From Jiella endophytica (GTDB taxonomy: Bacteria; Pseudomonadota; Alphaproteobacteria; Rhizobiales; Rhizobiaceae): a stretch of 64,000 nt of DNA. This document shows positions 1-64,000 of the stretch, one piece after another. Every line of letters starts with the position of its first letter. Position 1 is the first letter of the stretch. The notes beneath the pieces were generated by a model. It ran no database searches and was not told the origin of the DNA. It saw nothing but the letters and a program-made list of their open reading frames with translations. Where the stretch lies: positions 682,001 to 746,000 of the forward strand of contig NZ_SOZD01000001.1 in assembly GCF_004519335.1 (NCBI RefSeq). Reading direction: 5' to 3'. Both the position numbers and the translations under genes were made by a program.

Positions 1-992
1 CCGAGGCGATCGCCCCGCATCTGAAGGCCGGCCAGCTGGTGACGCTGGAATCCACCACCTATCCGATGACCTCGGAGGACCTCCTGGCAGCGATCCTCGA
101 GCGCGGTTCGGGGCTGAAGGCGGGGAGCGACTTCGCCATCGCCTATTCGCCGGAGCGCGAGGATCCCGGCAATCCGGATTTCGACACGACCTCGATCCCG
201 AAGGTGGTCGGCGCCGATTCGAGGGCCGCCGCCGACATGGCCGAGGCGCTTTATGCGACGGTGGCGAGAAAGGTCGTGCGGGTGCCGTCGATGCGCACGG
301 CGGAGGCGGTGAAGCTAACCGAGAACGTCTTTCGCGCCGTCAACATCGCCCTCGTCAACGAGCTGAAGGTGATCTTCGACGAGATGGGCATCGACGTCTT
401 CGAGGTGATCGATGCGGCGAAGACGAAACCCTTCGGCTTCATGCCCTTCTATCCGGGGCCGGGGATCGGCGGCCACTGCATCCCGGTCGATCCGTTCTAT
501 CTGACCTGGAAGGCCCGCGAATACGGCATCCACACCCGCTTCATCGAGCTTGCCGGCGAGATCAATTCGGCCATGCCGCAAAGGGTGGTCGGGCGTCTCG
601 TCGAGGCGCTGTCGGACCGGCTCGGCAAGCCGATCCGCGGTGCGCGGGTGCTGCTCGTCGGGCTCGCCTACAAGAAGAATGTCGACGACGTGCGCGAAAG
701 CCCGTCGCTGGTGCTAATGGAGATGCTCGAGGAGCGGGGCGCCGTGGTCGATTATTACGACCCGTTCGTGCCGGTGATGCGCCGCACCCGCAAGCATGGC
801 GAGTTCGAGGGCCGCCGGTCGGTGGAATGGAGCGAGGCGGGGCTCGCCGGCTACGACGCGGCGCTGATCGCCACCGACCACGACGGCGTCGACGTCGAGA
901 CGCTGGTTCGGGCCGTGCCGCTGGTGGTCGACAGCCGCGGCGCGACGCGGGGCCTTTCCGCCGAGCTGCAGGCGCGGGTGGTCAGGGCGTAG
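1..992 (+). CDS. UDP-sugar (nucleotide sugar) dehydrogenase, 5' partial
   Basis: This is the C-terminal part of a UDP-glucose/GDP-mannose dehydrogenase family enzyme, which oxidises a nucleotide-sugar C6 alcohol to the uronic acid in two NAD-dependent steps. The reading frame is already open at the window edge, so the true start and the N-terminal Rossmann domain lie upstream. The catalytic-cysteine motif GIGGHCIPVDP is present. It is followed by the dimerisation helix and by the C-terminal UDP-binding domain with GLAYKKNVDDVRESPS. The overall pattern resembles WbpA/WecC-type UDP-N-acetylhexosamine dehydrogenases more than UDP-glucose dehydrogenase, but the exact substrate cannot be read here. 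Its neighbours (export lipoprotein, ExoP-like ATPase) suggest it makes a precursor for a surface polysaccharide. Confidence 0.85.
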   Translation, partial: EAIAPHLKAGQLVTLESTTYPMTSEDLLAAILERGSGLKAGSDFAIAYSPEREDPGNPDFDTTSIPKVVGADSRAAADMAEALYATVARKVVRVPSMRTAEAVKLTENVFRAVNIALVNELKVIFDEMGIDVFEVIDAAKTKPFGFMPFYPGPGIGGHCIPVDPFYLTWKAREYGIHTRFIELAGEINSAMPQRVVGRLVEALSDRLGKPIRGARVLLVGLAYKKNVDDVRESPSLVLMEMLEERGAVVDYYDPFVPVMRRTRKHGEFEGRRSVEWSEAGLAGYDAALIATDHDGVDVETLVRAVPLVVDSRGATRGLSAELQARVVRA

Positions 993-1102
993 CCGATGCG
1001 GGGCATGCGGGGCGGCGCCGGCAGGCGAATCGACGTCCGAGAACAACGACGACGGGGCTGCTGCTGGAGATTGGTGTCCTCTGTGGGGCGGCGCCGTGCG
1101 CC

Positions 1103-1666
1103 CTAGAACCACCGCTCGCGCACATAGACCGTGTCGCCGGGCATCAGCGGATCGGTCGGCACGACGCGGCCGGTCATCACCTGGCCGCCGCTCTCGCGGG
1201 TGACGTCGACGCTCGCCTGTTCGGCCCGGGGGGTGTAGCCGCCGGCAGCGGCGATGGCGTTCTGCACCGTCATGCCGGGAACATAGGTGTACTGGCCGCC
1301 ATTGGTGACCTCGCCCATGATGAAGAACGGCCGGTACTGCTCGACCTCGACGGTCACGTCCGGCTTGTTGAGATAGCCGTCGGCGAGGCGCTGGGTGATC
1401 TCCTGGCGCAGCTGCTCGGTGTTGCGGCCGCGCGCCGGCACGTCGCCGACCAGCGGCAGCGCCACGAAACCGGCCTTGTCGACAGCATAGCTGCTGGTCA
1501 GGCCCTCTTCGCCGAAGACGATGACCTTCAGCCTGTCGCCGCTGTCGAGCCTGTAGGGCTGTTCGAGGCTCTGATGCATCGCATCGGGCGCCGGCGCATA
1601 GGACGCACAGGCCGACAGCTGGGTCAGGGCCGAGAGGGCGAAAAGTGCCAGCCGCAGATGTTTCAT
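1103..1666 (-). CDS. Wza-like polysaccharide export lipoprotein
   Basis: This is a short outer-membrane polysaccharide export protein of 187 aa. A signal peptide ends in a lipobox (LSAC, with Cys at about residue 20), so the mature protein should be a lipoprotein. Residues of about 35-115 match the Poly_export domain, with the characteristic YRLDSGDRLKVIVFGEE opening. Residues of about 115-185 form one SLBB/ligand-binding repeat (FIMGEVTNGGQYTYVPGMTV). It is much shorter than E. coli Wza (about 380 aa), as is common for rhizobial ExoF/GumB-like exporters. It converges on the UDP-sugar dehydrogenase gene and diverges from the ExoP-like ATPase gene, which fits a capsule or exopolysaccharide locus. 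Confidence 0.85.
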   Translation of the reverse strand: MKHLRLALFALSALTQLSACASYAPAPDAMHQSLEQPYRLDSGDRLKVIVFGEEGLTSSYAVDKAGFVALPLVGDVPARGRNTEQLRQEITQRLADGYLNKPDVTVEVEQYRPFFIMGEVTNGGQYTYVPGMTVQNAIAAAGGYTPRAEQASVDVTRESGGQVMTGRVVPTDPLMPGDTVYVRERWF

Positions 1667-1947
1667 GAAGCGCTTGCCCGTTGGCGGACCACAACCTCGC
1701 GTCCGCTGGCCAGCATTATTAGTTTGTTAGGGTTAACTGCCGGTAAACTGAAGCTTTCCAGATCACCCCGCCAAGCAACTTAACCGGACCGTTACGTCTG
1801 GCGTGCAGTCTCGACACCGACCTGAAGCGCCTGTCTGGAGTTCGCGCTCGGGATCGTCGGGGCGGGCCGGCGGGCCAAGCGTCCCGCCATGACGGCGCGC
1901 CGGGCGGTGCCGTCCCGTCGCTCCGCACGGCCTGCCGGAGTAACGTG

Positions 1948-2670
1948 ATGATCACGGACCAGTCGACCGCATCGAAGACCGCAAGAGACGGCGAGGCCTT
2001 CTCCGATCCGAGCCGGGCCCAGTCCGAAAGCGGCGGAAGCGGGCCGCGCGAGATGGCCGATGCAGCCGCCGATTCGGGCGGCGATTCGGGCGGCGAACAG
2101 ATCGCCACCGCCGGCGAGCTTGCCTCGGCGGTGCAGGGCACCGACATCTTCCGCCTCGTCGTCCTCTCCACCCATCGCGAATATGGCAGCCTCGGCGGTC
2201 TCGACCTCGCGCGCCGGCTCTCGGCGGCCGGTCGGGCGACGGTGCTGATCGACCTGACACCGGACGGCACCGTTGCCGCCCGCATGAGCCTGCCGCCGGA
2301 TGCCAGCGGCTATGCCGATCTGTTGTCGGGCGGGGCAGGGCTCGCCGACATCATCTATCGCGACCAGTATACCGCGACGCATTTCGTGCCGTCCGGCGGC
2401 TTCGAGATGGAAAAGGCCGACGCGGCGACCTTCGCCCATCTCGGCCATGTCCTCGACGCCTTCGCCGAAGCCTATGACTACACCGTCATCGAGGCCGATG
2501 CGCTGGACATTCCCGAGCTCCCGGCGCTGCTCGACGAGAACACCGCGGTGGTGATCGCCGGCCTGCCGCATGTCGACGACCGGATGATCGACGTTGCCGA
2601 CGACCTGAGGATGATCGGCATCGCCGACATCGTCTTCATGCCGATGCTGCGGCGGCAGGGCGAACGCTGA
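1948..2670 (+). CDS. CpsD/ExoP-type ATPase domain protein with degenerate P-loop
   Basis: This is a 240-aa cytoplasmic protein. Its residues of about 60-235 follow the fold pattern of the C-terminal tyrosine-kinase/ATPase domain of ExoP/CpsD proteins: a first strand VVLSTHREYGSLGG, then an ARRLSAAGRATVLIDL segment equivalent to Walker A', then GYADLLSGGAGLADII and a late strand VIEADAL. The Walker A Gly-Lys-Ser/Thr is absent, because the loop reads REYGSLGG. The C-terminal tyrosine cluster of BY-kinases is also missing. The first 55 residues are low-complexity Ser/Gly/Asp-rich. ATG at 1948 is preferred over the overlapping GTG at 1945, with GGAG about 9 nt upstream. It is probably a non-catalytic partner that regulates chain length or export. 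That role is inferred from family and context. Confidence 0.6.
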   Translation: MITDQSTASKTARDGEAFSDPSRAQSESGGSGPREMADAAADSGGDSGGEQIATAGELASAVQGTDIFRLVVLSTHREYGSLGGLDLARRLSAAGRATVLIDLTPDGTVAARMSLPPDASGYADLLSGGAGLADIIYRDQYTATHFVPSGGFEMEKADAATFAHLGHVLDAFAEAYDYTVIEADALDIPELPALLDENTAVVIAGLPHVDDRMIDVADDLRMIGIADIVFMPMLRRQGER

Positions 2671-2697
2671 GAAGGGCGGCCTCTCGGCGCCGACGCG

Positions 2698-2907
2698 TCA
2701 GCGCTTCGGCTTCGCCTCCATCCAGCGGATCAGCAGCATCGCCGGCACGACCCAGAGGACGCCCGTCGCCAGGAAATAGGCCAGATGCACCCAGCCGCTC
2801 GACTGGGCGAGGTGCAGCGAGGCATAGGCGGTGGCGAAGACGGCATAGACCACCACCAGGAGGATCATCGCGATGGTGCCGATGAACTTCTTCAGCCTGA
2901 CCGGCAT
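2698..2907 (-). CDS. DUF2842 small membrane protein
   Basis: This 69-aa protein matches the alphaproteobacterial DUF2842 family. It begins [10 protein letters not shown] and has two predicted membrane helices (about residues 9-30 and 40-60), with a Trp-rich stretch between them and a positive C-terminus (MEAKPKR). The start at 2907 is chosen because a purine-rich GAGAGGGAGAGG sequence lies just upstream; the frame remains open further upstream but without family similarity. It diverges from the heme A synthase gene about 100 bp away. The function of the family is not known. Confidence 0.8.
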
Positions 2908-3005
2908 CGCCCTCTCCCTCTCGTGACTGCCAAGGCCGGCAAGTGCCGGTGCAGCGCCGCGCCCGACGCTTGATCGCCGCCCGCTTTGGGTGCAAAGCGG
3001 CTCCC

Positions 3006-4106
3006 ATGAGCACCATTGCCTACCGTCTCGAGACGAGCCCTGCAACCAAGGCCGAGCGCGACCGCAGGGCCGTGCGGGTCTGGCTCTACGCCGTCGCGCT
3101 CGTCCTCTTCGCCCTCGTCCTCGTCGGCGGAGCGACGCGGCTCACCGAATCCGGCTTGTCGATCACGGAATGGAAGCCGATCCACGGGGTGATCCCGCCG
3201 CTTTCCGCCGCCGAATGGCAGGAGGAGTTCGACCTCTACAAGCGCATTCCGCAATATGAGCAGATGAACCGCGGGATGGACCTCGGCGGCTTCAAGACGA
3301 TCTACTGGTGGGAATGGAGCCACCGGCTGCTCGCCCGTGGCGTCGGCTTCGTCTTTGCCCTGCCGCTCGCCTTCTTCTGGCTGACCGGGCGGCTCGAGCT
3401 GTTCCTCAAGCCGCGGCTCGTCGGGCTGCTGTGCCTCGGCGGCCTGCAGGGGGCGGTCGGCTGGTGGATGGTCGCCTCGGGCCTCTCCGAGCGCACCGAG
3501 GTCAGCCAGTACCGCCTGGCGACGCATCTGACCATTGCCTGCATCATCTATGCCGCGACGCTCTGGGTGGCGCGCGGCCTGAAGCCCCGGGCGGACTTCG
3601 CGGCGGCGCCGCGAAACGCGCAGCGGCTGGCGGTCGCGATCGTCGTCCTCGCGCTCTTGCAGATCTATCTCGGCGGCCTCGTCGCGGGGCTGAGAGCCGG
3701 GCTGATCTACAACACCTGGCCGCTGATGGACGGGGCGCTGGTGCCTTCCGGGCTGTTTTCGATGGAGCCGCTCTGGCGGAACGTCTTCGAAAACGTCCTG
3801 ACGGTGCAGTTTGTCCATCGCTGCGGCGCCTATCTGCTGCTCGCGGCGACGCTGGTCCATGCCGGGCTGCTGTGGCGGGCGGCACCAGCGACGCGTCACG
3901 CCCGAGGCGCCGTGATCCTCTGCCTCATCGTCATCGCCCAGGCGGCGATCGGCATCACCACGCTTTTGATGGTCGTGCCGCTCGATCTGGCGCTGATGCA
4001 CCAGGCCGGCGGCCTGATCGTGCTGGCGGCGACGGTGATCCATGCAAGGAGCCTTGCCGGCAGCTATCCGGCGCCGCGCGGTCAAGTCGTGGGCGTCGCC
4101 GTCTGA
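3006..4106 (+). CDS. ctaA: Heme A synthase (COX15/CtaA)
   Basis: This is the inner-membrane enzyme that oxidises the methyl group of heme O to make heme A for aa3-type cytochrome oxidase. The 366-aa protein has the expected eight hydrophobic segments. Four conserved histidine contexts are visible: [30 protein letters not shown] and LALMHQAGG. The N-terminal [21 protein letters not shown] stretch is a signature of type 2 (alphaproteobacterial/mitochondrial) COX15. The ATG at 3006 (MSTIAYRLE) is taken as the start, since the 21 codons upstream look non-coding. Confidence 0.93.
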
Positions 4107-4289
4107 GCAGACCGAATCGGCCTCGGTCTTCGGTCTTGCGTTTCCCTCGGACGGGCCGACGGGCTTCGATCACGGCGTTCTGCACGAAACTTTGAACCGT
4201 TCCCCGCCTGCAGCGGCCCGGCTGTCGCTGTTCCGACGCCTTGCGGCCCTTACCCTATGCGCGACGACAATCCGTGCGGAGGGACTGCC

Positions 4290-5051
4290 ATGACCATCAT
4301 CGCCAGACTGGGACTTGCCACATCGCTCGCGGCCCTCGCAGCTGCTCCGGCAATGGCCGGCGAGAGCGTCACCTATCAGGCCGCAGGCGCCGATTACGAA
4401 GGCTATTACGCGCCGGCAAAGGGCGACGCGAAGGGTCTCGTCCTCGTCATCCACGACTGGGACGGGCTCACCGACTACGAGAAGAAGCGCGCCGACATGC
4501 TGGCCGAACTCGGCTACGACGCCTTCGCGCTCGATCTCTTCGGCAAGGGCAACCGGCCCGAGACGGTCGATGCCCGCAAGGAAGAGACTGGCAAGCTCTA
4601 CAAGGACCGCGAGGCGATGCTGACCCGCGTTGCGGCGGGGCTCGAGGAGGCGCGCAAGGAAAGCGGCAAGGAGGAGGCGGTGGTGATGGGCTACTGCTTC
4701 GGCGGCGCCGGGGTGCTGGAACTTGCCCGCTCCGGCAAGGCGGAAGGCGTCGCCGGCTATGCGACCTTCCACGGCACGCTCGCGACGCCCGAGGGCCAGA
4801 GCTATCCGGACGGCACGCCGCCGATCCTGATCGCCCAGGGTGGCGCCGATACGTCGGTGCCGGTCGACGAGGCCTATTCGCTGGCCAAGACGCTGGAGGA
4901 CAAGGGCATTACTTACGAGCTCGAGGTCTATTCCGGCGCACCACACGCCTTCACCGTTTTCGATTCGGACCGCTACCGCGACGTCGCGGACGAAGAGTCC
5001 TGGAACGCGCTGCAGAGCTTCTTGGGGCGGTATCTCGGCAAGCAGAGCTGA
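4290..5051 (+). CDS. Secreted dienelactone hydrolase family protein
   Basis: This is a 253-aa alpha/beta hydrolase of the dienelactone hydrolase family with an N-terminal signal peptide (ALAAAPAMAGE). The nucleophile elbow is G-Y-C-F-G-G, so the nucleophile is a cysteine as in classical DLH. The acid probably lies in QGGADTSVP and the histidine in GAPHAFTVF. The ATG at 4290 is preceded by GGAGGGA, which decides the start over an in-frame ATG 33 nt upstream. Exported DLH-like proteins are common in Hyphomicrobiales and their substrates are mostly unknown. There is no catechol-degradation context here. It appears to be monocistronic. Confidence 0.85.
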   Translation: MTIIARLGLATSLAALAAAPAMAGESVTYQAAGADYEGYYAPAKGDAKGLVLVIHDWDGLTDYEKKRADMLAELGYDAFALDLFGKGNRPETVDARKEETGKLYKDREAMLTRVAAGLEEARKESGKEEAVVMGYCFGGAGVLELARSGKAEGVAGYATFHGTLATPEGQSYPDGTPPILIAQGGADTSVPVDEAYSLAKTLEDKGITYELEVYSGAPHAFTVFDSDRYRDVADEESWNALQSFLGRYLGKQS

Positions 5052-5148
5052 GGGGAGGTCCCCCAAACGTCCAGCCTCGGTGGGATTGACCTTCCGCGCT
5101 CCGCACAAACTGCTATTGAATTGTCAATCGGAGAGCTTGAGCCAAAGG

Positions 5149-6414
5149 TCAGTTCGCAAGGACGACCGTAGAGGCCCTAGGTAGCTCGTCCGCCTTCAAG
5201 GCAAGAGCAAACAACTGCTGGAGAAGTGCGAGGACATCGTTCGAACGTCCAGCGGCGGCGCCATCAGGGATAGCAAAACGTCGGCCGCGATACGACACGG
5301 AAATCGGACCTGATCCGTTCGGGACGACCTTGAAAAATGGCACGTAAACAAAGCTGCCGTCCCAATGGCCATCTATGCCCAACTTGCGCGTGGGTTCGGG
5401 CAAGAGCGGGAGGTAGTGCTCGTCGCCGTTAACACCCAGTTCAACCCGCACGATCTCGCCTAGAGCGTACAATATCTGCTGCACCGACCGAAATCTGATT
5501 TCAGCTTTCGTCAATTTGAGATTGGCCGGATCCGGCACAACCTCCCTGCAGTGCTGCTTACCGCGACCGCCCGTCGATGGCCTGTTATTGGGGACGATTT
5601 CGTAGTTCGATTCCGGCTTTGTGCCCACAATCTTGTAGTCCGAATCTTTCTTCTGCAATTGGATGCCTCGACGCCCGGACGGGACGGAAAACTTGGCTTT
5701 ATCGGCCTCGATCAGCCCGAGGATCGCATTGGCGTTCGTGACTGGAATCTCGGGGCCGAAATCCTTGAGTTCTTGCTTCGTCATAGAGATTTCCGGCTCG
5801 CTCCCGAGGAACAGCCGCATCGCACTCGAGAAATATTCGTACTCGGCGCGACGCGGCGCGTAGTTCACGATAAAGCAACGGGTACCGACGTTCGTTTCCA
5901 GGTCAACGCGTGCAACTAAGGTGAATAAGAGAACAGATTTCGGCCAACCGGTTTCCCAAAAATATCGAAATATCTCAGGATCTGTTGGGGTTAGTATGCC
6001 CTGATAAAATTCTTTGGTATCGAGCTGCTCCACGGTGAAGCTGGGTGACGATTTGAATGAAGTATTCAGTCGTGGAGTGATCGAATATTCGTTGAGCCCA
6101 ACCAACCTCGTGAAGTCGAAACTGCTCTCGGTCGTCAGTCCACCGTCGGCCGATACATTCCCCTGGATCTGCCCAAGACGGGTGAAGTACATTGGCATGC
6201 GATAGGCGGAACGTAAAACATTGAGAAGAGTCAGGGAGTTGGTTGATTGCTCGATGGCCTGGTTGTAGGCAATCGTATTGTCGGAAACCGCTGGTGCTAG
6301 AGCGCAACTTCCTAACAGTAACGGTGCCAATGCAAGCAGCAGGCTGCACAAGCGTATCGACCGCGAAGAGCGAGTGGTTCCATGGCATACTTTGCTATCG
6401 ACCCAAAGGCGCAT
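5149..6414 (-). CDS. Hypothetical lipoprotein, low-GC gene
   Basis: This is a protein of about 421 aa that I do not recognise as a characterised family. It has a basic N-terminus, a hydrophobic stretch and a clear lipobox (LLGSCA), so it should be exported and lipidated. The mature part is soluble. It includes a segment TLLNVLRSAYRMPMYFTRLG near the N-terminus and, near the C-terminus, a compact region with ISVSYRGRRFAIPDG. The start at 6414 is favoured because AGAGG lies 8 nt upstream; ATGs at 6420 and 6450 are alternatives. Base composition is visibly more AT-rich than the flanking genes, and it stands alone between a hydrolase gene and a decayed LysE gene, which suggests horizontal acquisition. 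Confidence 0.65.
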   Translation of the reverse strand: MRLWVDSKVCHGTTRSSRSIRLCSLLLALAPLLLGSCALAPAVSDNTIAYNQAIEQSTNSLTLLNVLRSAYRMPMYFTRLGQIQGNVSADGGLTTESSFDFTRLVGLNEYSITPRLNTSFKSSPSFTVEQLDTKEFYQGILTPTDPEIFRYFWETGWPKSVLLFTLVARVDLETNVGTRCFIVNYAPRRAEYEYFSSAMRLFLGSEPEISMTKQELKDFGPEIPVTNANAILGLIEADKAKFSVPSGRRGIQLQKKDSDYKIVGTKPESNYEIVPNNRPSTGGRGKQHCREVVPDPANLKLTKAEIRFRSVQQILYALGEIVRVELGVNGDEHYLPLLPEPTRKLGIDGHWDGSFVYVPFFKVVPNGSGPISVSYRGRRFAIPDGAAAGRSNDVLALLQQLFALALKADELPRASTVVLAN

Positions 6415-6492
6415 TGCCATATCCTCTCTACCTGAGCTTTCAGACAACACGCCTCAGAATTCGTGCACAAGTAGTTTTACGATGCCTTTACG

Positions 6493-6791
6493 TCAAAAGA
6501 GCCATGTGGTGCTTTTTTGCATCGGTGGCGATGCGGTGAGACCACAGCATAGGTTGCCCCCACCGACGATGAGGCTCTCCCACAGCGTCAACAGGGCGAC
6601 GGCGATGAACAGAGCTCCTGCCGCCCGGCCGATCAGGCCAGTCAGCCATGGCCGGGCCGTCAGGAACCCGAGGCTCTGGCCCGCCGCCGCAGCGAGCGAG
6701 CCATAGACGGCAAGCTTCATCGACACCGTCACGACGCCCATCGCCAGGTGACGAGGCCCTGCCGGAAGGCGCGCCAGTCCGAGCGAGGACG
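6493..6791 (-). pseudogene. LysE-family translocator remnant
   Basis: These are two pieces of a LysE/RhtB amino-acid exporter in different frames. At 6791-6747 (minus) the sequence encodes RSDWRAFRQGLVT, which matches the conserved cytoplasmic-loop segment that normally precedes an NPK motif. From 6741 down, another frame encodes MGVVTVSMKLAVYGSL and a C-terminal hydrophobic segment (RAAGALFIAVALLTLW), typical of the last two helices. The roughly 30 residues expected between them are missing and the N-terminal half is absent. The simplest reading is an internal deletion with a frameshift after 5' loss. Confidence 0.5.
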
Positions 6792-6997
6792 CGCGAGTGG
6801 AGCTGTACGCTGCGAGCGCATCGTCGATGGCGAAGCGACCGACGCGTTCTTTCGCGGCGAGGGCGAGCGCCTGCGCCAGCTCTGGATCGCCGGCTGGGAG
6901 GTGAACCAGCCGGCAGCCGACAGGGCGTGACCGGAGCCGGCGCCGGCTGAGGTGCCTTCAACGCGCCTCGGCTCGGCGCGTCGAGGGCTCGGCGCGC

Positions 6998-8053
6998 TCA
7001 GGGAAACAGCGGCAGCTGCTCGATGCCGGTGGTCTCGTCGAGGCCGAAGGCGAGGTTGAAGTTCTGCACCGCCTGACCGGCCGAGCCCTTCACCAGATTG
7101 TCCAGCGTCGAGATGACGATCGCCCGGCCGGGAATGCGGTCCGGCACGACGTTGACGACGACGTAGTTCGAACCGCGGACCATCTGGGTCTGCGGCAGGA
7201 CGCCCTCTTCGGCGACGGTGACGAAGGGCTCGTCGGCATAGGCCTCGATCAGTGCCTGGCGGAGATCGGACGGCTTGGCGCCGCCCGAAAGCCGTACGTA
7301 GCTGGTGCAGAGCTCGCCCCGGCTCATCGGGATGAGATGCGGGGTGAAGTTGACGCGCAGATCGGCGATGCCGGCGGCGAGCCCGACCTCCTGCTCGATC
7401 TCCGCCATGTGCCGGTGCTTGCCGACGGAGTAGGGCGACAGGCCTTCGCCGGCCTCGCAGAACAGGGTGTTCTCCTTCAGGCCGCGGCCGGCGCCGGAGA
7501 CGCCGGATTTCGCGTCGATGACGATGTCCTCGGCATCGATCAGCCGGGCCTTCGCCAGCGGGATCAGCGAAATCAGGACGGCCGTCGGATAGCAGCCGGG
7601 GCAGGCGATCAGCCGCGCATCCCGGATCTGGTCGCGATAGACCTCAGTGAGACCGTAGACCGCTTCGGGCTGGATGTCCGTCGCGGTGTGCTCGACACCG
7701 TACCAGTCCTGATAGATCGCCGGGTCGCGCAGGCGGAAATCCGCCGACATGTCGACGATCTTCACATGCGGATGGGTGGCGAAGATCTCGCGTGTGATCC
7801 TGTGGGTGGTGCCGTGGGGCAGGCCGCAGAAGACGGCATCGACGGACCCCCAGTCGGCTTCCTCGACGGTGACGAGGTCCGGCAGGTCGATATGGGCGAA
7901 ATGCTTGAAGACGGCGCGCATCGGCTTGCCGGCATGGCTGTTAGCGGTCAAGACCGCGATCTCCATGTTCGGATGGCGCGCGGCAAGGCGCACGAGGTCC
8001 GCGCCGGTGTAGCCGCTGGCGCCGAGAACGCCGATCCTGAGTTTTTCGGCCAT
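6998..8053 (-). CDS. argC: N-acetyl-gamma-glutamyl-phosphate reductase
   Basis: This enzyme catalyses the NADPH-dependent reduction of N-acetylglutamyl phosphate to the semialdehyde in arginine biosynthesis. The 351-aa protein has the N-terminal nucleotide-binding motif GVLGASGYTGADLVRL and the catalytic cysteine in IACPGCYPTA. The conserved SGVSGAGRGL loop and the substrate-binding HLIPMSRGE segment are also present. The length fits the long (about 350 aa) bacterial class. It is isolated from other arg genes here. In many Hyphomicrobiales it lies near rpsI/rplM or speB; agmatinase is 1.5 kb away in this window. Confidence 0.95.
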   Translation of the reverse strand: MAEKLRIGVLGASGYTGADLVRLAARHPNMEIAVLTANSHAGKPMRAVFKHFAHIDLPDLVTVEEADWGSVDAVFCGLPHGTTHRITREIFATHPHVKIVDMSADFRLRDPAIYQDWYGVEHTATDIQPEAVYGLTEVYRDQIRDARLIACPGCYPTAVLISLIPLAKARLIDAEDIVIDAKSGVSGAGRGLKENTLFCEAGEGLSPYSVGKHRHMAEIEQEVGLAAGIADLRVNFTPHLIPMSRGELCTSYVRLSGGAKPSDLRQALIEAYADEPFVTVAEEGVLPQTQMVRGSNYVVVNVVPDRIPGRAIVISTLDNLVKGSAGQAVQNFNLAFGLDETTGIEQLPLFP

Positions 8054-8310
8054 GGCCGTCTCCTTGCCTCGGTTTCGAGGGGCGGGGTATCACCCGGACC
8101 GCGCCCCACCGTCGCCGGGGGTTTAAAGCATTTGGGCCCGGCGTCCAGAGCCGGAGCGGCAGATGGAGGGCGAGGGGCGTTTTCGCAAGATCGGCGGATG
8201 GCGATATCGGCCGTGACAGCCGACGCGCCATCGTTCCCCGTGTCGATGCCAATGCTCGAGGTCGACCGGACGGGAAGCGAGCAGGGCGCGCGGCCGTGGT
8301 CTCTCCAGCG

Positions 8311-9450
8311 CTACCCCGCCAGTGCGCCGGCCAGGAACTCGACGATGTAGTCCTGCGTGTCTTCGCCGAGATAGGCGTGCATCGGCAGGCTGATGACGTC
8401 GCGGGAAAGTGCATCGGAGGCCGCAAGTTCGCCGCCGGCGACCGGGAAATGCTCGTAGGCGGTCTGGCGATGCAGCGGGCGCGGATAGTAGATCGCCGTC
8501 GGCACGCCTGCCTCGCGCAGCCGCGTCTGCACGGTGGCGCGGTCGGCGCCCTCGGGCAGGCGGACGGTGTACTGTGCCCAGGTCGAGACGGCGTCGCGCA
8601 ACAGCTTCTGCGGCGTCGCGATGTTCGAGAGCTTCTGGCTGTAGCGCGCCGCGATCCGCCCGCGCGCAGCGATCTCGTCCTCGAAGATCGCCAGCTTTTC
8701 CAGAAGGATCGCCGCCTGCAGCGTGTCCATCCGGCCGTTCATGCCGATGCGGATGTTGTCGTATTTGTCGTCGAGGTTCTGGCCGTGGACGCGCAGCGAG
8801 GTCATCACCGCGGCGAGGTCCTCGTCGTCGGTCTGGACGGCGCCGCCGTCGCCGTAGCAGCCGAGGGGCTTTGCCGGAAAGAAGCTGGTCGAGACGACAT
8901 GCGACCAGTGGCTCGATTTCTTGCCGTCGATGGTGCCGCCATAGCCCTGCGCCGCGTCGGAAATCAGCTTCAGCCCGTGAGCGTCGGCGATTGTTCGGAT
9001 CGCCGCATAGTCCGCCGGCTGGCCGAAGAGGTCGACGGCGATGATCGCCTTCGGCGTCAGGCCGGGCGCCGCCTCGGCCTCGGCGATCGCCGTCTTCAGG
9101 CTGTCGAGATCCATGTTGAAGGTCTCGATGTCGACATCGACGAAGTATGGCGTCGCGCCGAGCCAGGCGACGACCTCGGCGGTCGCGGCGAAGGTGAAGC
9201 TCGGGCAGAAAACCGCGTCACCGGGCTTGATGCCCCAGGCCATCAGCGGCAGCGCCAAGGCGTCCGTGCCGGAGGCGCAGGACAGCGTGTGGGCCATGCC
9301 GCCGAAGCTGGAGAGCGCCGCCTCGAGTTCGCGGATTTCCGGCCCCATGATGAAGGCGCCATGATCGAGCACGGCGGCCATCCGCCGGTCGACCTTGTCG
9401 CGGATCCGGTCACGCTGGCTGGCGAGATCGATGAAGGGAATGCTCTGCAT
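8311..9450 (-). CDS. DegT/DnrJ/EryC1 family PLP aminotransferase
   Basis: This is a 379-aa sugar aminotransferase of the DegT/StrS class. It starts with the family hallmark IPFIDLASQRDRI. It contains the PLP-phosphate contact region CASGTDALALPL, the ring-stacking/aspartate segment ISDAAQGYGG, and the Schiff-base lysine in SFFPAKPLGCYGDGGA. The C-terminus has YYPRPLHRQTAYEHF, which is typical of enzymes acting on UDP-keto sugars (for example WbpE-like enzymes that make 3-amino uronic acids). The first gene of the window is a UDP-sugar dehydrogenase, so both could serve one surface-glycan pathway; the distance of 7 kb makes that only an inference. Confidence 0.85.
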   Translation of the reverse strand: MQSIPFIDLASQRDRIRDKVDRRMAAVLDHGAFIMGPEIRELEAALSSFGGMAHTLSCASGTDALALPLMAWGIKPGDAVFCPSFTFAATAEVVAWLGATPYFVDVDIETFNMDLDSLKTAIAEAEAAPGLTPKAIIAVDLFGQPADYAAIRTIADAHGLKLISDAAQGYGGTIDGKKSSHWSHVVSTSFFPAKPLGCYGDGGAVQTDDEDLAAVMTSLRVHGQNLDDKYDNIRIGMNGRMDTLQAAILLEKLAIFEDEIAARGRIAARYSQKLSNIATPQKLLRDAVSTWAQYTVRLPEGADRATVQTRLREAGVPTAIYYPRPLHRQTAYEHFPVAGGELAASDALSRDVISLPMHAYLGEDTQDYIVEFLAGALAG

Positions 9451-9583
9451 GCTCCAGGCCTTTGGACAACGAGGTGAGAGACGCGAATCGCTTGGAATTG
9501 CTAGGCGAGGAGGTGAGCCAAATTATGCTGCGGCGCCACTCAAGTTTGGTGTCGCAAGCTTACGATGGTGATCGGCGTCCCTC

Positions 9584-10561
9584 TCAAGCCTGTTGCGGTC
9601 GCCCGGCCTTCTTCCCGGCGAGGATGCCGAGGACATACATGGCGACGGTCGAGCCGGCGATGGCGGTGATATCGGCATGGTCGTAGGGCGGCGACACCTC
9701 GACGACGTCGGCGCCGACGAGGTCGAGGTTCTTCACATGCCGCAGCACCGCCAGCATCCTGGCGCTCGATGGCCCGCCGGCGACGGGCGTACCGGTGCCC
9801 GGCGCGAAGGCGGCGTCGAGGCAGTCGATGTCGAAGCTGAGATAGACGTTGGTACCGCCGGTGCGCTCGTAGATCGTCGCGGCGATCTCGGCGCTTTTCA
9901 TCTCCTCGACCGCCTCGCCGCCAAGGATCTCGATGCCGCAGGTCTCCGGTGCATGGGTGCGGATGCCGACCTGGATCGAGGTTGCCGGGTCGATCAGGCC
10001 GTCGGCAACGGCCTGGGCAACGAAGGAGCCGTGATCGACACGCGGGCGGCCCGAGGCGTCGTCCGCCACTGGCCAGGTGTCCTGATGGGCGTCGAACTGG
10101 AGAAGCGACAGCTTGCCGTGGCGCGCGACATGGGCCTGGAGCAGCGGATAGGTGATCGAATGATCGCCGCCGAGGGTCAGCAGAAACCCGGTTTTCGCAA
10201 CAATGTCCGTGGCTTCCGAGAGGATCTTCGCGTGGGCTGTTTCCGGCAGGCGATAGTCGAGCAGGCAGTCGCCATAGTCGACGACGGAAAGCGCCTCGAA
10301 GAGATCGCGCTCGAAGGGATATTGCGGATCGTTGTCGAAGATCGCCGAGGCGCGGCGCAGCGCCTGCGGGCCGAAGCGGGTGCCCGGACGGTTCGACACC
10401 GCGCTGTCGAAGGGAACGCCCCAGACGGTGACGTCGGTGCCGGAAACGTCCTTCGTAAGCCGCCGGCGCATGAAGGAGAGGGCGCCGGCATAGGTCGGAT
10501 CGCCCGCCGCCCCGAAATTGCCGCTCGCCGCAAAACCGTGATCGATGGATTTCTCTGCCAT
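9584..10561 (-). CDS. speB: Agmatinase / ureohydrolase
   Basis: This is a 325-aa enzyme of the arginase-agmatinase superfamily, which hydrolyses agmatine to putrescine and urea using a binuclear manganese centre. Metal-binding motifs are visible in order: GGDHSITYPLL, QFDAHQDTW and SFDIDCLDAAFAPGTGTPVAGG. The N-terminal GVPFDSAVSNRPGTRFGP loop is typical of agmatinases rather than arginases. Related guanidino-acid hydrolases have the same fold, so the substrate is an assignment by family. It diverges from the SDR gene, and the intergenic region carries a palindrome. Confidence 0.85.
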   Translation of the reverse strand: MAEKSIDHGFAASGNFGAAGDPTYAGALSFMRRRLTKDVSGTDVTVWGVPFDSAVSNRPGTRFGPQALRRASAIFDNDPQYPFERDLFEALSVVDYGDCLLDYRLPETAHAKILSEATDIVAKTGFLLTLGGDHSITYPLLQAHVARHGKLSLLQFDAHQDTWPVADDASGRPRVDHGSFVAQAVADGLIDPATSIQVGIRTHAPETCGIEILGGEAVEEMKSAEIAATIYERTGGTNVYLSFDIDCLDAAFAPGTGTPVAGGPSSARMLAVLRHVKNLDLVGADVVEVSPPYDHADITAIAGSTVAMYVLGILAGKKAGRPQQA

Positions 10562-10681
10562 GTCGCGCCTCTCGCCCGTCGCCGTTCCTGCCGCAAGTTA
10601 GGGCACACGGACGAAAAGTCGGAGACAACCGGGGATCGAGGCGAAACGCACCTCTTGCGCCTTGAGCCGCGCCGGTCCACT

Positions 10682-10697
10682 TTGACGTAAACGTCAA
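10682..10697. promoter_or_regulatory. LiuR-like palindromic operator
   Basis: The 16-bp sequence TTGACGTAAACGTCAA is an inverted repeat with 7 of 8 symmetric pairs. It closely matches the published consensus for MerR-family LiuR regulators of branched-chain amino-acid and acyl-CoA catabolism in proteobacteria. It sits 17 bp upstream of the SDR start, just ahead of its GGAGG ribosome-binding site. This position fits control of that gene; control of the divergent agmatinase gene is less likely. Confidence 0.55.
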
Positions 10698-10714
10698 TTG
10701 GAGGAGACGACACC

Positions 10715-11590
10715 ATGGCCGCAACATTGAACGGCAAGACCATCTTCATGTCCGGCGGCTCGCGCGGCATCGGCCTTGCGATTGCCCTCAGGGCCGCGCG
10801 GGACGGCGCCAATGTGGTGATCGCGGCGAAGACCGATCAGCCGCATCCGAAGCTTCCCGGCACCATCCACACCGCCGTCGAGGAGATCAAGCGGGCCGGC
10901 GGCCAGGGGCTCGCCGTCGTCTGCGACATCCGCGAGGAAGAACAGGTCGCGGCGGCGGTGGCGCGCGCGGTGGAGCGTTTCGGCGGCATCGACATCTGCG
11001 TCAACAACGCCTCGGCGATCCAGCTGACCGATACGCTGGCGACCGACATGAAGCGCTACGACCTGATGAATGGGGTCAATGCGCGGGGCACCTTCCTCGT
11101 GTCGAAATGCTGCATCCCGCATCTGAAGAAGGCTGAGAACCCGCATATCCTGACCTTGTCGCCGCCGCTCGACATGCAGGCGAAATGGTTCGCCGGCCAC
11201 GTCGCCTATTCGATGGCGAAGTTCGGCATGTCGATGGTGACCCTCGGCCTTGCCGCGGAGCTGAAGAAGGACGGCATCGCCGCCAATTCGCTCTGGCCGC
11301 TGACGGTGATCGACACGGCGGCGGTCAGGAACGTTCTCGGCGGGGCGCCGCTCGCCTCGATGAGCCGTTCGCCGGAGATCGTCGCCGACGCTGCCCATGC
11401 GATCCTGACCAAGCCGTCGCGGGAGTTCACCGGCCGGTTCCTGATCGACGAACTCGTGCTGATGGAGGAGGGCGTCGCCGATTTCGGCCGATACGGGCCG
11501 GAGAACGGCCAGCCGATGGCGGATTTCTTCGTGCCGGACGAGGCTTTCGCCAAGGCCCGGACGAAGGTGATGCGGCAGCCGCAGGGCTGA
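10715..11590 (+). CDS. SDR oxidoreductase, HSDL2-like
   Basis: This is a 291-aa short-chain dehydrogenase with the cofactor motif SGGSRGIGLAIAL, the central NNAS motif and the active-site Y-x-x-x-K in HVAYSMAKFGMS. The catalytic serine region reads ILTLSPPLDM. This pattern, together with the long C-terminus ending near FFVPDEAFAKARTK, matches the HSDL2/SDR subgroup associated with fatty-acid metabolism. A strong GGAGG lies 10 nt upstream of the ATG. The LiuR-like operator immediately upstream supports a role in acyl-CoA or branched-chain catabolism, but the substrate is unknown. Confidence 0.82.
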   Translation: MAATLNGKTIFMSGGSRGIGLAIALRAARDGANVVIAAKTDQPHPKLPGTIHTAVEEIKRAGGQGLAVVCDIREEEQVAAAVARAVERFGGIDICVNNASAIQLTDTLATDMKRYDLMNGVNARGTFLVSKCCIPHLKKAENPHILTLSPPLDMQAKWFAGHVAYSMAKFGMSMVTLGLAAELKKDGIAANSLWPLTVIDTAAVRNVLGGAPLASMSRSPEIVADAAHAILTKPSREFTGRFLIDELVLMEEGVADFGRYGPENGQPMADFFVPDEAFAKARTKVMRQPQG

Positions 11591-11671
11591 GAGCCGCAGC
11601 CGGCGCGATCCCCGCGCTTCAATCATGGCACTGGCTTGGACGGCAAAAAGCTGACGCGGCGATTCCCCAGC

Positions 11672-11834
11672 CCCTCATCATGAGGTGTGAATCCGGTCGA
11701 AGTCCGGCAGAGCCTCGACGGGCGAGGGGCGTTCGCGCCCACGCCGCAGCATACGGTCGTCGCCTCGCCTTGAGCCGCCATGGCCCGCACCCTCGCCCTT
11801 CGAGGCCGCCTGCGGCGGCACCTCAGGATGAGGG
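11672..11834. repeat. 160-bp interspersed repeat, copy 1
   Basis: This is the first of two related intergenic copies. It opens with CCCTCATCATGAGGTG and closes with CACCTCAGGATGAGGG, so the ends are inverted repeats of each other. Inside are GAGGGGCG and CTCGCCCTTCGAGGC blocks that can also pair. This layout resembles the palindromic extragenic repeats scattered through Hyphomicrobiales genomes. No protein-coding signal is convincing here. Together with copy 2 it fills most of the 685-bp gene-free stretch between the SDR gene and rpmG. Confidence 0.7.
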
Positions 11835-11987
11835 CGCTCGGGTTGCAGCGCTGTCGAGTGGCTGTTGTGAAGGCGGCCGAGGCACCGAACCGGCTTGCGT
11901 CAGTGTCCCGGCCGGTCACGCGTCAAAAACAGACCCGGAAACGCCGTCCAGAACGACGAATGTCGCGGATCGCCCCGCTCTCCATAG

Positions 11988-12149
11988 CCCCTCATCCTGA
12001 GGTGCGAAGCGAGCAGAGCGAGGCGAGCCTCGAAGGGCGAGGGGCGGCTCGCGGCCACGCCGCAGCATTTGGACGGCGCCTCGCCTTGAGCCGCCATGGC
12101 CCGCACCCTCGCCCTTCGAGGCCGCCTGCGGCGGCACCTCAGAATGAGA
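11988..12149. repeat. 160-bp interspersed repeat, copy 2
   Basis: This is the second copy, in the same orientation as the first and about 316 bp away. From GCCACGCCGCAGCAT through to the closing CACCTCAGAATGAGA it is nearly identical to copy 1; the 5' quarter differs more. The spacing and terminal inverted repeats suggest either a duplicated palindromic element or a MITE-like sequence. Confidence 0.7.
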
Positions 12150-12201
12150 GTGCTCCGTCCGGGGGGCCCTTTCGTTCCAACTGCCACGCCGCAAAACACA
12201 A

Positions 12202-12227
12202 AAGACCGCAGCTTGCGCTGCGGTCTT
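12202..12227 (-). terminator. Rho-independent terminator of rpmG
   Basis: A perfect 11-bp stem (AAGACCGCAGC / GCTGCGGTCTT) with a 4-nt loop lies about 50 bp downstream of the rpmG stop. Read on the minus strand, the stem is followed by a T-rich run, TTTTGTGTTTTG. Both features fit an intrinsic terminator. Confidence 0.8.
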
Positions 12228-12275
12228 GCTGACTTGCGTCGATCGGAAACGGCCGGGCAGACGCCAGGCGCCGAA

Positions 12276-12443
12276 TTACTTGATCTTGGTCTCGCGGAAC
12301 TCGACGTGCTTGCGCGCGATCGGGTCGTACTTGGTCTTGGTCATCTTGTCGGTCATCGTCCGCGAGTTCTTGCGGGTGACGTAGAAAAAGCCGGTGTCGG
12401 CGGTGGACAGGAGCTTGATCTTGATGGTGGTCGCCTTGGCCAT
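12276..12443 (-). CDS. rpmG: 50S ribosomal protein L33
   Basis: This is a 55-aa protein of the large ribosomal subunit. It begins [20 protein letters not shown] and has the family core [10 protein letters not shown] followed by [14 protein letters not shown]. There are no zinc-binding CxxC pairs, so it is the C-minus form. The length is exactly that of alphaproteobacterial L33. It is transcribed alone and has its own terminator downstream. Confidence 0.96.
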
Positions 12444-12661
12444 GGTCTTCCTCGAATGATGCTACGCAGGAACGATCCCGGTGGGTTGACCCGACCGCAA
12501 TCGACCGCTGGCCTGCGCCGATGAAAGTCATTGCCGGCAAAGGCCCGGGTGCTGCCCGGAGGACACGACGGTCCGCCCGTCGCCCGGCGCCGGCAAATTC
12601 GGCCGGACAATAGCCATGGGCGGTGTTCTGTCAAGGCCCCCATCCCGCCAGATGGCCCGGC

Positions 12662-13924
12662 TCAGGCGGATTTGGCGGCGAACAGCCGGCCGAGCGCCAG
12701 CGCCAGATAGATCGCGAAGAACAGCGCCAGCGACCAGGCAAAGCCGCTCGGCCCGAAAAGGTCCATGGCGCTGCCGATGACCTGCGGTCCGACCAGCATG
12801 CCGAGCGAATAGCAGAAGATGAAGGCGGCGTTGGCGTCGGCGAGATCGGCCGCCGGCAGGCGCGAGCCGAGATGGGCAAGGCCGACGGTGTAGAGGCCGG
12901 CAACGACGCCGCCCCAAAGGAACAGGACGCAGGCCATCAGCCACCAGTCCTCGGCGAGCATCGGCAGACAGAGCGTGCCGATCAGGCCGACGCCGGCGCA
13001 GATCGACAGGAGGCTGCGCCGGTCGCTCACCCGGTCGGACATCAGCCCGATCGGGATCTGCATCAGCACGTTGCCGATGCCGACCGCCGTCAGGAGCTGG
13101 GCGGCGGCCGCCTCGGAAAAGCCGACCCGTTCGCCGTAGACCGGGAACAGCGTGAAGCCGCCGGCCTCGACCGCGCCGAAGATCAGCACGGCGCCGGTCG
13201 CCGTCGGCACGGCGAAGAGATAGCGCCAGAAATTGCCCTGCCGGCGGTCCTTCGCGATGACCGGCTGGCTGTTCCAGGCGAGAAACAGCGGAATGGCGGA
13301 GACGAGGATCACCCCGGCGCCGATGCCGAAAGGCAGGAAGCCCTGGCTGCCGACCTGCGAGAAGATCCACGGGCCGAGGGCGAAGCCGAGGGAGAGGACG
13401 GTGGCGTAGATACCGAGGACGAGACCGCGCTTGCCGGGCGGCGCGGCGGCATTGATCCAGAACTCCGACAGGACGAAGAGTGCGGTGATGGCGAAGTGGA
13501 AGACCAGCCGCAGCGGGAACCACATCCAGAACTCGGTGAAGACGTAGAAGCCGACCGAGGAAAGACTGGCGAGGACGATCGCGATCAGCATCGTCAGGCG
13601 GACGCTGAGGCGGATGGCGATCGGCGTGATCAGCGCCGCCGCGGCCAGCGAGGCGGCACCCGCCACCGCCGCGTTGAGACCGATCATCGAGGAAGAGACG
13701 CCCCGACGCTCGAGGATCACGCTGAGCAGCGGAAGGCCGAGACCGAGCGCAATGCCGACTGCGCTGATCGAGGCGATGGCGGCGGCGGCCGACAGCCAGT
13801 TGACGGATTCGAGCTCCGCTTCGGCTTCGGCGACGATGTCGTCCGCAGTCGATCGCTCCACCGTCCTATCCCCGAGCACTCTGCGGCAGCGAGCGAGCCG
13901 CCGTCGCGGCAGCCGCCATGGCAT
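12662..13924 (-). CDS. MFS transporter
   Basis: This is a 420-aa major facilitator with about 12 hydrophobic segments from residue 43 on. The loop 2-3 region reads ITPIAIRLSVRLTML. The loop 8-9 region has IGLMSDRVSDRRSLL, a clear MFS motif A-like sequence. The first 40 residues are basic and then acidic and are unlikely to be part of the fold; a GTG about 63 nt downstream (13861) is an alternative start. It resembles the YcaD/UhpC-like group of unknown substrate. It lies downstream of the Nudix gene on the same strand, with a gap of about 80 bp. Confidence 0.82.
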   Translation of the reverse strand: MPWRLPRRRLARCRRVLGDRTVERSTADDIVAEAEAELESVNWLSAAAAIASISAVGIALGLGLPLLSVILERRGVSSSMIGLNAAVAGAASLAAAALITPIAIRLSVRLTMLIAIVLASLSSVGFYVFTEFWMWFPLRLVFHFAITALFVLSEFWINAAAPPGKRGLVLGIYATVLSLGFALGPWIFSQVGSQGFLPFGIGAGVILVSAIPLFLAWNSQPVIAKDRRQGNFWRYLFAVPTATGAVLIFGAVEAGGFTLFPVYGERVGFSEAAAAQLLTAVGIGNVLMQIPIGLMSDRVSDRRSLLSICAGVGLIGTLCLPMLAEDWWLMACVLFLWGGVVAGLYTVGLAHLGSRLPAADLADANAAFIFCYSLGMLVGPQVIGSAMDLFGPSGFAWSLALFFAIYLALALGRLFAAKSA

Positions 13925-14002
13925 CGAGCGGGAACGGCCCTGCCGCAGCGCTCCGATCGGCGTGGGGCGGTCGGTCGGGGTGGTCGCTGTCGATCGTCAT
14001 GA

Positions 14003-14773
14003 TCAGATGAGGTCTTTCCGGATGCGCCCGTCAACGGTGCGGTAATAGGGCATGGCGACCGAGGCATCGAGCCAGGAGCCTTCTGCCATCCGCTCCGCCA
14101 GATCCCCGAGGATGGTCCGGGTGATCGGCGCGAGGGAATGGTCGTCGAGGCTTCCCGTCGACACCCAGCCGATCCGCTCGAACTCGTCGGTCGGCGGATC
14201 GAAGTTTTCGCTGATAGCGCCGAGTCGTGTGGCATTGATGACGAAGAAGCGGGTGTCGAAACGCCGCGGCGGCCCCTCGGGGGTCACCGCGCGGGCGATC
14301 GGCACCAGCCAGTCCACCGCCGGCGCGAGGCCGCGCTCGGAAAAGGCGGCGAAATCCTTCGGGAACGCGGCCGAATCGGCCGCCTGGCTGCCGATCAGGA
14401 GGCCGGTCTCCTCGAAGGTCTCGCGGATCGCGGCAAGCGCCAAAGCGGCGGCGTCGCGGGCCGTGAAGCCATCGGGAACCGCGGCGCAGAGCCGCGCCCC
14501 GGCGTCGCCGGGCAGGCTGAAGCGTGCGGCAAGCTCGCGGTCTGCCGGATCGACCCGGCCGCCCGGAAAGACGAAGCGGTTGGCCATGAAGACATGGGCC
14601 TTGCCGCGCAGCCCCATCAGAAAGCGCGGCCCGCCTGCCTCCGCGGTCTCGTCGACGATGATCAGCGTCGCGGCATCGCGGATCGCGACGTCACCGCCCG
14701 CTGCCGGCAAGGCTTCGCCGGAGAGCCTGCGCCGTTCGGCCTCGAGGGCCGCCAGCCGGCTTTCGCCGGTCAC
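14003..14773 (-). CDS. Nudix hydrolase
   Basis: This is a 256-aa Nudix-fold protein. The Nudix helix is represented by AIRETFEETGLLIG, which keeps the REUxEExGU part; the upstream G-x5-E half is not clearly conserved. The N-terminal portion includes PRFLMGLRGKAHVFMANRFVFPGGRVDP, as in NUDT7/NUDT8-like CoA or ADP-ribose hydrolases. GTG at 14773 is chosen as the start because GGAGG lies 7 nt upstream. The start overlaps the DUF983 stop by 3 nt in GTGA, which implies translational coupling. It is the last gene of the topA-rnr-DUF983 chain. Confidence 0.85.
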   Translation of the reverse strand: MTGESRLAALEAERRRLSGEALPAAGGDVAIRDAATLIIVDETAEAGGPRFLMGLRGKAHVFMANRFVFPGGRVDPADRELAARFSLPGDAGARLCAAVPDGFTARDAAALALAAIRETFEETGLLIGSQAADSAAFPKDFAAFSERGLAPAVDWLVPIARAVTPEGPPRRFDTRFFVINATRLGAISENFDPPTDEFERIGWVSTGSLDDHSLAPITRTILGDLAERMAEGSWLDASVAMPYYRTVDGRIRKDLI

Positions 14774-15213
14774 CCGAATTCCTCCCCGGAATCGTCCGCC
14801 CCGGAAAAGCCGCCCATCTTCAGCGCCCATTGCAGGCCGATCGTCGCGCCCTTGAGCGGCTGCATCAGAGCGAGGCTGAGGACGATGGTGACAGGCACCC
14901 AGATCGCCAGATGCTGCCACATGGTGAGCTCGACCATCTCCTCCATCCCCATGAAGCCGGCGACGACGACATGGCCGACGATGAAGACGGTGAGATAGGG
15001 CGGCAGGTCGTCGGCGCGATGATGGTGGACGGCGAGCCCGCAATCCTCGCAGGCATCGACGGACTTCAGGAAGGACCGGAACAGCCGGCCCTCGCCGCAG
15101 CGCGGGCAGCGGCTCCGGAAGCCGCGCCAGAGGGCGGTGCCGAGCGGCCGCTCCTCGGCAGAGGGCGTCCAGTCCACCGGCGGCGTCGCGGCGGCCTTGC
15201 CGGTCTCGCTCAT
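14770..15213 (-). CDS. DUF983 family membrane protein
   Basis: This 147-aa protein has two zinc-ribbon CxxC pairs near the N-terminus (CPRCGEGRLF and CEDCGL) followed by HHHRADDLPPYLTVFIVGH. Two or three membrane helices follow. This is the DUF983 architecture, a family often found near cytochrome oxidase assembly genes. The start overlaps the rnr stop in ATGA and the stop overlaps the Nudix start, so the three genes are probably translated together. The function is unknown. Confidence 0.88.
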   Translation of the reverse strand: MSETGKAAATPPVDWTPSAEERPLGTALWRGFRSRCPRCGEGRLFRSFLKSVDACEDCGLAVHHHRADDLPPYLTVFIVGHVVVAGFMGMEEMVELTMWQHLAIWVPVTIVLSLALMQPLKGATIGLQWALKMGGFSGADDSGEEFG

Positions 15214-17483
15214 CGGCGTCTCCTGACTTTCGATGCGACATTGCGGTCGCGGCGCTTCACGCGGCCGCGGCTCTGCGTCTTGTGGAAGGAGCCGGTCGCC
15301 GCCGGCAGCTTGCGCGGTTCGGTCAGCATTTCGAACTGCAGCGAGCCGGCGAGGGGCAGGGCCTCGATCAGGCGCACCTCGACGGTGTCGCCGAGCCTGT
15401 AGCCCTGGCCGGAGCGATCGCCGACGAGGCAGCGGGAGGCCTCGTCATAGTGGAAATATTCGTTGCCGAGGGTCGAGATCGGCACGAAGCCGTCGGCGCC
15501 GTAGGTCGGCAGCTGGACGAACAGCCCGGCCTTGGTGACGCCCGCGACACGTCCGTCGAAGGTCTCGCCGACGCGCTCGGCGAGGTGATGGGCGATCAGC
15601 CGGTCGACGGTGTCGCGCTCGGCCGCCATCGCCCGGCGCTCGGCGCGGGAGATCTCTTCCGCCGTCTCGGCGAGAAGCTCCTCGTCCTCCTTCGACAGCC
15701 CGCCTTCACCGAGGCCGAGCGCGGTCACCAGTGCGCGGTGGACGATGAGATCGGCATAGCGGCGGATCGGCGAGGTGAAATGGGCGTAGCGGGCGAGGTT
15801 GAGGCCGAAGTGGCCGAGATTCTCCGGCGTGTAGACGGCCTGGGACTGGGAGCGCAGCACCACCTCGTTGACGAGGGACTCGTTGTCGCCGCCCTTCACC
15901 CGGTCGAGGATCTGGTTGAAATGCGACGGCCTCAGCGAGCCGGCGCGGGCCAGCGGGATCTCCAGCGTCTTCAGGAACTCGCGCAGGCCCTCGAGCTTCG
16001 ACAGCGAGGGCGCGTCATGGGCACGGTAGATCAGCTGCTGGCGCTGCTTCTCGAGGCTCTCGGCGGCAGCGACATTGGCGAGGATCATGAACTCCTCGAT
16101 CAGCTTGTGGGCGTCGAGCCGCATCGGGACGACGACCTTCTCGACCCGTCCGGCGGCATCCAGCTTCAGCTTGCGCTCGGGGAGATCGAGATCGAGCGGC
16201 TGTCGGCGCTCGCGGGCGAGCCGCACCAGATGGTAGGCCTGCCAGAGGGGCTTCAGCACGGCGTCGAGGATGTCGGCGGGGACGGAAGCCGGATCGCCGT
16301 CGATCGCCGCCTGCGCCTGCTCATAGGCGAGCTTGGCGCGGCTCCTCATCATGATCCGGTGGAACTCGTGGCGGCGCTTGTCGCCGTCGCCGCCGATCAC
16401 CAGGCGGACGGCCAGGGCAGGGCGGTCCTCGCCCTCGCGGAGCGAACAGAGATCGTTGGAGATGCGTTCGGGGAGCATCGGCACGACGCGGTCGGGGAAA
16501 TAGACCGAATTGCCGCGGATGCGCGCCTCGTTGTCGAGCTTCGAGCCCGGCCGGACATACCAGGAGACGTCGGCGATCGCGACGGTGACGACGAAGCCGC
16601 CGGGATTGGCGGGATCGTCGTCCGGCACCGCGTGGACGGCGTCGTCGTGATCCTTGGCATCGGCAGGGTCGATGGTGACGAGCGGCAGGTCGCGCCAGTC
16701 CTCGCGGTGCTTCATCCCCGCAGGACCGGCGGTCTCGGCCTCGTCGAGTACGGCCTTCGGAAAGACGTGCGGAATGCCGTGGGCGTGGAGCGCGATCGAC
16801 GAGATCGCCCGCTCGGAATTGATCGACCCCACGACCTCGACGACGCTCGCGGTCGGCAGGCCGATCCGCCGTCGCGGGCCCGCCTCGACCTCGACGAGGT
16901 CGCCGTCCCGGGCATCTTTGGTGTCGCCCGGCGGGATGGTGAATTCCAGCTGCTTGCGCTCGACAGGTTCGACCCGGCCGCCGCCGCCGGGCGTCGCGCG
17001 GAAGACGCCGAGGGCGACGGTGCGCCGCTTCTCGAGGATGCGGATGATCTTCAGATGGCGTTCGCCGTCCTCGTCGTCATCCTCGACGACGCGGGCGAGT
17101 ACCCTTTCGCCGACACCGGGTGCGGGGCCCTTGTCGCGCTCGACGCGCACCGGAATGCGTGGCGGCTCGCCATCCTCCAGCCGGTCCCAGGTGACGGGTT
17201 CGGCGAGGAGCGCGCCTTCCTCGTCGCGGCGTCGGATCTCGAAGACGCCGACCGGCGGCAGCGCGCCCGGCGTCTTGAAACGGCGGCGGTCACCGGAGAT
17301 GACGCCCTCCGACTGGAGCTCGGCGAGCAGCATCTTCAAAGCGATGCGGTCGTCGCCCTTGACGCCGAAGGCCTTGGCGATCTCCCGCTTGGAGGCCCTG
17401 CCGGGATTGTCGGCGACGAATCGCAGCACCGCCTCGCGTGTGAGGGCGGGCATCTCGTCCCGGCCGGTGTTGCGTCGTGCCAT
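15210..17483 (-). CDS. rnr: Ribonuclease R
   Basis: This is a 757-aa 3'-to-5' exoribonuclease that degrades structured RNA. An N-terminal winged helix lies at about residues 10-70, followed by cold-shock-like domains, the RNB catalytic domain at about 255-600, and an S1 domain at about 645-725. The metal-binding cluster is visible in IDPADAKDHDDAVHA, and the motif HFTSPIRRYADLIVHRAL is intact. The basic tail (GRVKRRDRNVASKVRRRR) is typical of RNase R. It starts 5 bp after the topA stop, so it should be co-transcribed with topA. Confidence 0.96.
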   Translation of the reverse strand: MARRNTGRDEMPALTREAVLRFVADNPGRASKREIAKAFGVKGDDRIALKMLLAELQSEGVISGDRRRFKTPGALPPVGVFEIRRRDEEGALLAEPVTWDRLEDGEPPRIPVRVERDKGPAPGVGERVLARVVEDDDEDGERHLKIIRILEKRRTVALGVFRATPGGGGRVEPVERKQLEFTIPPGDTKDARDGDLVEVEAGPRRRIGLPTASVVEVVGSINSERAISSIALHAHGIPHVFPKAVLDEAETAGPAGMKHREDWRDLPLVTIDPADAKDHDDAVHAVPDDDPANPGGFVVTVAIADVSWYVRPGSKLDNEARIRGNSVYFPDRVVPMLPERISNDLCSLREGEDRPALAVRLVIGGDGDKRRHEFHRIMMRSRAKLAYEQAQAAIDGDPASVPADILDAVLKPLWQAYHLVRLARERRQPLDLDLPERKLKLDAAGRVEKVVVPMRLDAHKLIEEFMILANVAAAESLEKQRQQLIYRAHDAPSLSKLEGLREFLKTLEIPLARAGSLRPSHFNQILDRVKGGDNESLVNEVVLRSQSQAVYTPENLGHFGLNLARYAHFTSPIRRYADLIVHRALVTALGLGEGGLSKEDEELLAETAEEISRAERRAMAAERDTVDRLIAHHLAERVGETFDGRVAGVTKAGLFVQLPTYGADGFVPISTLGNEYFHYDEASRCLVGDRSGQGYRLGDTVEVRLIEALPLAGSLQFEMLTEPRKLPAATGSFHKTQSRGRVKRRDRNVASKVRRRR

Positions 17484-17488
17484 GGCTG

Positions 17489-20254
17489 TCAGTCCGCGTC
17501 CCAGGGGACGCTGTCCGACGTCTCGGGAGCTGCCTTCGACTTCGCTGCGGAGCCTTTCGACGTCGCCGCCTTCTTCGATGCAGCGCTCTTCGACTTTGCG
17601 GCCGACTTCGCCGGCTTGGCGGCGCCATTGCCGTCCTCGGCGGCCTTGCCGTTGGCGGCCTTCTTCGCCGCCGGCTTCCTGGTGCTCGAGGCAGACTTCT
17701 TCTTGCCGCCGGTGCCCTTGGCGCCGGTCTTTTCGGCCCGCTCGGTGAGAAGCTGGATCGCCTCCTCGAGGGTGACCGAAGACGGATCCTTGCCCTTCGG
17801 CAGGGTCGCGTTGACCTTGCCGGTGTTGACGTATGGCCCGAAGCGGCCGTCGCGCACAGTGATCTCGCCGCCGAGCGTCGGGTGCTCGCCGAGGGTGGCG
17901 AGCGCCGCCGGCTTGCCGCGTCCGCGGCCGCCCTTTTCCTTCTTCTCGGCGATCACCGTGACGGCGCGGTTCAGCCCGACCTCGAAGACATCCTCGATGG
18001 TGTCGAGATTGGCATACATGCCGTCATGCTGGAGGAACGGGCCATAGCGGCCGAGGCCGGCGAGGATCGGCTTGCCGGATTCGGGATGGACGCCAACCTC
18101 ACGCGGCAGCGACAGAAGCCGCAGGGCCTTTTCGAGATCGATCTCCGAGGCCTGCCAGCCCTTCGGCAGCGACGAGCGCTTGGCCTCCTTGCCCTCGCCC
18201 CTCTGGACGTAAGGCCCGAAACGGCCGGAGCGCAGGGTCACCGGCTCGCCGGTCTCGGGATCGGTGCCGAGGTCCTTCGGCCCGTCATCGGTCTCGCCGC
18301 CGGCGGCATCGGCCGAAAAGCTGGTGCCGAGCTGCCGGGTGAAGCCGCATTCCGGATAGTTCGAGCAGCCGACGAAGGCGCCGAACTTGCCGAGCTTCAA
18401 AGACAGCTTGCCGTCGCCGCAGCGCGGGCAGGCGCGCGGATCGGTGCCGTCCTCCTTCGGCGGGAAGACCAGCGGCGCGAGCTCTTCGTTCAGTGCGTCA
18501 AGAACGTCGGAAACCCTCAGTTCCTTGGTGCCTTCGACATGGCTGGAAAAATCCTGCCAGAAGTCGCGCAGGACGTCCTTCCAGGAGAGTTCGCCAGCCG
18601 AGATCTTGTCGAGCTTCTCCTCGAGATCGGCAGTGAAGTCGTATTCGACGTAGCGCTCGAAGAAATTGTGCAGGAAGGCGGTGACCAGCCGGCCCTTCGC
18701 CTCGGGCAGGAGCTTGCGCTTGTCGACGACGATGTATTCCCGGTCCTGCAGGGTCTGCAGGGTGGCGGCATAGGTCGACGGACGGCCGATGCCGAGCTCT
18801 TCCATGCGCTTGATGAGCGAGGCTTCGGAAAAGCGCGGCGGCGGCTCGGTGAAGTGCTGGTCGGCATCGATCGAGCGGCGCTCGACGCTTTCCTTCGCCG
18901 CCATTTCCGGCAGCCGGGCGTCGTCGCCGTCCTCGTCGGAGTCGGATTTGGAATCGTCGCGGTGGTCGACATAGGCGGCGAGGAAGCCGTCGAACTTGAT
19001 GACCTGGCCGGAGGCCCTCAGCTTCGCCGTCTTGCCGTCGCCCCTTGCGTCGATGTCGACGGTGGTGCGCTCGATCTCCGCCGGGGCCATCTGGCTGGCG
19101 ATGGCGCGCTTGAAGATCAGGTCGTAGAGCCGGAACTGGTCCGGATCGAGGAAGCGCTTCACTTCCTGGGGCGAACGGGTGAAGTCGGTCGGCCGGATCG
19201 CCTCGTGGGCTTCCTGGGCGTTCTTCGCCTTGGTCGAATAGTAGCGCGGCTTGTCGGGCACGTAGCGGGCGCCGAAGCCCGAGCCGATGGCCTTGCGGGC
19301 GCCGTCGATCGCCTCGGGCGCCATCTGGACGCCGTCGGTTCGCATATAGGTGACGAGGCCGACGGTCTCGCCGCCGAGATCGATGCCCTCGTAGAGCCGC
19401 TGGGCGACCTGCATGGTCCGCGAAGCCGAGAAGCCGAGCTTGGCGGAAGCCGCCTGCTGCAGCGTCGAGGTGGTGAAGGGCGGGCCGGGATTGCGCCGGG
19501 TGGGCTTGGCTTCTACGCTCTCGACGGCGAAGGTCGATGCGTCGAGCATCCGCTTGATGGTGCCGGCGATATCGCCATTGTCGATCGACAGGCGCTGGAT
19601 CTTCTCGCCGTCGAAGGCGGCAAGGCGCGCATCGAAGGTCTCGCCCCGGATGGTGGCGAGATGGGCGACGATCGACCAATATTCCTGCGGCTTGAAGCGC
19701 TCGATCTCGGCTTCGCGGTCGCAGACGAGGCGCAGCGCCACCGACTGGACGCGGCCTGCCGAGCGGGCGCCGGGCAGCTTGCGCCACAAGACCGGCGACA
19801 GCGTGAAGCCGACGAGATAGTCGAGCGCCCGGCGGGCGAGATAGGCGTCGACCAGCGGCTCGTCGATCTGGCGCGGATTGGCCATCGCGTCGAGCACGGC
19901 CTTCTTGGTGATGGCGTTGAAGACGACGCGGCTCACCGGCTTCTTGCCGAGCGCCTTCTTCTGCCGCAGCACCTCCAGCACGTGCCAGGAAATCGCCTCG
20001 CCCTCGCGGTCGGGGTCGGTGGCGAGAACGAGGCCGTCGGCCCCCTTCACCGCCTGGGCGATCTCGCTGAGGCGCTTCTGGGACGGCTTGCCGACCTCCC
20101 AGCTCATCTCGAAATCTTCGTCCGGCCGCACCGACCCGTCCTTGGGCGGCAGATCGCGAACGTGACCGTAGGAGGCAATGACCTTGTAGCCGTTGCCGAG
20201 ATATTTGTTGATCGTCTTCGCTTTGGCCGGCGATTCGACGATGACGACGTCCAT
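17489..20254 (-). CDS. topA: DNA topoisomerase I
   Basis: This is a 921-aa type IA topoisomerase, which relaxes negative supercoils. The Toprim domain opens with VVIVESPAKAKTINKYLG, and its acidic triad region LATDPDREGEAISWH is intact. The active-site tyrosine is in LVTYMRTDGVQM. One tetracysteine zinc ribbon (CPRCGDGK...CSNYPECGF) is followed by three zinc-less GRFGPYV-type repeats. The tail is very Lys/Ala-rich (residues about 830-915), as is usual in alphaproteobacterial TopA. It heads the topA-rnr-DUF983-Nudix transcription unit. Confidence 0.97.
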   Translation of the reverse strand: MDVVIVESPAKAKTINKYLGNGYKVIASYGHVRDLPPKDGSVRPDEDFEMSWEVGKPSQKRLSEIAQAVKGADGLVLATDPDREGEAISWHVLEVLRQKKALGKKPVSRVVFNAITKKAVLDAMANPRQIDEPLVDAYLARRALDYLVGFTLSPVLWRKLPGARSAGRVQSVALRLVCDREAEIERFKPQEYWSIVAHLATIRGETFDARLAAFDGEKIQRLSIDNGDIAGTIKRMLDASTFAVESVEAKPTRRNPGPPFTTSTLQQAASAKLGFSASRTMQVAQRLYEGIDLGGETVGLVTYMRTDGVQMAPEAIDGARKAIGSGFGARYVPDKPRYYSTKAKNAQEAHEAIRPTDFTRSPQEVKRFLDPDQFRLYDLIFKRAIASQMAPAEIERTTVDIDARGDGKTAKLRASGQVIKFDGFLAAYVDHRDDSKSDSDEDGDDARLPEMAAKESVERRSIDADQHFTEPPPRFSEASLIKRMEELGIGRPSTYAATLQTLQDREYIVVDKRKLLPEAKGRLVTAFLHNFFERYVEYDFTADLEEKLDKISAGELSWKDVLRDFWQDFSSHVEGTKELRVSDVLDALNEELAPLVFPPKEDGTDPRACPRCGDGKLSLKLGKFGAFVGCSNYPECGFTRQLGTSFSADAAGGETDDGPKDLGTDPETGEPVTLRSGRFGPYVQRGEGKEAKRSSLPKGWQASEIDLEKALRLLSLPREVGVHPESGKPILAGLGRYGPFLQHDGMYANLDTIEDVFEVGLNRAVTVIAEKKEKGGRGRGKPAALATLGEHPTLGGEITVRDGRFGPYVNTGKVNATLPKGKDPSSVTLEEAIQLLTERAEKTGAKGTGGKKKSASSTRKPAAKKAANGKAAEDGNGAAKPAKSAAKSKSAASKKAATSKGSAAKSKAAPETSDSVPWDAD

Positions 20255-20468
20255 AAGTGTCCTGTTCGCGAAATGTCTTGGCAGATACGGGCTGAAATTA
20301 CGCCGATTCGCTTCAGAGGCCGGCGTTTGGCATGCGTCAGATGGACAGTCCTGCCGGAACGGTCAAGCCCGAGCCTCGCGCAGAGCCACCCCGTTGCAAC
20401 CATGGCACGAACCTGTCTATAACGACTCGACAAGTTGAAATCACGACGGCTCCGCCCATCTTTTCGCA

Positions 20469-20678
20469 GTGGATTCACGGGTGGTCAATGAGTTCAAGCG
20501 AATGAAGAGCGACATCGGCGAATTGCGCGCGAACCTCGAATATGTCCGCGACATGCTGGAGCAACTAAAGGTTGTTTCCGGGGCAAAATCGGGGGCTATG
20601 CTGATCTATTTCCTCGATCTGGCCAAGCTGGAGGCGGAGGAGCGGATCGCCCGGTTGCGCGAGAGATCCGCGGGTTAG
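20469..20678 (+). CDS. Small coiled-coil protein, unknown
   Basis: This is a 69-aa ORF between topA and dprA on the opposite strand. It is almost entirely charged and helical, with heptad-like spacing in FKRMKSDIGELRANLEYVRDML and again near the C-terminus (DLAKLEAEERIARLRE). The start may be GTG at 20469, GTG at 20481 or ATG at 20502. The stop lies 32 bp before the convergent dprA stop. I do not recognise the family. Codon usage looks coding in the central part. Confidence 0.5.
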   Translation: MDSRVVNEFKRMKSDIGELRANLEYVRDMLEQLKVVSGAKSGAMLIYFLDLAKLEAEERIARLRERSAG

Positions 20679-20709
20679 GGCCGCGCAGCGGGCTCCGCGG
20701 GGCCGGTCG

Positions 20710-21843
20710 TCACAACAGCAGCGACACCATACCGCCCGGATGGCGCTCCAGCCGCCCGGCAAGGTCGAGTTCCAGGATCACGAGCTGGACCGCGCCGGCG
20801 CTCGCGCCGGTATGGGCGATGATCTCGTCGATCGCGACGGGGGTCGGCCCGAGGCATTCGACGATCCGCTCGCGCTCGGAGCGGCTCGGCTCGTCCTGAC
20901 CGCCATCGGGCGCCGGCTCGTCGAGCGCACCGTCCTCCGGCGCCGTGTCGCGTCCGGCGAGTGGCGACAGGGCTTCCAGAATGTCCGAAGCATCGCAGGC
21001 GAGGATCGCGCCGTCGCGGATCAGCCGGTTGGCGCCGGCGGCGCGCGGATCGAGCGGCGAGCCGGGCACGGCAAAGACAAGCCTTCCGAGTTCGCCGGCA
21101 AGGCGGGCGCTGATCAGCGAGCCGGAACGCAGCGCCGCCTCGACGACCAGGAGCCCAAGCGCCAGCCCCGCGACGAGCCGGTTGCGGCGGGGAAAGTCGA
21201 TCGCCCGCGCCGTCCAGCCGAAGGGCATTTCGGAGACGAGTGCGCCGCCGGTATCGACGATCCGGCGCATCAGCGGCCGGTTTTCCTGGGGGTAGGGGCG
21301 GTCGAGCCCGCCGGCGAAGACGCCGATCGTGCCGGTGTGAAGCGCCGCGTCATGGGCGGCGGCATCGATGCCGCGGGCAAGGCCGGAGACGACGACATAG
21401 CCGGCCTCGCCGACGCCGGCGGCGAACATCCGCGTCAGCTTGATGCCGGAGAGCGAAGCGTTGCGGGCGCCGACGATGGCGAGCGCCGGGCGCTCGAAAC
21501 AGGCGGCGTCGCCCATTACCGCCAGCACCGGCGGGGCGTATTCGACGCTGCGCAGATGCTGCGGATAGTCCGGCTCGCCGAGACAGACGAAGCGGGCGCC
21601 GAGCTTTTCCGCCCGCGCCAACTCCTCGGCGGCGGCGGCCTCGGTGCAGACGACGATGCGGCGGCCGCCGCGGGCGGCCAGTTCGGGCAGGGCGTCCAGC
21701 GCGGCCGCGGCGGTGCCATAGCGGTTGATGAGGTCCCGGAAGGTCGCCGGGCCGACATTCTCGCTGCGGATCAGCCGCAGCCAGGCAAGACGCATCGCCT
21801 CGGTCAGGACGACGCCGCGCCGCGGCGCGGCGGGCAGCGTCAT
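20710..21843 (-). CDS. dprA: DNA processing protein DprA
   Basis: This is a 377-aa protein that loads RecA onto incoming single-stranded DNA during transformation. The Rossmann-like DprA domain is recognised by ALAIVGARNASLSGIKLTRMFA, VVSGLARGIDAAAHDAAL and GVFAGGLDRPYPQENRPL. FPRRNRLVAGLALG and GSLISARLAGELGR also match. The C-terminal 60 residues form the small winged-helix DprA_WH domain (LGPTPVAIDEIIAHTGAS). It lies downstream of plsY on the same strand with a 70-bp gap, an arrangement conserved in the order. Confidence 0.95.
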   Translation of the reverse strand: MTLPAAPRRGVVLTEAMRLAWLRLIRSENVGPATFRDLINRYGTAAAALDALPELAARGGRRIVVCTEAAAAEELARAEKLGARFVCLGEPDYPQHLRSVEYAPPVLAVMGDAACFERPALAIVGARNASLSGIKLTRMFAAGVGEAGYVVVSGLARGIDAAAHDAALHTGTIGVFAGGLDRPYPQENRPLMRRIVDTGGALVSEMPFGWTARAIDFPRRNRLVAGLALGLLVVEAALRSGSLISARLAGELGRLVFAVPGSPLDPRAAGANRLIRDGAILACDASDILEALSPLAGRDTAPEDGALDEPAPDGGQDEPSRSERERIVECLGPTPVAIDEIIAHTGASAGAVQLVILELDLAGRLERHPGGMVSLLL

Positions 21844-21913
21844 GGCATCGCCCTCCGCCCCCGGACCGGGCCGCCATCCGCGACAGGGCTGGTGGAAGGC
21901 CGAGGGCGCGGCG

Positions 21914-22528
21914 TCATGCCTTGTTCGCCCCGATCTTCGGTTCGTTGCCGCCGACGAGACGGCGGATATTGGCGTGATGGCGGATATAGACGAGGATCGT
22001 CAGGATCGCGGTGAGGATCGCCGCCGCCGGATAGCCGAGGAAATAATAGGCGATCGGCACCAGCAGCGTCGCGACGAGGGCGGCGAGGGAGGAGTAGCGG
22101 GTGAGATAGGCGACGGAGAGCCAGGCGATGGCGAAGACGACGACGCCGAGCGGCGCGATGCCGAGCAGGATACCGAGATAGGTGGCGACGCCCTTGCCGC
22201 CCTTGAAATTCAGCCAGACCGGGAAGAGATGGCCGAGAAAGGCGCCGATGCCCGCCGCCGCGGCATAGAACGGGCCGAGATAGAGCAGGGCGACGAGCAC
22301 GGGCACGGTGCCCTTGAGGATGTCGCCGGCAAGCGTCAGCGCCGCCATCACCTTGTTGCCGGTGCGCAGCGCGTTGGTGGCGCCGATGTTGCCGGAGCCG
22401 ATCTTGCGGATGTCGCCGAGGCCGAAGACGTAGCCGAGGACCAGCCCGAACGGGATCGACCCGCAGACATAGCCGCTGACGAGGCACACGATCGCCCAGC
22501 CGAAATTCAAGGACGCATCGTCCAACAC
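21914..22528 (-). CDS. plsY: Glycerol-3-phosphate acyltransferase PlsY
   Basis: This is a 204-aa inner-membrane enzyme that transfers the acyl group from acyl-phosphate to glycerol-3-phosphate, the first step of phospholipid synthesis. The three conserved motifs are present: [25 protein letters not shown] and [14 protein letters not shown]. About five membrane segments are predicted. The start is placed at GTG 22528, with GGGAGAGAG just upstream; an upstream extension lacks similarity. It lies between the dihydroorotase-like gene and dprA. Confidence 0.94.
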
Positions 22529-22631
22529 GAGCTCTCTCCCGTTTGCTCGACCCGCACGCGGCCTCCGCCCGAAAAGGACCGGAGCCGGCGCGCAGCTGCC
22601 GGCTGGCGCCAGGGACTTGCCGCCCCGGCGC

Positions 22632-23939
22632 CTATCCGGCCGCTTCGAAGACTGTGCGGCCCGCAACGAGCGTCCGCAAGACCTGACCTTCGAAGCGGGC
22701 GTTCTCGAAGGCGGAATTCTTCGACCGCGAGCGGATATGCTCTTCGGTGAAGACGAATGGCCGGTCGAGATCGACGAGGACGAGATCCGCCGGCGCGCCG
22801 GGCCCGAGCGTGCCGCGATCGAGGCCGAGCAGCCTTGCCGGAGCGACGGTCATCGCCTCGATAAGGCGCATCAGCGGGACTGCGCCCGAATGATGCAGGC
22901 GAAGCGCCGCCGGCAGCAGCGTCTCGAGCCCGATCGCGCCGGCTTCGGCCTCGGCGAAGGGCCGGCGCTTGTCGTCGGTGTCCTGCGGGTCGTGGGACGA
23001 GACGATGATGTCGACCGTGCCGTCGGCGAGCGCCTCGACCATCGCCAGCCTGTCCTCTTCGCGCCTCAAAGGCGGCGAGAGGCGGAAATAGGTGCGGTAC
23101 TGGCCGACATCGTTCTCGTTCAGCGCCAGATGGTTGATCGACACGCCGGCGGTCACCGCGAGGCCGCGGCGCTTGGCGGCGGCGACGACGGCGGCCGATT
23201 CGCCGAGCGAGATCTTCGCCGCATGGTAGCGGCAGCCGGTGAGCGCCGCGAGCCTGAGGTCGCGCTCCAGCGGGATGATCTCCGCTTCGCCCGGAATGCC
23301 GGGAAGGCCGAGCCAGGAGGCGAACAGCCCCTCGTTCATCACGCCCTTGCCGGCGAGCAGGGCATCCTGCGTCTCGTGCATGACGACGGCGGAAAAATCC
23401 CGCGCATAGGTCATGATCCGGCGCAGCAGCGCCGGGTCGGCGATCGTCCTGCGGCCCTCGGTGAAGGCCTTGACGCCGGCCTCGGCGAGGAGGCCGATCT
23501 CGGTCATCTCCTTGCCGGCGAGACCCTTGGTGAGGGCCGCGGCAGGAAAGACGTTGACGAGGGCGGTATCGCGGGCCGTGCGCATGACGAATTCGGCGAT
23601 GGCGACATCGTCGATCACCGGATTGGTGTCCGGCATGGTGAGGATCGAGGTGACGCCGCCGCTCGCCGCTGCCCGCGACGCCGAGGCGATGGTCTCGCGA
23701 TGTTCGCCGCCCGGCTCGCCGATGAAGACGCGGGCGTCGACGAGGCCTGGCAGGACAGTGAGGCCCTTGCCGTCGATCACCGTCGCGCCGTCCGGGCGGC
23801 CCTGGTTCAGCGCATCGGGCCCGGCGGCGGCGACGCGGCCATCCGAAACGACGACGGTGCCGACGGCGTCGAGGGAGCGTGACGGATCGACGATGCGGGC
23901 GGCCTCGATGACCAGCGGACGTTCGTCGGAGCCGTTCAT
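22632..23939 (-). CDS. Dihydroorotase-like protein, probably non-catalytic
   Basis: This is a 435-aa amidohydrolase-fold protein annotated as dihydroorotase (PyrC) in relatives. The first metal-binding motif, normally H-x-H, reads [13 protein letters not shown], so both histidines are lost. The usual carboxylated-lysine site cannot be assigned with confidence, although [15 protein letters not shown] keeps part of the late active-site region. It is linked to pyrB by a 4-bp ATGA overlap. It therefore most likely acts like Pseudomonas PyrC', a structural partner of aspartate transcarbamoylase, with an active dihydroorotase encoded elsewhere. That role is inferred from missing residues and context. 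Confidence 0.88.
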
Positions 23940-24889
23940 GCGCCGTCTCCCGTCGTCCCGAGGAGCTTCTCGATCACCGCCATGCGCACGGCAACGCCCA
24001 TCTCCACCTGTTCCTCGATGACGCTCTTCGGCCCGTCGGCGATCTCGGAGGCGATCTCGACGCCGCGGTTCATCGGGCCGGGATGCATGACGAGAGCGTC
24101 AGGCTTGGCATGGTCGAGCTTGGCCGCATCGAGGCCGAAATAGCGGAAATACTCCCGCACCGACGGGACGAAGGCGCCCTCCATGCGCTCGCGCTGCAGC
24201 CTGAGCATCATCACCACGTCGGCGCCCTTCAGCCCCTCGTCCATGCGGCGGAAGACCTTGACGCCCATTTCGGCGATGCCGCTCGGCAAAAGCGTCGAGG
24301 GCGCGACCACCCGGACCTCGGCGCCGAGGGCGTTGAGAAGGATGATGTTGGAGCGGGCGACCCGGCTGTGCAGCACGTCGCCGCAGATCGCGACGATCAG
24401 CCGGGCGATGCGGCCCTTGCGCCGGCGGATGGTCAAGGCGTCGAGGAGGGCCTGGGTGGGGTGTTCGTGAGCGCCGTCGCCGGCGTTGACCACCGAACAG
24501 GCGACCTTCTGGGCGAGCAGCGCGACGGCGCCGGCCGAGTGGTGACGCACGACGAGGATGTCCGGCTGCATGGCGTTGAGCGTCATCGCCGTGTCGATCA
24601 GCGTCTCGCCCTTCTTCACCGACGAGCTTGCCACCGACATGTTCATCACGTCGGCGCCGAGGCGCTTGCCGGCGAGTTCGAAGGAGGCCTGGGTGCGGGT
24701 CGAGGCCTCGAAGAACAGATTGATCTGGGTGCGGCCCTTGAGGATCGACTTCTTCTTCTCGGTCTGCCGCGAGACGGCGACTTCCGCCTCGGCGAGATCG
24801 AGGAGCTCGGTGATGTCCTGGGGCGAAAGCCCGGCAATGCCGAGAAGGTGTCGGCGGCCTGGCGAAGTTGTTTGGGCGGGTGCGATCAT
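23936..24889 (-). CDS. pyrB: Aspartate carbamoyltransferase catalytic subunit
   Basis: This is a 317-aa enzyme that condenses carbamoyl phosphate with aspartate in pyrimidine synthesis. The carbamoyl-phosphate site [15 protein letters not shown] is intact. So are the [13 protein letters not shown] loop, [14 protein letters not shown] and [12 protein letters not shown] near the C-terminus. No regulatory pyrI is nearby, which fits the class of ATCases that pair with a dihydroorotase-like subunit. The start lies 97 bp from the divergent AidB-like gene. Confidence 0.96.
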
Positions 24890-24986
24890 GTCGAACGAGG
24901 GCTATAAGGCTTTGTGGAAAGCGCGGCAAGAAAGTGCCGCGGCAATCCCCGGAACTCGCAGGGGCCGGGGAGAGAGGGAGCGCGAG

Positions 24987-26636
24987 ATGGAAGACGCCGC
25001 CACCCACGAGGTGTTCAACCAGTCCTCCGATTTTGCCGGGTTCAATGCCTATCGCTCCGACCCGCTCATGAAGCTGCTGACGGCGGATTTTCCCGCCGAC
25101 GTCATCGTTACGCTCGACCGCCACGGCCGCTTCTGCGGCTCGCACGAGGCCCACGATCTCGCCCGCCTCGCCAATCTCGAAAAGCCGAGCCTCAGGCGAT
25201 TCGACGAGAAGGGCCACCGGCTGGAGATGGTCGACTTCCATCCGGCCTATCACGCGCTGATGCGCCGCTCGATCGCCGAAGGCCTGAGCGCCTCGATCTG
25301 GGACGCGTCGCCGGAGGAGGCGGGGATCCGCCATCGTGCCCGGGCGGCGCGGTTCTTCATGACGGCCGGGGTCGAATGCGGCCATCTCTGCCCGGTGACG
25401 ATGACCTCGGCCTCGGTCGCCGCGCTCGCCGCAACGCCGGCGCTGAAGGACGCCTGGCTGCCGCTGATCGCTTCGCGCCAGTACGATCCGGGGGTGAAAC
25501 CGCCGCTGGAAAAGGCCGGCCTTACCCTCGGCATGGGGATGACCGAAAAACAGGGCGGCACCGACGTTCGGGCCAACACCACCCGCGCGATACCGGTCGG
25601 CGACGGCCGGTACGAGATCACCGGCCACAAATGGTTCATGTCGGCGCCGATGTGCGACGGCTTCCTGGTGCTCGCTCAGACAAAGGCTGGCCAGAGCTGC
25701 TTCCTGATGCCGCGCCGGCGCGCCGACGGCTCGCTCAATGGCCTCTTCATCCAGCGTCTCAAGGACAAGCTCGGCAACCGCTCCAACGCGTCATCCGAGG
25801 TGGAGTTCGTCGCGGCCGAGGCGGTGCTGGTCGGCGAGGAGGGCAGGGGGATTGCGACGATCCTCGACATGGTGACGCTGACGCGGGTCGACTGCGCGCT
25901 GGCTTCCGCCGGGCTGATGCACGGGGCGCTGGCCGAGGCGGTCCATCACTGCAGGGAGCGCCAGGTCTTCGGCCGGTATCTCATCGACCAGCCGCAGATG
26001 GTGCGGGTGCTCGGCGAACTCGCCCTCGACGCCGCGGGAGCGACGGGCCTTGCCTTCCACCTCGCCGAGACGCTCGATCGCCGCGACGGCGACGCCGGCG
26101 ACGAAGCCGCGCGAGCCTGGGCACGGGTCATGACGCCGGTGACGAAATACTGGGTGTGCAAGCTGGCGCCGGCCTTCACCTATGAGGCGATGGAATGCCT
26201 CGGCGGCAACGGCTATGTCGAGGACGGGCGGCTGGCGCGGGCCTATCGCGAGGCGCCGGTGAACGCCATCTGGGAGGGCTCGGGCAATGTCGTTGCCCTC
26301 GATCTCCTGCGGGTCCTGAAGCGCGATCCGGACGCCTTCGAGACGGTGATCGCGACGATCGAGGCGGATCTCGGCGAAATGGCCGGACGCACGCCCGACG
26401 TGCTGCGCGCCGCCGTGGCGATGGTCGTTTCCGACGAGGGCGCCTGCCGGCTGCTCGCCGAGCAGATGGCGCTCGCCGCAGCCGCCGGCACGCTGAAGCG
26501 GCTCGGCCTCGGCCCAATCGCCGCGGCCTTTGCCGAAAGCCGGCTCGGCGGCGTCTTCAGCCACACCTACGGCATGGTGGATCTCAGGCACGACTGCCGG
26601 GCGATCGTCGACGACCTCTATCCGCCGCTCCGCTGA
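24987..26636 (+). CDS. AidB-like acyl-CoA dehydrogenase
   Basis: This is a 549-aa flavoprotein of the AidB subgroup of acyl-CoA dehydrogenases, longer than ordinary members (about 390 aa). It contains LTLGMGMTEKQGGTDVRANTT and ITGHKWFMSAPMCDGFLVL, and also MECLGGNGYVEDGRLARAYREAPVNAIWEGSGNV, which carries the AidB-type active-site arrangement. The ATG at 24987 has GAGAGAGGGAG just upstream. A longer in-frame ORF upstream overlaps pyrB antisense and is not real. E. coli AidB binds DNA and is part of the Ada response; whether this homologue does so cannot be seen here. Confidence 0.88.
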   Translation: MEDAATHEVFNQSSDFAGFNAYRSDPLMKLLTADFPADVIVTLDRHGRFCGSHEAHDLARLANLEKPSLRRFDEKGHRLEMVDFHPAYHALMRRSIAEGLSASIWDASPEEAGIRHRARAARFFMTAGVECGHLCPVTMTSASVAALAATPALKDAWLPLIASRQYDPGVKPPLEKAGLTLGMGMTEKQGGTDVRANTTRAIPVGDGRYEITGHKWFMSAPMCDGFLVLAQTKAGQSCFLMPRRRADGSLNGLFIQRLKDKLGNRSNASSEVEFVAAEAVLVGEEGRGIATILDMVTLTRVDCALASAGLMHGALAEAVHHCRERQVFGRYLIDQPQMVRVLGELALDAAGATGLAFHLAETLDRRDGDAGDEAARAWARVMTPVTKYWVCKLAPAFTYEAMECLGGNGYVEDGRLARAYREAPVNAIWEGSGNVVALDLLRVLKRDPDAFETVIATIEADLGEMAGRTPDVLRAAVAMVVSDEGACRLLAEQMALAAAAGTLKRLGLGPIAAAFAESRLGGVFSHTYGMVDLRHDCRAIVDDLYPPLR

Positions 26637-26768
26637 GCCGTCCCGGGAGCCGAAAGGCCTGCATTGCCGGCTGCGTTAAGCATGTCGGCCGGATCGGCTT
26701 GCGGGCGCCGGGACGAATGGCGACACTCCGCGTTAACCGATTGGTAACCTAAACGACGGAGCCAGTGC

Positions 26769-27323
26769 GTGACGCATCGGGTCGCTTCGCTACTTGCGCT
26801 TTCCGGCTGGGCGGGCTTTTGCGGCGTTTCGGCGCTGCGCTGCGTCCATGAGGCGGGACTGTCGGAACTGCTGTTCGGATCCTTCGGTACCGGTGTGCTC
26901 GACACGGCGGAATTTTCGCCGCTCGGCGTCGACAGCCGGCAGCTTCTCGGCCTTGCCGCGATCCTCGCGGCGCTGGCCGTCGCCTTCTCGCTCAGCATCG
27001 CCGGCGTCATCGCGCTCATGAAACGTCCCGAACGCCTCGTCGAGCCCTTCGCGGCGGCGACCTTCTCGGCGCTGTTCGGCTTCTATGCGGCGCTGGCGCT
27101 CTCCGGCTCGCCGGCCGTCGAGCTCTTCGGCAAGGGGCCGCTCGTCACCCTTTTCATCGCCCTCGGCTTTGCCGGGCTGCTCTTCGACCACCTGATCGCC
27201 GACCAGGAAGACGCCGAAGGCGACGAGACCTTCCAGGCGGTGATGGCGCATCTCGAGGAGGCCAAGCGCGCCGCCATCGCCGAGCGCGAGAGCGGCAAGC
27301 GCCGCGACGGCGACGAGGAGTGA
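26769..27323 (+). CDS. Hypothetical membrane protein
   Basis: This is a 184-aa protein with hydrophobic segments at about residues 5-22, 60-84, 97-113 and 124-140. A charged C-terminal tail of about 40 residues (EDAEGDETFQAVMAHLEEAKRAA) is probably a cytoplasmic helix. The GTG start has GGAG 7 nt upstream. Its stop overlaps the ATG of the next gene in TGATG, so the two are likely coupled. I do not recognise the family. Confidence 0.7.
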   Translation: MTHRVASLLALSGWAGFCGVSALRCVHEAGLSELLFGSFGTGVLDTAEFSPLGVDSRQLLGLAAILAALAVAFSLSIAGVIALMKRPERLVEPFAAATFSALFGFYAALALSGSPAVELFGKGPLVTLFIALGFAGLLFDHLIADQEDAEGDETFQAVMAHLEEAKRAAIAERESGKRRDGDEE

Positions 27324-27658
27324 TGCGCGCGCTTCTGATCCTCTGGTTCACGCCGCTCGCAGCCTTCTTCGGCTGGTACTTCCTGTCGCTCGCCGATGTC
27401 GGGTCGAGCTTCGGCGGGTTCTTCCTCAGCCGCGACCTCAACGAGGGGATCTTCCTGATCTACGGCCACATCCTCGGCGTCGCGCCGGAGCGGTTGCCGG
27501 GGCTTTTCGCCTGGGGGATCGCCTGCGACAGCGCCATGCTTTTCGCCATCGTCGGCTATCGCCGCCGCCGGGCCATCGCCGCATGGTGGGCAGGGCGGAA
27601 GGACAGCGCCATCATCGAGGCATCGCCGCGAGACGATCGAGCGCACCCTGCAGGATGA
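27323..27658 (+). CDS. Small membrane protein, DUF6105-like
   Basis: This is a 111-aa protein with a hydrophobic N-terminus, [20 protein letters not shown], and a second hydrophobic stretch at about residues 62-78. These are joined by [21 protein letters not shown]. The pattern resembles the small Hyphomicrobiales family DUF6105, but I am not certain of the family number. The start is ATG 27323, overlapping the previous stop. The last 47 nt overlap the 3' end of ruvX on the other strand. Confidence 0.65.
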
Positions 27659-28082
27659 AGGCCGCTGCGGCCGAATCGATGCGCTCGGCCCGCCGGGCCC
27701 GCGACACGTCGGCTTCGATCATCGCCCGCTCCACCGCCACCGTCGACAGACGCTCGTCCCAGAACATCGCCGGCCTTGCGTCCAGCGCCGAATAGTTGCG
27801 CATGAAGGCGCGGGTCGCCTGGGCCCTGGGGCCTTCACTGCCATCCATGTTGAGCGGCAGGCCGATGACGATGCCGACGACCTGTTCGTCGTCGAGCGCC
27901 TTCTTCAGCGCGGCGGCGTCGGGGGTGAACTTCTTGCGGCGAAGGACCGGGCGCGGTGTCGCGAAGCGCCAGGAACGGTCCGACAAAGCAAGGCCGATGG
28001 TCTTGGTGCCGAGGTCGAGGCCGGCGAGCGGCAGGCCGGCGGGCACGGCGCCGAGAAATTCCTCGAGGGCAAGGACGGCCAT
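27612..28082 (-). CDS. ruvX: Putative pre-16S rRNA nuclease / Holliday junction resolvase YqgF
   Basis: This is a 156-aa protein of the YqgF/RuvX family with an RNase H-like fold. The first strand carries the catalytic aspartate in [18 protein letters not shown]. The second motif [20 protein letters not shown] and the late motif [15 protein letters not shown] with [13 protein letters not shown] are all intact. In E. coli the protein matures the 16S rRNA 5' end. Its 3' end overlaps the convergent small membrane protein gene. Confidence 0.93.
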
Positions 28083-28197
28083 CGCCTATGCCTTGACCCG
28101 GCGGGACGGCTGCGCAGTTACCGGCGAAGACGGCCCGGCCGCAACACGGCGCGCCGGGGCCGGCATCGCTCTTTCCGCCACCAAGGGGCCTTTACCC

Positions 28198-28899
28198 ATG
28201 AAGATCACCTATTTCGGCCATTCGGCCTTCCGCATCGAGACCGGTTCCTCGGTCATTCTCGTCGACCCGTTTCTCACCGGCAACCCGCATTTCAAGGGCG
28301 ACGTCGCCGAGGCCAGAAAGGGCGTCACCCACATCGCCATCAGCCACGGCCACTCGGATCACGTGGGCGACGCCATATCGATCGCCAAGGAGACCGGCTG
28401 CACCGTCGTCGCGAATTTTGAGATCTACACCTGGCTCAGCCAGAAGGGCGTGACGACCGCCGCCTTTGCCGGTACCGGCGGCACCGTCGCCTTCGACGAT
28501 TTCTCGGTGACGCTCACCCAGGCCTTCCACTCCTCCAGCTACACCGAGGAGGACGGCCGCATCGTCTATCTCGGCATGCCCAACGGCCTCGTCTTCCACT
28601 TCAAGGACGGCCCGACCCTCTATCACATGGGGGACACCGACATGTTCGGCGACATGGCTCTGATCGAGGAACTGCACCAGCCGAAGCTCGCCATGGTGCC
28701 GGTCGGCGACCGCTTCACCATGGGCGGCGCCGTCGCGGCCATCGCCTGCCGGCGCTATTTCAATTTCGACACCATCATCCCGATGCACTGGGGCACGATG
28801 CCGATCCTCGATCCCTCGCCGGAAAAGTTCAAGGAGGCTATGGAGGGCGATGCCGGCAAGGTGGTGACACCGGCCATCGGCGAACCGTTCGAGGTGTGA
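28198..28899 (+). CDS. UPF0173 metal-dependent hydrolase
   Basis: This is a 233-aa metallo-beta-lactamase-fold protein of the UPF0173 (YtkL) family. It starts MKITYFGHSAFRIE and has the metal motif HIAISHGHSDHVGDA. Later ligands are in LYHMGDTDMFGDM and IPMHWGTMPIL. The length matches the family. Its substrate is unknown. It diverges from ruvX and lies upstream of gatC on the same strand, an order that recurs in Hyphomicrobiales. Confidence 0.9.
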   Translation: MKITYFGHSAFRIETGSSVILVDPFLTGNPHFKGDVAEARKGVTHIAISHGHSDHVGDAISIAKETGCTVVANFEIYTWLSQKGVTTAAFAGTGGTVAFDDFSVTLTQAFHSSSYTEEDGRIVYLGMPNGLVFHFKDGPTLYHMGDTDMFGDMALIEELHQPKLAMVPVGDRFTMGGAVAAIACRRYFNFDTIIPMHWGTMPILDPSPEKFKEAMEGDAGKVVTPAIGEPFEV

Positions 28900-29035
28900 G
28901 GCCGACAGCCTCGCACCTCAGGCCCGCCGAGAAGCTGACGCCTTTGTCGAACCATCCCCGGGCGGCCGTTGCCACCCGGGGATGGCGTCGTTATAGCAGC
29001 GCCAAACCATCAGCCCCAAAGCCGCCGGAGACAGC

Positions 29036-29323
29036 ATGTCCGTCGATTCCGCCACCGTGCGCCGCGTCGCCAAGCTCGCCCGCATCGCCGTCAGCGACAC
29101 CGACGTGACGGCGATGGAAGCCGAGCTGAACGCCATTCTCGGCTTCGTCGAGCAGCTCTCGGAGGTCGACGTCACCGGGGTCGAGCCGATGACCTCGGTG
29201 ATCCCGATGGAGATGAAGAAGCGCGAGGACCGCGTCACCGACGGCGAGAAGGCCGACGACATCGTCGCCAACGCGCCGGCGAGCGAGGACCACTTCTTCA
29301 TGGTGCCGAAGGTGGTCGAATAG
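29036..29323 (+). CDS. gatC: Asp/Glu-tRNA amidotransferase subunit C
   Basis: This is the 95-aa small stabilising subunit of GatCAB, which converts Glu-tRNA(Gln) and Asp-tRNA(Asn) to the amidated forms. It begins [21 protein letters not shown] and ends with the conserved [16 protein letters not shown]. The segment [15 protein letters not shown] wraps GatA in known structures. It is followed 3 bp later by a GNAT gene and then gatA. Confidence 0.95.
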
Positions 29324-29326
29324 GCC

Positions 29327-29791
29327 ATGGCCCTGACGGTCTCTGTCGAAACGCCATTGCAGGACGACATTCGCGACATGGTCGCCAAGCTGAACGCGCA
29401 TCTGAAGCCCCTCTCGCCGCCGGAGTTCCAGTTCCAGCTGACGGTGGAACAGATGGCCGGCGCCGACGCGACGGTGTTCGTCGCCCGGGACGCGGCCGGC
29501 ACGGCCGTCGCCATGGGGTCGCTGAAGGTGCATGACGAGACGACCGGCGAGGTCAAGCGGATGTTCTGCGAGCCGGACTTGAGGGGCAGGGGCCTCGGCC
29601 GGTCGATCCTCGATGCGATCGAGGCGAGGGCGCGCGAGACCGGACTGCAGCGTCTCGTCCTCGAGACCGGTGCGACGCCGGGATTCGAGCCTGCCTGGGC
29701 GCTCTACGAGCGCGGCGGCTTCACCGTCTGTCCGGCCGTGCTCGACTATCCCGATTCCGAATACAGCCGCTTTTACGAAAAGAGCCTTTGA
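29327..29791 (+). CDS. GNAT family N-acetyltransferase
   Basis: This is a 154-aa acetyltransferase with a standard GNAT fold. The acetyl-CoA-binding loop is [16 protein letters not shown] (the Q/R-x-x-G-x-G/A motif as RGRGLG). The C-terminal region [23 protein letters not shown] follows. It is inserted between gatC and gatA with 3 bp on each side, so it must be co-transcribed. The substrate is unknown. Placement of a small acetyltransferase here is seen in relatives, and a direct link to tRNA amidation is only a guess. Confidence 0.85.
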
Positions 29792-29793
29792 TC

Positions 29794-31275
29794 ATGAGTG
29801 ACCTCACCGCCCTCACCATCGCCGAGGCCCGCGGCAAGCTGTCGAAGAAAGAGACCAGCGCCGCCGAGCTGACCGAGGCCTATCTTGCCGCGATCGAGAC
29901 CGCCAATCCGCTGATCAACGCCTATGTCAAGGTGACCGAGGACAAGGCGCGGTCGATGGCCAAGGCCTCCGACGCGAAGATCGCCAAGGGCGAGGCGGGG
30001 CCGCTCGAAGGCATTCCGCTTGGCATCAAGGACCTCTTCGCCACCGAGGGCGTCCACACCCAGGCCGCCTCGCACATCCTCGACGGCTTCGAGCCGCGCT
30101 ACGAATCCACCGTCACGGCGAACCTCTTCGCCGACGGCGCGGTGATGCTCGGCAAGCTCAACATGGACGAGTTCGCCATGGGCTCGTCCAACGAGACGAG
30201 CTATTACGGCCCTGTGAAGAACCCCTGGCGCCGCGAGGGCTCCAACATGGACCTCGTGCCGGGCGGCTCGTCCGGCGGGTCGGCGGCCTCCGTCGCGGCG
30301 CAGCTCTGTGCCGGCGCGACGGCGACCGACACCGGCGGCTCGATCCGCCAGCCGGCGGCGCTGACGGGCACCGTCGGCATCAAGCCGACCTATGGCCGCT
30401 GTTCGCGCTGGGGTATCGTCGCCTTCGCCTCGTCCCTCGACCAGGCGGGTCCGATCGCCCGGGACGTGCGCGATGCGGCGATCCTCCTGAAATCGATGGC
30501 ATCCGTCGATCCCAAGGACACGACCTCCGTCGACCGCGAGGTGCCGGACTACGAGGCGGCGGTCGGCCGCTCGGTGAAGGGGCTGAGGATCGGCGTTCCG
30601 AAGGAATACCGCATGGACGGCATGCCGCAGGAGATCGAGACCCTGTGGCAGACCGGCATCCAGTGGCTGAAGGACGCCGGGGCCGAGATCGTCGACGTGT
30701 CGCTGCCGCACACCAAATACGCGCTGCCGGCCTATTACATCGTCGCGCCGGCGGAGGCATCGTCGAACCTCGCCAGATACGACGGCGTACGCTACGGCCT
30801 CCGGGTGCCTGGCAAGGACATCGTCGACATGTACGAAAAGACCCGCGCCGAAGGGTTCGGCCGCGAGGTCAAGCGGCGCATCATGATCGGCACCTATGTG
30901 CTGTCGGCCGGCTATTACGACGCCTATTACCTGCAGGCGCAGAAGGTCCGCACGCTGATCAAGCGCGACTTCGAGACGGTCTATGCGGACGGGATCGACG
31001 TGCTGCTGACGCCGGCGACGCCGTCGGCCGCCTTCGGCATCGGCGACCAGGACATGGCGGCCGATCCGGTGAAGATGTATCTCAACGACATCTTCACGGT
31101 GACGGTGAACATGGCCGGCCTGCCCGGTATCGCCGTTCCCGCGGGTCTCGACGCTGGCGGCCTGCCGCTCGGCCTGCAACTCATCGGCCGGCCCTTCGAC
31201 GAGGAGACGCTGTTCTCCCTCGGCGCGGTGATCGAGCAGGCGGCAGGGCATTTCTCGCCGAAGAAGTGGTGGTAG
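29794..31275 (+). CDS. gatA: Asp/Glu-tRNA amidotransferase subunit A
   Basis: This is a 493-aa glutaminase/amidase subunit of GatCAB. The Ser-cisSer-Lys catalytic region is clear: the lysine in [15 protein letters not shown] and the serines in [15 protein letters not shown] and [15 protein letters not shown]. The C-terminal [21 protein letters not shown] segment is typical of GatA. The start is placed at ATG 29794 (MSDLTALT), two codons inside the longest frame. gatB does not follow directly. Downstream there are repeats and then mazG on the other strand. Confidence 0.95.
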
Positions 31276-31352
31276 GCGAGGGCGGCAAGCTCTTCGCCTG
31301 AAGATCCTGGCCTCGGCCATCGCTTCAGGCACGGCGACGCTTCCGGCAAGCC

Positions 31353-31661
31353 GATCTCCCCCCTTGCGGGGGAGATACCTGGCAAGGCAGAGGGGGTGCC
31401 TCGGCGCAGGCTTATCAAAACTCACCGGCCGGCTCGCCATTCTGGACGGCCTCGGAGAATGGCGGCGTGCGACTGTCCTCGGCCATGGCTGTTCGCCCAG
31501 CAGCTCTCAAGATTGTACGGCGCCACCGCCCGGCTCGCCCCCCTCTGGGGGAGATGCCTGGCAAGGCAGAGGGGGGTGCCTCGGCGCAGGCTTATCAAAA
31601 CTTACCGCCCGGCTCGCCCCCCTCTGGGCTGCCGCCCATCTCCCCCGCAAGGGGGGAGATC
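31353..31661. repeat. Repeat block with 24-bp perfect terminal inverted repeats
   Basis: The 474-bp gap between gatA and mazG holds a structured repeat block and no convincing gene. It is bounded by perfect 24-bp inverted repeats at 31353-31376 and 31638-31661 (beginning GATCTCCCCCC and ending GGGGGGAGATC). Inside, two direct copies of a segment of about 72 bp lie at 31368-31438 and 31547-31618, differing at about five positions. A 25-bp unit at 31525-31549 recurs at 31604-31628. It resembles the palindromic extragenic families of rhizobia, here nested. Confidence 0.8.
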
Positions 31662-31749
31662 AGCTCGTCGCCCTCGTCGCCCCTTCAGGCCGAAGGCCGC
31701 AAGTGCGGACGCCCGTCGGCCGGTCAACCCGCGCACGCTGGCGCCGTCG

Positions 31750-32604
31750 TCACCCGGCAGTCTTCGCGGCCACCCACAGCGCTTCCATCTCGTCGAGGCT
31801 GGCGACTTCCAGCGTCCGGCCGTTCGCCGCGAGGCCGGCCTCGATGAAGCCGAAACGGTCGCGGAATTTTCGCACGCAGCGACGGAGCGCCTTTTCCGGA
31901 TCGACGCCGTGATAGCGCGCGAGATTGACGACGGAGAACAGAAGGTCGCCCATCTCGGCCTCGGTGGCGTCGGCGTCGCGGCCGGCGACGGCCTCGGACA
32001 ATTCGCCGAGCTCTTCCTCGATCTTGGCGAGGATCGGCTCCGGGCAGTCCCAGTCGAAGCCGACAGCGGCGGCCTTTTTCTGGATCTTCAGGGAGAGCGT
32101 CAAAGCGGGCAGGGCGGCCGGCACGCCGTCAAGATGACGAGGCCCCGCCTCCGCCGGTAAAAACGCGTCGGCTTCGCCCGACAGCCGCGACGTCGTGGAT
32201 GTTTCGCGCAGCTTTTGCCGCTCGGCCTTCTCCTCGGCCTTGATCCGCTCCCACTGGCCCTTGGCGCTTCGCGCCGAGCGCGCCTCGGCGTCGCCGAAGA
32301 CATGCGGGTGCCGGCGGATCATCTTCCTGGTGATCGCCTCGACGACGTCGTCGAAGCCGAACAGCCCGCGCTCCTCGGCGAGCTGCGCATGATAGACGAC
32401 CTGTAAGAGGAGATCGCCGAGCTCCTCTTTCAGATCGACCGCGTCGTCCCGCTCGATCGCGTCGGCGACCTCATAGGCCTCCTCGACCGTATAGGGCGCG
32501 ATGGTCGCGAAATCCTGTTCGAGATCCCAGGGGCAGCCGGTCTCGGGGTCGCGAAGCGCGGCCATGATTTCGACGAGCCGCGAGATTGCGCGGGAGGGTT
32601 TCAT
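31750..32604 (-). CDS. mazG: Nucleoside triphosphate pyrophosphohydrolase MazG
   Basis: This is a 284-aa protein with two tandem MazG helical domains. The N-terminal one has the metal-binding E-E-x-x-E / E-x-x-D pattern in TVEEAYEVADAIERDD and LKEELGDLLLQVVYHA. The C-terminal one has KIEEELGELSEAVAG and EAEMGDLLFSVVNLARY. The opening RLVEIMAALRDPETGCPWD is a strong signature. The start at 32604 (MKPSRAIS) is chosen over an upstream ATG on the basis of similarity and of CCTCCC-type purine complement just upstream. MazG removes non-canonical NTPs and modulates ppGpp in some bacteria. Confidence 0.93.
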   Translation of the reverse strand: MKPSRAISRLVEIMAALRDPETGCPWDLEQDFATIAPYTVEEAYEVADAIERDDAVDLKEELGDLLLQVVYHAQLAEERGLFGFDDVVEAITRKMIRRHPHVFGDAEARSARSAKGQWERIKAEEKAERQKLRETSTTSRLSGEADAFLPAEAGPRHLDGVPAALPALTLSLKIQKKAAAVGFDWDCPEPILAKIEEELGELSEAVAGRDADATEAEMGDLLFSVVNLARYHGVDPEKALRRCVRKFRDRFGFIEAGLAANGRTLEVASLDEMEALWVAAKTAG

Positions 32605-33165
32605 GGCATCACTCCGCTTGGGACGCATCGACGGGCCGATGCCGCACATCGCACCGGGTCACGCTGCGAACCGCGACCGATGGAGCACCGACTGCGGCTT
32701 CTAGCGCGTGACGACAGCGCTGACGAGCGGATTTGCCGGCTTTGCGAGGGACGCCGAATTGACCGTTCTGGCAAACACTCCCGTTGGGGCGAACCAGATG
32801 GGTGTCGAACAGGACGATGACCGTCGGAGCACTGGGTGGGGCGCTTCGATTTCGGCAGCTGACGCTGCATGCGGACGGGGACGTGGTCGGAAGCTTTAGT
32901 CCGTAAGTGGCATAAGATAGATTATGGAACTAAAACGCTTGAGGTCGCGGCCCGGTTTCGGGCGTCCGACATGCCATCCTACCGGACTGCGCCAGGACAG
33001 CGTCGCATCCATGGTCTGTCTGCTGCCTGCGTCTGAACGCGCGGTCTCCGCAGCCGGCCTGGCAGCTTTGAGCGGCGTGTCCCGTAACCTGCCAGATCAT
33101 CGCCACCGCGGCGACGCCGACTTCGCATCGTGGTCAATGAAGTCCTTGCGTCCCGCGCTCGCCGA
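32605..33165. other. Gene-free stretch
   Basis: This 561-bp stretch between mazG and the DUF1232 gene contains only short open frames on both strands with no recognisable similarity and no obvious ribosome-binding sites. I see no RNA gene, terminator with a T-run, or clear repeat in it. Its middle part (about 32890-32950) is slightly AT-richer and could hold a promoter. Confidence 0.5.
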
Positions 33166-33588
33166 TCATCGGCCGGAAAGGCTCGACCACGCGAGCATGA
33201 CCGTGGCGGCGGCAGCCCCGATCCAGATCCCGACGATGGCGATCGCGGCCCATCGCCCTGCCGGCCGCTCGAGCCGAGCCTGCGCTGCCGCGCGGAACTC
33301 GGTCCAGAGCGCCGGCGGTATCAGCCGGATGGCCAGGAGGATGCCGAGCGGCACGATCAGCAGATCGTCGAGCAAACCAAGGATCGGGATGAAATCCGGG
33401 ATGAGATCGATCGGCGACAGCGCATAGGATGCGACGGCGCCGGCGACGAGCTTGGCAAGGATCGGCGTGCGCGGATCGCGAGCCGCCAGCCACAGGGCTG
33501 CGGCATCGCGCCGGAGCGCCTTTGCCCAGTGCCGGAGCCGATCGCGCTTGCCGCGCGACGCGCGATCGCCATGCGGCCCGGCCGTCAT
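33166..33588 (-). CDS. YkvA/DUF1232 family membrane protein
   Basis: This is a 140-aa protein with the DUF1232 signature SYALSPIDLIPDFIPILGLL followed by DDLLIVPLGILLAIRLIP. A C-terminal hydrophobic helix lies at about residues 113-133. The N-terminal third is basic (RASRGKRDRLRHWAKALRRD). Its ATG overlaps the stop of the upstream metallo-hydrolase gene in ATGA, so translation is coupled. The family is of unknown function. Confidence 0.88.
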   Translation of the reverse strand: MTAGPHGDRASRGKRDRLRHWAKALRRDAAALWLAARDPRTPILAKLVAGAVASYALSPIDLIPDFIPILGLLDDLLIVPLGILLAIRLIPPALWTEFRAAAQARLERPAGRWAAIAIVGIWIGAAAATVMLAWSSLSGR

Positions 33589-34394
33589 TCCAAGGGCAGT
33601 TCGATGACCAGCCCGTCATAGCCCGGCCGGACGTGATCCGGCAGCTCGCCGGACAGCGTCGCGTAGTCGAGCGGCGTGTGCATGTGGGTCAGCGTCGCCT
33701 GCGGCACGCCGAGGCGATCGATCCAGCCGAGCGCCTGATCGACGCTGAGATGGCTCGGATGCGGCCGGTACTGCAGGCAGTCGATGACGATGTGCTCTGC
33801 GCCGCGGATCGCTTCAATCGCGGCGTCCGGAAAGTCCGAGACGTCGGTCGCATAGACCAGCGGGCCGATCCTGAAGCCGAGCGAATGGATCGAGCCGTGC
33901 GTCTGCCGATACGGCTGAACATGCATCGCGCCGCCCGGACCCTCGACGTCGAACGGCGCGCCGGCATTCATTTCGACGCGGCGGATGATCGGCGGATAGT
34001 CGCTGCCCTTCGGTGTCTCGAAGCAATAGCGGAACGCCTCGTATACGCGCTCGTATGTGGCGTCGTCGGCATGCACCGGGATCCTCGTCTTCTGTGCCAG
34101 CATGAAGCCTCGCAGATCGTCGATGCCGTGGATATGGTCGGCATGGGCATGGGTGAGCAGCACCGCATCGAGGCGCTGGACCTTTGCCGCCAGCATCTGG
34201 GCGCGAAAATCCGGGCCGCAGTCGAGCGCCACCGAAGTCGTGCCGTCAGGGCCGATGCGCTCGACCAGCGCGGCGGCGCGAAGCCGGCGATTGCGCGGAT
34301 TGTCCGGATCGCAGGCGCCCCAGTCACCGTTGATGCGCGGGACGCCAGGCGACGACGAGCAGCCGAGGATAGTGAGGCGCAAGCGGTCTGCCAT
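33585..34394 (-). CDS. MBL-fold metal-dependent hydrolase, PhnP-like
   Basis: This is a 269-aa metallo-beta-lactamase fold protein. The metal motif is LLTHAHADHIHGIDDLR. The opening LRLTILGCSSSPGVPRINGDWG and the late THMHTPLDY segment match the PhnP/cyclic-phosphodiesterase-like subgroup. The start at 34394 (MADRLRL) is chosen by similarity. It lies 43 bp downstream of tatD, the arrangement metG-tatD-MBL hydrolase being conserved in alphaproteobacteria. The substrate is unknown; there is no phosphonate context. Confidence 0.87.
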   Translation of the reverse strand: MADRLRLTILGCSSSPGVPRINGDWGACDPDNPRNRRLRAAALVERIGPDGTTSVALDCGPDFRAQMLAAKVQRLDAVLLTHAHADHIHGIDDLRGFMLAQKTRIPVHADDATYERVYEAFRYCFETPKGSDYPPIIRRVEMNAGAPFDVEGPGGAMHVQPYRQTHGSIHSLGFRIGPLVYATDVSDFPDAAIEAIRGAEHIVIDCLQYRPHPSHLSVDQALGWIDRLGVPQATLTHMHTPLDYATLSGELPDHVRPGYDGLVIELPLE

Positions 34395-34437
34395 CGGATT
34401 TTCTCGGAAAGAGCGAATGCGGGAACTGATCGGACCG

Positions 34438-35244
34438 TCAGGGCGTCGAGGACGGCCGTGGATCCTCGATGCGGGTAAAAAGGCGGAAGAAATTGTCTGA
34501 TGTCTGGCGGGCAATGGTATCGAGATCGACGCCCTTCACTTCCGCCAGTTTTTCGGCGGTCAGCCGCACGAAGGCCGGCTCGTTGCGCTTTCCCCGGTGC
34601 GGCGGCGGCGCGAGATAGGGCGCGTCGGTCTCGACCAGCAGCCTCTCCATCGGAACGTCTTTCGCGATCGCGCGGATGTCCTCGGAATTCCTGAAGGTCA
34701 GGATGCCGGAGAACGAAACGTATCCACCGAGGGCGAGGCCGACCTCGGCGAGCGCCCGGCCGGAGGAAAAGCAGTGCAGAATGAAGGGGAAAGCCCCCTT
34801 CCCGCTCTCGTCTTCAAGGATCGCGATCATGTCCTCGTCGGCCTGTCGGGCATGAATTACGAGTGGCAGCTGGGTCTCGCGGGCAGCAGCGATATGGGTG
34901 CGGAACACCTTGGCCTGAACGTCGCGCGGGCTCTTGTCGTAGTGATAATCGAGCCCGGCTTCGCCGATCGCGACGATCTTCGGCCGGGCCGAGAGCTCGA
35001 CGAGTTCTGCGACGGTGACGTCCGGCTCCGCCGCGGCATTGTGCGGATGGGTGCCGACCGAGGCGTAGACCTCCTCGAAGTCCTGCGTGATCGCCAGCAG
35101 CCGCTCGAGCTTGGAAACGAAAGTGGAGATCGTCACGAAACGCTGGATGCCGTTCTCCTTCGCGCGGGCGACGAGATCGGCCCGCTCGCCCTCGAAATCG
35201 GGAAAATCGAGGTGGCAGTGGCTGTCGACGAGGAACAGGCTCAT
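34438..35244 (-). CDS. TatD family hydrolase
   Basis: This is a 268-aa TIM-barrel metallo-hydrolase of the TatD/YcfH group with DNase activity in characterised members. It begins [15 protein letters not shown] and contains [23 protein letters not shown] and [36 protein letters not shown] carries the catalytic aspartate. The start at 35244 overlaps the metG stop in ATGA. The longer upstream reading frame runs through metG and is not real. Confidence 0.92.
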
Positions 35245-36809
35245 TTTGGCCCGCCCTTCGCGCCGTCCTCCTCGGCGAGCTGATCGACGAAGCGCGGAAA
35301 CACCGGCTGCGGCGGCGGCAGGTCGCTGCCGGGCCTCAGCGCCCGTTCGGGCGCCAGCTCGCTGAAGGTCCGCCGGTCGCCCGCGACGCCGAGAATGTCG
35401 AGGAGCTTGGCTGCGCTCTCGGGCACGAAGGGCTGCAACAGGATCGCCGCGCGGCGCACCACCTCGGCCGTCACATAGAGCACCGTCGCCATGCGGTCCG
35501 GATCGGTCTTCCTGAGCGCCCAGGGCTCCTCGCCGGCGAAATAGCGGTTGGTGGCCGAGACCAGCGCGACGATCGCGGCGAGGACGGCATGGAGTTCCTG
35601 CCGGTCGATCGCCTCGCGGGCCGTGACCAGCAGCTGGTGAGACTGCGCCAGGACCGCCTCGTCGGCGCTGGTGTAGGGGCCGGGCGTCGGAACCTTCGCC
35701 TCGCAATGCTTGGCGATCATCGACAGCGAGCGCTGGGCGAGGTTGCCGATGTCGTTGGCGAGCTCGGAATTCGTCCGGTTGACGATGGCGTCGTGGGAAT
35801 AGTTGCCGTCCTGGCCGAAGGGCACCTCGCGCAGGAGGAAATAGCGCAAGCGGTCGAGCCCGTAGACGTCGATCAGCGCGAAGGGATCGATGACGTTGCC
35901 GACCGACTTCGACATCTTCTCCCCGCGATTGAACAGGAAGCCATGGGCAAAGACGCGCCTCGGCAGCGGCAGCCCCGCCGACATCAGGAAGGCTGGCCAG
36001 TAGACGGTGTGGAAGCGGACGATGTCCTTGCCGATGACGTGGAGATCCGCCGGCCAGAAGGCCGAACGCTCACCCTCGCCCGGAAAGCCCGTCGCCGTCA
36101 GGTAGTTGGTGAGCGCATCGACCCAGACATACATGACGTGCTTCTCGTCGCCGGGCACCGGAATGCCCCAGTCGAAGGTCGTGCGCGAGACCGACAGATC
36201 GCGCAGCCCCGACTTCACGAAGGAGACGACCTCGTTGCGTCGCTCCGCCGGGCCGATGAAGTCCGGGTTCTGTTCGTAGAGGTCGAGCAGCCGGTCCTGA
36301 TAGGCCGAGAGCCTGAAGAAGTAGCTCTCCTCCTCGACCCAGTCGACCGGCGTTCCCTGCGGGCCGTAACGCTGGCCGTCCTCCTTCAGCGTGACCTCGT
36401 CCTCGCCGTAATAGGCCTCGTCGCGCACCGAGTACCAGCCGGAATAGCTGTCCTTGTAGATGTCGCCGGCATCCGCCATCAGCGTCCAGATCGCCTGGCT
36501 CGCAGTGTAATGCCGCGGCTCGGACGTCTGGATGAAATCGTCGTTGGAGCCGCCGAGCGCGGCGGCCATCTTCTTGAATTCGGCCGAGTTCCGCTCGGCG
36601 AAGTCGCGCGGGGAAACGCCTTCCTTGCGCGCCGTCTGGAGCATCTTGATGCCGTGCTCGTCGGTGCCGGTCAGGAACATCACGTCATAGCCGTCCAGCC
36701 GCTTGAACCGGGCCAGCGCATCGGTGGCGATGAACTCGTAGGCGTGGCCGATATGCGGGCGACCGTTCGGATAGGAGATCGCGGTTGTCAGGTAATAGCG
36801 TTCGGCCAT
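35241..36809 (-). CDS. metG: Methionyl-tRNA synthetase
   Basis: This is a 522-aa class I synthetase. The HIGH motif appears in [14 protein letters not shown] and the KMSKS loop in [15 protein letters not shown]. The connective-peptide region lacks the four-cysteine zinc knuckle, and there is no C-terminal tRNA-binding (Trbp111-like) domain, so it is the short alphaproteobacterial form. It is coupled to tatD by a 4-bp overlap. Confidence 0.96.
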
Positions 36810-37017
36810 GGCGCTTTCGCTGGGTTGGGTGTCTGGCTGGTCGCGGCGTCAGGGCCGTCATGCGGCGATCGTCGCGCGCTCAAAATGCAGATAGAGCATT
36901 CGGCGCCATGGCTCAATCAACGCGGTCGGCAATGCCGGGGCATGGCACACCGAAAGTCCGGCACAGCCGGTTTCGATGCTGACGACCGCGAACGACATGT
37001 CCGGTGTTGTGACCGGC

Positions 37018-38088
37018 TCAGAGCGCGGATCTAAGGGCGAAGAAGCGGCTCACCGTCGTCATCGCCGCCTGCTTGCGGTCGAGATTGAACGCCGCGGCTT
37101 CCGCCAGCCGTCGCGATTCTGCCTGCCAGAGTTCGGCAAAGGCGCTGGCGGCGCGAAGGTCCCCGGCCCTGACGGCGGCCTCGCTGCACCGCGCGATGGC
37201 GGCGAGCAGCGAGGCGAGAAACAGGTCGTAGGAAGCCTCCCTGCCCTTCATCGTCAGCTGGTCGATCAGCCCCTGCAGGGCGTTGACGTCCGGCTCGCCG
37301 GCTTGAAGCAGCGTGTCCAGCGTCCGGCCGATCTCGACGCCGCCATTCGCCGCCAGCATCAGCGCATGCCGGACGCTGCCTTCCGCGGCCTTGACGATGG
37401 TTTCGGCCTCCGCCGGATCGAGGGAATGGCCGAAGGCGGCGAGCGCTCGGGTCATCTCATCGTCGGCGAGCGGCTCGAAGCGGGCCAGCCGGCAGCGCGA
37501 GCGGATGGTCGCAAGCAGCCTGCCCGGCGTGTGGTTGACGATCAGAAACAGCGAGCGTGCGGGCGGCTCCTCGAGGAGCTTCAACAGCGCATTGGCGGCG
37601 TTGCGGTTGAGATCGTCGGCCGGGTCGACGATGGCGATGCGCCAGCCTTCGCTGGACGACGTCGCATGAAAGAAGCGGCCGAGCCGGCGCACCTCCTCGA
37701 CGGTGATCTGGGTGCGAAAGCCGGTGCCGCGCTCGACCGGCGGCCGCGTCAGATGGATGAGGCCCGGCATCGCCCCGATGGCGATCTGGCGATAGACCGG
37801 ATCGCTGGTGGCGAAGGCGATGGTGGCATCCGGCTCGTCGAGCGTTGCGGCGCCGGCGAGAAGCCGGGCAAACGCAAAGGCGGCGCTCGCCTTGCCGATC
37901 CCCGCCGGACCCTGCAGCAGCCAGGCATGGTGCATGCGGCCGGAGCGCCAGGATTCGACCATCTCGGCAAAGATCGCGCGATGACCGAAGAGCTGGTGCG
38001 TGACGAAAGGCTGCGGGACGCCGTCGAGCTCGTCGTGGGTCGGATAGGCCTCGATCGCCCCGGCAGCGCTGAGCGGCACGGCGCTCAA
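37018..38088 (-). CDS. holB: DNA polymerase III delta' subunit
   Basis: This is a 356-aa clamp-loader subunit. The AAA+ core starts at about residue 28 with FVTHQLFGHRAIFAEM, and the P-loop reads GPAGIGKASAAF. Its usual Ser/Thr is replaced by Ala, consistent with delta' subunits that do not hydrolyse ATP. The sensor-type segments RIAIVDPADDLNRNAANALLKLLEEPP and IRSRCRLARFEPL are strongly conserved. It is coupled to tmk by an ATGA overlap. Confidence 0.93.
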   Translation of the reverse strand: MSAVPLSAAGAIEAYPTHDELDGVPQPFVTHQLFGHRAIFAEMVESWRSGRMHHAWLLQGPAGIGKASAAFAFARLLAGAATLDEPDATIAFATSDPVYRQIAIGAMPGLIHLTRPPVERGTGFRTQITVEEVRRLGRFFHATSSSEGWRIAIVDPADDLNRNAANALLKLLEEPPARSLFLIVNHTPGRLLATIRSRCRLARFEPLADDEMTRALAAFGHSLDPAEAETIVKAAEGSVRHALMLAANGGVEIGRTLDTLLQAGEPDVNALQGLIDQLTMKGREASYDLFLASLLAAIARCSEAAVRAGDLRAASAFAELWQAESRRLAEAAAFNLDRKQAAMTTVSRFFALRSAL

Positions 38089-38765
38089 CGCTGGTGGCCG
38101 AGCTTCAGCGAGCGGTCGATCGCCTCGAAGCGCTTGGCCTCGAGCCGGTCTTCGACGAGGGCGCGGATCTCCGCCGCGATCTCGTCCACCGGCCGGTTGC
38201 CGTCGACGACGACGCAGCGCTCCGGCTCGTCTGTGGCGATCTTCAGGAAGGCCCGCCGCCGCGCCTCCTGGATGCCGGCATCGTCCTTCTCGAAGCGGTC
38301 GGCACCGGCATTGCCACGGCGCTTCTTCGCCCGTTCGCCGCCGATCTCCGCCGGCACGTCAAGGACGATGGTGAGGTCGGGATAGGTGCCGGCGAGCGTC
38401 GCACGCTCCAGCCGTTCGAGCAGCGCGGTATCGCGGTCGCGGCCGGCGAACTGGTAGACCCTCGTGGAATCGTGGAAGCGGTCGCAAAGCACGACCTCGC
38501 CGCGATCGAGCGCCGGGCGGATCAGCTCGGCGACGTGGTCGGCCCGGGCGGCGGCAAAGAGCACCGCCTCCCAGTCCGGCCCGAGTTCCTCGGCGAGGCC
38601 GGACAGGATGATGTGGCGGACCGCCTCGGCGCCCGGCGAGCCGCCAGGCTCACGGGTGATCACCACCTCGTGGCCGCCCGCCCTGAGATGCGCCGCGAGC
38701 CGGGCGATCTGGGTCGACTTGCCGCTGCCCTCGCCGCCCTCGAATGTCACCAGATAGCCCGTCAC
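38085..38765 (-). CDS. tmk: Thymidylate kinase
   Basis: This is a 226-aa dTMP kinase. It has the P-loop VTFEGGEGSGKSTQIARL, the DR(Y/F)H-type motif VVLCDRFHDSTRVYQ and the E-x-G loop TREPGGSPGAEAVR. The lid region GGERAKKRRGNAGADRFEKDD contains basic residues. It is upstream of holB and overlaps it by 4 bp. Confidence 0.95.
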   Translation of the reverse strand: MTGYLVTFEGGEGSGKSTQIARLAAHLRAGGHEVVITREPGGSPGAEAVRHIILSGLAEELGPDWEAVLFAAARADHVAELIRPALDRGEVVLCDRFHDSTRVYQFAGRDRDTALLERLERATLAGTYPDLTIVLDVPAEIGGERAKKRRGNAGADRFEKDDAGIQEARRRAFLKIATDEPERCVVVDGNRPVDEIAAEIRALVEDRLEAKRFEAIDRSLKLGHQR

Positions 38766-38787
38766 CGCAAGCGCAATCCGTCTTTCT

Positions 38788-39999
38788 TCAAAACTGCCTT
38801 ATCCAGCCGAAAGCGAGCTCGCTGACGGCGCCCATGGCGCGATCGGAAAAGCTCCCCGCCGCGACGGCACTGCCGGCCGCCAGCGGCTCGGTCAGCACCG
38901 GTTCGCCATCGACCATGACGTCGAGGCTGGCGACCTCTGCGCCCTTTTCGACCGGCGCCGCGAGCGGCCCGTCATAACGGATCCGCGCCGACAGCCGCTC
39001 GCCCTCCTCTCGCGGCAGCAGCGCTGAAATGTCCTCCGGTGCGACGAGGGACACGCTTCCCGTCTCGCCGCCGAAGACGCCGGCCGATCCGACGACGGCA
39101 CCCTTAGTATAGAGGTGGCGGATTGCAAAGCTTTCGTCCGACCAGTCGAGCAGCCGTCGGGCTTCCTCCGAACGGTCCTTGGAGGTCGCAAGCCCGCTCA
39201 AGGCGAGATAGGTGATCCGGCCGTTGCGGCTGGTGACACCGAGCAGCGCATAGCCCGACGCCTCGGTGTAGCCGGTTTCCATGCCGTCGGCGCCGATGTC
39301 CATCTTCAGGAGCGGATTGCGATTGCGCTGGAAGATGTTGTTCCACTTGAAGTCGGGCTGCGCATAAATCTTGTAGAGCTCGGGATGGGCGGTGCGGATA
39401 TGCCGTGCGAGGGTGACGAGATCGCGCACCGTGACGTGCTGGCCGTCGGCCGGAAGCCCGGTGGGATTGACGAAATGCGACCCCGTCAGCCCGAGTTCGG
39501 CGGCGCGCCGGTTCATCGTCGCGGCAAAATCCTCCTCGGAGCCTGCCATCCCCTCGGCAAGCGCGATGCAGGCGTCGTTGGCCGAATGGACGATGGCGCC
39601 GCGGATGAGGTTTTCCACCGACACGCTGGACTTGACGTCGGCGAACATCGTCGAGGTGCCGGAAGGCGCGCCGCCGGTGCGCCAGGCATGGACGGAAATC
39701 GGGAATTCGGTGTCGAGGGCGAGCTTGCCGCCATCGACCGCCTCGAAGACCACTTCCATGGTCATCATCTTGGCGAGCGATGCCGGCGGAAATGGCTTGT
39801 CCGGATTCTTCTGGAGGAGGATCGTCCCGGTCTCGCCGTCGACGAGCAGCGCCTCCTCGGCCTTGGTCTCCATCGCCGGCGCTTCGTCCGCGGCAGCGGC
39901 GACGCTCGCACCGCCGAGCTGCGCCGTGGCGAGAAGCAGCGCGCCGAGCGCAGCTCCCGAAAGCTGCCGTCGAAAACCGGACATGAGCGTGATCGTCAT
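38788..39999 (-). CDS. D-alanyl-D-alanine carboxypeptidase family protein (PBP5/6-like) with ETG in place of KTG
   Basis: This is a 403-aa periplasmic penicillin-binding protein of the S11 family with a signal peptide (ATAQLGGASVAAAADE). The nucleophile motif S-x-x-K is in FPPASLAKMMTMEVVF, and S-x-N is in HSANDACIALAEGMAG. The third motif, normally K-T-G, reads GADGMETGYTEASGY, so glutamate replaces the lysine. A PBP5-type C-terminal beta domain follows (residues about 300-380), and the end (VSELAFGWIRQF) is a plausible amphipathic anchor. It should trim peptidoglycan pentapeptides if active. Loss of the KTG lysine leaves activity uncertain. Confidence 0.88.
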   Translation of the reverse strand: MTITLMSGFRRQLSGAALGALLLATAQLGGASVAAAADEAPAMETKAEEALLVDGETGTILLQKNPDKPFPPASLAKMMTMEVVFEAVDGGKLALDTEFPISVHAWRTGGAPSGTSTMFADVKSSVSVENLIRGAIVHSANDACIALAEGMAGSEEDFAATMNRRAAELGLTGSHFVNPTGLPADGQHVTVRDLVTLARHIRTAHPELYKIYAQPDFKWNNIFQRNRNPLLKMDIGADGMETGYTEASGYALLGVTSRNGRITYLALSGLATSKDRSEEARRLLDWSDESFAIRHLYTKGAVVGSAGVFGGETGSVSLVAPEDISALLPREEGERLSARIRYDGPLAAPVEKGAEVASLDVMVDGEPVLTEPLAAGSAVAAGSFSDRAMGAVSELAFGWIRQF

Positions 40000-40104
40000 C
40001 GTTCCAGTTAGCTTTCGGCGGCGTCTCGACGCAAGCGGCGACGGCGATCGCTCACGCGAACGAGATGGCTTTTCCCGTCGAATCGTTCAGACGACGCCGA
40101 AGGA

Positions 40105-41232
40105 TCAGTCGCGGACGACGAAGGCATCCTTGGCGCCGACCTTCCACAGCCGCTCGAGCAGCATGTCGGTATCGACCCCGGCCTTGACGGCGATGCGGGC
40201 GGAATTTGCCCCCTCCACCGGCTCGATGGTGAGCAGGCCCTCGCCCGTCGCGACCGCCCTCACCCGTGCAAGCAGCGCATCGTCGATGAGGCCGAGGGCA
40301 ATCGTCTCGTCGCCGTCCACGGGGACAGCGTCCTTCGCTGCGGCAAGGCCGGCGAGAGCCTCAGCAGCGCCGCCGCCGGTGGTTTCCCCGGCAAAGGAGT
40401 TGCGGAACAGCGAGGCACCGAAATTGCCGCCTGAGGAGGCAGGCCGCATCATCGGCACCGGCGCACCGGGCGCCGCAACGCCCGGCAGGTCGTCGCCATA
40501 GGCGTTGGCCATCGCGGCACCGTCCGAGAGCGGCCGCTGCGAGATGGCCGAAGCGACCATCACGCTGTCCGGCACGTGGCCGGGCATCGTCTGACCGCCG
40601 TCGCCGGGCTCGAAACTCGCCATCAGCATCTTGGTGTCGTCCCCTTCGAGGGGCGCGCGGCCGACATATTCGACCTTCACGTCGGCGGTGCCGGCCGAAC
40701 GGAAGCCGAGCAGCTCGGCGGCCTCGGCGGAAAGGTCGATCTCGCGGCCATGGGCGTAAGGCCCGCGGTCGTTGACCCGCACCATCAGCTTGCTGCCGTT
40801 GTCGAGATTGGTGACCATCGCATAGGACGGCAGCGGGAAGGTCTTGTGAGCGGCCGAAAGGCCGTGCATGTCGTAGACTTCGCCATTGGCCGTGAGCCGG
40901 CCGTGGAAGTTCGGGCCGTACCAGGAGGCCTTGCCGGACTTCACATAGCCCGGCTGCTCCTTCGGATAATACCACTTGCCGCGCACCTTGTAGGGCTTGC
41001 CGACCTGGTCGCGACCGCCGCCCTTTCGAACGCGCTTCAGATTGGTCACCCGCGGGCTCGCCGGCACCCCGAAGGTGCGGCTGTCGAACTTCACCGAGGT
41101 CGACAGCTCGGCGAGCTGTTCGAGCGGCGACTCCGCATCGGACCCGCTGCCCTGGCAGCCCACGAGCAGCGTCGTCAGACCGACGACGCACAAGCCGGCC
41201 GCCCGTCGGCCGACGCCCCCTCTCTCCAGCAT
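40105..41232 (-). CDS. rlpA: RlpA-like septal ring lytic transglycosylase lipoprotein
   Basis: This is a 375-aa lipoprotein with a lipobox LLVGC after a hydrophobic leader. Residues of about 90-180 are a double-psi beta-barrel domain (SGKASWYGPNFHGRLTANGE, then MVRVNDRGPYAHGREIDLS). It retains the Glu and Asp/His residues expected of RlpA glycosidases that cleave denuded glycan strands. A disordered Gly/Ala/Pro linker follows. The last 60 residues (RIAVKAGVDTDMLLERLW) may form a reduced SPOR-like domain. The start at 41232 is preferred to an ATG 126 nt upstream because the leader begins there. Confidence 0.85.
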   Translation of the reverse strand: MLERGGVGRRAAGLCVVGLTTLLVGCQGSGSDAESPLEQLAELSTSVKFDSRTFGVPASPRVTNLKRVRKGGGRDQVGKPYKVRGKWYYPKEQPGYVKSGKASWYGPNFHGRLTANGEVYDMHGLSAAHKTFPLPSYAMVTNLDNGSKLMVRVNDRGPYAHGREIDLSAEAAELLGFRSAGTADVKVEYVGRAPLEGDDTKMLMASFEPGDGGQTMPGHVPDSVMVASAISQRPLSDGAAMANAYGDDLPGVAAPGAPVPMMRPASSGGNFGASLFRNSFAGETTGGGAAEALAGLAAAKDAVPVDGDETIALGLIDDALLARVRAVATGEGLLTIEPVEGANSARIAVKAGVDTDMLLERLWKVGAKDAFVVRD

Positions 41233-41655
41233 GACACCCCCGCCATTTTTCGTTCTTGGTTTTGTTGTCTTCGCGGCAGCAAAGTGGCGTCCCCACGCCC
41301 TTTTGCGACCCATCACGTCATTGCAACGAGGATGTAACAAAAGGTCCCAATCAGGCAATCATAGGGTCGTTAACCATCTGATCGCGTTGACGGGATTGCG
41401 CATATTGACTGTTGCCTGGCGGTCACGGCGGTTAAATTGTCCCGGTTTTTGCAGGACTTTGCGAGGGATCGCCGGTCCATTCGGCGAAGGCGTTGAAATC
41501 GCTTGGCCGACAGGGCGATCGACAGCGCGCCGCGGCTGTGGAGGCGGTTCGATCGCGGCAAAAATCATGGCAAAATTGCGTCTGTTGCCTTGTTTTGGCC
41601 GCAAATGATTGCGGCAGGAGCTTGTCCGAATCTGGGATCACAAATTGTTACAAAG

Positions 41656-41687
41656 AGCCGAAGGCCGGAATCCTGGCGCCTTCGGCT
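41656..41687. repeat. 10-bp inverted repeat before tRNA-Ser fragment
   Basis: A perfect 10-bp inverted repeat (AGCCGAAGGC / GCCTTCGGCT) with a 12-nt loop lies 50 bp upstream of the truncated tRNA-Ser. There is no T-run after it on either strand. It is the only structure I see in the 504-bp gap between rlpA and the tRNA fragment. Confidence 0.5.
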
Positions 41688-41736
41688 GAGATCGCCTTGC
41701 AAGGACGCCATCGACCCGGGTAAGCAGGCTTCACGT

Positions 41737-41775
41737 GGATGGGTGGCCGAGCGGTTGAAGGCACCGGTCTTGAAA
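41737..41775 (+). pseudogene. tRNA-Ser(UGA) 5' half, stranded by integration
   Basis: These 39 nt are the 5' half of a serine tRNA: acceptor strand GGATGGG, D-arm TGGCCGAGCGGTTGAAGGC, and anticodon stem and loop up to CTTGAAA. The sequence after that diverges into prophage DNA, so no 3' half exists here. GGATGGG would pair perfectly with CCCATCC at the 3' end of the intact tRNA at 60062-60151, so this is probably the native host 5' half. Confidence 0.85.
41763..41775. other. attL core
   Basis: The 13-bp sequence ACCGGTCTTGAAA is repeated exactly at 60088-60100. It covers the anticodon stem and loop of tRNA-Ser. The flanking bases differ at both ends, so this is the identity core of the attachment site. 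The distance between cores is 18,325 bp. Confidence 0.85.
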
Positions 41776-41882
41776 TTCGGTCGCGGCCGTTTTCAGCCGT
41801 CGCGGTGTGTACCGAAACCCCCTGCTTTATCAGGCTTTCGCGCTGTTGCTATCCCTGATCGTCTTGCCCAATCTCGTGTCGT

Positions 41883-41913
41883 GCTACCGAGTTGGGTAGC
41901 AAAATGGTAGCAA
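41883..41913. repeat. Left integrase arm-type sites
   Basis: Two direct copies of GGTAGCAA lie at 41895-41902 and 41906-41913, exactly 11 bp apart, with an inverted GCTACC at 41883-41888. The same pair, also 11 bp apart, occurs inside the right end at 59990-59997 and 60001-60008. Matching repeats about 80-140 bp inside each att core are what is expected of arm-binding sites for a tyrosine integrase. Confidence 0.6.
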
Positions 41914-41961
41914 GGTGTTCGCCGGCTGTTCCCGGCAGATCCACGCTAAATGGAATGCGAC

Positions 41962-42147
41962 ATGCCTCGAACAGCCGCCACGATCACGCAGGCCGACGTT
42001 GTGCGGACGATCCGCGCGGCGAAGCAGGCTGGTGCGGTGGAGGTCGAGATCCGACCGGACGGGACCATGATCGTTCATCTCAAGGAGCGACCGCCCCTCG
42101 CTGCGACTAAGCCAACGCTTTCGTGGCCCAAGGACGTGGTGCTCTGA
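41962..42147 (+). CDS. Small prophage protein, unknown
   Basis: This is a 61-aa protein beginning MPRTAATITQADVVRTIRAAK. It is followed by VEVEIRPDGTMIVHL, a short helix then two strands, a layout common in small proteins of rhizobial prophages. The start may be this ATG or the in-frame ATG at 41950. Neither has a strong ribosome-binding site. It is the first gene inside the left end and reads inward. The function is unknown. Confidence 0.55.
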   Translation: MPRTAATITQADVVRTIRAAKQAGAVEVEIRPDGTMIVHLKERPPLAATKPTLSWPKDVVL

Positions 42148-42198
42148 AAGATGAAGCGCTGCGTCGGTGCTCCCGTTGGGCAACATTAGGAGGTGCAT

Positions 42199-42405
42199 AT
42201 GCCTATGAGTGAAAAATTCGAAGTGAAGGAAGGCACCAAGTTCACGTTTCACGTCGAGGTGCCCCTAACCCGGCTATCCGTAGCGTTTGCAGACGGGTCC
42301 CAAGTTTCCGCGATTCTTGCTGACGGACAAACCCTAGAGGTTCAGGCCGGACGGATGGGATGCGATGTGACGATAGACGATGCAGACCTAGATCCGTCAG
42401 CGTGA
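42199..42405 (+). CDS. Small prophage protein, unknown
   Basis: This is a 68-aa protein starting MPMSEKFEVKEGTKFTFHVE with a strong AGGAGG 5 nt upstream of ATG 42199; ATG at 42205 is an alternative. It is mostly short beta-type segments and ends acidic (DDADLDPSA). Base composition is lower in GC than the host genes. I do not recognise it. It belongs to a rightward group of three small genes at the left end, a usual place for cargo genes. Confidence 0.6.
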   Translation: MPMSEKFEVKEGTKFTFHVEVPLTRLSVAFADGSQVSAILADGQTLEVQAGRMGCDVTIDDADLDPSA

Positions 42406-42458
42406 CACTTCGTTTCACGCGCCCTTCCCTCTAAAACGGTCGAGCAGTGGAGGTAGAC

Positions 42459-42848
42459 ATGAAAATTCAGCGCCTCACTCACGGGGATTACGATCCAGAA
42501 ACGAAGGTTCTTCTTCTGCGAGGATGAACTGCCGACCAAGGAGATGTGGATGTAGAGATACCTATAGAAGACTATACAGTCTTCCTTGCTTCGTTGGTTT
42601 CCATCTTCCAGGAGAAAAAGAGTTCGCTCGGTGGGCCTCAAACGCTAATCGCGCAAAATCTTGGATTTGGAATCCACGATAGTCTTGGCGGGGCGAGACT
42701 TCGGTTTTCATTTACGTGCGGGGCGATGGTTCTATCATTCTCTGTGGCAATCCCAACGACAGATCCTGTCAGAATTCTAGCGATACAGAGCCATCTGGAG
42801 CAAGCGCTAGGTGAAATACTCCAGGACGGCCCCGCGACAAAGAACTGA
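42459..42848 (+). pseudogene. Small prophage gene interrupted by an in-frame TGA
   Basis: An ATG at 42459 with GGAGG upstream opens a frame encoding MKIQRLTHGDYDPETKVLL. It stops at TGA 42525-42527 after 22 codons. The same frame then continues for 107 codons (TADQGDVDVEIPIEDYTVF and onward) to 42848. A GTG at 42546 could restart translation, but AAGGAG lies only 2 nt before it. The simplest reading is a 129-codon gene broken by a nonsense mutation or a sequencing error. The intact protein would be an unknown alpha/beta domain. Confidence 0.6.
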
Positions 42849-42866
42849 CGTGAATCTACAACGCCC

Positions 42867-43838
42867 TCACGCCGCCTTGGCGCACACCATCTGATCGAAC
42901 AGCCGGGGCGTCAGATAGATGACCTCGCCGGGCTGCATCGCAGCGGCTTTGCGCAGCCGATATCGTCTCCCTTGCATGCGCTTCATGCAGCGTTGCGAGC
43001 AATAGATCGACCGATCGGACCTTGGCGTGAAATTCTCGCCGCAGAGGTCACACTGTCTGACGATATGCGCCAAGCTTTCGCGCGTCTTCTGCCATCGGGC
43101 ATGCTGTTTGCACGCAAGAGAGCAATAGGTCTGCTCTCGTCGCAGGGGCCTGCAGGTTTTGCCACATTGCTGGCAAGTGATCTCGGGAAGCCGGACGCGG
43201 GCGGCAACACATTTCGGAGAGCAGAAGCGAGAGCCTGCGTGCTCGCCATGGAATGGCTTGCCACAGTATTCGCATGGCCGAGGCGGGGTCTTTGCCCTCA
43301 GAACCATCCGATAAGCCTGCCGCAGGACGGTTCCCACATACGCGTCTGACTTTGCATCACGGTGCAGGAGTGCGGACTTCGCGCATTCCACTGAACAGAA
43401 ACGCGACCGCTTGCTCCGCCCCGCGTCATCCATCGGCCCGCGGCACCACGCGCAATATTCGGCGCCGTCCGCATAATCCGGTTGCCCCTCTTCCCAGGTC
43501 GGGCGCGGCACCCCGAATCGCTTCAATGCCTCATCGACAATCTCTTTGGCTTCGCGGTCGGCTTGGCGCCAGCCGTGACCATCCATGCATAGCGCTGATC
43601 GAACACCGTGCCGCGCCGGCCCTTCGTTTTCGAACGGTGTCAGATGGAATCCCGTCATGCCATCAAAGAGGCGATCGACGAGACTTTGCCGGCGAGATCC
43701 ACTGATGATCGGCTTGGTCTTACGGGAACCCGGCAGCGTCACCTGCGTCTCGGAGCTGTACCGGAAGCTGGACATCCCGGTGAAAAGCCCGTGCTTATAG
43801 AAGTGATGATCGCGACCGCGAGGTTTCCCTATCGTCAT
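42867..43838 (-). CDS. Four-zinc-knuckle protein of the prophage
   Basis: This is a 323-aa protein whose C-terminal 200 residues hold four tandem CxxC...CxxxC units. Each runs from a pair such as CAWC, CEYC, CQQC or CDLC to a second pair in FCSVEC, FCSPKC, YCSLAC or YCSQRC, with about 13-17 residues between. They look like small treble-clef or MYM-like knuckles. The N-terminus GKPRGRDHHFYKHGLF resembles the KHG opening of some phage DNA-binding proteins. The end is basic (RMQGRRYRLRKA). It is the last gene of the leftward unit, just after the tail genes. I infer nucleic-acid binding, but the function is unknown. M22 at 43775 is an alternative start. Confidence 0.7.
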   Translation of the reverse strand: MTIGKPRGRDHHFYKHGLFTGMSSFRYSSETQVTLPGSRKTKPIISGSRRQSLVDRLFDGMTGFHLTPFENEGPARHGVRSALCMDGHGWRQADREAKEIVDEALKRFGVPRPTWEEGQPDYADGAEYCAWCRGPMDDAGRSKRSRFCSVECAKSALLHRDAKSDAYVGTVLRQAYRMVLRAKTPPRPCEYCGKPFHGEHAGSRFCSPKCVAARVRLPEITCQQCGKTCRPLRREQTYCSLACKQHARWQKTRESLAHIVRQCDLCGENFTPRSDRSIYCSQRCMKRMQGRRYRLRKAAAMQPGEVIYLTPRLFDQMVCAKAA

Positions 43839-43841
43839 GGC

Positions 43842-44492
43842 TCAAAGCTTCTGTACCGCCGAAAAGCTCAGACGGCTCGTCAGGGCTGTGACGGTCTCTG
43901 CATCGAGCGAGTTGGGCCGCAGGATGCACTTCATCGCTGGGTGCAGGAGTGTCACCGGAAGGCCCACGGACGCCCCAAGCGGGACGAACGGACGGATTTC
44001 AAAGAGCGCGGTCGTGCCGGAGCTGTTGCCGGCAATCGCCGTCTCGACAATGCGGTGGAATGCCCGTCGCGCCGGTGTGCCGTAGTCGAAGCACAGGAAG
44101 TCGCCAAAGCTCAGCGTGTACAGTCCCGGCAAGCCGGTGAGGCTGATCGAGCGGCCGTTGGAACTGATCGAATTGATGGTCGGGGTCGCGCCGCCGAGCT
44201 TCGACCCGTCCGGATCGTATTGCGGGAATCGGCGCTTCGGGTCGACGAGATAGAAGGGGTTGATCGAGCCGTTCAGGCTTTCGAGGCGGGCCTGCAGCCT
44301 GTCGATCTCGTCGTGATATCGCTCGGCCGTCGTCACGTCCGCGGTCCACAGGGACGGCGCCAGTTCGGTGGCCAGGATCTGCCCGGAGCCCATGCCCGAA
44401 ATTTCCTGGTTATCCTGTGCCACCCATTTCACGGAGGCGATCGGCAGGAGGTCGGACAGAAGCGAACGATCGAGGGGGAAGGTCAGGGTCAT
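43842..44492 (-). CDS. Prophage tail-region protein, unknown
   Basis: This is a 216-aa protein starting MTLTFPLDRSLLSDLLPIAS, with a central beta-rich segment (SISLTGLPGLYTLSFGDFLCFDYG). I recognise it as similar in style to a protein found after the tape measure in rhizobial siphoprophages, but I cannot name a domain. Its place directly after the tape measure and a small protein suggests a distal tail or tail-completion role. The start at 44492 is 11 nt downstream of the previous stop. The longer upstream frame has no similarity. Confidence 0.6.
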   Translation of the reverse strand: MTLTFPLDRSLLSDLLPIASVKWVAQDNQEISGMGSGQILATELAPSLWTADVTTAERYHDEIDRLQARLESLNGSINPFYLVDPKRRFPQYDPDGSKLGGATPTINSISSNGRSISLTGLPGLYTLSFGDFLCFDYGTPARRAFHRIVETAIAGNSSGTTALFEIRPFVPLGASVGLPVTLLHPAMKCILRPNSLDAETVTALTSRLSFSAVQKL

Positions 44493-44502
44493 CGCGGATT
44501 CC

Positions 44503-44856
44503 TCATGCGAACACTGCGTCGAACATGGCGGGTGAAAGCGGCTGGCTGGACGTCCGCGGGGCGGCGCCGGGCTGCTGTCCATCGGACTGCTGACGGCGAG
44601 CACGGGCCATCCAGGCGTCCTCCATCTTGCGGAGGACGGCGACATGCCGGGGCTCCAGCGGCAGCCGGTTCATCCGGGCATAGGCCTCGATCTCGGCGTA
44701 GCTGATCGGGTCCGGCCCGGCCATGCTGTAGCGACGGGCCTGGTGAAGGTCGACGAACCACGACCATAGGAGCCTGCCAGCCTCCGGCACGCGGGGCTTG
44801 TCCTGCGTCACCGCGGCGACGAGCTGCCGCTCCAGCCTCTGCATGGCGGGCGTCAT
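44503..44856 (-). CDS. Phage protein, possible tail assembly chaperone-like
   Basis: This is a 117-aa protein with an N-terminal helix and the segment GPDPISYAEIEAYARMNRLPLEPRHVAVLRKMEDAWM. That segment is frequent in small tail-region proteins of alphaproteobacterial phages and resembles the C-terminal part of tail assembly chaperones. It overlaps the tape-measure stop by 4 bp (ATGA). A chaperone would be expected before, not after, the tape measure, so the name is tentative. Confidence 0.6.
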   Translation of the reverse strand: MTPAMQRLERQLVAAVTQDKPRVPEAGRLLWSWFVDLHQARRYSMAGPDPISYAEIEAYARMNRLPLEPRHVAVLRKMEDAWMARARRQQSDGQQPGAAPRTSSQPLSPAMFDAVFA

Positions 44857-46970
44857 CCCCGCCTCCGGGGATCACCGGAGATTTGCTGCACGCGGTCGGC
44901 CAGAGCATGCCGGGAGAAGTCCGTTACCGCCCGGTTCGCCGCCGTAGCGGCTGAGGCGTCGGCGACGTCCTTCACGTAGGCCTGCAGGTTGCCCTTTTTG
45001 TCTACGGTGACGCCGACCATGACATTGACGTCCTGACGCCCCGCCGGCATCGCCTGCGCTGATGGTGCGGCGGTCTCGCGCGGGGTGATTGGCGCCAGAG
45101 CATTATTCGGAATGATCGATCCGGACGTGCCGGGGGAGAACAGCTCCGGGCCTTTTTCGCCGACGAGGTAGGTCTTGCCGGAATTGACCGGGCCGCCCGC
45201 CGCTCGGGCGCCACCGAACAGCGACGCCACCGCCGAGAACAGACCGCCGAGCCCGCCGCCGCCCTTCGGGTCGAACAGGCTGTTGAGGGCCATGTCCGCC
45301 AGCTTGTCGGCGATCTTGCCGAGGGCGTTCGTCAGCGCATCAGCGGCCGAGGTGCCGCTTCGCAGATCCTGGATGAAACCGCCCATCACGTCCTTGCCGA
45401 GATCCCGCATTTCCGCGGCGGACTCACGGACAAGGTCCTGCTTCTCGTCGAGCTTGCGCGCCTCTGCCTGTGCGTTGGCGTAGGCCGTGGCCAGCTGCTC
45501 GATCTGCTCGCGAAGCTCAGGCGTTACCTCCACACCGGCGCGCTTTGCCGCGGTGAGAAGATCCTGCTCGGCCCGGACCTTCTCCAGGCTGAAGCCGTAG
45601 TCGTCGATCAGCGGATTGAGTTCGGCCTGCGCTGCCGTCTCTGCCTCGATCGCGGCCGTCTGCTCCTCGATCTGCCGCGTTTCGCGTTCGTACCTGTCGA
45701 CGGTGTCCTTTGCCGTTTTGCTGCCCTTGCCGCCCTTGCTCGCCGAAGGAAGGGTGAAGTCCTTCAGACTGACGGCGCCTCCGTCCTTGCTTCCGAGGCG
45801 AGCGGCCTTGTCGGCCGTGGTGGCGCCGGTGCCGGCGGTGACATCGAAAGCCGAGGCAATGCGGTCGTCGACGACGGAGCCGGTGCCACCAACATAGCTC
45901 TGGGAGAACCGGCGGGCCGCCTCGGCGCTGTAGTCGACGCCCATCATCTCGCCGAGCCGGCGCCAGACCGGCGAGTTGCCGACGCTGTCCAGCCAGGTTT
46001 CGAGAGCCTGGAAGCTTCTCGCGGCGGCATCGATATATTCCGGCATCGCCTGAATGACCTCGGCGACGGCGTCGAGGTTTTCGGTGGCATTCTTCGATGC
46101 GCCGGTGACCTCGTCGAGATGACCGATCAGGAGCGTCATGGCCGTGCCGATCCGGCTCATCGACTGAGAGACTGTTCCCTCGGCACGACCGGCTTGCTCG
46201 GCGAGACTTTCCGATCCGGCGAGGAAGGCCCGGAAGAACGCCTCGGAGGACACCTTGCCGTCGAGGACGAGAGAACGGAGCGTCGAGACCGAACCGCCGG
46301 CCTCCTTCAGCCCGTTCGCCACTGCCTGCAGGATCGGCCGTGCGCCTTCGTTGACCGAGTTGAACTCCTCGGCCCGGATGACACCGCCGCCGAGAGCCTG
46401 GGAGAGCTGCAGGAGCGCGCCCTGCGCTTCGGTGGCCGATGTCCCTGCCACTCTCAGAGCGGTTGCCACGCCTTCGGAGAACTTCAGGAGGTCGCCCTGC
46501 GAGGCGTTCAACTCCTTCGAAGACTGCGAGGCGCGCGAGTAGAGTGTCACCAGTGCGTCGAGGGGTGCCCCCTGCCGCATGGCAATCTGTGAAAGGCTGC
46601 CGAATGTGCTCTTCAGCTGTTCGCCTTCGAGTCCTGTAACCTTGAGGGCGTTTTGCAGGTCGCGATACTGCGCAGCGAACCGGGCGATATCGCCGAGGGC
46701 CTTGCTGCCGGCATAAGCCGCGAGACCGGCGGCGAATGCCTTGCCGTAGCCTCCGATCCGGGTGGAGGTTGCAGCGAGGGCCTGATTGATGCGGGAGGTC
46801 GAGCGGACAACGTCGCGCTCCATCGCCGAGGTGGCGCTGCGGCTGTCCCGGCGCATCTTGCCGAACTCGCGTCCGGTGGTCGCGCTGGCCTTGGCCATGT
46901 TGCGCTCGAGGTCCTTGATCCTGGCTTCCACCAGGACGATCAGACGCTCGCCGTCAGTTACATTCGACAC
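44853..46970 (-). CDS. Tail tape measure protein
   Basis: This is a 705-aa protein with the N-terminal tape-measure domain: a coiled-coil start (ERLIVLVEARIKDLERNMAKAS), then FAAQYRDLQNALKVTGL and GGVIRAEEFNSVNEGARPIL. A Gly/Ala-rich membrane-like segment lies near residue 80. The C-terminal 150 residues carry ALGKIADKLADMALNSLFDPKGGGG, a common ending. By the usual length rule this would give a tail of only about 100 nm. It follows terL by 9 bp. Confidence 0.9.
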   Translation of the reverse strand: MSNVTDGERLIVLVEARIKDLERNMAKASATTGREFGKMRRDSRSATSAMERDVVRSTSRINQALAATSTRIGGYGKAFAAGLAAYAGSKALGDIARFAAQYRDLQNALKVTGLEGEQLKSTFGSLSQIAMRQGAPLDALVTLYSRASQSSKELNASQGDLLKFSEGVATALRVAGTSATEAQGALLQLSQALGGGVIRAEEFNSVNEGARPILQAVANGLKEAGGSVSTLRSLVLDGKVSSEAFFRAFLAGSESLAEQAGRAEGTVSQSMSRIGTAMTLLIGHLDEVTGASKNATENLDAVAEVIQAMPEYIDAAARSFQALETWLDSVGNSPVWRRLGEMMGVDYSAEAARRFSQSYVGGTGSVVDDRIASAFDVTAGTGATTADKAARLGSKDGGAVSLKDFTLPSASKGGKGSKTAKDTVDRYERETRQIEEQTAAIEAETAAQAELNPLIDDYGFSLEKVRAEQDLLTAAKRAGVEVTPELREQIEQLATAYANAQAEARKLDEKQDLVRESAAEMRDLGKDVMGGFIQDLRSGTSAADALTNALGKIADKLADMALNSLFDPKGGGGLGGLFSAVASLFGGARAAGGPVNSGKTYLVGEKGPELFSPGTSGSIIPNNALAPITPRETAAPSAQAMPAGRQDVNVMVGVTVDKKGNLQAYVKDVADASAATAANRAVTDFSRHALADRVQQISGDPRRRG

Positions 46971-46979
46971 AGGATCACC

Positions 46980-48608
46980 TCACGCATAGGCCCAGGCGTC
47001 GACATCGTCGTCGGCGCTGTCGTAGCTGGATCGGTTGCTCTCGCCGCTGGCGCATCGGGACACGGCCATCGCCGAAGCCACGGCGCCGTCGATCGAGAGC
47101 CACTGCCGGGACTTGGTGAACTTGGCGACGTGCCCCTGATCGTTGCGCTTGACGACGACGTTGGCGAAGCAGTGCCGCAGGACGGGATGGGCGCCATGGT
47201 GGAACTCGCCGCCCAGCACGGCGCGTTCAAGCTCATGGATCGCCGGCATCATGAGCGACGGGACCTGTCGGAAGTCGACGGCCGGCAGACCCTTCTCGAT
47301 GATCTTCGGCTGGACCTGCCGCGCCATGAAGGGATCGAACGCGATCTCGCGAACGTCGAAGTCCTCGCAGATGTTGATGATCTTGTTCTCGATGTCCTGA
47401 TAGCTGACGACGTTGCCGGGGGTGGGCAGAATGTGCCCATCCTCAGCCCACGCGCCATAGTTGGCGCCCGCCTTCACCTCGCGCTCGGCGATCGTTTCCT
47501 CCGGGCAGAAGAACCACGGATGGACGAAATACCCGTCTGCCGTCCGCCAGCACGCGACGATGACGGAAAGGTCGACGGTCGAGGAGAGATCGACCGCCAG
47601 CCAACAGGGCTCCTCGCGGAGGTCGTCGAGATCGTAGCCGCGGCGCCCGGCGTCGTAGACCTCCATATCCACGAAAGGATCGGCTGCGGCGTCGAGCCAG
47701 ATATTGAGCTTCAGCTGCTTCAGGGACTGCCGCTCGCCGACACTGCGGTCGGCCCGCTTGGCATGGCGCCGGAAACCGTCGAGGCTGGGATAGCCGTGCT
47801 TAAGGCCGGGGTTAACCTGATGCCAAAGATCCTCGTCGCGCCAGTCGGCATTGCGGTCGGCTTCGAACAGGATCGGCAGGATTGACGGATCGTCGACCTC
47901 GCCGCGTGCCACCTTGCGGGCGTCGTCGATCACCTCGAAAGCCAGATTGTCGTCACCGCGCCCGGCAGTCGTCGCGACGATCAGCAGCGGGTTGTCGGTC
48001 TTGTCGAGGCCGGTGGTGAGCGCCTCCCAAAGGTAGCGGTTCGGCCAGATATGGATTTCATCGGCGAGGACGAAGGCAGGCGTTCGGCCGTGCTGCGGCC
48101 CGGCATCGCCGGAAATGACCTCCAGGTAAGAGCCCTCTTTCGGATAGGTGATCTTCTTCGCCGAGTTGTGAGCGTCATAGACGCGGGTCGCGGCGACGAT
48201 GCGCTTGTCCTCTCTGACGATGCCCACCGCCTCCTTGAAGGCGATGCCGGCTTGCTTGCGATCGGCCGCGGCGAAGATGCACTCACCGGCAGGCTCACGC
48301 TCCGGGCCGATGGTGTGCAGCATGGAAAGGGCCGCCGAGATCGAGGTCTTGCGGTTGCCGCGGGGGAGCAACAGCACCACCGTCTTGACGATCCTGGTGC
48401 CATCGTCGTGGCGCGGGCCATAGATGCGCCGGACGATGCGCTCCTGCCATTCGTCGAGCTGGAAAGCCCGCTTCGGCAGAATGGACTTCGGATGCCGGAG
48501 GGACCGCAGGAAGCGGACCGCCCGCTCGCCATAGCCCAACGGATCGTCGATCTCGCTGCCGTCGTAGATCCACTCAGGAAACGTCGAGCGGGTTGTCACC
48601 GTCGTCAT
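46980..48608 (-). CDS. Terminase large subunit
   Basis: This is a 542-aa DNA-packaging motor of the Terminase_1 type. The ATPase P-loop reads VVLLLPRGNRKTSISAAL. Walker B is in AFVLADEIHIW, and the coupling motif is in LIVATTAGRG. The C-terminal nuclease has acidic residues in LAVDLSSTVDLSVIV, IAFDPFMARQ and DDDVDAWAYA. It overlaps terS by 35 nt. It lies downstream of head and tail genes rather than first, which is unusual. Confidence 0.94.
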   Translation of the reverse strand: MTTVTTRSTFPEWIYDGSEIDDPLGYGERAVRFLRSLRHPKSILPKRAFQLDEWQERIVRRIYGPRHDDGTRIVKTVVLLLPRGNRKTSISAALSMLHTIGPEREPAGECIFAAADRKQAGIAFKEAVGIVREDKRIVAATRVYDAHNSAKKITYPKEGSYLEVISGDAGPQHGRTPAFVLADEIHIWPNRYLWEALTTGLDKTDNPLLIVATTAGRGDDNLAFEVIDDARKVARGEVDDPSILPILFEADRNADWRDEDLWHQVNPGLKHGYPSLDGFRRHAKRADRSVGERQSLKQLKLNIWLDAAADPFVDMEVYDAGRRGYDLDDLREEPCWLAVDLSSTVDLSVIVACWRTADGYFVHPWFFCPEETIAEREVKAGANYGAWAEDGHILPTPGNVVSYQDIENKIINICEDFDVREIAFDPFMARQVQPKIIEKGLPAVDFRQVPSLMMPAIHELERAVLGGEFHHGAHPVLRHCFANVVVKRNDQGHVAKFTKSRQWLSIDGAVASAMAVSRCASGESNRSSYDSADDDVDAWAYA

Positions 48609-48954
48609 CCGCCGCGTCCTCCCTCATAGCTGGCCGCGACCGCGACACAGGAGTGAGGCCGAGTTCCGCGGCGAGGAGCCGGGCCGTCGCCATCGCCTTG
48701 TCTTGCGCCCGGAAGGTCGGAGCGTCGAAGCCAGCCGCGAGGAGCGTTTCCAACTGCCGGACGCGGCCGATCGAAATGCAGTAGTTTTCGAAGCTCGCCA
48801 TGTCGGCGTCCGTCAGGATGCGGCGCTCGACGAGGAGCGGCATGACGCGGCGCCATTCTGCCTTGGCTTCCTTCGACATCCAGTCGGGAGGGGCTTGCAC
48901 AGGTTTATGCAGGCCCCCGTTGTCGATGATCAGCTGCGGCTTGCGTCCCTTCAT
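48574..48954 (-). CDS. Terminase small subunit, P27 family
   Basis: This is a 126-aa protein of the P27-type small terminase family. It opens MKGRKPQLIIDNGG and continues with PPDWMSKEAKAEWRRVMPLL and LTDADMASFENYCISIGR, a typical helical pattern. The C-terminal LAAELGLTPVSRSRP is the conserved tail of the family. It recognises phage DNA for packaging. It overlaps the head-closure gene by 4 bp. Confidence 0.9.
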   Translation of the reverse strand: MKGRKPQLIIDNGGLHKPVQAPPDWMSKEAKAEWRRVMPLLVERRILTDADMASFENYCISIGRVRQLETLLAAGFDAPTFRAQDKAMATARLLAAELGLTPVSRSRPAMREDAADDDGDNPLDVS

Positions 48955-49268
48955 GTCCGCACCTCTTCACAGCGCAGTTCCAGACCCTTGCGGCGGCCGA
49001 TCTCCTTGGTCTCGCGGATGTTGAGCGCCTTGCCCTCGTATAGCACGCGCTGATCGACGGTGACGCCATCCAGCCACCGGATGCGGAAGATCACGGCCGT
49101 GTTGCTGCCCTCGCCATAGGCGCGCTGATATTCCTCCGTGCTGGCCTCGATCAGCTGCGCGCGTAACGTTGTTACGTCAGCCCATGTCTCTGTCGGCGTT
49201 CCGTAATCGTCCACAGTGCTGGTGAAGGCCTGGATTGTGATGGTGCGATCGAGCTTGCCGGCCCTCAT
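48951..49268 (-). CDS. Phage head closure / head-tail adaptor protein
   Basis: This is a 105-aa protein of the SPP1 gp16 / HK97 gp7-like head closure family. It begins MRAGKLDRTITIQAFTSTVDDYGTPTETW, then RAQLIEASTEEYQRAYG, and ends LNIRETKEIGRRKGLELRCEE. It forms the ring that closes the connector after DNA packaging. It is coupled on both sides by ATGA overlaps. Confidence 0.88.
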   Translation of the reverse strand: MRAGKLDRTITIQAFTSTVDDYGTPTETWADVTTLRAQLIEASTEEYQRAYGEGSNTAVIFRIRWLDGVTVDQRVLYEGKALNIRETKEIGRRKGLELRCEEVRT

Positions 49269-49678
49269 GGCGACACCTCAGACACCAGGGTCTCGATCGT
49301 CACGACGCCGTGGGCGGTTTCGCCATCGGGATCCCGCATGAAACGGGTCGAGGAGACGCGGCAGTCGCCGAAATGGAAGCCTTCAATCGATGCGAACCGC
49401 GCCGATTGAACAGATGCCCGGATCGCCCCCGCGATGGCCTTCACGCCGACGAGACCGGCTTCCTTCTTCCAGACATGCAGGGTCGAGTAGACGCGCACCA
49501 CGTTGCGGGCGATGCGCTCCTCGTCGACCTCCTGGTCTTCGCCGAGAATAATGGACGGGTCCGGTGCCGGCCGGCTGTTGCGGTCGAGGATGCTCGCGGC
49601 AGGAACAAGGTCGGTCACACTGGCGGAAACCGCCAGTCTGCCTCGGATGGCCTTCTGAACGGCAAGAGCGGCGCTCAT
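49265..49678 (-). CDS. Tail completion protein, DUF3168
   Basis: This is a 137-aa protein that matches the DUF3168/gp17-like tail terminator family: AVQKAIRGRLAVSASVTDLV, then YSTLHVWKKEAGLVGVKAIAGAIRASV and a C-terminal beta segment. Proteins of this family cap the tail tube at the head-proximal end. It is coupled to the HK97 gp10-like gene by ATGA. Confidence 0.86.
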   Translation of the reverse strand: MSAALAVQKAIRGRLAVSASVTDLVPAASILDRNSRPAPDPSIILGEDQEVDEERIARNVVRVYSTLHVWKKEAGLVGVKAIAGAIRASVQSARFASIEGFHFGDCRVSSTRFMRDPDGETAHGVVTIETLVSEVSP

Positions 49679-50088
49679 GACGTGCCCCGCTTCTTCACCG
49701 CGCGGCGGATCGCCGACTTGATGGCACGGCTGGCCTTCTTGTTGTGAAGCCGGACGGCGGGCCAGAAAAACGGGTGCGCGGGTGCTTTCACCGTGCCGTA
49801 TTCGACGAGGTGCGGATAGCGAACGTCTACGTTGCCAACTGTCACCGCCGCGGCGTTCGTCGGCACCACGGAGGAGCCGCCCGGCTGGCTGTAAGCTGGC
49901 GTCGACCGGCCGCCTGGCGTGACCTCGATCGACCGCTTCAGGTCGCCGCTGACCTCCGGCGCGAGCGCCCGCATCGTCGCGGCCATCTTCTCGGCCTGCT
50001 TCAGAGCCGACCGGGCGCCAGCATCCTGGACGTCCTTCGGTATCGCGGCAAAGCGCGCCTGCAGTTTCGAGAGCCCACCGTCATCCAT
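49675..50088 (-). CDS. HK97 gp10-like phage protein
   Basis: This is a 137-aa protein of the HK97 gp10 family of neck/tail components. It has the family pattern MRALAPEVSGDLKRSIEVTPGG, then YPHLVEYGTVKAPAHPFFWPAVR, and a basic C-terminus RAIKSAIRRAVKKRG. The start at 50088 overlaps the connector stop by 8 nt. The longer upstream frame is in the connector gene and not real. Confidence 0.88.
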   Translation of the reverse strand: MDDGGLSKLQARFAAIPKDVQDAGARSALKQAEKMAATMRALAPEVSGDLKRSIEVTPGGRSTPAYSQPGGSSVVPTNAAAVTVGNVDVRYPHLVEYGTVKAPAHPFFWPAVRLHNKKASRAIKSAIRRAVKKRGTS

Positions 50089-50380
50089 AGGTGTAGCTCC
50101 GATGGTTGCGGATGATGTCCTCCAGGCCGAAGGGGATGGCCATGATGGCCACACCTGCGATCGAGGCTTCCCGGTTTTCGTACCAGTGAGCAGCGAGCAT
50201 CAGGACGGCGTGCTCGATATCGGCAGGTGTTCCGGCCGGGAACTCGATTGCGTCGTCGATCTCGTAGCCGAGCATGGCTTCGACATGCGCCGTTGCGGCG
50301 CCGAGCAGCCCCGTCAGCACCTCGTCGGTGTCAGGAACACCGTTCAGATGTCCTCGCAGAGCGGCCGCATCGAGCGCCAT
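50081..50380 (-). CDS. Head-tail connector protein (gp6-like)
   Basis: This is a 99-aa, mainly helical protein of the gp6-like connector family. It has LRGHLNGVPDTDEVLTGLLGAATAHVEAMLG, then DIEHAVLMLAAHWYENREA and a C-terminal IPFGLEDIIRNHRSYTYG. The last motif is nearly universal in this family. It docks on the portal. Confidence 0.9.
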   Translation of the reverse strand: MALDAAALRGHLNGVPDTDEVLTGLLGAATAHVEAMLGYEIDDAIEFPAGTPADIEHAVLMLAAHWYENREASIAGVAIMAIPFGLEDIIRNHRSYTYG

Positions 50381-50383
50381 TTC

Positions 50384-50659
50384 TCAAAACTCCATTTTTA
50401 CAGGGGCTTGCGTCGTGTTCCGATCGCCGGTTGATGAGGATGGCCGAAAGTCGCAGACCACCCCCGGCCCGCTCTGCACGAGAAGATCAAATTGTTCGCT
50501 CTCTAGCAGTTGATTGTAAGGATCAGCCTGCCATGTTGCGTTGCGGGAGGCGAAAGCCTCTCCGCCAGGGGGCTCGATGTTCCTCGTCCCTTCAGCAACG
50601 GCTCTCTGGCGCTGGGACGGGGAGCCGCTGCGCCGACAAGTGGCCTCAGTCATCTTCAC
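50384..50659 (-). CDS. Small prophage protein, unknown
   Basis: This is a 91-aa ORF between the tail tube and connector genes. It overlaps the tail-tube stop by 4 bp and ends 3 bp before the connector start, which fits a translated gene. The sequence (ADPYNQLLESEQFDLLVQSG and onward) shows no domain I know. Its position would suit a head-tail joining or tail accessory protein. Confidence 0.5.
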   Translation of the reverse strand: MKMTEATCRRSGSPSQRQRAVAEGTRNIEPPGGEAFASRNATWQADPYNQLLESEQFDLLVQSGPGVVCDFRPSSSTGDRNTTQAPVKMEF

Positions 50660-51147
50660 GCTTCGGCCGCTGCGACGCGCACGATGTTGCTGTCGATCTC
50701 CAGCGTGGCGTTCAACTTCATGACGCTGTTGGCCTCATCGAACTGCTCGACGACGCTCATGACGAGGGCGGTGAAATACCGCAGCGATGGCGTGCCGCCC
50801 TGCGGTGCATCGTTGAAGGTCATGCGGAACGAATAGGCATCCCTGGTCTTCTCGGCAGCGACGAGGGCGATCTGGCCAGCGTCGGAATAGTCGATGTCGC
50901 AGACCACGGTCATCGAGCCAGCGTTTCGCGTGCCCTTCAGCTTGCGGGTGCGAGCGCTGAGGATGTGTTCCGTCGTGACGAGGTTTGCCGTGTCACCAGC
51001 AGAACCGAGGTTCGTTGCTCCCCCGATCGTTGTCCAGGTCGGCGATCCGGTGGTGAAGTCGGACGCGGTGAGATCGGTGTCCTGGAATGCCTTCACAGGC
51101 CCGATGTCGAGTTTTGATCCGGCGGTGGCAAACAACAGGTTGGCCAT
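50656..51147 (-). CDS. Major tail (tube) protein
   Basis: This is a 163-aa protein with the short-form tail-tube pattern: an N-terminal beta region, SARTRKLKGTRNAGSMTVVCDIDYSDAGQIALVAAEKTRDAYSFRMTF, and an ending LNATLEIDSNIVRV. These features match tail-tube subunits of alphaproteobacterial siphophages. It lies after the HNH gene. Confidence 0.82.
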   Translation of the reverse strand: MANLLFATAGSKLDIGPVKAFQDTDLTASDFTTGSPTWTTIGGATNLGSAGDTANLVTTEHILSARTRKLKGTRNAGSMTVVCDIDYSDAGQIALVAAEKTRDAYSFRMTFNDAPQGGTPSLRYFTALVMSVVEQFDEANSVMKLNATLEIDSNIVRVAAAEA

Positions 51148-51153
51148 GGGTGA

Positions 51154-51507
51154 TTACCTCTCGGGAGAGCGGCGCTCTTGGCTCTGCTTGGCGCCGGAAT
51201 GACAAGGGGTGCAGAGGGGCTGCCAATTGCGTCTGTCCCAGAACAGCGCCTTGTCGCCCTTGTGCGGCTTGATGTGATCGACGAGGGTCGCCTGTCGCCC
51301 GCATCGGCGGCAGGAGGAATAGACGGCGAGGAAGGCCTTGCTCTCTCGGGTCCATTCGGCGGTGTAGCCTCGGGCCTTCGAACTCGGCCGCTTCTTGTCA
51401 GAGACCGCCTTGCGCTCCTTGTGCCTCTCGACGGCCTTCGGGCAGCGGCTCCCATAGGCATGGATGCCACCGCACAGACCACAGGCTCGGGGAGCGCGAG
51501 AGGGCAT
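51154..51507 (-). CDS. HNH endonuclease
   Basis: This is a 117-aa HNH nuclease. It has a zinc-binding pair CRRCGRQATLVDHIKPHKGD, the central WDRRNWQPLC, and a closing CTPCHSGAKQ. A further pair (CGLCGGIHAYGSRC) lies at the N-terminus. HNH proteins of this size assist terminase cleavage in HK97-type phages. Here it is far from terS and sits between capsid and tail tube. It shares one nucleotide with the preceding small ORF (TGATG). Confidence 0.9.
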   Translation of the reverse strand: MPSRAPRACGLCGGIHAYGSRCPKAVERHKERKAVSDKKRPSSKARGYTAEWTRESKAFLAVYSSCRRCGRQATLVDHIKPHKGDKALFWDRRNWQPLCTPCHSGAKQSQERRSPER

Positions 51508-51674
51508 CAGTCGGCCTTCCTCGACTTGGAGACCTTGAAACGGTGCTCGTCGCCGTCGCGGATGCGGATGACGGTCTCGCCATCATCCTCGGTGACGGAG
51601 ACGCCGCCCCTGGTCTTGCGAAGGTCAGCCACGAAGGTGTCGATCTCAGACTGGCTCTTGGTCACGGTGCTCAT
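51507..51674 (-). CDS. Small prophage protein, 55 aa
   Basis: This short gene encodes MSTVTKSQSEIDTFVADLRK and ends basic (EHRFKVSKSRKAD). It overlaps the capsid stop in ATGA and the HNH start in TGATG, so its translation is well supported by context. A beta-hairpin-like middle (GVSVTEDDGETVIRIRDGD) is visible. The function is unknown; head decoration is a possibility by position. Confidence 0.65.
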   Translation of the reverse strand: MSTVTKSQSEIDTFVADLRKTRGGVSVTEDDGETVIRIRDGDEHRFKVSKSRKAD

Positions 51675-52822
51675 GCTGCCGCCACCCCTTCCAGAACCGC
51701 GATTGCTTCGGGCATGACGGTGGCGCCACCGACCCGGCGACGGGCGCGGATCTTCACGATGCCGTTGTCCGCTCCGGTGTAGTCGTCGCGCATGGTCTGG
51801 ATGCCGACACGGTCAACGATCTGATAGCCGGTCCGGAAGTCACCGAACGCAACGGGATAGGCGCCATCGGCGAGATCCGGCATGTCGACCATTTCCACGA
51901 TCGGTCGGCCGAGAAGCGAAGCCGGCGCCGATTCGGTGAGACCGGGCTGCCAGATGAAGGCGCCGTTGGCATCCTTCAGGCCGCGGATAGCCGCGAGAGT
52001 CTTCCGGTTCAGCGCCCAGGTCGCCCGGCGGGCATATTCGGTCGGCAGGGCGTAGTAGAGCGCCATCAGCGCGTCGACGAGATCGGAACCGTCATCCTTG
52101 ACCGGGACAGCTTCGTAGGACGCCGCATCGGCGAGGAAGCCCTTCGGCTTGCCGTTGCCGTCGCCGTTGACGAGAGCCGCTGCCTCCATCTTGGCGAACT
52201 CGCGGGCGATGTGGTTGCGCAGGAAGGCTTCCAGGTCGAGGAAGCTGTCTTCGAGAAGCTGCTGCGACACCGGGACGATCACGGCCTGCTCGAAGACCTC
52301 GATCTTCTGCTGGTCGAAGGCGGGTTCGGAGGTCGGCCGTGGGCCGGTCTCGGTCACCCATCCCGGCTGCACATTCGAGATGAGCTTCGGGATGTAGACC
52401 TCGGTGGTGCCGATCGACATGATGTTCGCGACAGAGCGCATCGGGCTCTGTTCGGAGATCGTCTGCAGAACGCGGGTCGAGAACTCCGGCGCGACGACAT
52501 AGCCGCCGGCGGGGTTCGATCCGAGGTTCAGGGTCTTCTTCTCGACGTCGTCGAGGGCATGGACACCGGAGCGCAGGAAGGTCGAGAGAGCCTTCTTCTC
52601 GATCTCGTCGTCCTTCTCCTGCCTGCCGTCGCCGATCGGGCGGTTGCCCTTGGCTTCCAATTTGTCGATGCGCTCGACGAGCTTTGAGGTGTCGGCCTTG
52701 GTCTCGACGGCCTTCAGGCGATCGTCGACCGACTTCTGGAGATCATCGAGCGACTTGGTGACGATCTCGACGGGATCGCCGTCGTCGCCCTTGAACTCGA
52801 TCGGTGGCATGTGCTGCGTCAT
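51671..52822 (-). CDS. Major capsid protein, HK97 family
   Basis: This is a 383-aa capsid precursor. The first 80 residues are charged and coiled-coil (VTKSLDDLQKSVDDRLKAVE), as expected for the delta domain removed by the protease. The HK97-fold body starts near GGYVVAPEFSTRVLQTISEQSPMRSVANI and continues through WVTETGPRPTSEPAFDQQKIEV. GNGKPKGFL, a typical loop, and AFGDFRTGYQIVDRVGIQTMRDDYT are also present. It is coupled to the protease gene by 4 bp. Confidence 0.95.
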   Translation of the reverse strand: MTQHMPPIEFKGDDGDPVEIVTKSLDDLQKSVDDRLKAVETKADTSKLVERIDKLEAKGNRPIGDGRQEKDDEIEKKALSTFLRSGVHALDDVEKKTLNLGSNPAGGYVVAPEFSTRVLQTISEQSPMRSVANIMSIGTTEVYIPKLISNVQPGWVTETGPRPTSEPAFDQQKIEVFEQAVIVPVSQQLLEDSFLDLEAFLRNHIAREFAKMEAAALVNGDGNGKPKGFLADAASYEAVPVKDDGSDLVDALMALYYALPTEYARRATWALNRKTLAAIRGLKDANGAFIWQPGLTESAPASLLGRPIVEMVDMPDLADGAYPVAFGDFRTGYQIVDRVGIQTMRDDYTGADNGIVKIRARRRVGGATVMPEAIAVLEGVAAA

Positions 52823-53331
52823 GGGTTGGTCCTCATGGTGAGCGCCGCCGTGGCGCGGTTGATGGCCTCGGCGAGCGCTCGGGCCGCGTCGAAGGATTTC
52901 GAGTGGGTGATGCGAGCTTCCGGGTGCGAGGGCTCGCGGACGATGGACACCTCGACGAGCTCGATTGCCGAGAGCACCCTGTTGCGGCCGCGCCGGGTCG
53001 AACCGCGGTCACGGAAGCCGATGGAAAGGCCGTTGAGGCGACCGGTCAGGATCTGCGAGCGCACACCGCGCGCCAGCATCGATTCCTTGAGGTTGAGCCG
53101 CCCTTTGACGTGAAGCCCGTCGTCGCGCTCCTCGATCGTGTTCCACAGCCCGATCAGGGAATCGGTGTCGTGGTTGCGGAGCATCGGCAGCTCGGCCACC
53201 GGCAGCCGCAGCGCACCTTTCACGATGATGTCGCCGGCACGGTCCGGTGTCGCGTAGGGCCAGGCGATGCCCTCGATCGTGCCGTCCACCTCGACGGCGA
53301 GCTGCTTCGTGGTGAGCGTCAGATGGTCCAT
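52819..53331 (-). CDS. HK97-type prohead protease
   Basis: This is a 170-aa serine protease of the U35/Peptidase_S78 clan. The catalytic His lies in LRNHDTDSLIGLW and the catalytic serine region in LTGRLNGLSIGFR. ELVEVSIVREPSHPEARI is the conserved third motif. It should cleave the capsid delta domain. It overlaps both neighbours by a few bases. Confidence 0.92.
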   Translation of the reverse strand: MDHLTLTTKQLAVEVDGTIEGIAWPYATPDRAGDIIVKGALRLPVAELPMLRNHDTDSLIGLWNTIEERDDGLHVKGRLNLKESMLARGVRSQILTGRLNGLSIGFRDRGSTRRGRNRVLSAIELVEVSIVREPSHPEARITHSKSFDAARALAEAINRATAALTMRTNP

Positions 53332-53717
53332 CAGGCATCCCCCCGATGGGCGGTGCGATCAACGGCGAAGGCGTCGACCTGCTGCTGCACCCAATGGACC
53401 CGGAGAAGCCGAAGGAGGTTTGCCGTTGTGAACGGCACCGGCTGGCCAGCCTCGACGATGTCCCAGCGGATGACATGCCTGGCGAGGGCGTTGAGCCGCG
53501 CCTTCTCCCGGTTCGTCGCGCTGATCTTGCCTTCGATATCCGCCATCTCGGCGAGTTCGTCGGCGAAAGCGATACGCGCCCGGTTCGCCGTGTCGCTATC
53601 CGGTCCGACGATCCAGAGCTTGATGCCGGTCGGCTTGCTGTCGATCGGATCGGCGAGTTCGAGTTCTTTGCCGCGGTCCTGGTCGGCGACGTTGTGCAGG
53701 ATCTCGTCAAGCGTCAT
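53331..53717 (-). CDS. Prophage protein between portal and protease, unknown
   Basis: This is a 128-aa protein starting MTLDEILHNVADQDRGKELE, with KPTGIKLWIVGPDSDTANRARIAF in the middle. It resembles small proteins in the same slot of other rhizobial HK97-like prophages and may be a head protein. The start is taken at 53717, inside the portal gene's last 11 nt. Its stop shares a base with the protease ATG. Confidence 0.6.
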   Translation of the reverse strand: MTLDEILHNVADQDRGKELELADPIDSKPTGIKLWIVGPDSDTANRARIAFADELAEMADIEGKISATNREKARLNALARHVIRWDIVEAGQPVPFTTANLLRLLRVHWVQQQVDAFAVDRTAHRGDA

Positions 53718-54930
53718 TGGTCGCGGGCTCCTGCGGTGCGGCAGCGCCGGCAGCGCCTTGAGGGGCGCCGGTGGTCGGGTTGATGTGCGGATTGCCGAAG
53801 CTCTCACCGCCCTCCCGCGGGCCGAGGCCGAGCCAGTCGCGACCTTCGTTGCGGTTCAGCACCTCGGCGCTGATCAGGCTGGAGACGGCAGTCGCGCGGG
53901 CAGTGAGGTCGACGGCCGAGAAGTCGTCTCGATCGAAGCGGACGCGCCATTCGGGCCGCTCTTCAGGCGAGAACAGCGCGCGACGCATCGAACTTTCGAG
54001 GGGTCGAAGCCAGAACTCCAGGCCGGCGAGCCATTCCTTCTGCGCCGACTCCATGTTGCTCCAGGTCTGACGCGAGAAGTCGTAGAGGGCACCGGGCGGG
54101 ACGCGGAAGTGTCGGCCGATCTCGTTGATGGCCCACTGCCATGTCTCGATCATCTGCGCGTCGACCGATGTCATGGTCATCTGCGCCCATGTCGCGCCGT
54201 CGAACAGCACCGCGGTCTTGCCGCTGCTGTCCGGGCCTTCATGAGCAGCCTTCCAGCCCTTGAGCATCCGCTTGATGCCCTCGTCGCCGATCGCCTTGGG
54301 CGTGGTGATGACACCGGAGGGACGGGCCGCGCGGGAGAAGAAACTGCCGACATGTCTTTCGAGCTTGGCCGCAACGCCGATGGCGCCGGCAGCAAGCCGC
54401 AGCGGGCACTTCTCGAATGGACCGCGAATGTGGATGACATCGGTCGGCGGAACGGGGCGGTTGCCGATGCGATAGGACGGCTCCGCCCGCCCATCTGTCG
54501 AATAGTCGACGGTGAAGCTGCCCGAAGCGTAGTGGACGATCTCGACTGGCCGCCCGCTGGTCTTGTTCACCCAGGCGAGCGCGCCTTCGTTGTTGCAGAG
54601 CGCCGCGGCGACCAGATCCCGGATTAGTGTGTAGGTGTCGCTCCAGTCGTTCGGCTGGTCGGACAGGAGATCGGCGACGGGATGGGGTGCGGCCTTCCAG
54701 CTGTCGCCGTCGCGCCGCTCCACCATCAGGTCAAGCGAGGCGATCGAGCCGGAGATCAGGGAAATGGCACTTGCGACCGCCGGCACTTCCAAGGCCTGCC
54801 GACCGGTGACGGCGTAGTCGGCGACCAGGCCGCCGCCGAACAGCTCGAACATCCAGTCCTCGGGGACGGACGTGCCGCTCGGGGTCGCTTTCGTCTCAAT
54901 CGGTGCAGTGCGGGCAAAGGGCCATTTCAT
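53707..54930 (-). CDS. Portal protein, HK97 family
   Basis: This is a 407-aa portal of the Phage_portal family. It has the expected core AVASAISLISGSIASLDLMVER, NDWSDTYTLIRDLVAAALCNNEGALAWV and RNRPVPPTDVIHIRG-like segments. WAINEIGRHFRVPPGALYDF and EGRDWLGLGPREGGESF follow. The C-terminus is Ala/Gln-rich. It is the first structural gene of the leftward unit, after a 135-bp gap with an inverted repeat. Confidence 0.93.
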   Translation of the reverse strand: MKWPFARTAPIETKATPSGTSVPEDWMFELFGGGLVADYAVTGRQALEVPAVASAISLISGSIASLDLMVERRDGDSWKAAPHPVADLLSDQPNDWSDTYTLIRDLVAAALCNNEGALAWVNKTSGRPVEIVHYASGSFTVDYSTDGRAEPSYRIGNRPVPPTDVIHIRGPFEKCPLRLAAGAIGVAAKLERHVGSFFSRAARPSGVITTPKAIGDEGIKRMLKGWKAAHEGPDSSGKTAVLFDGATWAQMTMTSVDAQMIETWQWAINEIGRHFRVPPGALYDFSRQTWSNMESAQKEWLAGLEFWLRPLESSMRRALFSPEERPEWRVRFDRDDFSAVDLTARATAVSSLISAEVLNRNEGRDWLGLGPREGGESFGNPHINPTTGAPQGAAGAAAPQEPATNDA

Positions 54931-55037
54931 GCCCGCACCATACGCGCGCGGGCGAAGCTATGCCTTTGGGAAGGTTGCGGTTTTGTGGGTTTCTGTGGGA
55001 CTATCCGCCTCAGATGGCGGGTGGCCTGTCACGTGAT

Positions 55038-55058
55038 GTCACGCGTGATCCGCGTGAC
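55038..55058. promoter_or_regulatory. Inverted repeat upstream of the structural genes
   Basis: A perfect 8-bp inverted repeat GTCACGCG / CGCGTGAC with a 5-nt spacer lies between the winged-helix gene and the portal gene. A related GTCACGTGAT lies just beside it. No T-run follows on either strand, so an operator or processing site is more likely than a terminator. The adjacent winged-helix protein is the obvious candidate ligand. Confidence 0.45.
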
Positions 55059-55065
55059 GGTAACG

Positions 55066-55323
55066 TTAGCCGATACGCGGACCGTACCGGTAGCCGGGGC
55101 CCTGTCGGTGAATTTTGGCGACATAGATCGTGATAAGGCCTCGCTCGGCGAGCCGACGCAGGGCCCTGGAAGTGGCGGCTTGCGTTGATGCAGTATTCTT
55201 CAGCCCCAGCGCTTTGATCAGATCTTCCGCCCGCGCAAAGGCCGGCATGTGATTGCCCGTGTTCGAGTAATGCTCCAGCGCCGCCAAAAGGTTGCGCTGG
55301 AGAGGGCTAAGCCCGCGTCCCAT
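55066..55323 (-). CDS. Winged-helix DNA-binding protein
   Basis: This is an 85-aa protein with a predicted winged helix: SPLQRNLLAALEHYSNTGNH, then FARAEDLIKALGL and AATSRALRRLAERGLITIY, the last being a recognition helix plus wing. It ends with GYRYGPRIG. It is placed directly before the structural genes and may act as a late regulator, though that is inference from position. It is 4 bp downstream of the HTH gene stop. Confidence 0.65.
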   Translation of the reverse strand: MGRGLSPLQRNLLAALEHYSNTGNHMPAFARAEDLIKALGLKNTASTQAATSRALRRLAERGLITIYVAKIHRQGPGYRYGPRIG

Positions 55324-55327
55324 CGCT

Positions 55328-55567
55328 CTATCCAGCCCTCCGTTCGTTAGACTTCAGCCAGTCGAGAAGTTCCGCCCTGGAGGCGTAGATCTGCCCGCCC
55401 TTGCGGACTTGCCGGATCGGTGCGCCTGCCTCTCGCATCGACCGCACCAGATCCGGGCCGCAGCCGAGGAAACGCGCGATGCCGCTCGCCGTCCATACGA
55501 AATCGGTCTCGGTGGTCCGCGTCAACCGGTCGAAGGCGCGAGGGGTAAGGTCGCCGCGGTCGGTCAT
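55328..55567 (-). CDS. Helix-turn-helix DNA-binding protein
   Basis: This is a 79-aa protein with an excisionase/MerR-like helix-turn-helix: VWTASGIARFLGCGPDLVRSMREAGAPIRQVRKGGQIYASRAELLDWLKS. The pattern is that of small phage regulators or DNA-binding terminase-like subunits. The start at 55567 overlaps the initiator-like gene by 4 bp. Its role may be regulatory or in packaging; the sequence does not decide. Confidence 0.7.
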   Translation of the reverse strand: MTDRGDLTPRAFDRLTRTTETDFVWTASGIARFLGCGPDLVRSMREAGAPIRQVRKGGQIYASRAELLDWLKSNERRAG

Positions 55568-56478
55568 GCAGCCTCCCGATGATGTACCAGCTGAGAAGCC
55601 CGCCAGCGGAACCACTCCTTCCGCTCGTGCGGGAAGGCGGCCCAGTGGCACGGCATGAACATCTCGTCGCTGTCAGTCGCCCGGTCGAACGCCTCCTGTG
55701 TCACTCGCTCGATCGCGCCGGCCTCCAGATCCTGCCCGCCGGTCGTCTCGATCACGAACCGATCGAAAACAGAAAGGAAGTTGAGGTCATCACCCCATGA
55801 GCCAGGTGAACGGAACGGATTCCCTCGCGCACGTGCGTGTGCGTAAGAGCCAGACTTTCCTTTCGTGGCGAATCTCGAATTATCAGGGGTATTATTATCA
55901 GGAGTATTCGGAACCCCGTCGTTCCGTTCACCTGCCCGATTTGTTCCGTTCACCTCGGGTGTTCCGTTCACTTCCGTTCCGTTCACCTCGGAAGTGTTCC
56001 GTTCACCTCCTCCGACAGCGGTCTTGACGCTGTTGCGCAGGGACTGAATGCGACCCGCGATCCCGGTCGGCGACGGCTCCCGAGCAGAGATCGGCAGGGC
56101 GGATGTGACCGGCACCGTGAGATAGATGCTGCGGACGCGGCCGATGACTTCTCGGTTTTCGTCGCGCTTGGGTATCGTCTTGCGCTCGATGTAACCGAAA
56201 CCATCCAGTGCTCGAAGACCCTTGCCGATGTTCCTCTCAGAGGTTTGCAGCTTGATCGCGAGTTGCTCGTCGGTCGGGTAGCAATAGAGGTCCTGGCGGT
56301 TGAGATGGTCCGCCAGGATGCCGGCAATTCGGATGGCAATCTTCGGCATCTTCTTTTCTGCACATGCGCGGCGCCGCCAGTCGTCGCGTCCCAGGTGGAA
56401 GCGATGATCATCACCGGGCTTGCCGAAGTCCACGCGCTTCCGATCTGGTTGTTCCTCGTTCGGCCCTTTGACTTCCAT
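55564..56478 (-). CDS. Replication initiator-like helix-turn-helix protein
   Basis: This is a 304-aa protein. Residues of about 45-125 form a helix-turn-helix domain of the kind seen in phage initiators (KIAIRIAGILADHLNRQDLYCYPTDEQLAIKLQ, RNIGKGLRALDGFGYIERKT). Residues 180-235 are repetitive and hydrophilic (GERN, VNGT units). The C-terminus is a separate small domain (FDRFVIETTGG...MPCHWAAFPHERKEWFRWRAS). The repeats in the middle are encoded by iteron-like DNA, as in lambda O. The start at 56478 shares a base with the previous stop. No helicase or primase gene is visible, so host replication proteins would be needed. Confidence 0.7.
   Translation of the reverse strand: MEVKGPNEEQPDRKRVDFGKPGDDHRFHLGRDDWRRRACAEKKMPKIAIRIAGILADHLNRQDLYCYPTDEQLAIKLQTSERNIGKGLRALDGFGYIERKTIPKRDENREVIGRVRSIYLTVPVTSALPISAREPSPTGIAGRIQSLRNSVKTAVGGGERNTSEVNGTEVNGTPEVNGTNRAGERNDGVPNTPDNNTPDNSRFATKGKSGSYAHARARGNPFRSPGSWGDDLNFLSVFDRFVIETTGGQDLEAGAIERVTQEAFDRATDSDEMFMPCHWAAFPHERKEWFRWRASQLVHHREAA
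55804..56008. other. Putative replication origin with iterons
   Basis: Five copies of GTTCCGTTCACCT lie at 55921, 55943, 55961 (one mismatch), 55976 and 55996, with spacings of 22, 18, 15 and 20 bp. One inverted exact copy is at 55804-55816. Between the inverted copy and the array is an AT-rich stretch (ATTATCAGGGGTATTATTATC). Iterons beside an AT-rich segment inside an initiator gene are the arrangement of lambdoid origins. Confidence 0.6.
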
Positions 56479-56672
56479 CACATCGCCCTCGCTCTGATCA
56501 GGCCGGCCTCGCGGATGGCCTGGCATGCTTCGACGGGTGTTAGACCGAACCGGCGCCGAAGCGCCGGAACGATCGGAAGGGGCCGGGTCTGTTGACCGGC
56601 GAGCCAGCGGGCCGCCTCGTCGATCGCGGCGCTGTGCTCGTGCTCGGGAGGGGTCAGAGGACTGTCAGTCAT
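56478..56672 (-). CDS. Small prophage protein, unknown
   Basis: This is a 64-aa protein with an acidic start MTDSPLTPPEHEHSAAIDEA and a helical, HTH-like C-terminus PIVPALRRRFGLTPVEACQAIREAGLIRARAM. A strong GGAGG lies 6 nt upstream of the ATG. It overlaps both neighbours. Similar proteins occur in early regions of rhizobial prophages. The function is unknown. Confidence 0.65.
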   Translation of the reverse strand: MTDSPLTPPEHEHSAAIDEAARWLAGQQTRPLPIVPALRRRFGLTPVEACQAIREAGLIRARAM

Positions 56673-57130
56673 CGGGCACCTCCGATGTTGCCGAAACGTT
56701 CCTGAAAAGATTTCCGACGAGCGGGTGCCTGCTTGGCGTCTCCAAGCTTGTCGGCCTCCAAGCGGACCCTGAGACATGGGATATTGCGGCGCCTGTGCTC
56801 GGCGAGGATGCGGGTCAGAACCTGCGGATCGCGACCGGACTCGCACTCTTCCTTCCGGCCATTGACGATCCGCTGGACCCGCCACTCATCCGGCATGAGG
56901 TCGGTGCTGCGAACCCACCACCATTCAACCTTCTCGACGACGGGAGCAATGCGAACCCGCTGCCCATCACTGGCCTTGCCGAGCCGGTCGGCGTTGTCCG
57001 TTCCGAACCATCGCCGGGCAAGCCTTGCCTCTTCGTCGCTGTAGACGGCCCGGGCGGGGGCGCTATCGCCCCCGAACCATTTCTGCCGAAGCTGCCGCTC
57101 CAGTTCCTCGTCGCTGATCTCGTCAGTCAT
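56669..57130 (-). CDS. Early prophage protein, unknown
   Basis: This is a 153-aa soluble protein with an acidic N-terminus (DEISDEELERQLRQKWFGGD) and a central KVEWWWVRSTDLMPDEWRVQRIVNGR. The C-terminus is basic. No known domain is recognised. It is coupled to the next gene by ATGA and belongs to the early leftward cluster. Confidence 0.6.
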   Translation of the reverse strand: MTDEISDEELERQLRQKWFGGDSAPARAVYSDEEARLARRWFGTDNADRLGKASDGQRVRIAPVVEKVEWWWVRSTDLMPDEWRVQRIVNGRKEECESGRDPQVLTRILAEHRRRNIPCLRVRLEADKLGDAKQAPARRKSFQERFGNIGGAR

Positions 57131-57140
57131 CGCCGCCCCC

Positions 57141-57407
57141 TCAATGCTGCAGCGCCGGCTCTTGGGCCGGGGCGAGAGGTTCGGGACCGGCAGCAGCCGT
57201 CAGCGCAAGGTCGGACAGAGCCGATCGCGAGAGGACGATCTTCGCCTGGACGACATACTCGGCAGCGCCGGTGTGCGGGCACCGCTGGACGCTGTAAAAC
57301 GTCAGCCGCGCCATGCCGTCGCCGAGGTCGTCGGCCGTTGTGCACCCCGACACGTAGATGTCGGACACGCCGAAGGGCTCGCTGAGTTGGAGGTTCCGGC
57401 GGCTCAC
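57141..57407 (-). CDS. Small early prophage protein, unknown
   Basis: This is an 88-aa protein with a beta-rich core FGVSDIYVSGCTTADDLGDGMARLTFYSVQ and an Ala/Pro-rich tail. The pattern SDIYVSG..D.G.ARLTFY recurs in small unknown proteins of rhizobial phages. Its start overlaps the upstream stop in ATGA. Confidence 0.6.
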   Translation of the reverse strand: MSRRNLQLSEPFGVSDIYVSGCTTADDLGDGMARLTFYSVQRCPHTGAAEYVVQAKIVLSRSALSDLALTAAAGPEPLAPAQEPALQH

Positions 57408-57628
57408 AGCTCGTCCTCCATTTCGAGGTCATACTGCCAGCCGGCATCCGTAGGGTAGCTGCTGCCGCCGAGGTCCGGTTCGTCGTCGCCGACGTCCTCA
57501 AGGTCCGCGTCGCCGTCAAGCAGGTCGAGCAAGCCGATAAGCCGCTCGATCTCTTCACCAATTAGGTGGCGAATGCTTTTACGAATGGACGCCTGCTGGC
57601 CTTCGGTGGTAATGGTGTCAGTGTGCAT
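57404..57628 (-). CDS. Small acidic early prophage protein, unknown
   Basis: This is a 74-aa acidic protein. Its first half is helical (IRKSIRHLIGEEIERLIGLLDLLDGD) and its second half is disordered and acidic (LEDVGDDEPDLGGSSY). This type is common in rhizobial prophage early regions. Its start is inside the end of the 31-aa ORF. Function unknown; an acidic small protein of this kind could be a host-interaction or DNA-mimic protein, which is speculation. Confidence 0.6.
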   Translation of the reverse strand: MHTDTITTEGQQASIRKSIRHLIGEEIERLIGLLDLLDGDADLEDVGDDEPDLGGSSYPTDAGWQYDLEMEDEL

Positions 57629-57713
57629 TGACTAAGCCCCATTTGGTTGATGTCAGAGGCTCGGCAGGATGGCGGTCCTGGCCGGGCCTTTTCGTTTTCG
57701 GGGAAGACGTCAT
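57618..57713 (-). CDS. Very short ORF, possibly translated
   Basis: This is a 31-codon ORF (MTSSPKTKRPGQDRHPAEPL and on). Its ATG overlaps the excisionase-like stop in ATGA, and its end overlaps the next gene start by 11 nt. The overlap pattern is the only support for translation; the sequence is low-complexity. Confidence 0.35.
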   Translation of the reverse strand: MTSSPKTKRPGQDRHPAEPLTSTKWGLVNAH

Positions 57714-57916
57714 GCGGCGTCCCCGATCCTGGCTTTGAGCCCGACCTTCTCGGCCAGCGACACGACCGGCACCAACAGGCGCCCGCCGATCTTGATTGTC
57801 GGAATGTCCCCTCGCCTCGCCGCTTCGTATGAGGCGCACCGCCCCAATCCGTAGAACACCGATCCTGCGTCAGGGACAGAGATTGTCGGGCGCCGTAACG
57901 CCTCGTCGATAGTCAT
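57710..57916 (-). CDS. Excisionase-like DNA-binding protein
   Basis: This is a 68-aa protein with a MerR-like/AlpA-like helix-turn-helix: ISVPDAGSVFYGLGRCASYEAARRGDIPTIKIGGRLLVPVVSLAEKVGL. This matches the domain family of excisionases and small prophage activators. It is the first gene of the leftward unit, about 30 bp from a palindromic operator. Proteins of this kind either direct excision with the integrase or regulate. The start is placed at 57916. Confidence 0.72.
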   Translation of the reverse strand: MTIDEALRRPTISVPDAGSVFYGLGRCASYEAARRGDIPTIKIGGRLLVPVVSLAEKVGLKARIGDAA

Positions 57917-57946
57917 CTGCGTTCCGTCTCCGTTCTCTTCGATCCA

Positions 57947-58020
57947 GCACAACTTGTGCCGATAATGGATTCTTAATCATTTTCCGTGCGAGGTCAATCC
58001 ATCCTTGTGCCAGTTGTGCC
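57947..58020. promoter_or_regulatory. Divergent early control region with TTGTGC boxes
   Basis: Between the leftward and rightward early genes, a 13-bp palindrome GCACAACTTGTGC lies at 57947-57959. Two direct copies of TTGTGCC follow at 58005-58011 and 58014-58020, and the region between is AT-rich (GGATTCTTAATCATTTTCC). The repeated half-site suggests binding of the adjacent ribbon-helix-helix protein or a host factor to control both directions. Confidence 0.55.
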
Positions 58021-58067
58021 TATTTCGTATGGAGTGGAGGATAACGATTGAAGTGAAGGTCAATAAG

Positions 58068-58835
58068 ATGGTCAAAAAGCCGCGCGAAAATCGCGTGCCG
58101 ATCATGATGTCAGAGGAAGAACTGCAGGCGATCGACGATTGGCGGTTTGAAAACCGCATTGCGACACGCTCCGATGCGATACGTCGCTTGTGCAAGATCG
58201 GTCTGGTCGCTGACCAAGAACTCGATCAGATAGTTGACATCGCCAGCAATGGCGTGAGCACCCTTGTGGAGCAGTCCGCCGATATCGCTACGGCCTACAA
58301 ATCTCTGGTAAATTTTGACACAGAGAATGTTTTATTTGGACGATCCGAAGTAATAGATATATTGGACCTTGCTTTTGATCACGCAGATGTTGCCGAGCGT
58401 GGAATGATTGGATTGCATGCTATGCTTGTAACGTTATTCGGAATTATTAATTCTATTGTTGATGCGGCTACGCTCAGTGATGGAATGCGCGAGTCAGAAA
58501 GGCGGATCGCCGAAGCGAGTGAAGCAACAGAAAACGCGATTGCCAAGCAAAAAGAACGTGAAGAAAATCGATACATAAGCATTCATGTTAATAACGAAAG
58601 CTCGGAACAGAGAGAGGTATACGAAAAGCTTTCGGACGAGGAAAAAGATAAATTTTGGGAAGGGCGAATTGCGGAACTCAAAGCTCTTGAGGAAGCTGAT
58701 CCTGAGGATTTCGCGAAACGCTTCGATATTGCGCCTCCTTTCTGGGAGCAGCCCGGTTGGCTAACGCGATTGCAGGAAAGATTTAAGCGGAAGGAAAATG
58801 GAGAGGTTGGTCGCGACGGAGGAAGATCGAAATGA
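58068..58835 (+). CDS. Ribbon-helix-helix protein with helical C-terminus
   Basis: This is a 255-aa protein whose first 45 residues fit a ribbon-helix-helix DNA-binding domain (ENRVPIMMSEEELQAIDDWRF, then RIATRSDAIRRLCKIGL). The rest is largely alpha-helical: a hydrophobic segment (IGLHAMLVTLFGIINSIVDAAT), a coiled-coil stretch (SERRIAEASEATENAIAKQKE) and a charged C-terminus. The DNA is markedly AT-rich from 58200 to 58800. The start at 58068 is uncertain; earlier in-frame starts exist from 58005. The stop overlaps the integrase ATG by 4 bp. It is a candidate lysogeny regulator for the TTGTGC boxes just upstream. Confidence 0.65.
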   Translation: MVKKPRENRVPIMMSEEELQAIDDWRFENRIATRSDAIRRLCKIGLVADQELDQIVDIASNGVSTLVEQSADIATAYKSLVNFDTENVLFGRSEVIDILDLAFDHADVAERGMIGLHAMLVTLFGIINSIVDAATLSDGMRESERRIAEASEATENAIAKQKEREENRYISIHVNNESSEQREVYEKLSDEEKDKFWEGRIAELKALEEADPEDFAKRFDIAPPFWEQPGWLTRLQERFKRKENGEVGRDGGRSK

Positions 58836-59980
58836 AAGGGCACATCCGCGAGCGTTCCCCCGGTCGTTGGGCGATCATCCTCGACGTCCCCGATCCTGAA
58901 ACCGGCAAGCGCCGCCGCAAGTGGCACAGCTTTGCCGGCACGAAGCGGCAGGCCCAGGAGGAATGCGCGCGGCTCGTCTCGCTGATCAGGCACGGCGGCT
59001 ATACCGAGCCGACGAAGACCACCCTCGCCTCTTACCTCGATCGCTGGCTCGATCACGTGAAGACCGGCGTTTCGCCGAAGACCCATGAGCGCTATGCCGA
59101 GATCGCCAGGAAGAACATTGTCCCCCTCCTCGGCGATGTCACCCTGTCCAAGCTGAAGACCGAGCGAATCGATGCAGCCTGGACGAAGGCGTTGGAGAGC
59201 GGCCGGCGGGACGGCAAAGGCGGATTGTCACCCCGCACCGTGCATCACATGCGCCGCGTCCTGATCAAGGCGCTCAATCAGGCGGTGACTTGGGAGATGG
59301 TCGCGAAGAACCCGGCGACGGCATCCAAGCCGCCGAAGGTCGAGCGTAAGCAGATGGGCGCATACGGCGCCACCACGACGGCCGAGCTGCTGGAGGCCGT
59401 GCGGCCTACCCGGATCTTCGTCCCGGTTCTCCTCGCTGTCCTGTGTGGCCTGAGACGAGGCGAGATTGTCGCCCTGCGCTGGAGAAATATCGACCTTGAG
59501 CGCCGAACCATCGCCGTCGTCGAGACCGCAGAGCAGATTAACGGCGTTGTCAGGCTGAAGGAAACGAAGTCGGGCCTGGCTCGCGTCGTCAGCTTGTCCT
59601 CGACGGTCGTTGAAGAGCTTCGCGCTCATCGAGTAAGGCAAGCCGAGGAACAGCTGCGGCTCGGTCTCAGGCTAGACGACGACGCTTTCGTCTACGCCCA
59701 GGTGGACGGTCGTCTCGTACAGCCTCGGTCTCTGACGCATGAGTGGTCGCGAATCACCGCCAAGCTTGCTCTGACCCGCATCCGCTTTCACGATCTGCGG
59801 CATAGCCACGCGACGCAGATGCTCGCTGCCGGGGTCCACCCGAAGATTGCGCAGGAACGGCTTGGCCATTCGACGATCGCCATCACGCTCGACCTTTACA
59901 GCCACGTGATGCCGGGCATGCAGGAGGACGCGGCCGAGCAGGTTGACGCCGCGATCCGGCGGGCGGTAAAGCCTGCCTAG
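58832..59980 (+). CDS. int: Tyrosine recombinase / phage integrase
   Basis: This is a 382-aa site-specific integrase. An N-terminal arm-binding/AP2-like region (GRWAIILDVPDPETGKRRRK) is followed by a SAM-like core-binding domain (residues about 65-165) and the catalytic domain. The catalytic residues are visible: Arg in LCGLRRGEIVALRW, H-x-x-R in FHDLRHSHATQML, His in LGHSTIAITLDLYSHV, and Tyr in LDLYSHV. It lies about 110 bp from the attR core, so it is the enzyme for this element. Confidence 0.95.
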   Translation: MKGHIRERSPGRWAIILDVPDPETGKRRRKWHSFAGTKRQAQEECARLVSLIRHGGYTEPTKTTLASYLDRWLDHVKTGVSPKTHERYAEIARKNIVPLLGDVTLSKLKTERIDAAWTKALESGRRDGKGGLSPRTVHHMRRVLIKALNQAVTWEMVAKNPATASKPPKVERKQMGAYGATTTAELLEAVRPTRIFVPVLLAVLCGLRRGEIVALRWRNIDLERRTIAVVETAEQINGVVRLKETKSGLARVVSLSSTVVEELRAHRVRQAEEQLRLGLRLDDDAFVYAQVDGRLVQPRSLTHEWSRITAKLALTRIRFHDLRHSHATQMLAAGVHPKIAQERLGHSTIAITLDLYSHVMPGMQEDAAEQVDAAIRRAVKPA

Positions 59981-59989
59981 TGGCCGTTC

Positions 59990-60008
59990 GGTAGCAATTC
60001 GGTAGCAA
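59990..60008. repeat. Right integrase arm-type sites
   Basis: Two direct GGTAGCAA copies at 59990-59997 and 60001-60008 are 11 bp apart, the same unit and period as at the left end. They start just after the integrase stop. This supports arm-type binding sites for the integrase. Confidence 0.6.
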
Positions 60009-60061
60009 CAGCCTTTTTCGGGCAAGGCGGAAATCCGAAAACGCTAACGAAATCAAGGCAC

Positions 60062-60151
60062 GGGTGGGTGTCCGAGTGGTTTAAGGAACCGGTCTTGAAA
60101 ACCGGCGTGCGTGAGAGCGTACCGTGGGTTCGAATCCCACCCCATCCGCCA
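60062..60151 (+). tRNA. tRNA-Ser (anticodon UGA)
   Basis: This is a complete class II serine tRNA with a long variable arm. The anticodon stem CCGGT / ACCGG encloses the loop CTTGAAA, with TGA at 60096-60098. The T-arm is GTGGG TTCGAAT CCCAC. Acceptor strands are GGGTGGG and CCCATCC, with one G-U pair at position 3-70, a discriminator G and encoded CCA. The 5' half up to 60100 comes from the prophage; the 3' half is host. Confidence 0.95.
60088..60100. other. attR core
   Basis: This is the exact copy of the 13-bp attL core ACCGGTCTTGAAA, inside the anticodon arm of the intact tRNA-Ser. The recombination point therefore splits the tRNA, and the sequence to its left is of element origin. Confidence 0.85.
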
Positions 60152-60307
60152 TTGATCAATCATCTCCAAGATGTCGTAGGCGAACGCTCGTGCTGTCTTC
60201 GCCGTCAGCTCGCCGGCCGGAAAGGCTTTAGGGCCGTGTCGTCCGGGGATTGACCCGGTATCTTCCACGACGGCCGCAACATCGACGCGCTATCGCTCGA
60301 ACGCCTG

Positions 60308-60745
60308 CTAGCCGAACTCCCGCCCTCCCCGCCGCGTCTTTTCGCGCCTGGCGGCGTGCCGGCCGGACAGCGTCACCAGCCGGCGAAAGCTCGGGCATTC
60401 CATATGCGACGGCGCCGGGCAGTCGGCGACATGGCGGAGCGTGTCGCGCAGCGCGGAAAGTTCGCGGATCTGCCGGTCGATCCGGTCGGCCTTCTGGTGA
60501 AGGACATCGCGCGGCAGATCCGGCGCGCCGTCGCTGCCGAACATGGCGGCGATCTCTGTGAGCGAGAACCCCGCCGACTTGCCCATCGATATCAGCCTAA
60601 GCCTCAAAAGCACGTCGGGGAGAAACTGCCGTCGCAGCCCGTGGCGCGACACCGAGGAAATCAGCCCGGCCTCCTCGTAGTAGCGCAGTGCCGAGGCCTT
60701 GATTCCGGTTCTTGCGGCGACCTCGCCGATGTCCAGAAGTTTCAT
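60308..60745 (-). CDS. MerR family transcriptional regulator
   Basis: This is a 145-aa regulator. The N-terminal winged helix is typical of MerR (LLDIGEVAARTGIKASALRYYEEAGLI, then GLRRQFLPDVLLRLRLISMGK), followed by a dimerisation helix (DRIDRQIRELSALRDTLRHV). Near the C-terminus two cysteines are spaced C-x7-C (DCPAPSHMECPSF), which may sense thiol stress or bind metal. It lacks the SoxR four-cysteine cluster. It diverges from an MFS exporter, with a SoxR-box-like operator between them that overlaps its own start region. Confidence 0.85.
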   Translation of the reverse strand: MKLLDIGEVAARTGIKASALRYYEEAGLISSVSRHGLRRQFLPDVLLRLRLISMGKSAGFSLTEIAAMFGSDGAPDLPRDVLHQKADRIDRQIRELSALRDTLRHVADCPAPSHMECPSFRRLVTLSGRHAARREKTRRGGREFG

Positions 60746-60750
60746 GCTTG

Positions 60751-60770
60751 ACCTCAAGTCGGCTTGAAGT
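60751..60770. promoter_or_regulatory. MerR-type operator between regulator and MFS genes
   Basis: The sequence ACCTCAAGTCGGCTTGAAGT is a near-palindrome (half-sites ACCTCAAG / CTTGAAGT, one mismatch) of SoxR-box type. It lies in a promoter with TTGACC at 60748-60753 and CAGCCT 19 bp further. The long 19-bp spacer is typical of MerR-activated promoters. Confidence 0.65.
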
Positions 60771-60814
60771 GGCAGCCTGCGCCCGAATGATCGAACGGGC
60801 AAGCGGGAAAGGCG

Positions 60815-62155
60815 ATGAATCGGGTCGAACTGAATACATCCGGAGGCAGGCAATCATGGGTGACGGCGGCGCTGGCGCTGGCGATGCTGCTGGCATCGCT
60901 CGGAACCAGCATCGCCAATATCGCCCTGCCGGCGCTGGCCGAGGCGTTTTCGGCGCCGTTCTCGACCGTCCAGGCGGTCGTCGTCGCCTATCTCGCCGCA
61001 ATGACGGTCGCGGTCGTTTTCGCCGGGCGGCTCGGCGACCGTCTCGGGCTGAAGCCCGGGCTGGTTGCCGGGCTCTGCCTGTTCCTGACGGCGTCCCTTG
61101 GCTGCGGCGCGGCGCCGACATTGTGGCTGCTGGTCGGCGCAAGGGCCGTCCAAGGCGTCGGCGCGGCCTTCCTGATGACGCTCTCCATGGCGCTGATGCG
61201 CCAGTGCGCCGGGGTGCGGCTTGGCCGAGCGATGGGCCTTCTCGGCACCGCCTCGGCACTGGGAACGGCGCTCGGCCCCTCGCTGGGCGGCCTGCTGGTT
61301 CCGGCCTTCGGATGGCGCGGCGTGTTTCTCGTGCAGGTGCCGCTGGCGGCGATCGCCCTGGTTCTGACGGTGGCGGTGCTGCCGGCAGGAGCAGCCCGGC
61401 GGAAGGCCGCGGCGCCGGGCGGGTGGCAGGCCCCGAACGGCGATCTTGCCGGCGGCCTTGCCGGCTGTCTCGCCCTCAATCTCGTGGTCGCGGCGGTGAT
61501 GATGACGACGCTGGTGGTCGGGCCGTTCTACCTGCAGCTCGGCCTCGGGCTGCAGCCGGCCTCGATCGGTCTCGTCATGGCAATCGGGCCGGCGATCTCG
61601 ATCGTCAGCGGCGTTCCCTCGGGACGCCTCGTCGACGCGAAGGGCAGCCGCCGGGTGCTCCTTTCCGGGCTTTCCTGCCTTGCCTGCGGCGCCGTGCTGC
61701 TGGCACTGCTGCCGAACGCCATCGGGGTTGCCGGCTACATGCTGTCGATCGCCGTGCTGACGCCGGGCTACCAGCTCTTCCAGGCCGCCAACAACACCGC
61801 CGCGCTCGAACCGGCGCCGAAGGAGCGGCATGGCAGGATCTCCGGCCTTCTGAACCTGTCGCGCAATATCGGCCTCATCGCAGGGGCTTCGCTGATGAGC
61901 GCGGTCTTCGCCTTCGGCGTCGGAAGCAAGGATTTCGTCCATGCGACGCCAGTGGCGATCGCCGGCGGCATGCGGCTCACTTTTCTGTTGGCCGGCGCCA
62001 TGATCGTTGCCGCGATCGGTGCGCAGCTGTGGTCCCGGCACCGCTTGAAGGCCCTCGCAGCAAGGGCCGTTGGGGCTGCCGCGCTACAGGATGACGCAGC
62101 CGAGACTGGGCGCATCCGGCCGCTTGACTCTGCAGGAAGATATAGAACAAAATAG
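60815..62155 (+). CDS. MFS drug-resistance type transporter
   Basis: This is a 446-aa transporter with about 14 hydrophobic segments, as in the DHA2 (EmrB/QacA) group. The opening LASLGTSIANIALPALAEAF is a DHA2 signature. The loop 2-3 motif VVFAGRLGDRLGLKP is MFS motif A, and LGTALGPSLGGLLVPAFGWRGVFLVQVPL is motif C. The divergent MerR gene and shared operator suggest induction by a toxic compound. The substrate is unknown. Its last codons overlap the SOS box of imuA. Confidence 0.88.
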   Translation: MNRVELNTSGGRQSWVTAALALAMLLASLGTSIANIALPALAEAFSAPFSTVQAVVVAYLAAMTVAVVFAGRLGDRLGLKPGLVAGLCLFLTASLGCGAAPTLWLLVGARAVQGVGAAFLMTLSMALMRQCAGVRLGRAMGLLGTASALGTALGPSLGGLLVPAFGWRGVFLVQVPLAAIALVLTVAVLPAGAARRKAAAPGGWQAPNGDLAGGLAGCLALNLVVAAVMMTTLVVGPFYLQLGLGLQPASIGLVMAIGPAISIVSGVPSGRLVDAKGSRRVLLSGLSCLACGAVLLALLPNAIGVAGYMLSIAVLTPGYQLFQAANNTAALEPAPKERHGRISGLLNLSRNIGLIAGASLMSAVFAFGVGSKDFVHATPVAIAGGMRLTFLLAGAMIVAAIGAQLWSRHRLKALAARAVGAAALQDDAAETGRIRPLDSAGRYRTK

Positions 62156-62159
62156 GAAC
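62145..62159. promoter_or_regulatory. LexA (SOS) box of imuA
   Basis: GAACAAAATAGGAAC is an exact GAAC-N7-GAAC site, the LexA consensus in alphaproteobacteria. It overlaps the end of the MFS gene and lies 2 bp before the GTG of imuA. A TTGACT at 62124-62129 and CAAAAT at 62148-62153 could be the promoter it blocks. Confidence 0.85.
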
Positions 62160-62161
62160 AA

Positions 62162-62971
62162 GTGATCCATCCCGAAGCCTTTGAGCCGCGCGTGTCCTCC
62201 GTATCCGCCCCCATGGCCGTTCCCATGGCCATCCAGTCCCTGCGTGCCCGGATCGACACGATCCAGAGCGGGCGAAGGCGCGCCAGGACGGCGCTCGCCT
62301 TCGGGATTCGCCCGCTCGACGGACGGCTGCCCGGCGGCGGTCTCGAGCGCGGCGTTCTGCACGAGATCGCCGGCGGCGGTTCGGGCGCCGGCGACGGCCC
62401 GGCGGCGGCGCTGTTTGCCGCCGGGATCGCGGCGCGCACCAGGGGCAAGGTGCTGTGGTGCCTGTCGCGGCCGGATCTCTTCGCCCCGGCGCTCGCCCAG
62501 GTCGGCCTTCCTCCCGACCGGGTGATCTATGTCGAGGCGAAGGACGAAAAGACCGTGCTCTCCTGCATGGAGGAAGGGCTCGCCCATGGCGGCCCGACGG
62601 TGGTCGTCGGCGAGGCGGCGCGGCTGTCGATGACCGCCTCGCGGCGGCTCAATCTCGCTGCCGAGAAGACCGGCTGCCTGGCCATTCTCCTGCGCCGCTG
62701 GTCGCGGCCGAACGACGCCGCCGATTTCGGCCGTCCGACCGCCGCCGCGACGCGCTGGAAGATCTCCGCCCTCCCCGCCGCGCCCCTGCCGGTTCCCGGC
62801 GTCGGGCGGGCGCGCTGGCGGGTCGAACTGATCCGATCCCGTGGCGGCGAGACCGCCGATCTCGAACTGGAGGCCTGCGATGAGACGGGTCGTCTCGCTT
62901 TTCCTTCCGACCTTTCCGACCGATCGGCTGCGCCGCCTGCCGAACCGGCAAGGCGCAGAGCCCGGGCATGA
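62162..62971 (+). CDS. imuA: SOS mutagenesis protein ImuA
   Basis: This is a 269-aa RecA-like protein of the imuA-imuB-dnaE2 mutagenesis cassette. It has ALAFGIRPLDGRLPGGGLERGVLHEI, VLWCLSRPDLFAPALAQVGL and GPTVVVGEAARLSMTASRRLNLAAEKTG. It lacks a full Walker A. The start is GTG 62162 or, more likely if the transcript begins near 62160, a downstream ATG at 62213 or 62225 (MAIQSLRARI). It is controlled by the SOS box just upstream and overlaps imuB by about 92 nt. Confidence 0.92.
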   Translation: MIHPEAFEPRVSSVSAPMAVPMAIQSLRARIDTIQSGRRRARTALAFGIRPLDGRLPGGGLERGVLHEIAGGGSGAGDGPAAALFAAGIAARTRGKVLWCLSRPDLFAPALAQVGLPPDRVIYVEAKDEKTVLSCMEEGLAHGGPTVVVGEAARLSMTASRRLNLAAEKTGCLAILLRRWSRPNDAADFGRPTAAATRWKISALPAAPLPVPGVGRARWRVELIRSRGGETADLELEACDETGRLAFPSDLSDRSAAPPAEPARRRARA

Positions 62972-64000
62972 CGGGTCGGCGGCCACCGTCGATCTGCCGC
63001 TGGTCCTGATCGGCCGGCAGAAGAACCGCCGCGTGGTGACGGCTGCCGACGGTGCCGCCCGCGCCGGCGGCCTGCGCGTCGGCATGGCGGCCGCGACGGC
63101 GACGGCGCTGGTGGCGGAGCTCGCCGCCGAGGAGCATGACCCGGCTGCCGACGCCGAGGCGCTGGAAAAGCTCGCCTTCTGGGTGCTCGAACGCTTCTCG
63201 CCGATCGTCGCCGTCGACGGGACCGACGGCATCGTCATCGATTCCACCGGCGCCGACCATCTCCATGGCGGCGAGGCGGCGATGCTGGAGGCGCTCGTCG
63301 GGCGGCTCGCCGCGGCCGGGATCGCCGCCCGCGCCGCCGTCGCCGACAGCTGGGGCGCCGCCCATGCTTTGGCCCGCCATGGCGGCGATACGGTCGTCGT
63401 CGCGCCGAAGCGCCACGGCGCCGCGATCCTTGCAACGCTGCCGGTCGAGGCGCTGCGGCTTTTGCCCGAGACGGTCGAGGCGCTGCGCGATCTCGGGCTT
63501 GCCAGCATCGGCGACCTCCTCGCCGCTCCCCGTGCGCCGCTGGCGCTGCGCTTCGGCGAGGCGCTGACCCGCCGGCTCGACCAGGCCAGCGGCCGGCGCT
63601 CCGAGCCGATCGAGCCGCTGCGGCTTGCCGAGACCATCGCGGCGCGGCGCAATTTCGCCGAGCCGATCGGCGCTGCCGAGACCATCGCCCGCCATGTCGG
63701 CAGGCTGGTCGTCGCGCTCTGCGCCGATCTCGAGGAAAACGGCCTCGGGGTGCGAAGGCTCGACCTTCTCTGCCGCCGGGTGGACGACCGGATCGAGGCG
63801 GTGCGGGTCTCGACGGCGCGGCCGGTGCGCGACATTGCCCGGCTGACCCGGCTTCTCTGCGACAAGATCGAGACGATCGCGCCGGGCTTCGGCATCGAGA
63901 CGATGACCCTCCTTGCAACGCTCGCCGAACCGCTCACCCCGCATCAGAAGCTCGCAGCGCTGACCGAGGAGATCCTTCCCGACGTCTCGAGCCTCATCGA
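62880..64000 (+). CDS. imuB: DNA polymerase Y-family protein ImuB, 3' partial
   Basis: This is the N-terminal 373 residues of ImuB, a Y-family polymerase homologue that acts as an adaptor for DnaE2. The frame is open to the window end. It begins MRRVVSLFLPTFPTDRLRRL, with GGAGG 6 nt upstream of ATG 62880. It contains FSPIVAVDGTDGIVIDSTGADHLHGG and the helix-hairpin-helix segment LPETVEALRDLGLASIGDLLAA. The palm lacks part of the acidic set needed for catalysis, as known for ImuB. dnaE2 would be expected next, outside the window. Confidence 0.93.
   Translation, partial: MRRVVSLFLPTFPTDRLRRLPNRQGAEPGHDGSAATVDLPLVLIGRQKNRRVVTAADGAARAGGLRVGMAAATATALVAELAAEEHDPAADAEALEKLAFWVLERFSPIVAVDGTDGIVIDSTGADHLHGGEAAMLEALVGRLAAAGIAARAAVADSWGAAHALARHGGDTVVVAPKRHGAAILATLPVEALRLLPETVEALRDLGLASIGDLLAAPRAPLALRFGEALTRRLDQASGRRSEPIEPLRLAETIAARRNFAEPIGAAETIARHVGRLVVALCADLEENGLGVRRLDLLCRRVDDRIEAVRVSTARPVRDIARLTRLLCDKIETIAPGFGIETMTLLATLAEPLTPHQKLAALTEEILPDVSSLI

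Follow-up and report, generated by a model that had tools for sequence, protein, structure and literature searches.

We identified an 18.3-kb prophage of a tailed phage seated in the anticodon arm of tRNA-Ser(UGA) in the window, the 64,000-nt stretch of Jiella endophytica DNA that was analysed. We put at roughly 94% the probability that this prophage occupies the sole tRNA-Ser(UGA) gene, that it supplied both the 5' half and the leader of that gene, and that the gene at its right end is chimeric. In the mechanism we propose, a tyrosine integrase would recombine an attP, ordered as integrase, arm repeats, tRNA 5' half and core, with the sole tRNA-Ser(UGA) gene at its anticodon arm. Integration would strand the host promoter and the native 5' half at the left end, and at the right end the phage leader, the phage 5' half and the host 3' half would form a complete chimeric gene. 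The host would then read UCA through the hybrid tRNA alone, with transcription presumably starting inside the 81-bp phage leader or reading through from int, with the hybrid presumably charged with serine sufficiently for viability, and with excision presumably possible.

ARAGORN found a single tRNA in the window, tRNA-Ser(TGA) at 60062-60151 on the + strand, and no second, separate phage tRNA gene. Its 5' half (60062..60100, +), which carries U10-A25 and G3 and which we assign to the prophage, is joined to the host 3' half (60101..60151, +), whose right flank is homologous to that of G004, the one relative in which this host flank was confirmed. The 5' half at the left end (41737..41775, +) is orphaned in attL, as the initial annotation stated, and is identical to the right copy at 34 of 39 positions (87%), leaving five differences and, as also claimed, a different 5' half in the complete tRNA. 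Both ends have ACCGGTCTTGAAA in common (41763..41775, +, on the left by sequence comparison; 60088-60100 on the right) and then diverge, which places the crossover in the anticodon arm, where the att core had been proposed. The host assembly (G000, 97% complete) yielded one tRNA-Ser(UGA) among 47 tRNA hits; the same search returned no tRNA-Ile and no tRNA-Ala(UGC), which means that the set of tRNAs recovered is incomplete.

Uninserted relatives allowed the proposed comparison. In five empty congeners (G002, G003, G006, G007 and G008), the homologue of the left flank runs directly into a complete tRNA, and the native 5' half of G008 and G002 equals the orphan at 39 of 39 positions. The opposite assignment, in which the right gene is wholly native and the element brought the left 5' fragment, would agree with other 5' halves: those of the empty G003 and G007 each show 2 differences from the phage half versus 3 from the orphan, that of G004 shows 1 versus 4, and the right gene differs from the tRNA of genus g26 at position 3 alone (80 bases shown). 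The refuting outcome named in the initial annotation, an uninserted relative whose 5' half matches the right copy, was thus seen only in part: G003, G007 and G004 lean towards the right copy, but G008 and G002 equal the orphan exactly. As G003 and G007 are empty yet have phage-like 5' halves, the sequence of the half alone cannot separate host from phage, and upstream linkage decides. Left-flank sequence precedes the complete tRNA in the empty congeners, an integrase and arm repeats precede the right copy in the window and in other elements, and three free attP contigs have the arms together with a 5' half. We rejected the opposite assignment, already contradicted by the upstream DNA and the attP contigs, as scarcely credible, and the claim that the element supplies the 5' half stands on the same three lines of evidence.

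Related genomes also bear on how far the host depends on the hybrid gene. Only integrase remnants survive in G001 and G005, where the native half is unrecognisable and the element-fronted gene is the only tRNA-Ser(UGA) match. As these genomes keep that gene with no recognisable native half, host dependence on an element-fronted tRNA-Ser(UGA) looks real and lasting, which supports the dependence first suggested for the window. Leaving G001 and G005 aside, an integrase or a piece of one precedes tRNA-Ser(UGA) in eight further genomes. In six of them there is a second 5' half, which shares the contig with the tRNA in G163, G070 and G028 and lies on a different contig in G149, G089 and G129. None was found in G143 or in G009, whose contig begins 8.8 kb before the tRNA.

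The gene content of the element is that of a tailed-phage prophage, with portal, HK97-type capsid (PF05065, which we take to be that family), terminase and tape measure. Late genes occupy 42867..54930 on the - strand by Pfam and PHROGs matches and encode an HNH-type protein, distal tail protein, tail chaperone, tape measure, large and small terminase subunits, connectors, major tail, HNH, capsid, protease and portal. Early genes, including unknowns, follow at 55066..57952 (-), where weak PHROGs matches point to a replication-initiator-like gene (55564-56526, -) and an excisionase/regulator-like gene (55328-55651, -). On the + strand, a repressor-like gene (58005..58835; phrog_4738, E 7e-7 over 41 residues) adjoins a 382-aa tyrosine integrase (58832..59980; PF00589, E 9e-25; PF14659), which lies at the complete-tRNA end of the element, its stop 81 nt from the tRNA start. 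Pairs of the motif GGTAGCAA with 11-bp spacing, putative integrase arm-type repeats, are found at both ends (41895..41916, +, and 59990..60008, +), the right pair being conserved in integrase relatives. The integrase was matched in 2142 of 50,697 phage records, every match below 60% identity, so no named phage can be assigned.

G163 contains an element only slightly smaller (17.7 kb), with portal, capsid and terminase homologous to those of the window prophage, and a length near 18 kb therefore seems to be stable for such genomes. This element also argues against an immobile scar, in which the integrase is inactive and the tRNA is a fixed chimeric host gene, as do the open 382-aa integrase frame, the arm repeats at both ends and the late genes tested, which mostly match families. 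The remnants with a retained half in G001 and G005 would fit such a scar, as would the few genes recognised by Pfam and PHROGs beyond the tape measure (tail chaperone, distal tail protein and HNH-type protein, and nothing else); on balance, we consider a scar somewhat unlikely.

If the element supplies the 5' half, it follows that it must also bring the tRNA promoter, as the initial annotation argued, although a sigma-70 scan identified no promoter in the phage leader. The scan also found none at the host promoter and is thus not diagnostic. The putative host promoter stranded at the left end (41696..41725, +) comprises a CTTGC box (41696-41700) and a -10-like GGGTAAGC (41718-41725); in an alignment of the five empty congeners, all have CTTGC and a similar -10-like block immediately before the complete tRNA. 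On the phage side, the only conserved promoter-like part is a -10-like block, GCTAACGA, a possible -10 that lies with AATCAA, which we take to be IHF-like, at 60043..60056 (+), with a spacing to the tRNA close to that of the host -10. Two dead elements whose arm repeats have changed keep GCTNACGA. As the phage -10-like block resembles sequence at locus L027, where the tRNA lies reversed, it may be a feature of att.

The five base changes between the two halves include a coupled D-stem transversion pair, from G10-C25 in the orphan to U10-A25 in the phage half of the window, and these differences make it probable that this half derives from another host lineage. That the substitutions number only five would suit mutation of the native half in place, but two of them form the coupled pair, which is common to the G009 element and to G001, G003, G004 and G007, and the two halves on one contig differ at just 0, 0 and 1 positions in G163, G070 and G028; we judge in-place mutation very improbable. 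The exact 39-mer of the phage half was not found in the viral contigs, a set from which the window's own genome records may be left out.

The phage half also creates the acceptor-stem G-U pair noted in the initial annotation, which is pair 3-70 (bases 60064 and 60145). G3-U70 is the alanine identity pair, and among the tRNAs found in this analysis no other non-alanine tRNA has it. The G009 element has A3, and the G3 change may have come with the phage or arisen later, or may be an error of assembly. Acceptor-stem mismatches were absent from 43 element-made Ser tRNAs (29 distinct; SeC tRNAs and attP contigs left out), except in one sequence with two Ns; random re-pairings gave a mismatch in 617 of 812 cases (76%, uncorrected for kinship). 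When the hybrid and the rebuilt native tRNA were folded in silico, neither minimum-energy structure was a cloverleaf, and the folding was uninformative. Ala/Ser ambiguity at UCA is possible. In a fuller scenario that we regard as unlikely, G3-U70 with G1-C72 and G2-C71 would lead to charging by AlaRS, giving the sole UCA tRNA a dual identity and the lysogen partial alanine at UCA, while phages would shuttle 5' halves and the mosaic genes would outlive the prophage. Congeners with identical visible 3' halves and unlike 5' halves occur in genera g1 (G008/G004), g23 (G679/G634) and g30 (G038/G139); we treat mosaic halves across the family as a lead, with whole-gene exchange or old polymorphism as alternatives.

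The arrangement recurs among integrase relatives. At 32 of 55 loci a same-strand tRNA begins 12-111 nt past the integrase stop (Ser(UGA) 25, Ser(CGA) 3, SeC 4), while 20 lack a tRNA within 130 nt and at 3 the tRNA is on the opposite strand. At the tRNA-Trp locus L023, an integrase relative has apparently flipped to the usual 3'-restoring orientation, which suggests that tRNAs in either polarity can be targets of a single integrase clade (tree of 41 sequences, from which hits spanning fewer than 280 residues, L027 among them, and L089, which has an internal stop, were dropped). Of 297 genomes in the family, 15 contain arm repeats together with a tRNA-Ser 5' half, and a backwards control gave no hits; the pattern is not due to chance. 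Among 19 IMG/VR stretches, 3 contain the free attP form, with the same arm repeats and 5' half, and two of these 3 are identical in that region. From the junctions of the window phage we infer that its own attP likewise carries the 5' half. The DNA sequence itself documents the junctions, the sites that are empty in relatives, the attP form of related viral contigs, the presence of one copy only, and an element-fronted gene that persists after all but integrase remnants of the element have gone.

Elements that displace a 5' tRNA fragment were reportedly described by Zhao and Williams in 2002, and we know of no difference in basic geometry between such elements and this one. In Islander (2015), where the element likewise displaces a 5' fragment and restores the 5' part, such displacement was seen in 159 of 3919 islands and anticodon-centred sites in 2083, so elements of this kind are rare, as had been claimed, and the arrangement itself is not new. 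What is added here is a cross-lineage half with G3-U70 and the decayed but retained cases. Usual 3'-restoring tRNA prophages share the tyrosine integrase, the tRNA target and the restored gene, but in them the host promoter and 5' half stay with the gene; in the window both are stranded. In tRNA-dependent lysogeny, as set out in the accessible part of Guerrero-Bustamante and Hatfull (2024, PMC10865867), integration likewise breaks an essential, non-redundant tRNA and a phage-provided tRNA sustains the lysogen; there the phage carries a whole tRNA gene with no junction rebuild, whereas in the window the phage contributes half a gene and the complete gene is reassembled at attR. Our literature search on phage-supplied 5' halves found no paper, and the accessible parts of PMC9897764, PMC11476347 and PMC12884075 hold nothing further on the 5'-restoring orientation.

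The case is a clean one: the DNA upstream of an essential, single-copy host gene and half of the gene itself belong to a temperate phage, and empty sites, free attP forms and decayed remnants are all available for comparison. Questions that can now be put to the test are how a host tRNA is driven from a phage leader, how acceptor-stem matching might restrict the range of hosts that a phage can lysogenise, and whether, through G3-U70, a phage can alter tRNA identity.

ARAGORN found a single tRNA in the window, which lies within contig C11 of the Jiella endophytica assembly (5.25 Mb, 28 contigs, 97% complete): tRNA-Ser(UGA), at 60062-60151. The initial annotation placed the att core of the prophage in the anticodon arm of this gene and described the 5' half at the left end as orphaned, with a different 5' half in the complete tRNA at the right. 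Both points held on sequence comparison. The segment at 41737-41775 is a second copy of the first 39 bases of the tRNA (34/39 identical), and the block ACCGGTCTTGAAA is common to both ends of the element, with divergence on either side, so that the crossover lies within the anticodon arm and the element spans ~18,325 bp.

To establish which 5' half is native, the left flank was compared with uninserted relatives, as had been proposed. In five congeners without the element at this site (G002, G003, G006, G007 and G008), the left-flank homologue leads directly into a complete tRNA-Ser(UGA), identifying 41737-41775 as the native half, now an orphan. All 39 bases of the orphan agree with the native half in G008 and in G002, and it is preceded by the same invariant CTTGC box and -10-like block that precede the tRNA in the alignment of the five empty congeners. 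The complete gene in the window is instead preceded by the integrase and GGTAGCAA arm repeats, making 60062-60100 the phage half. As the whole window tRNA, 3' half included, differs from that of genus g26 only at position 3 (80 bases compared), the 3' half (60101-60151) is assigned to the host from insertion geometry, not sequence.

This tRNA-Ser(UGA) is the only one among 47 tRNA hits in the genome, and the remaining serine tRNAs are CGA, GCU and GGA. No other tRNA is expected to read UCA. Neither tRNA-Ile nor tRNA-Ala(UGC) was found among the 47 hits in this 97%-complete assembly, so the tRNA set has gaps. We conclude that the finding is real, its interpretation sound and its kind already known. 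The Islander survey gives a displaced 5' fragment in 159 of 3919 islands and anticodon-centred sites in 2083 (PMC4383910). The dependence resembles tRNA-dependent lysogeny (PMC10865867), whereas the mechanism differs.

Besides a tyrosine integrase (382 aa) and a repressor-like gene, the element has genes resembling a replication initiator and an excisionase (both weak hits). Its late genes form a block on the minus strand, with portal, protease, capsid, head-tail connectors, major tail, terminase, tape measure and distal tail protein. Its small size is probably a property of the lineage, since a genome of another genus (G163) carries an element with two 5' halves 17.7 kb apart and late proteins homologous to those of the window (71% for the portal, 67% for the capsid and 84% for the terminase). 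Among 20 other loci, often compared over only ~10 kb, in 16 the similarity to the window was confined to the integrase, alone or together with the neighbouring gene, and four gave one or two additional weak matches; the integration module thus seems to travel between elements.

We then surveyed 55 integrase-relative loci (51 and 4 from two sets, some IMG/VR loci duplicating genome loci). A same-strand tRNA begins 12-111 nt past the integrase stop in 32 of these (25 Ser(UGA), 3 Ser(CGA) and 4 SeC), three have an opposite-strand tRNA within 130 nt, and 20 have no tRNA within 130 nt, several being fragments or contigs that end there. Clade integrases at L062, L063, L026 and L028 lie just upstream of tRNA-SeC on the same strand, and selC may be a further 5'-restored target. 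An exact pattern that combines the arm repeats with a tRNA-Ser 5' half occurs in 15 of 297 family genomes (13 of 109 genera; no matches in the control) and in 19 IMG/VR stretches. In three of the latter (L169, L173 and L182, the first two identical over this region) the 5' half stops at CTTGAAA and continues into non-tRNA DNA, the attP form. By eye, a locus from a genome assembly (L116, 2670-2990) looks like an intact attP: its integrase is followed by a 5' half resembling Ser(CGA) that stops at the core, with GGTGGCAA repeats beyond. Leaving aside the window, G001 and G005, eight genomes have an integrase or a piece of one before tRNA-Ser(UGA), and six of them contain a second 5' half, either on the same contig (G163, 17.7 kb; G070, 29.0 kb; G028, 15.8 kb away) or on another (G149, G089, G129). 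None was found in G143 or in G009, whose contig starts 8.8 kb before the tRNA.

The three opposite-strand cases, L023 (6544-6678), L027 (685-830) and L030 (909-1073), place integrase relatives beside tRNA-Trp, Cys and Leu, respectively. This is the common arrangement, in which the 3' end is restored, and polarity may therefore have flipped within the clade. In the tree, L023 falls within the 5'-restoring group, where it clusters with integrases that neighbour Ser(CGA) (support 0.917; some nearby nodes are weak), and its order of integrase, arm repeats, tRNA piece and core is unchanged; tRNA polarity alone differs. The 17-base Ser(UGA) anticodon arm matches its own reverse complement at 14/17 positions, and by hand count the L023 Trp arm matches at 14/17 reversed and 15/17 forward. 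Such near-symmetry of the core may permit the orientation flip.

Five positions, counted from the first base of the gene, separate the phage half from the orphan: 3, 10, 16, 21 and 26. Of these, 10 and 26 make up the D-stem pair 10-25, which is G-C in the orphan and U-A in the phage half. U10-A25 also occurs in G001, G003, G004, G007, G009 and several other genera. An unrooted rpoB tree, from which G009 was left out for want of an rpoB match, places G001, G003, G004 and G007 apart from G000 (the window's genome), G008, G006, G005 and G002 (support 0.774). The simplest reading is that the window tRNA would be a chimera between lineages, the phage having picked up its half from a host with U10-A25 and then introduced it to the lineage of G000. 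Against so simple a history, U10-A25 is also found in the empty genomes G003 and G007, where it may be the native type of the clade or may have been left by prophage loss through recombination of the two halves. Where a single contig includes both ends of an element, the two halves are identical in two cases and have one mismatch in the third. In genera g1, g23 and g30, congeners with the same visible 3' half differ by a coupled G10-C25/U10-A25 change in the 5' half, a hint that half genes have been replaced more than once.

At position 3, the phage half has G where relatives have A. The acceptor-stem G-U pair noted initially (60064 and 60145) proved to be G3-U70, joining phage G3 to host U70 beside G1-C72 and G2-C71. 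It occurs in 3 of 44 distinct G000 tRNA sequences (Ala(CGC), Ala(GGC) and this Ser(UGA)) and only in the window among 43 element-made Ser tRNAs; among the rows listed from the 258 of 297 genomes with a match, only that of G000 starts with GGG. In published work, G3-U70 is the major AlaRS determinant, whose transplantation can confer alanylation, changes at A73 of E. coli tRNA-Ala, including G73, modulate rather than block alanylation (PMC6451123), and natural non-Ala tRNAs with G3-U70 are mischargeable by cytosolic AlaRS (PMC11415595). Strong mischarging of the hybrid by AlaRS is opposed by its G73 and U4-A69, as the bacterial alanine identity set further includes A73, G4-C69 and G20 (PMC9976931). 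We predict that low-level alanine insertion at UCA could be tolerated because the codon is rare (2/129 serine codons across four genes of the host, 8/207 across seven of the phage, reading frames chosen by hand).

Within the genus, an element-fronted gene is present in four of ten genomes, two of them after element decay, and five are empty; in G004, no left-flank match lies within the 10 kb examined upstream. G009 retains a full-length integrase before the tRNA (94% identical). G001 retains integrase matches of only 16 and 29 residues, and G005, by eye, only the last ~35 bp of the integrase gene together with the leader, the DNA between integrase and tRNA (79% identical). These two dead elements have altered arm repeats and keep GCTNACGA and CANGGCA. 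Unrelated genes fill the ~3.0 kb (G001) and ~1.5 kb (G005) from the expected start of the native half to the tRNA; by eye, those at L047 7087-9725 and L052 2900-4280 (minus strand) are CinA-like, NAD-synthase-like and ParB-like. The best upstream matches to a 5' half (23 and 24/39) are at the level of other genomes (21-25). Neither genome thus has a recognisable native half, and the element-fronted gene is the sole tRNA-Ser(UGA) match in each. G001 carries less weight, as its assembly is 84% complete with rpoB in four pieces. A promoter scan of the phage leader found no promoter. Since the element-fronted gene is kept in four of the ten genomes, two of them with decayed elements, the phage leader appears, from these comparisons, to serve as the tRNA promoter region over evolutionary time.
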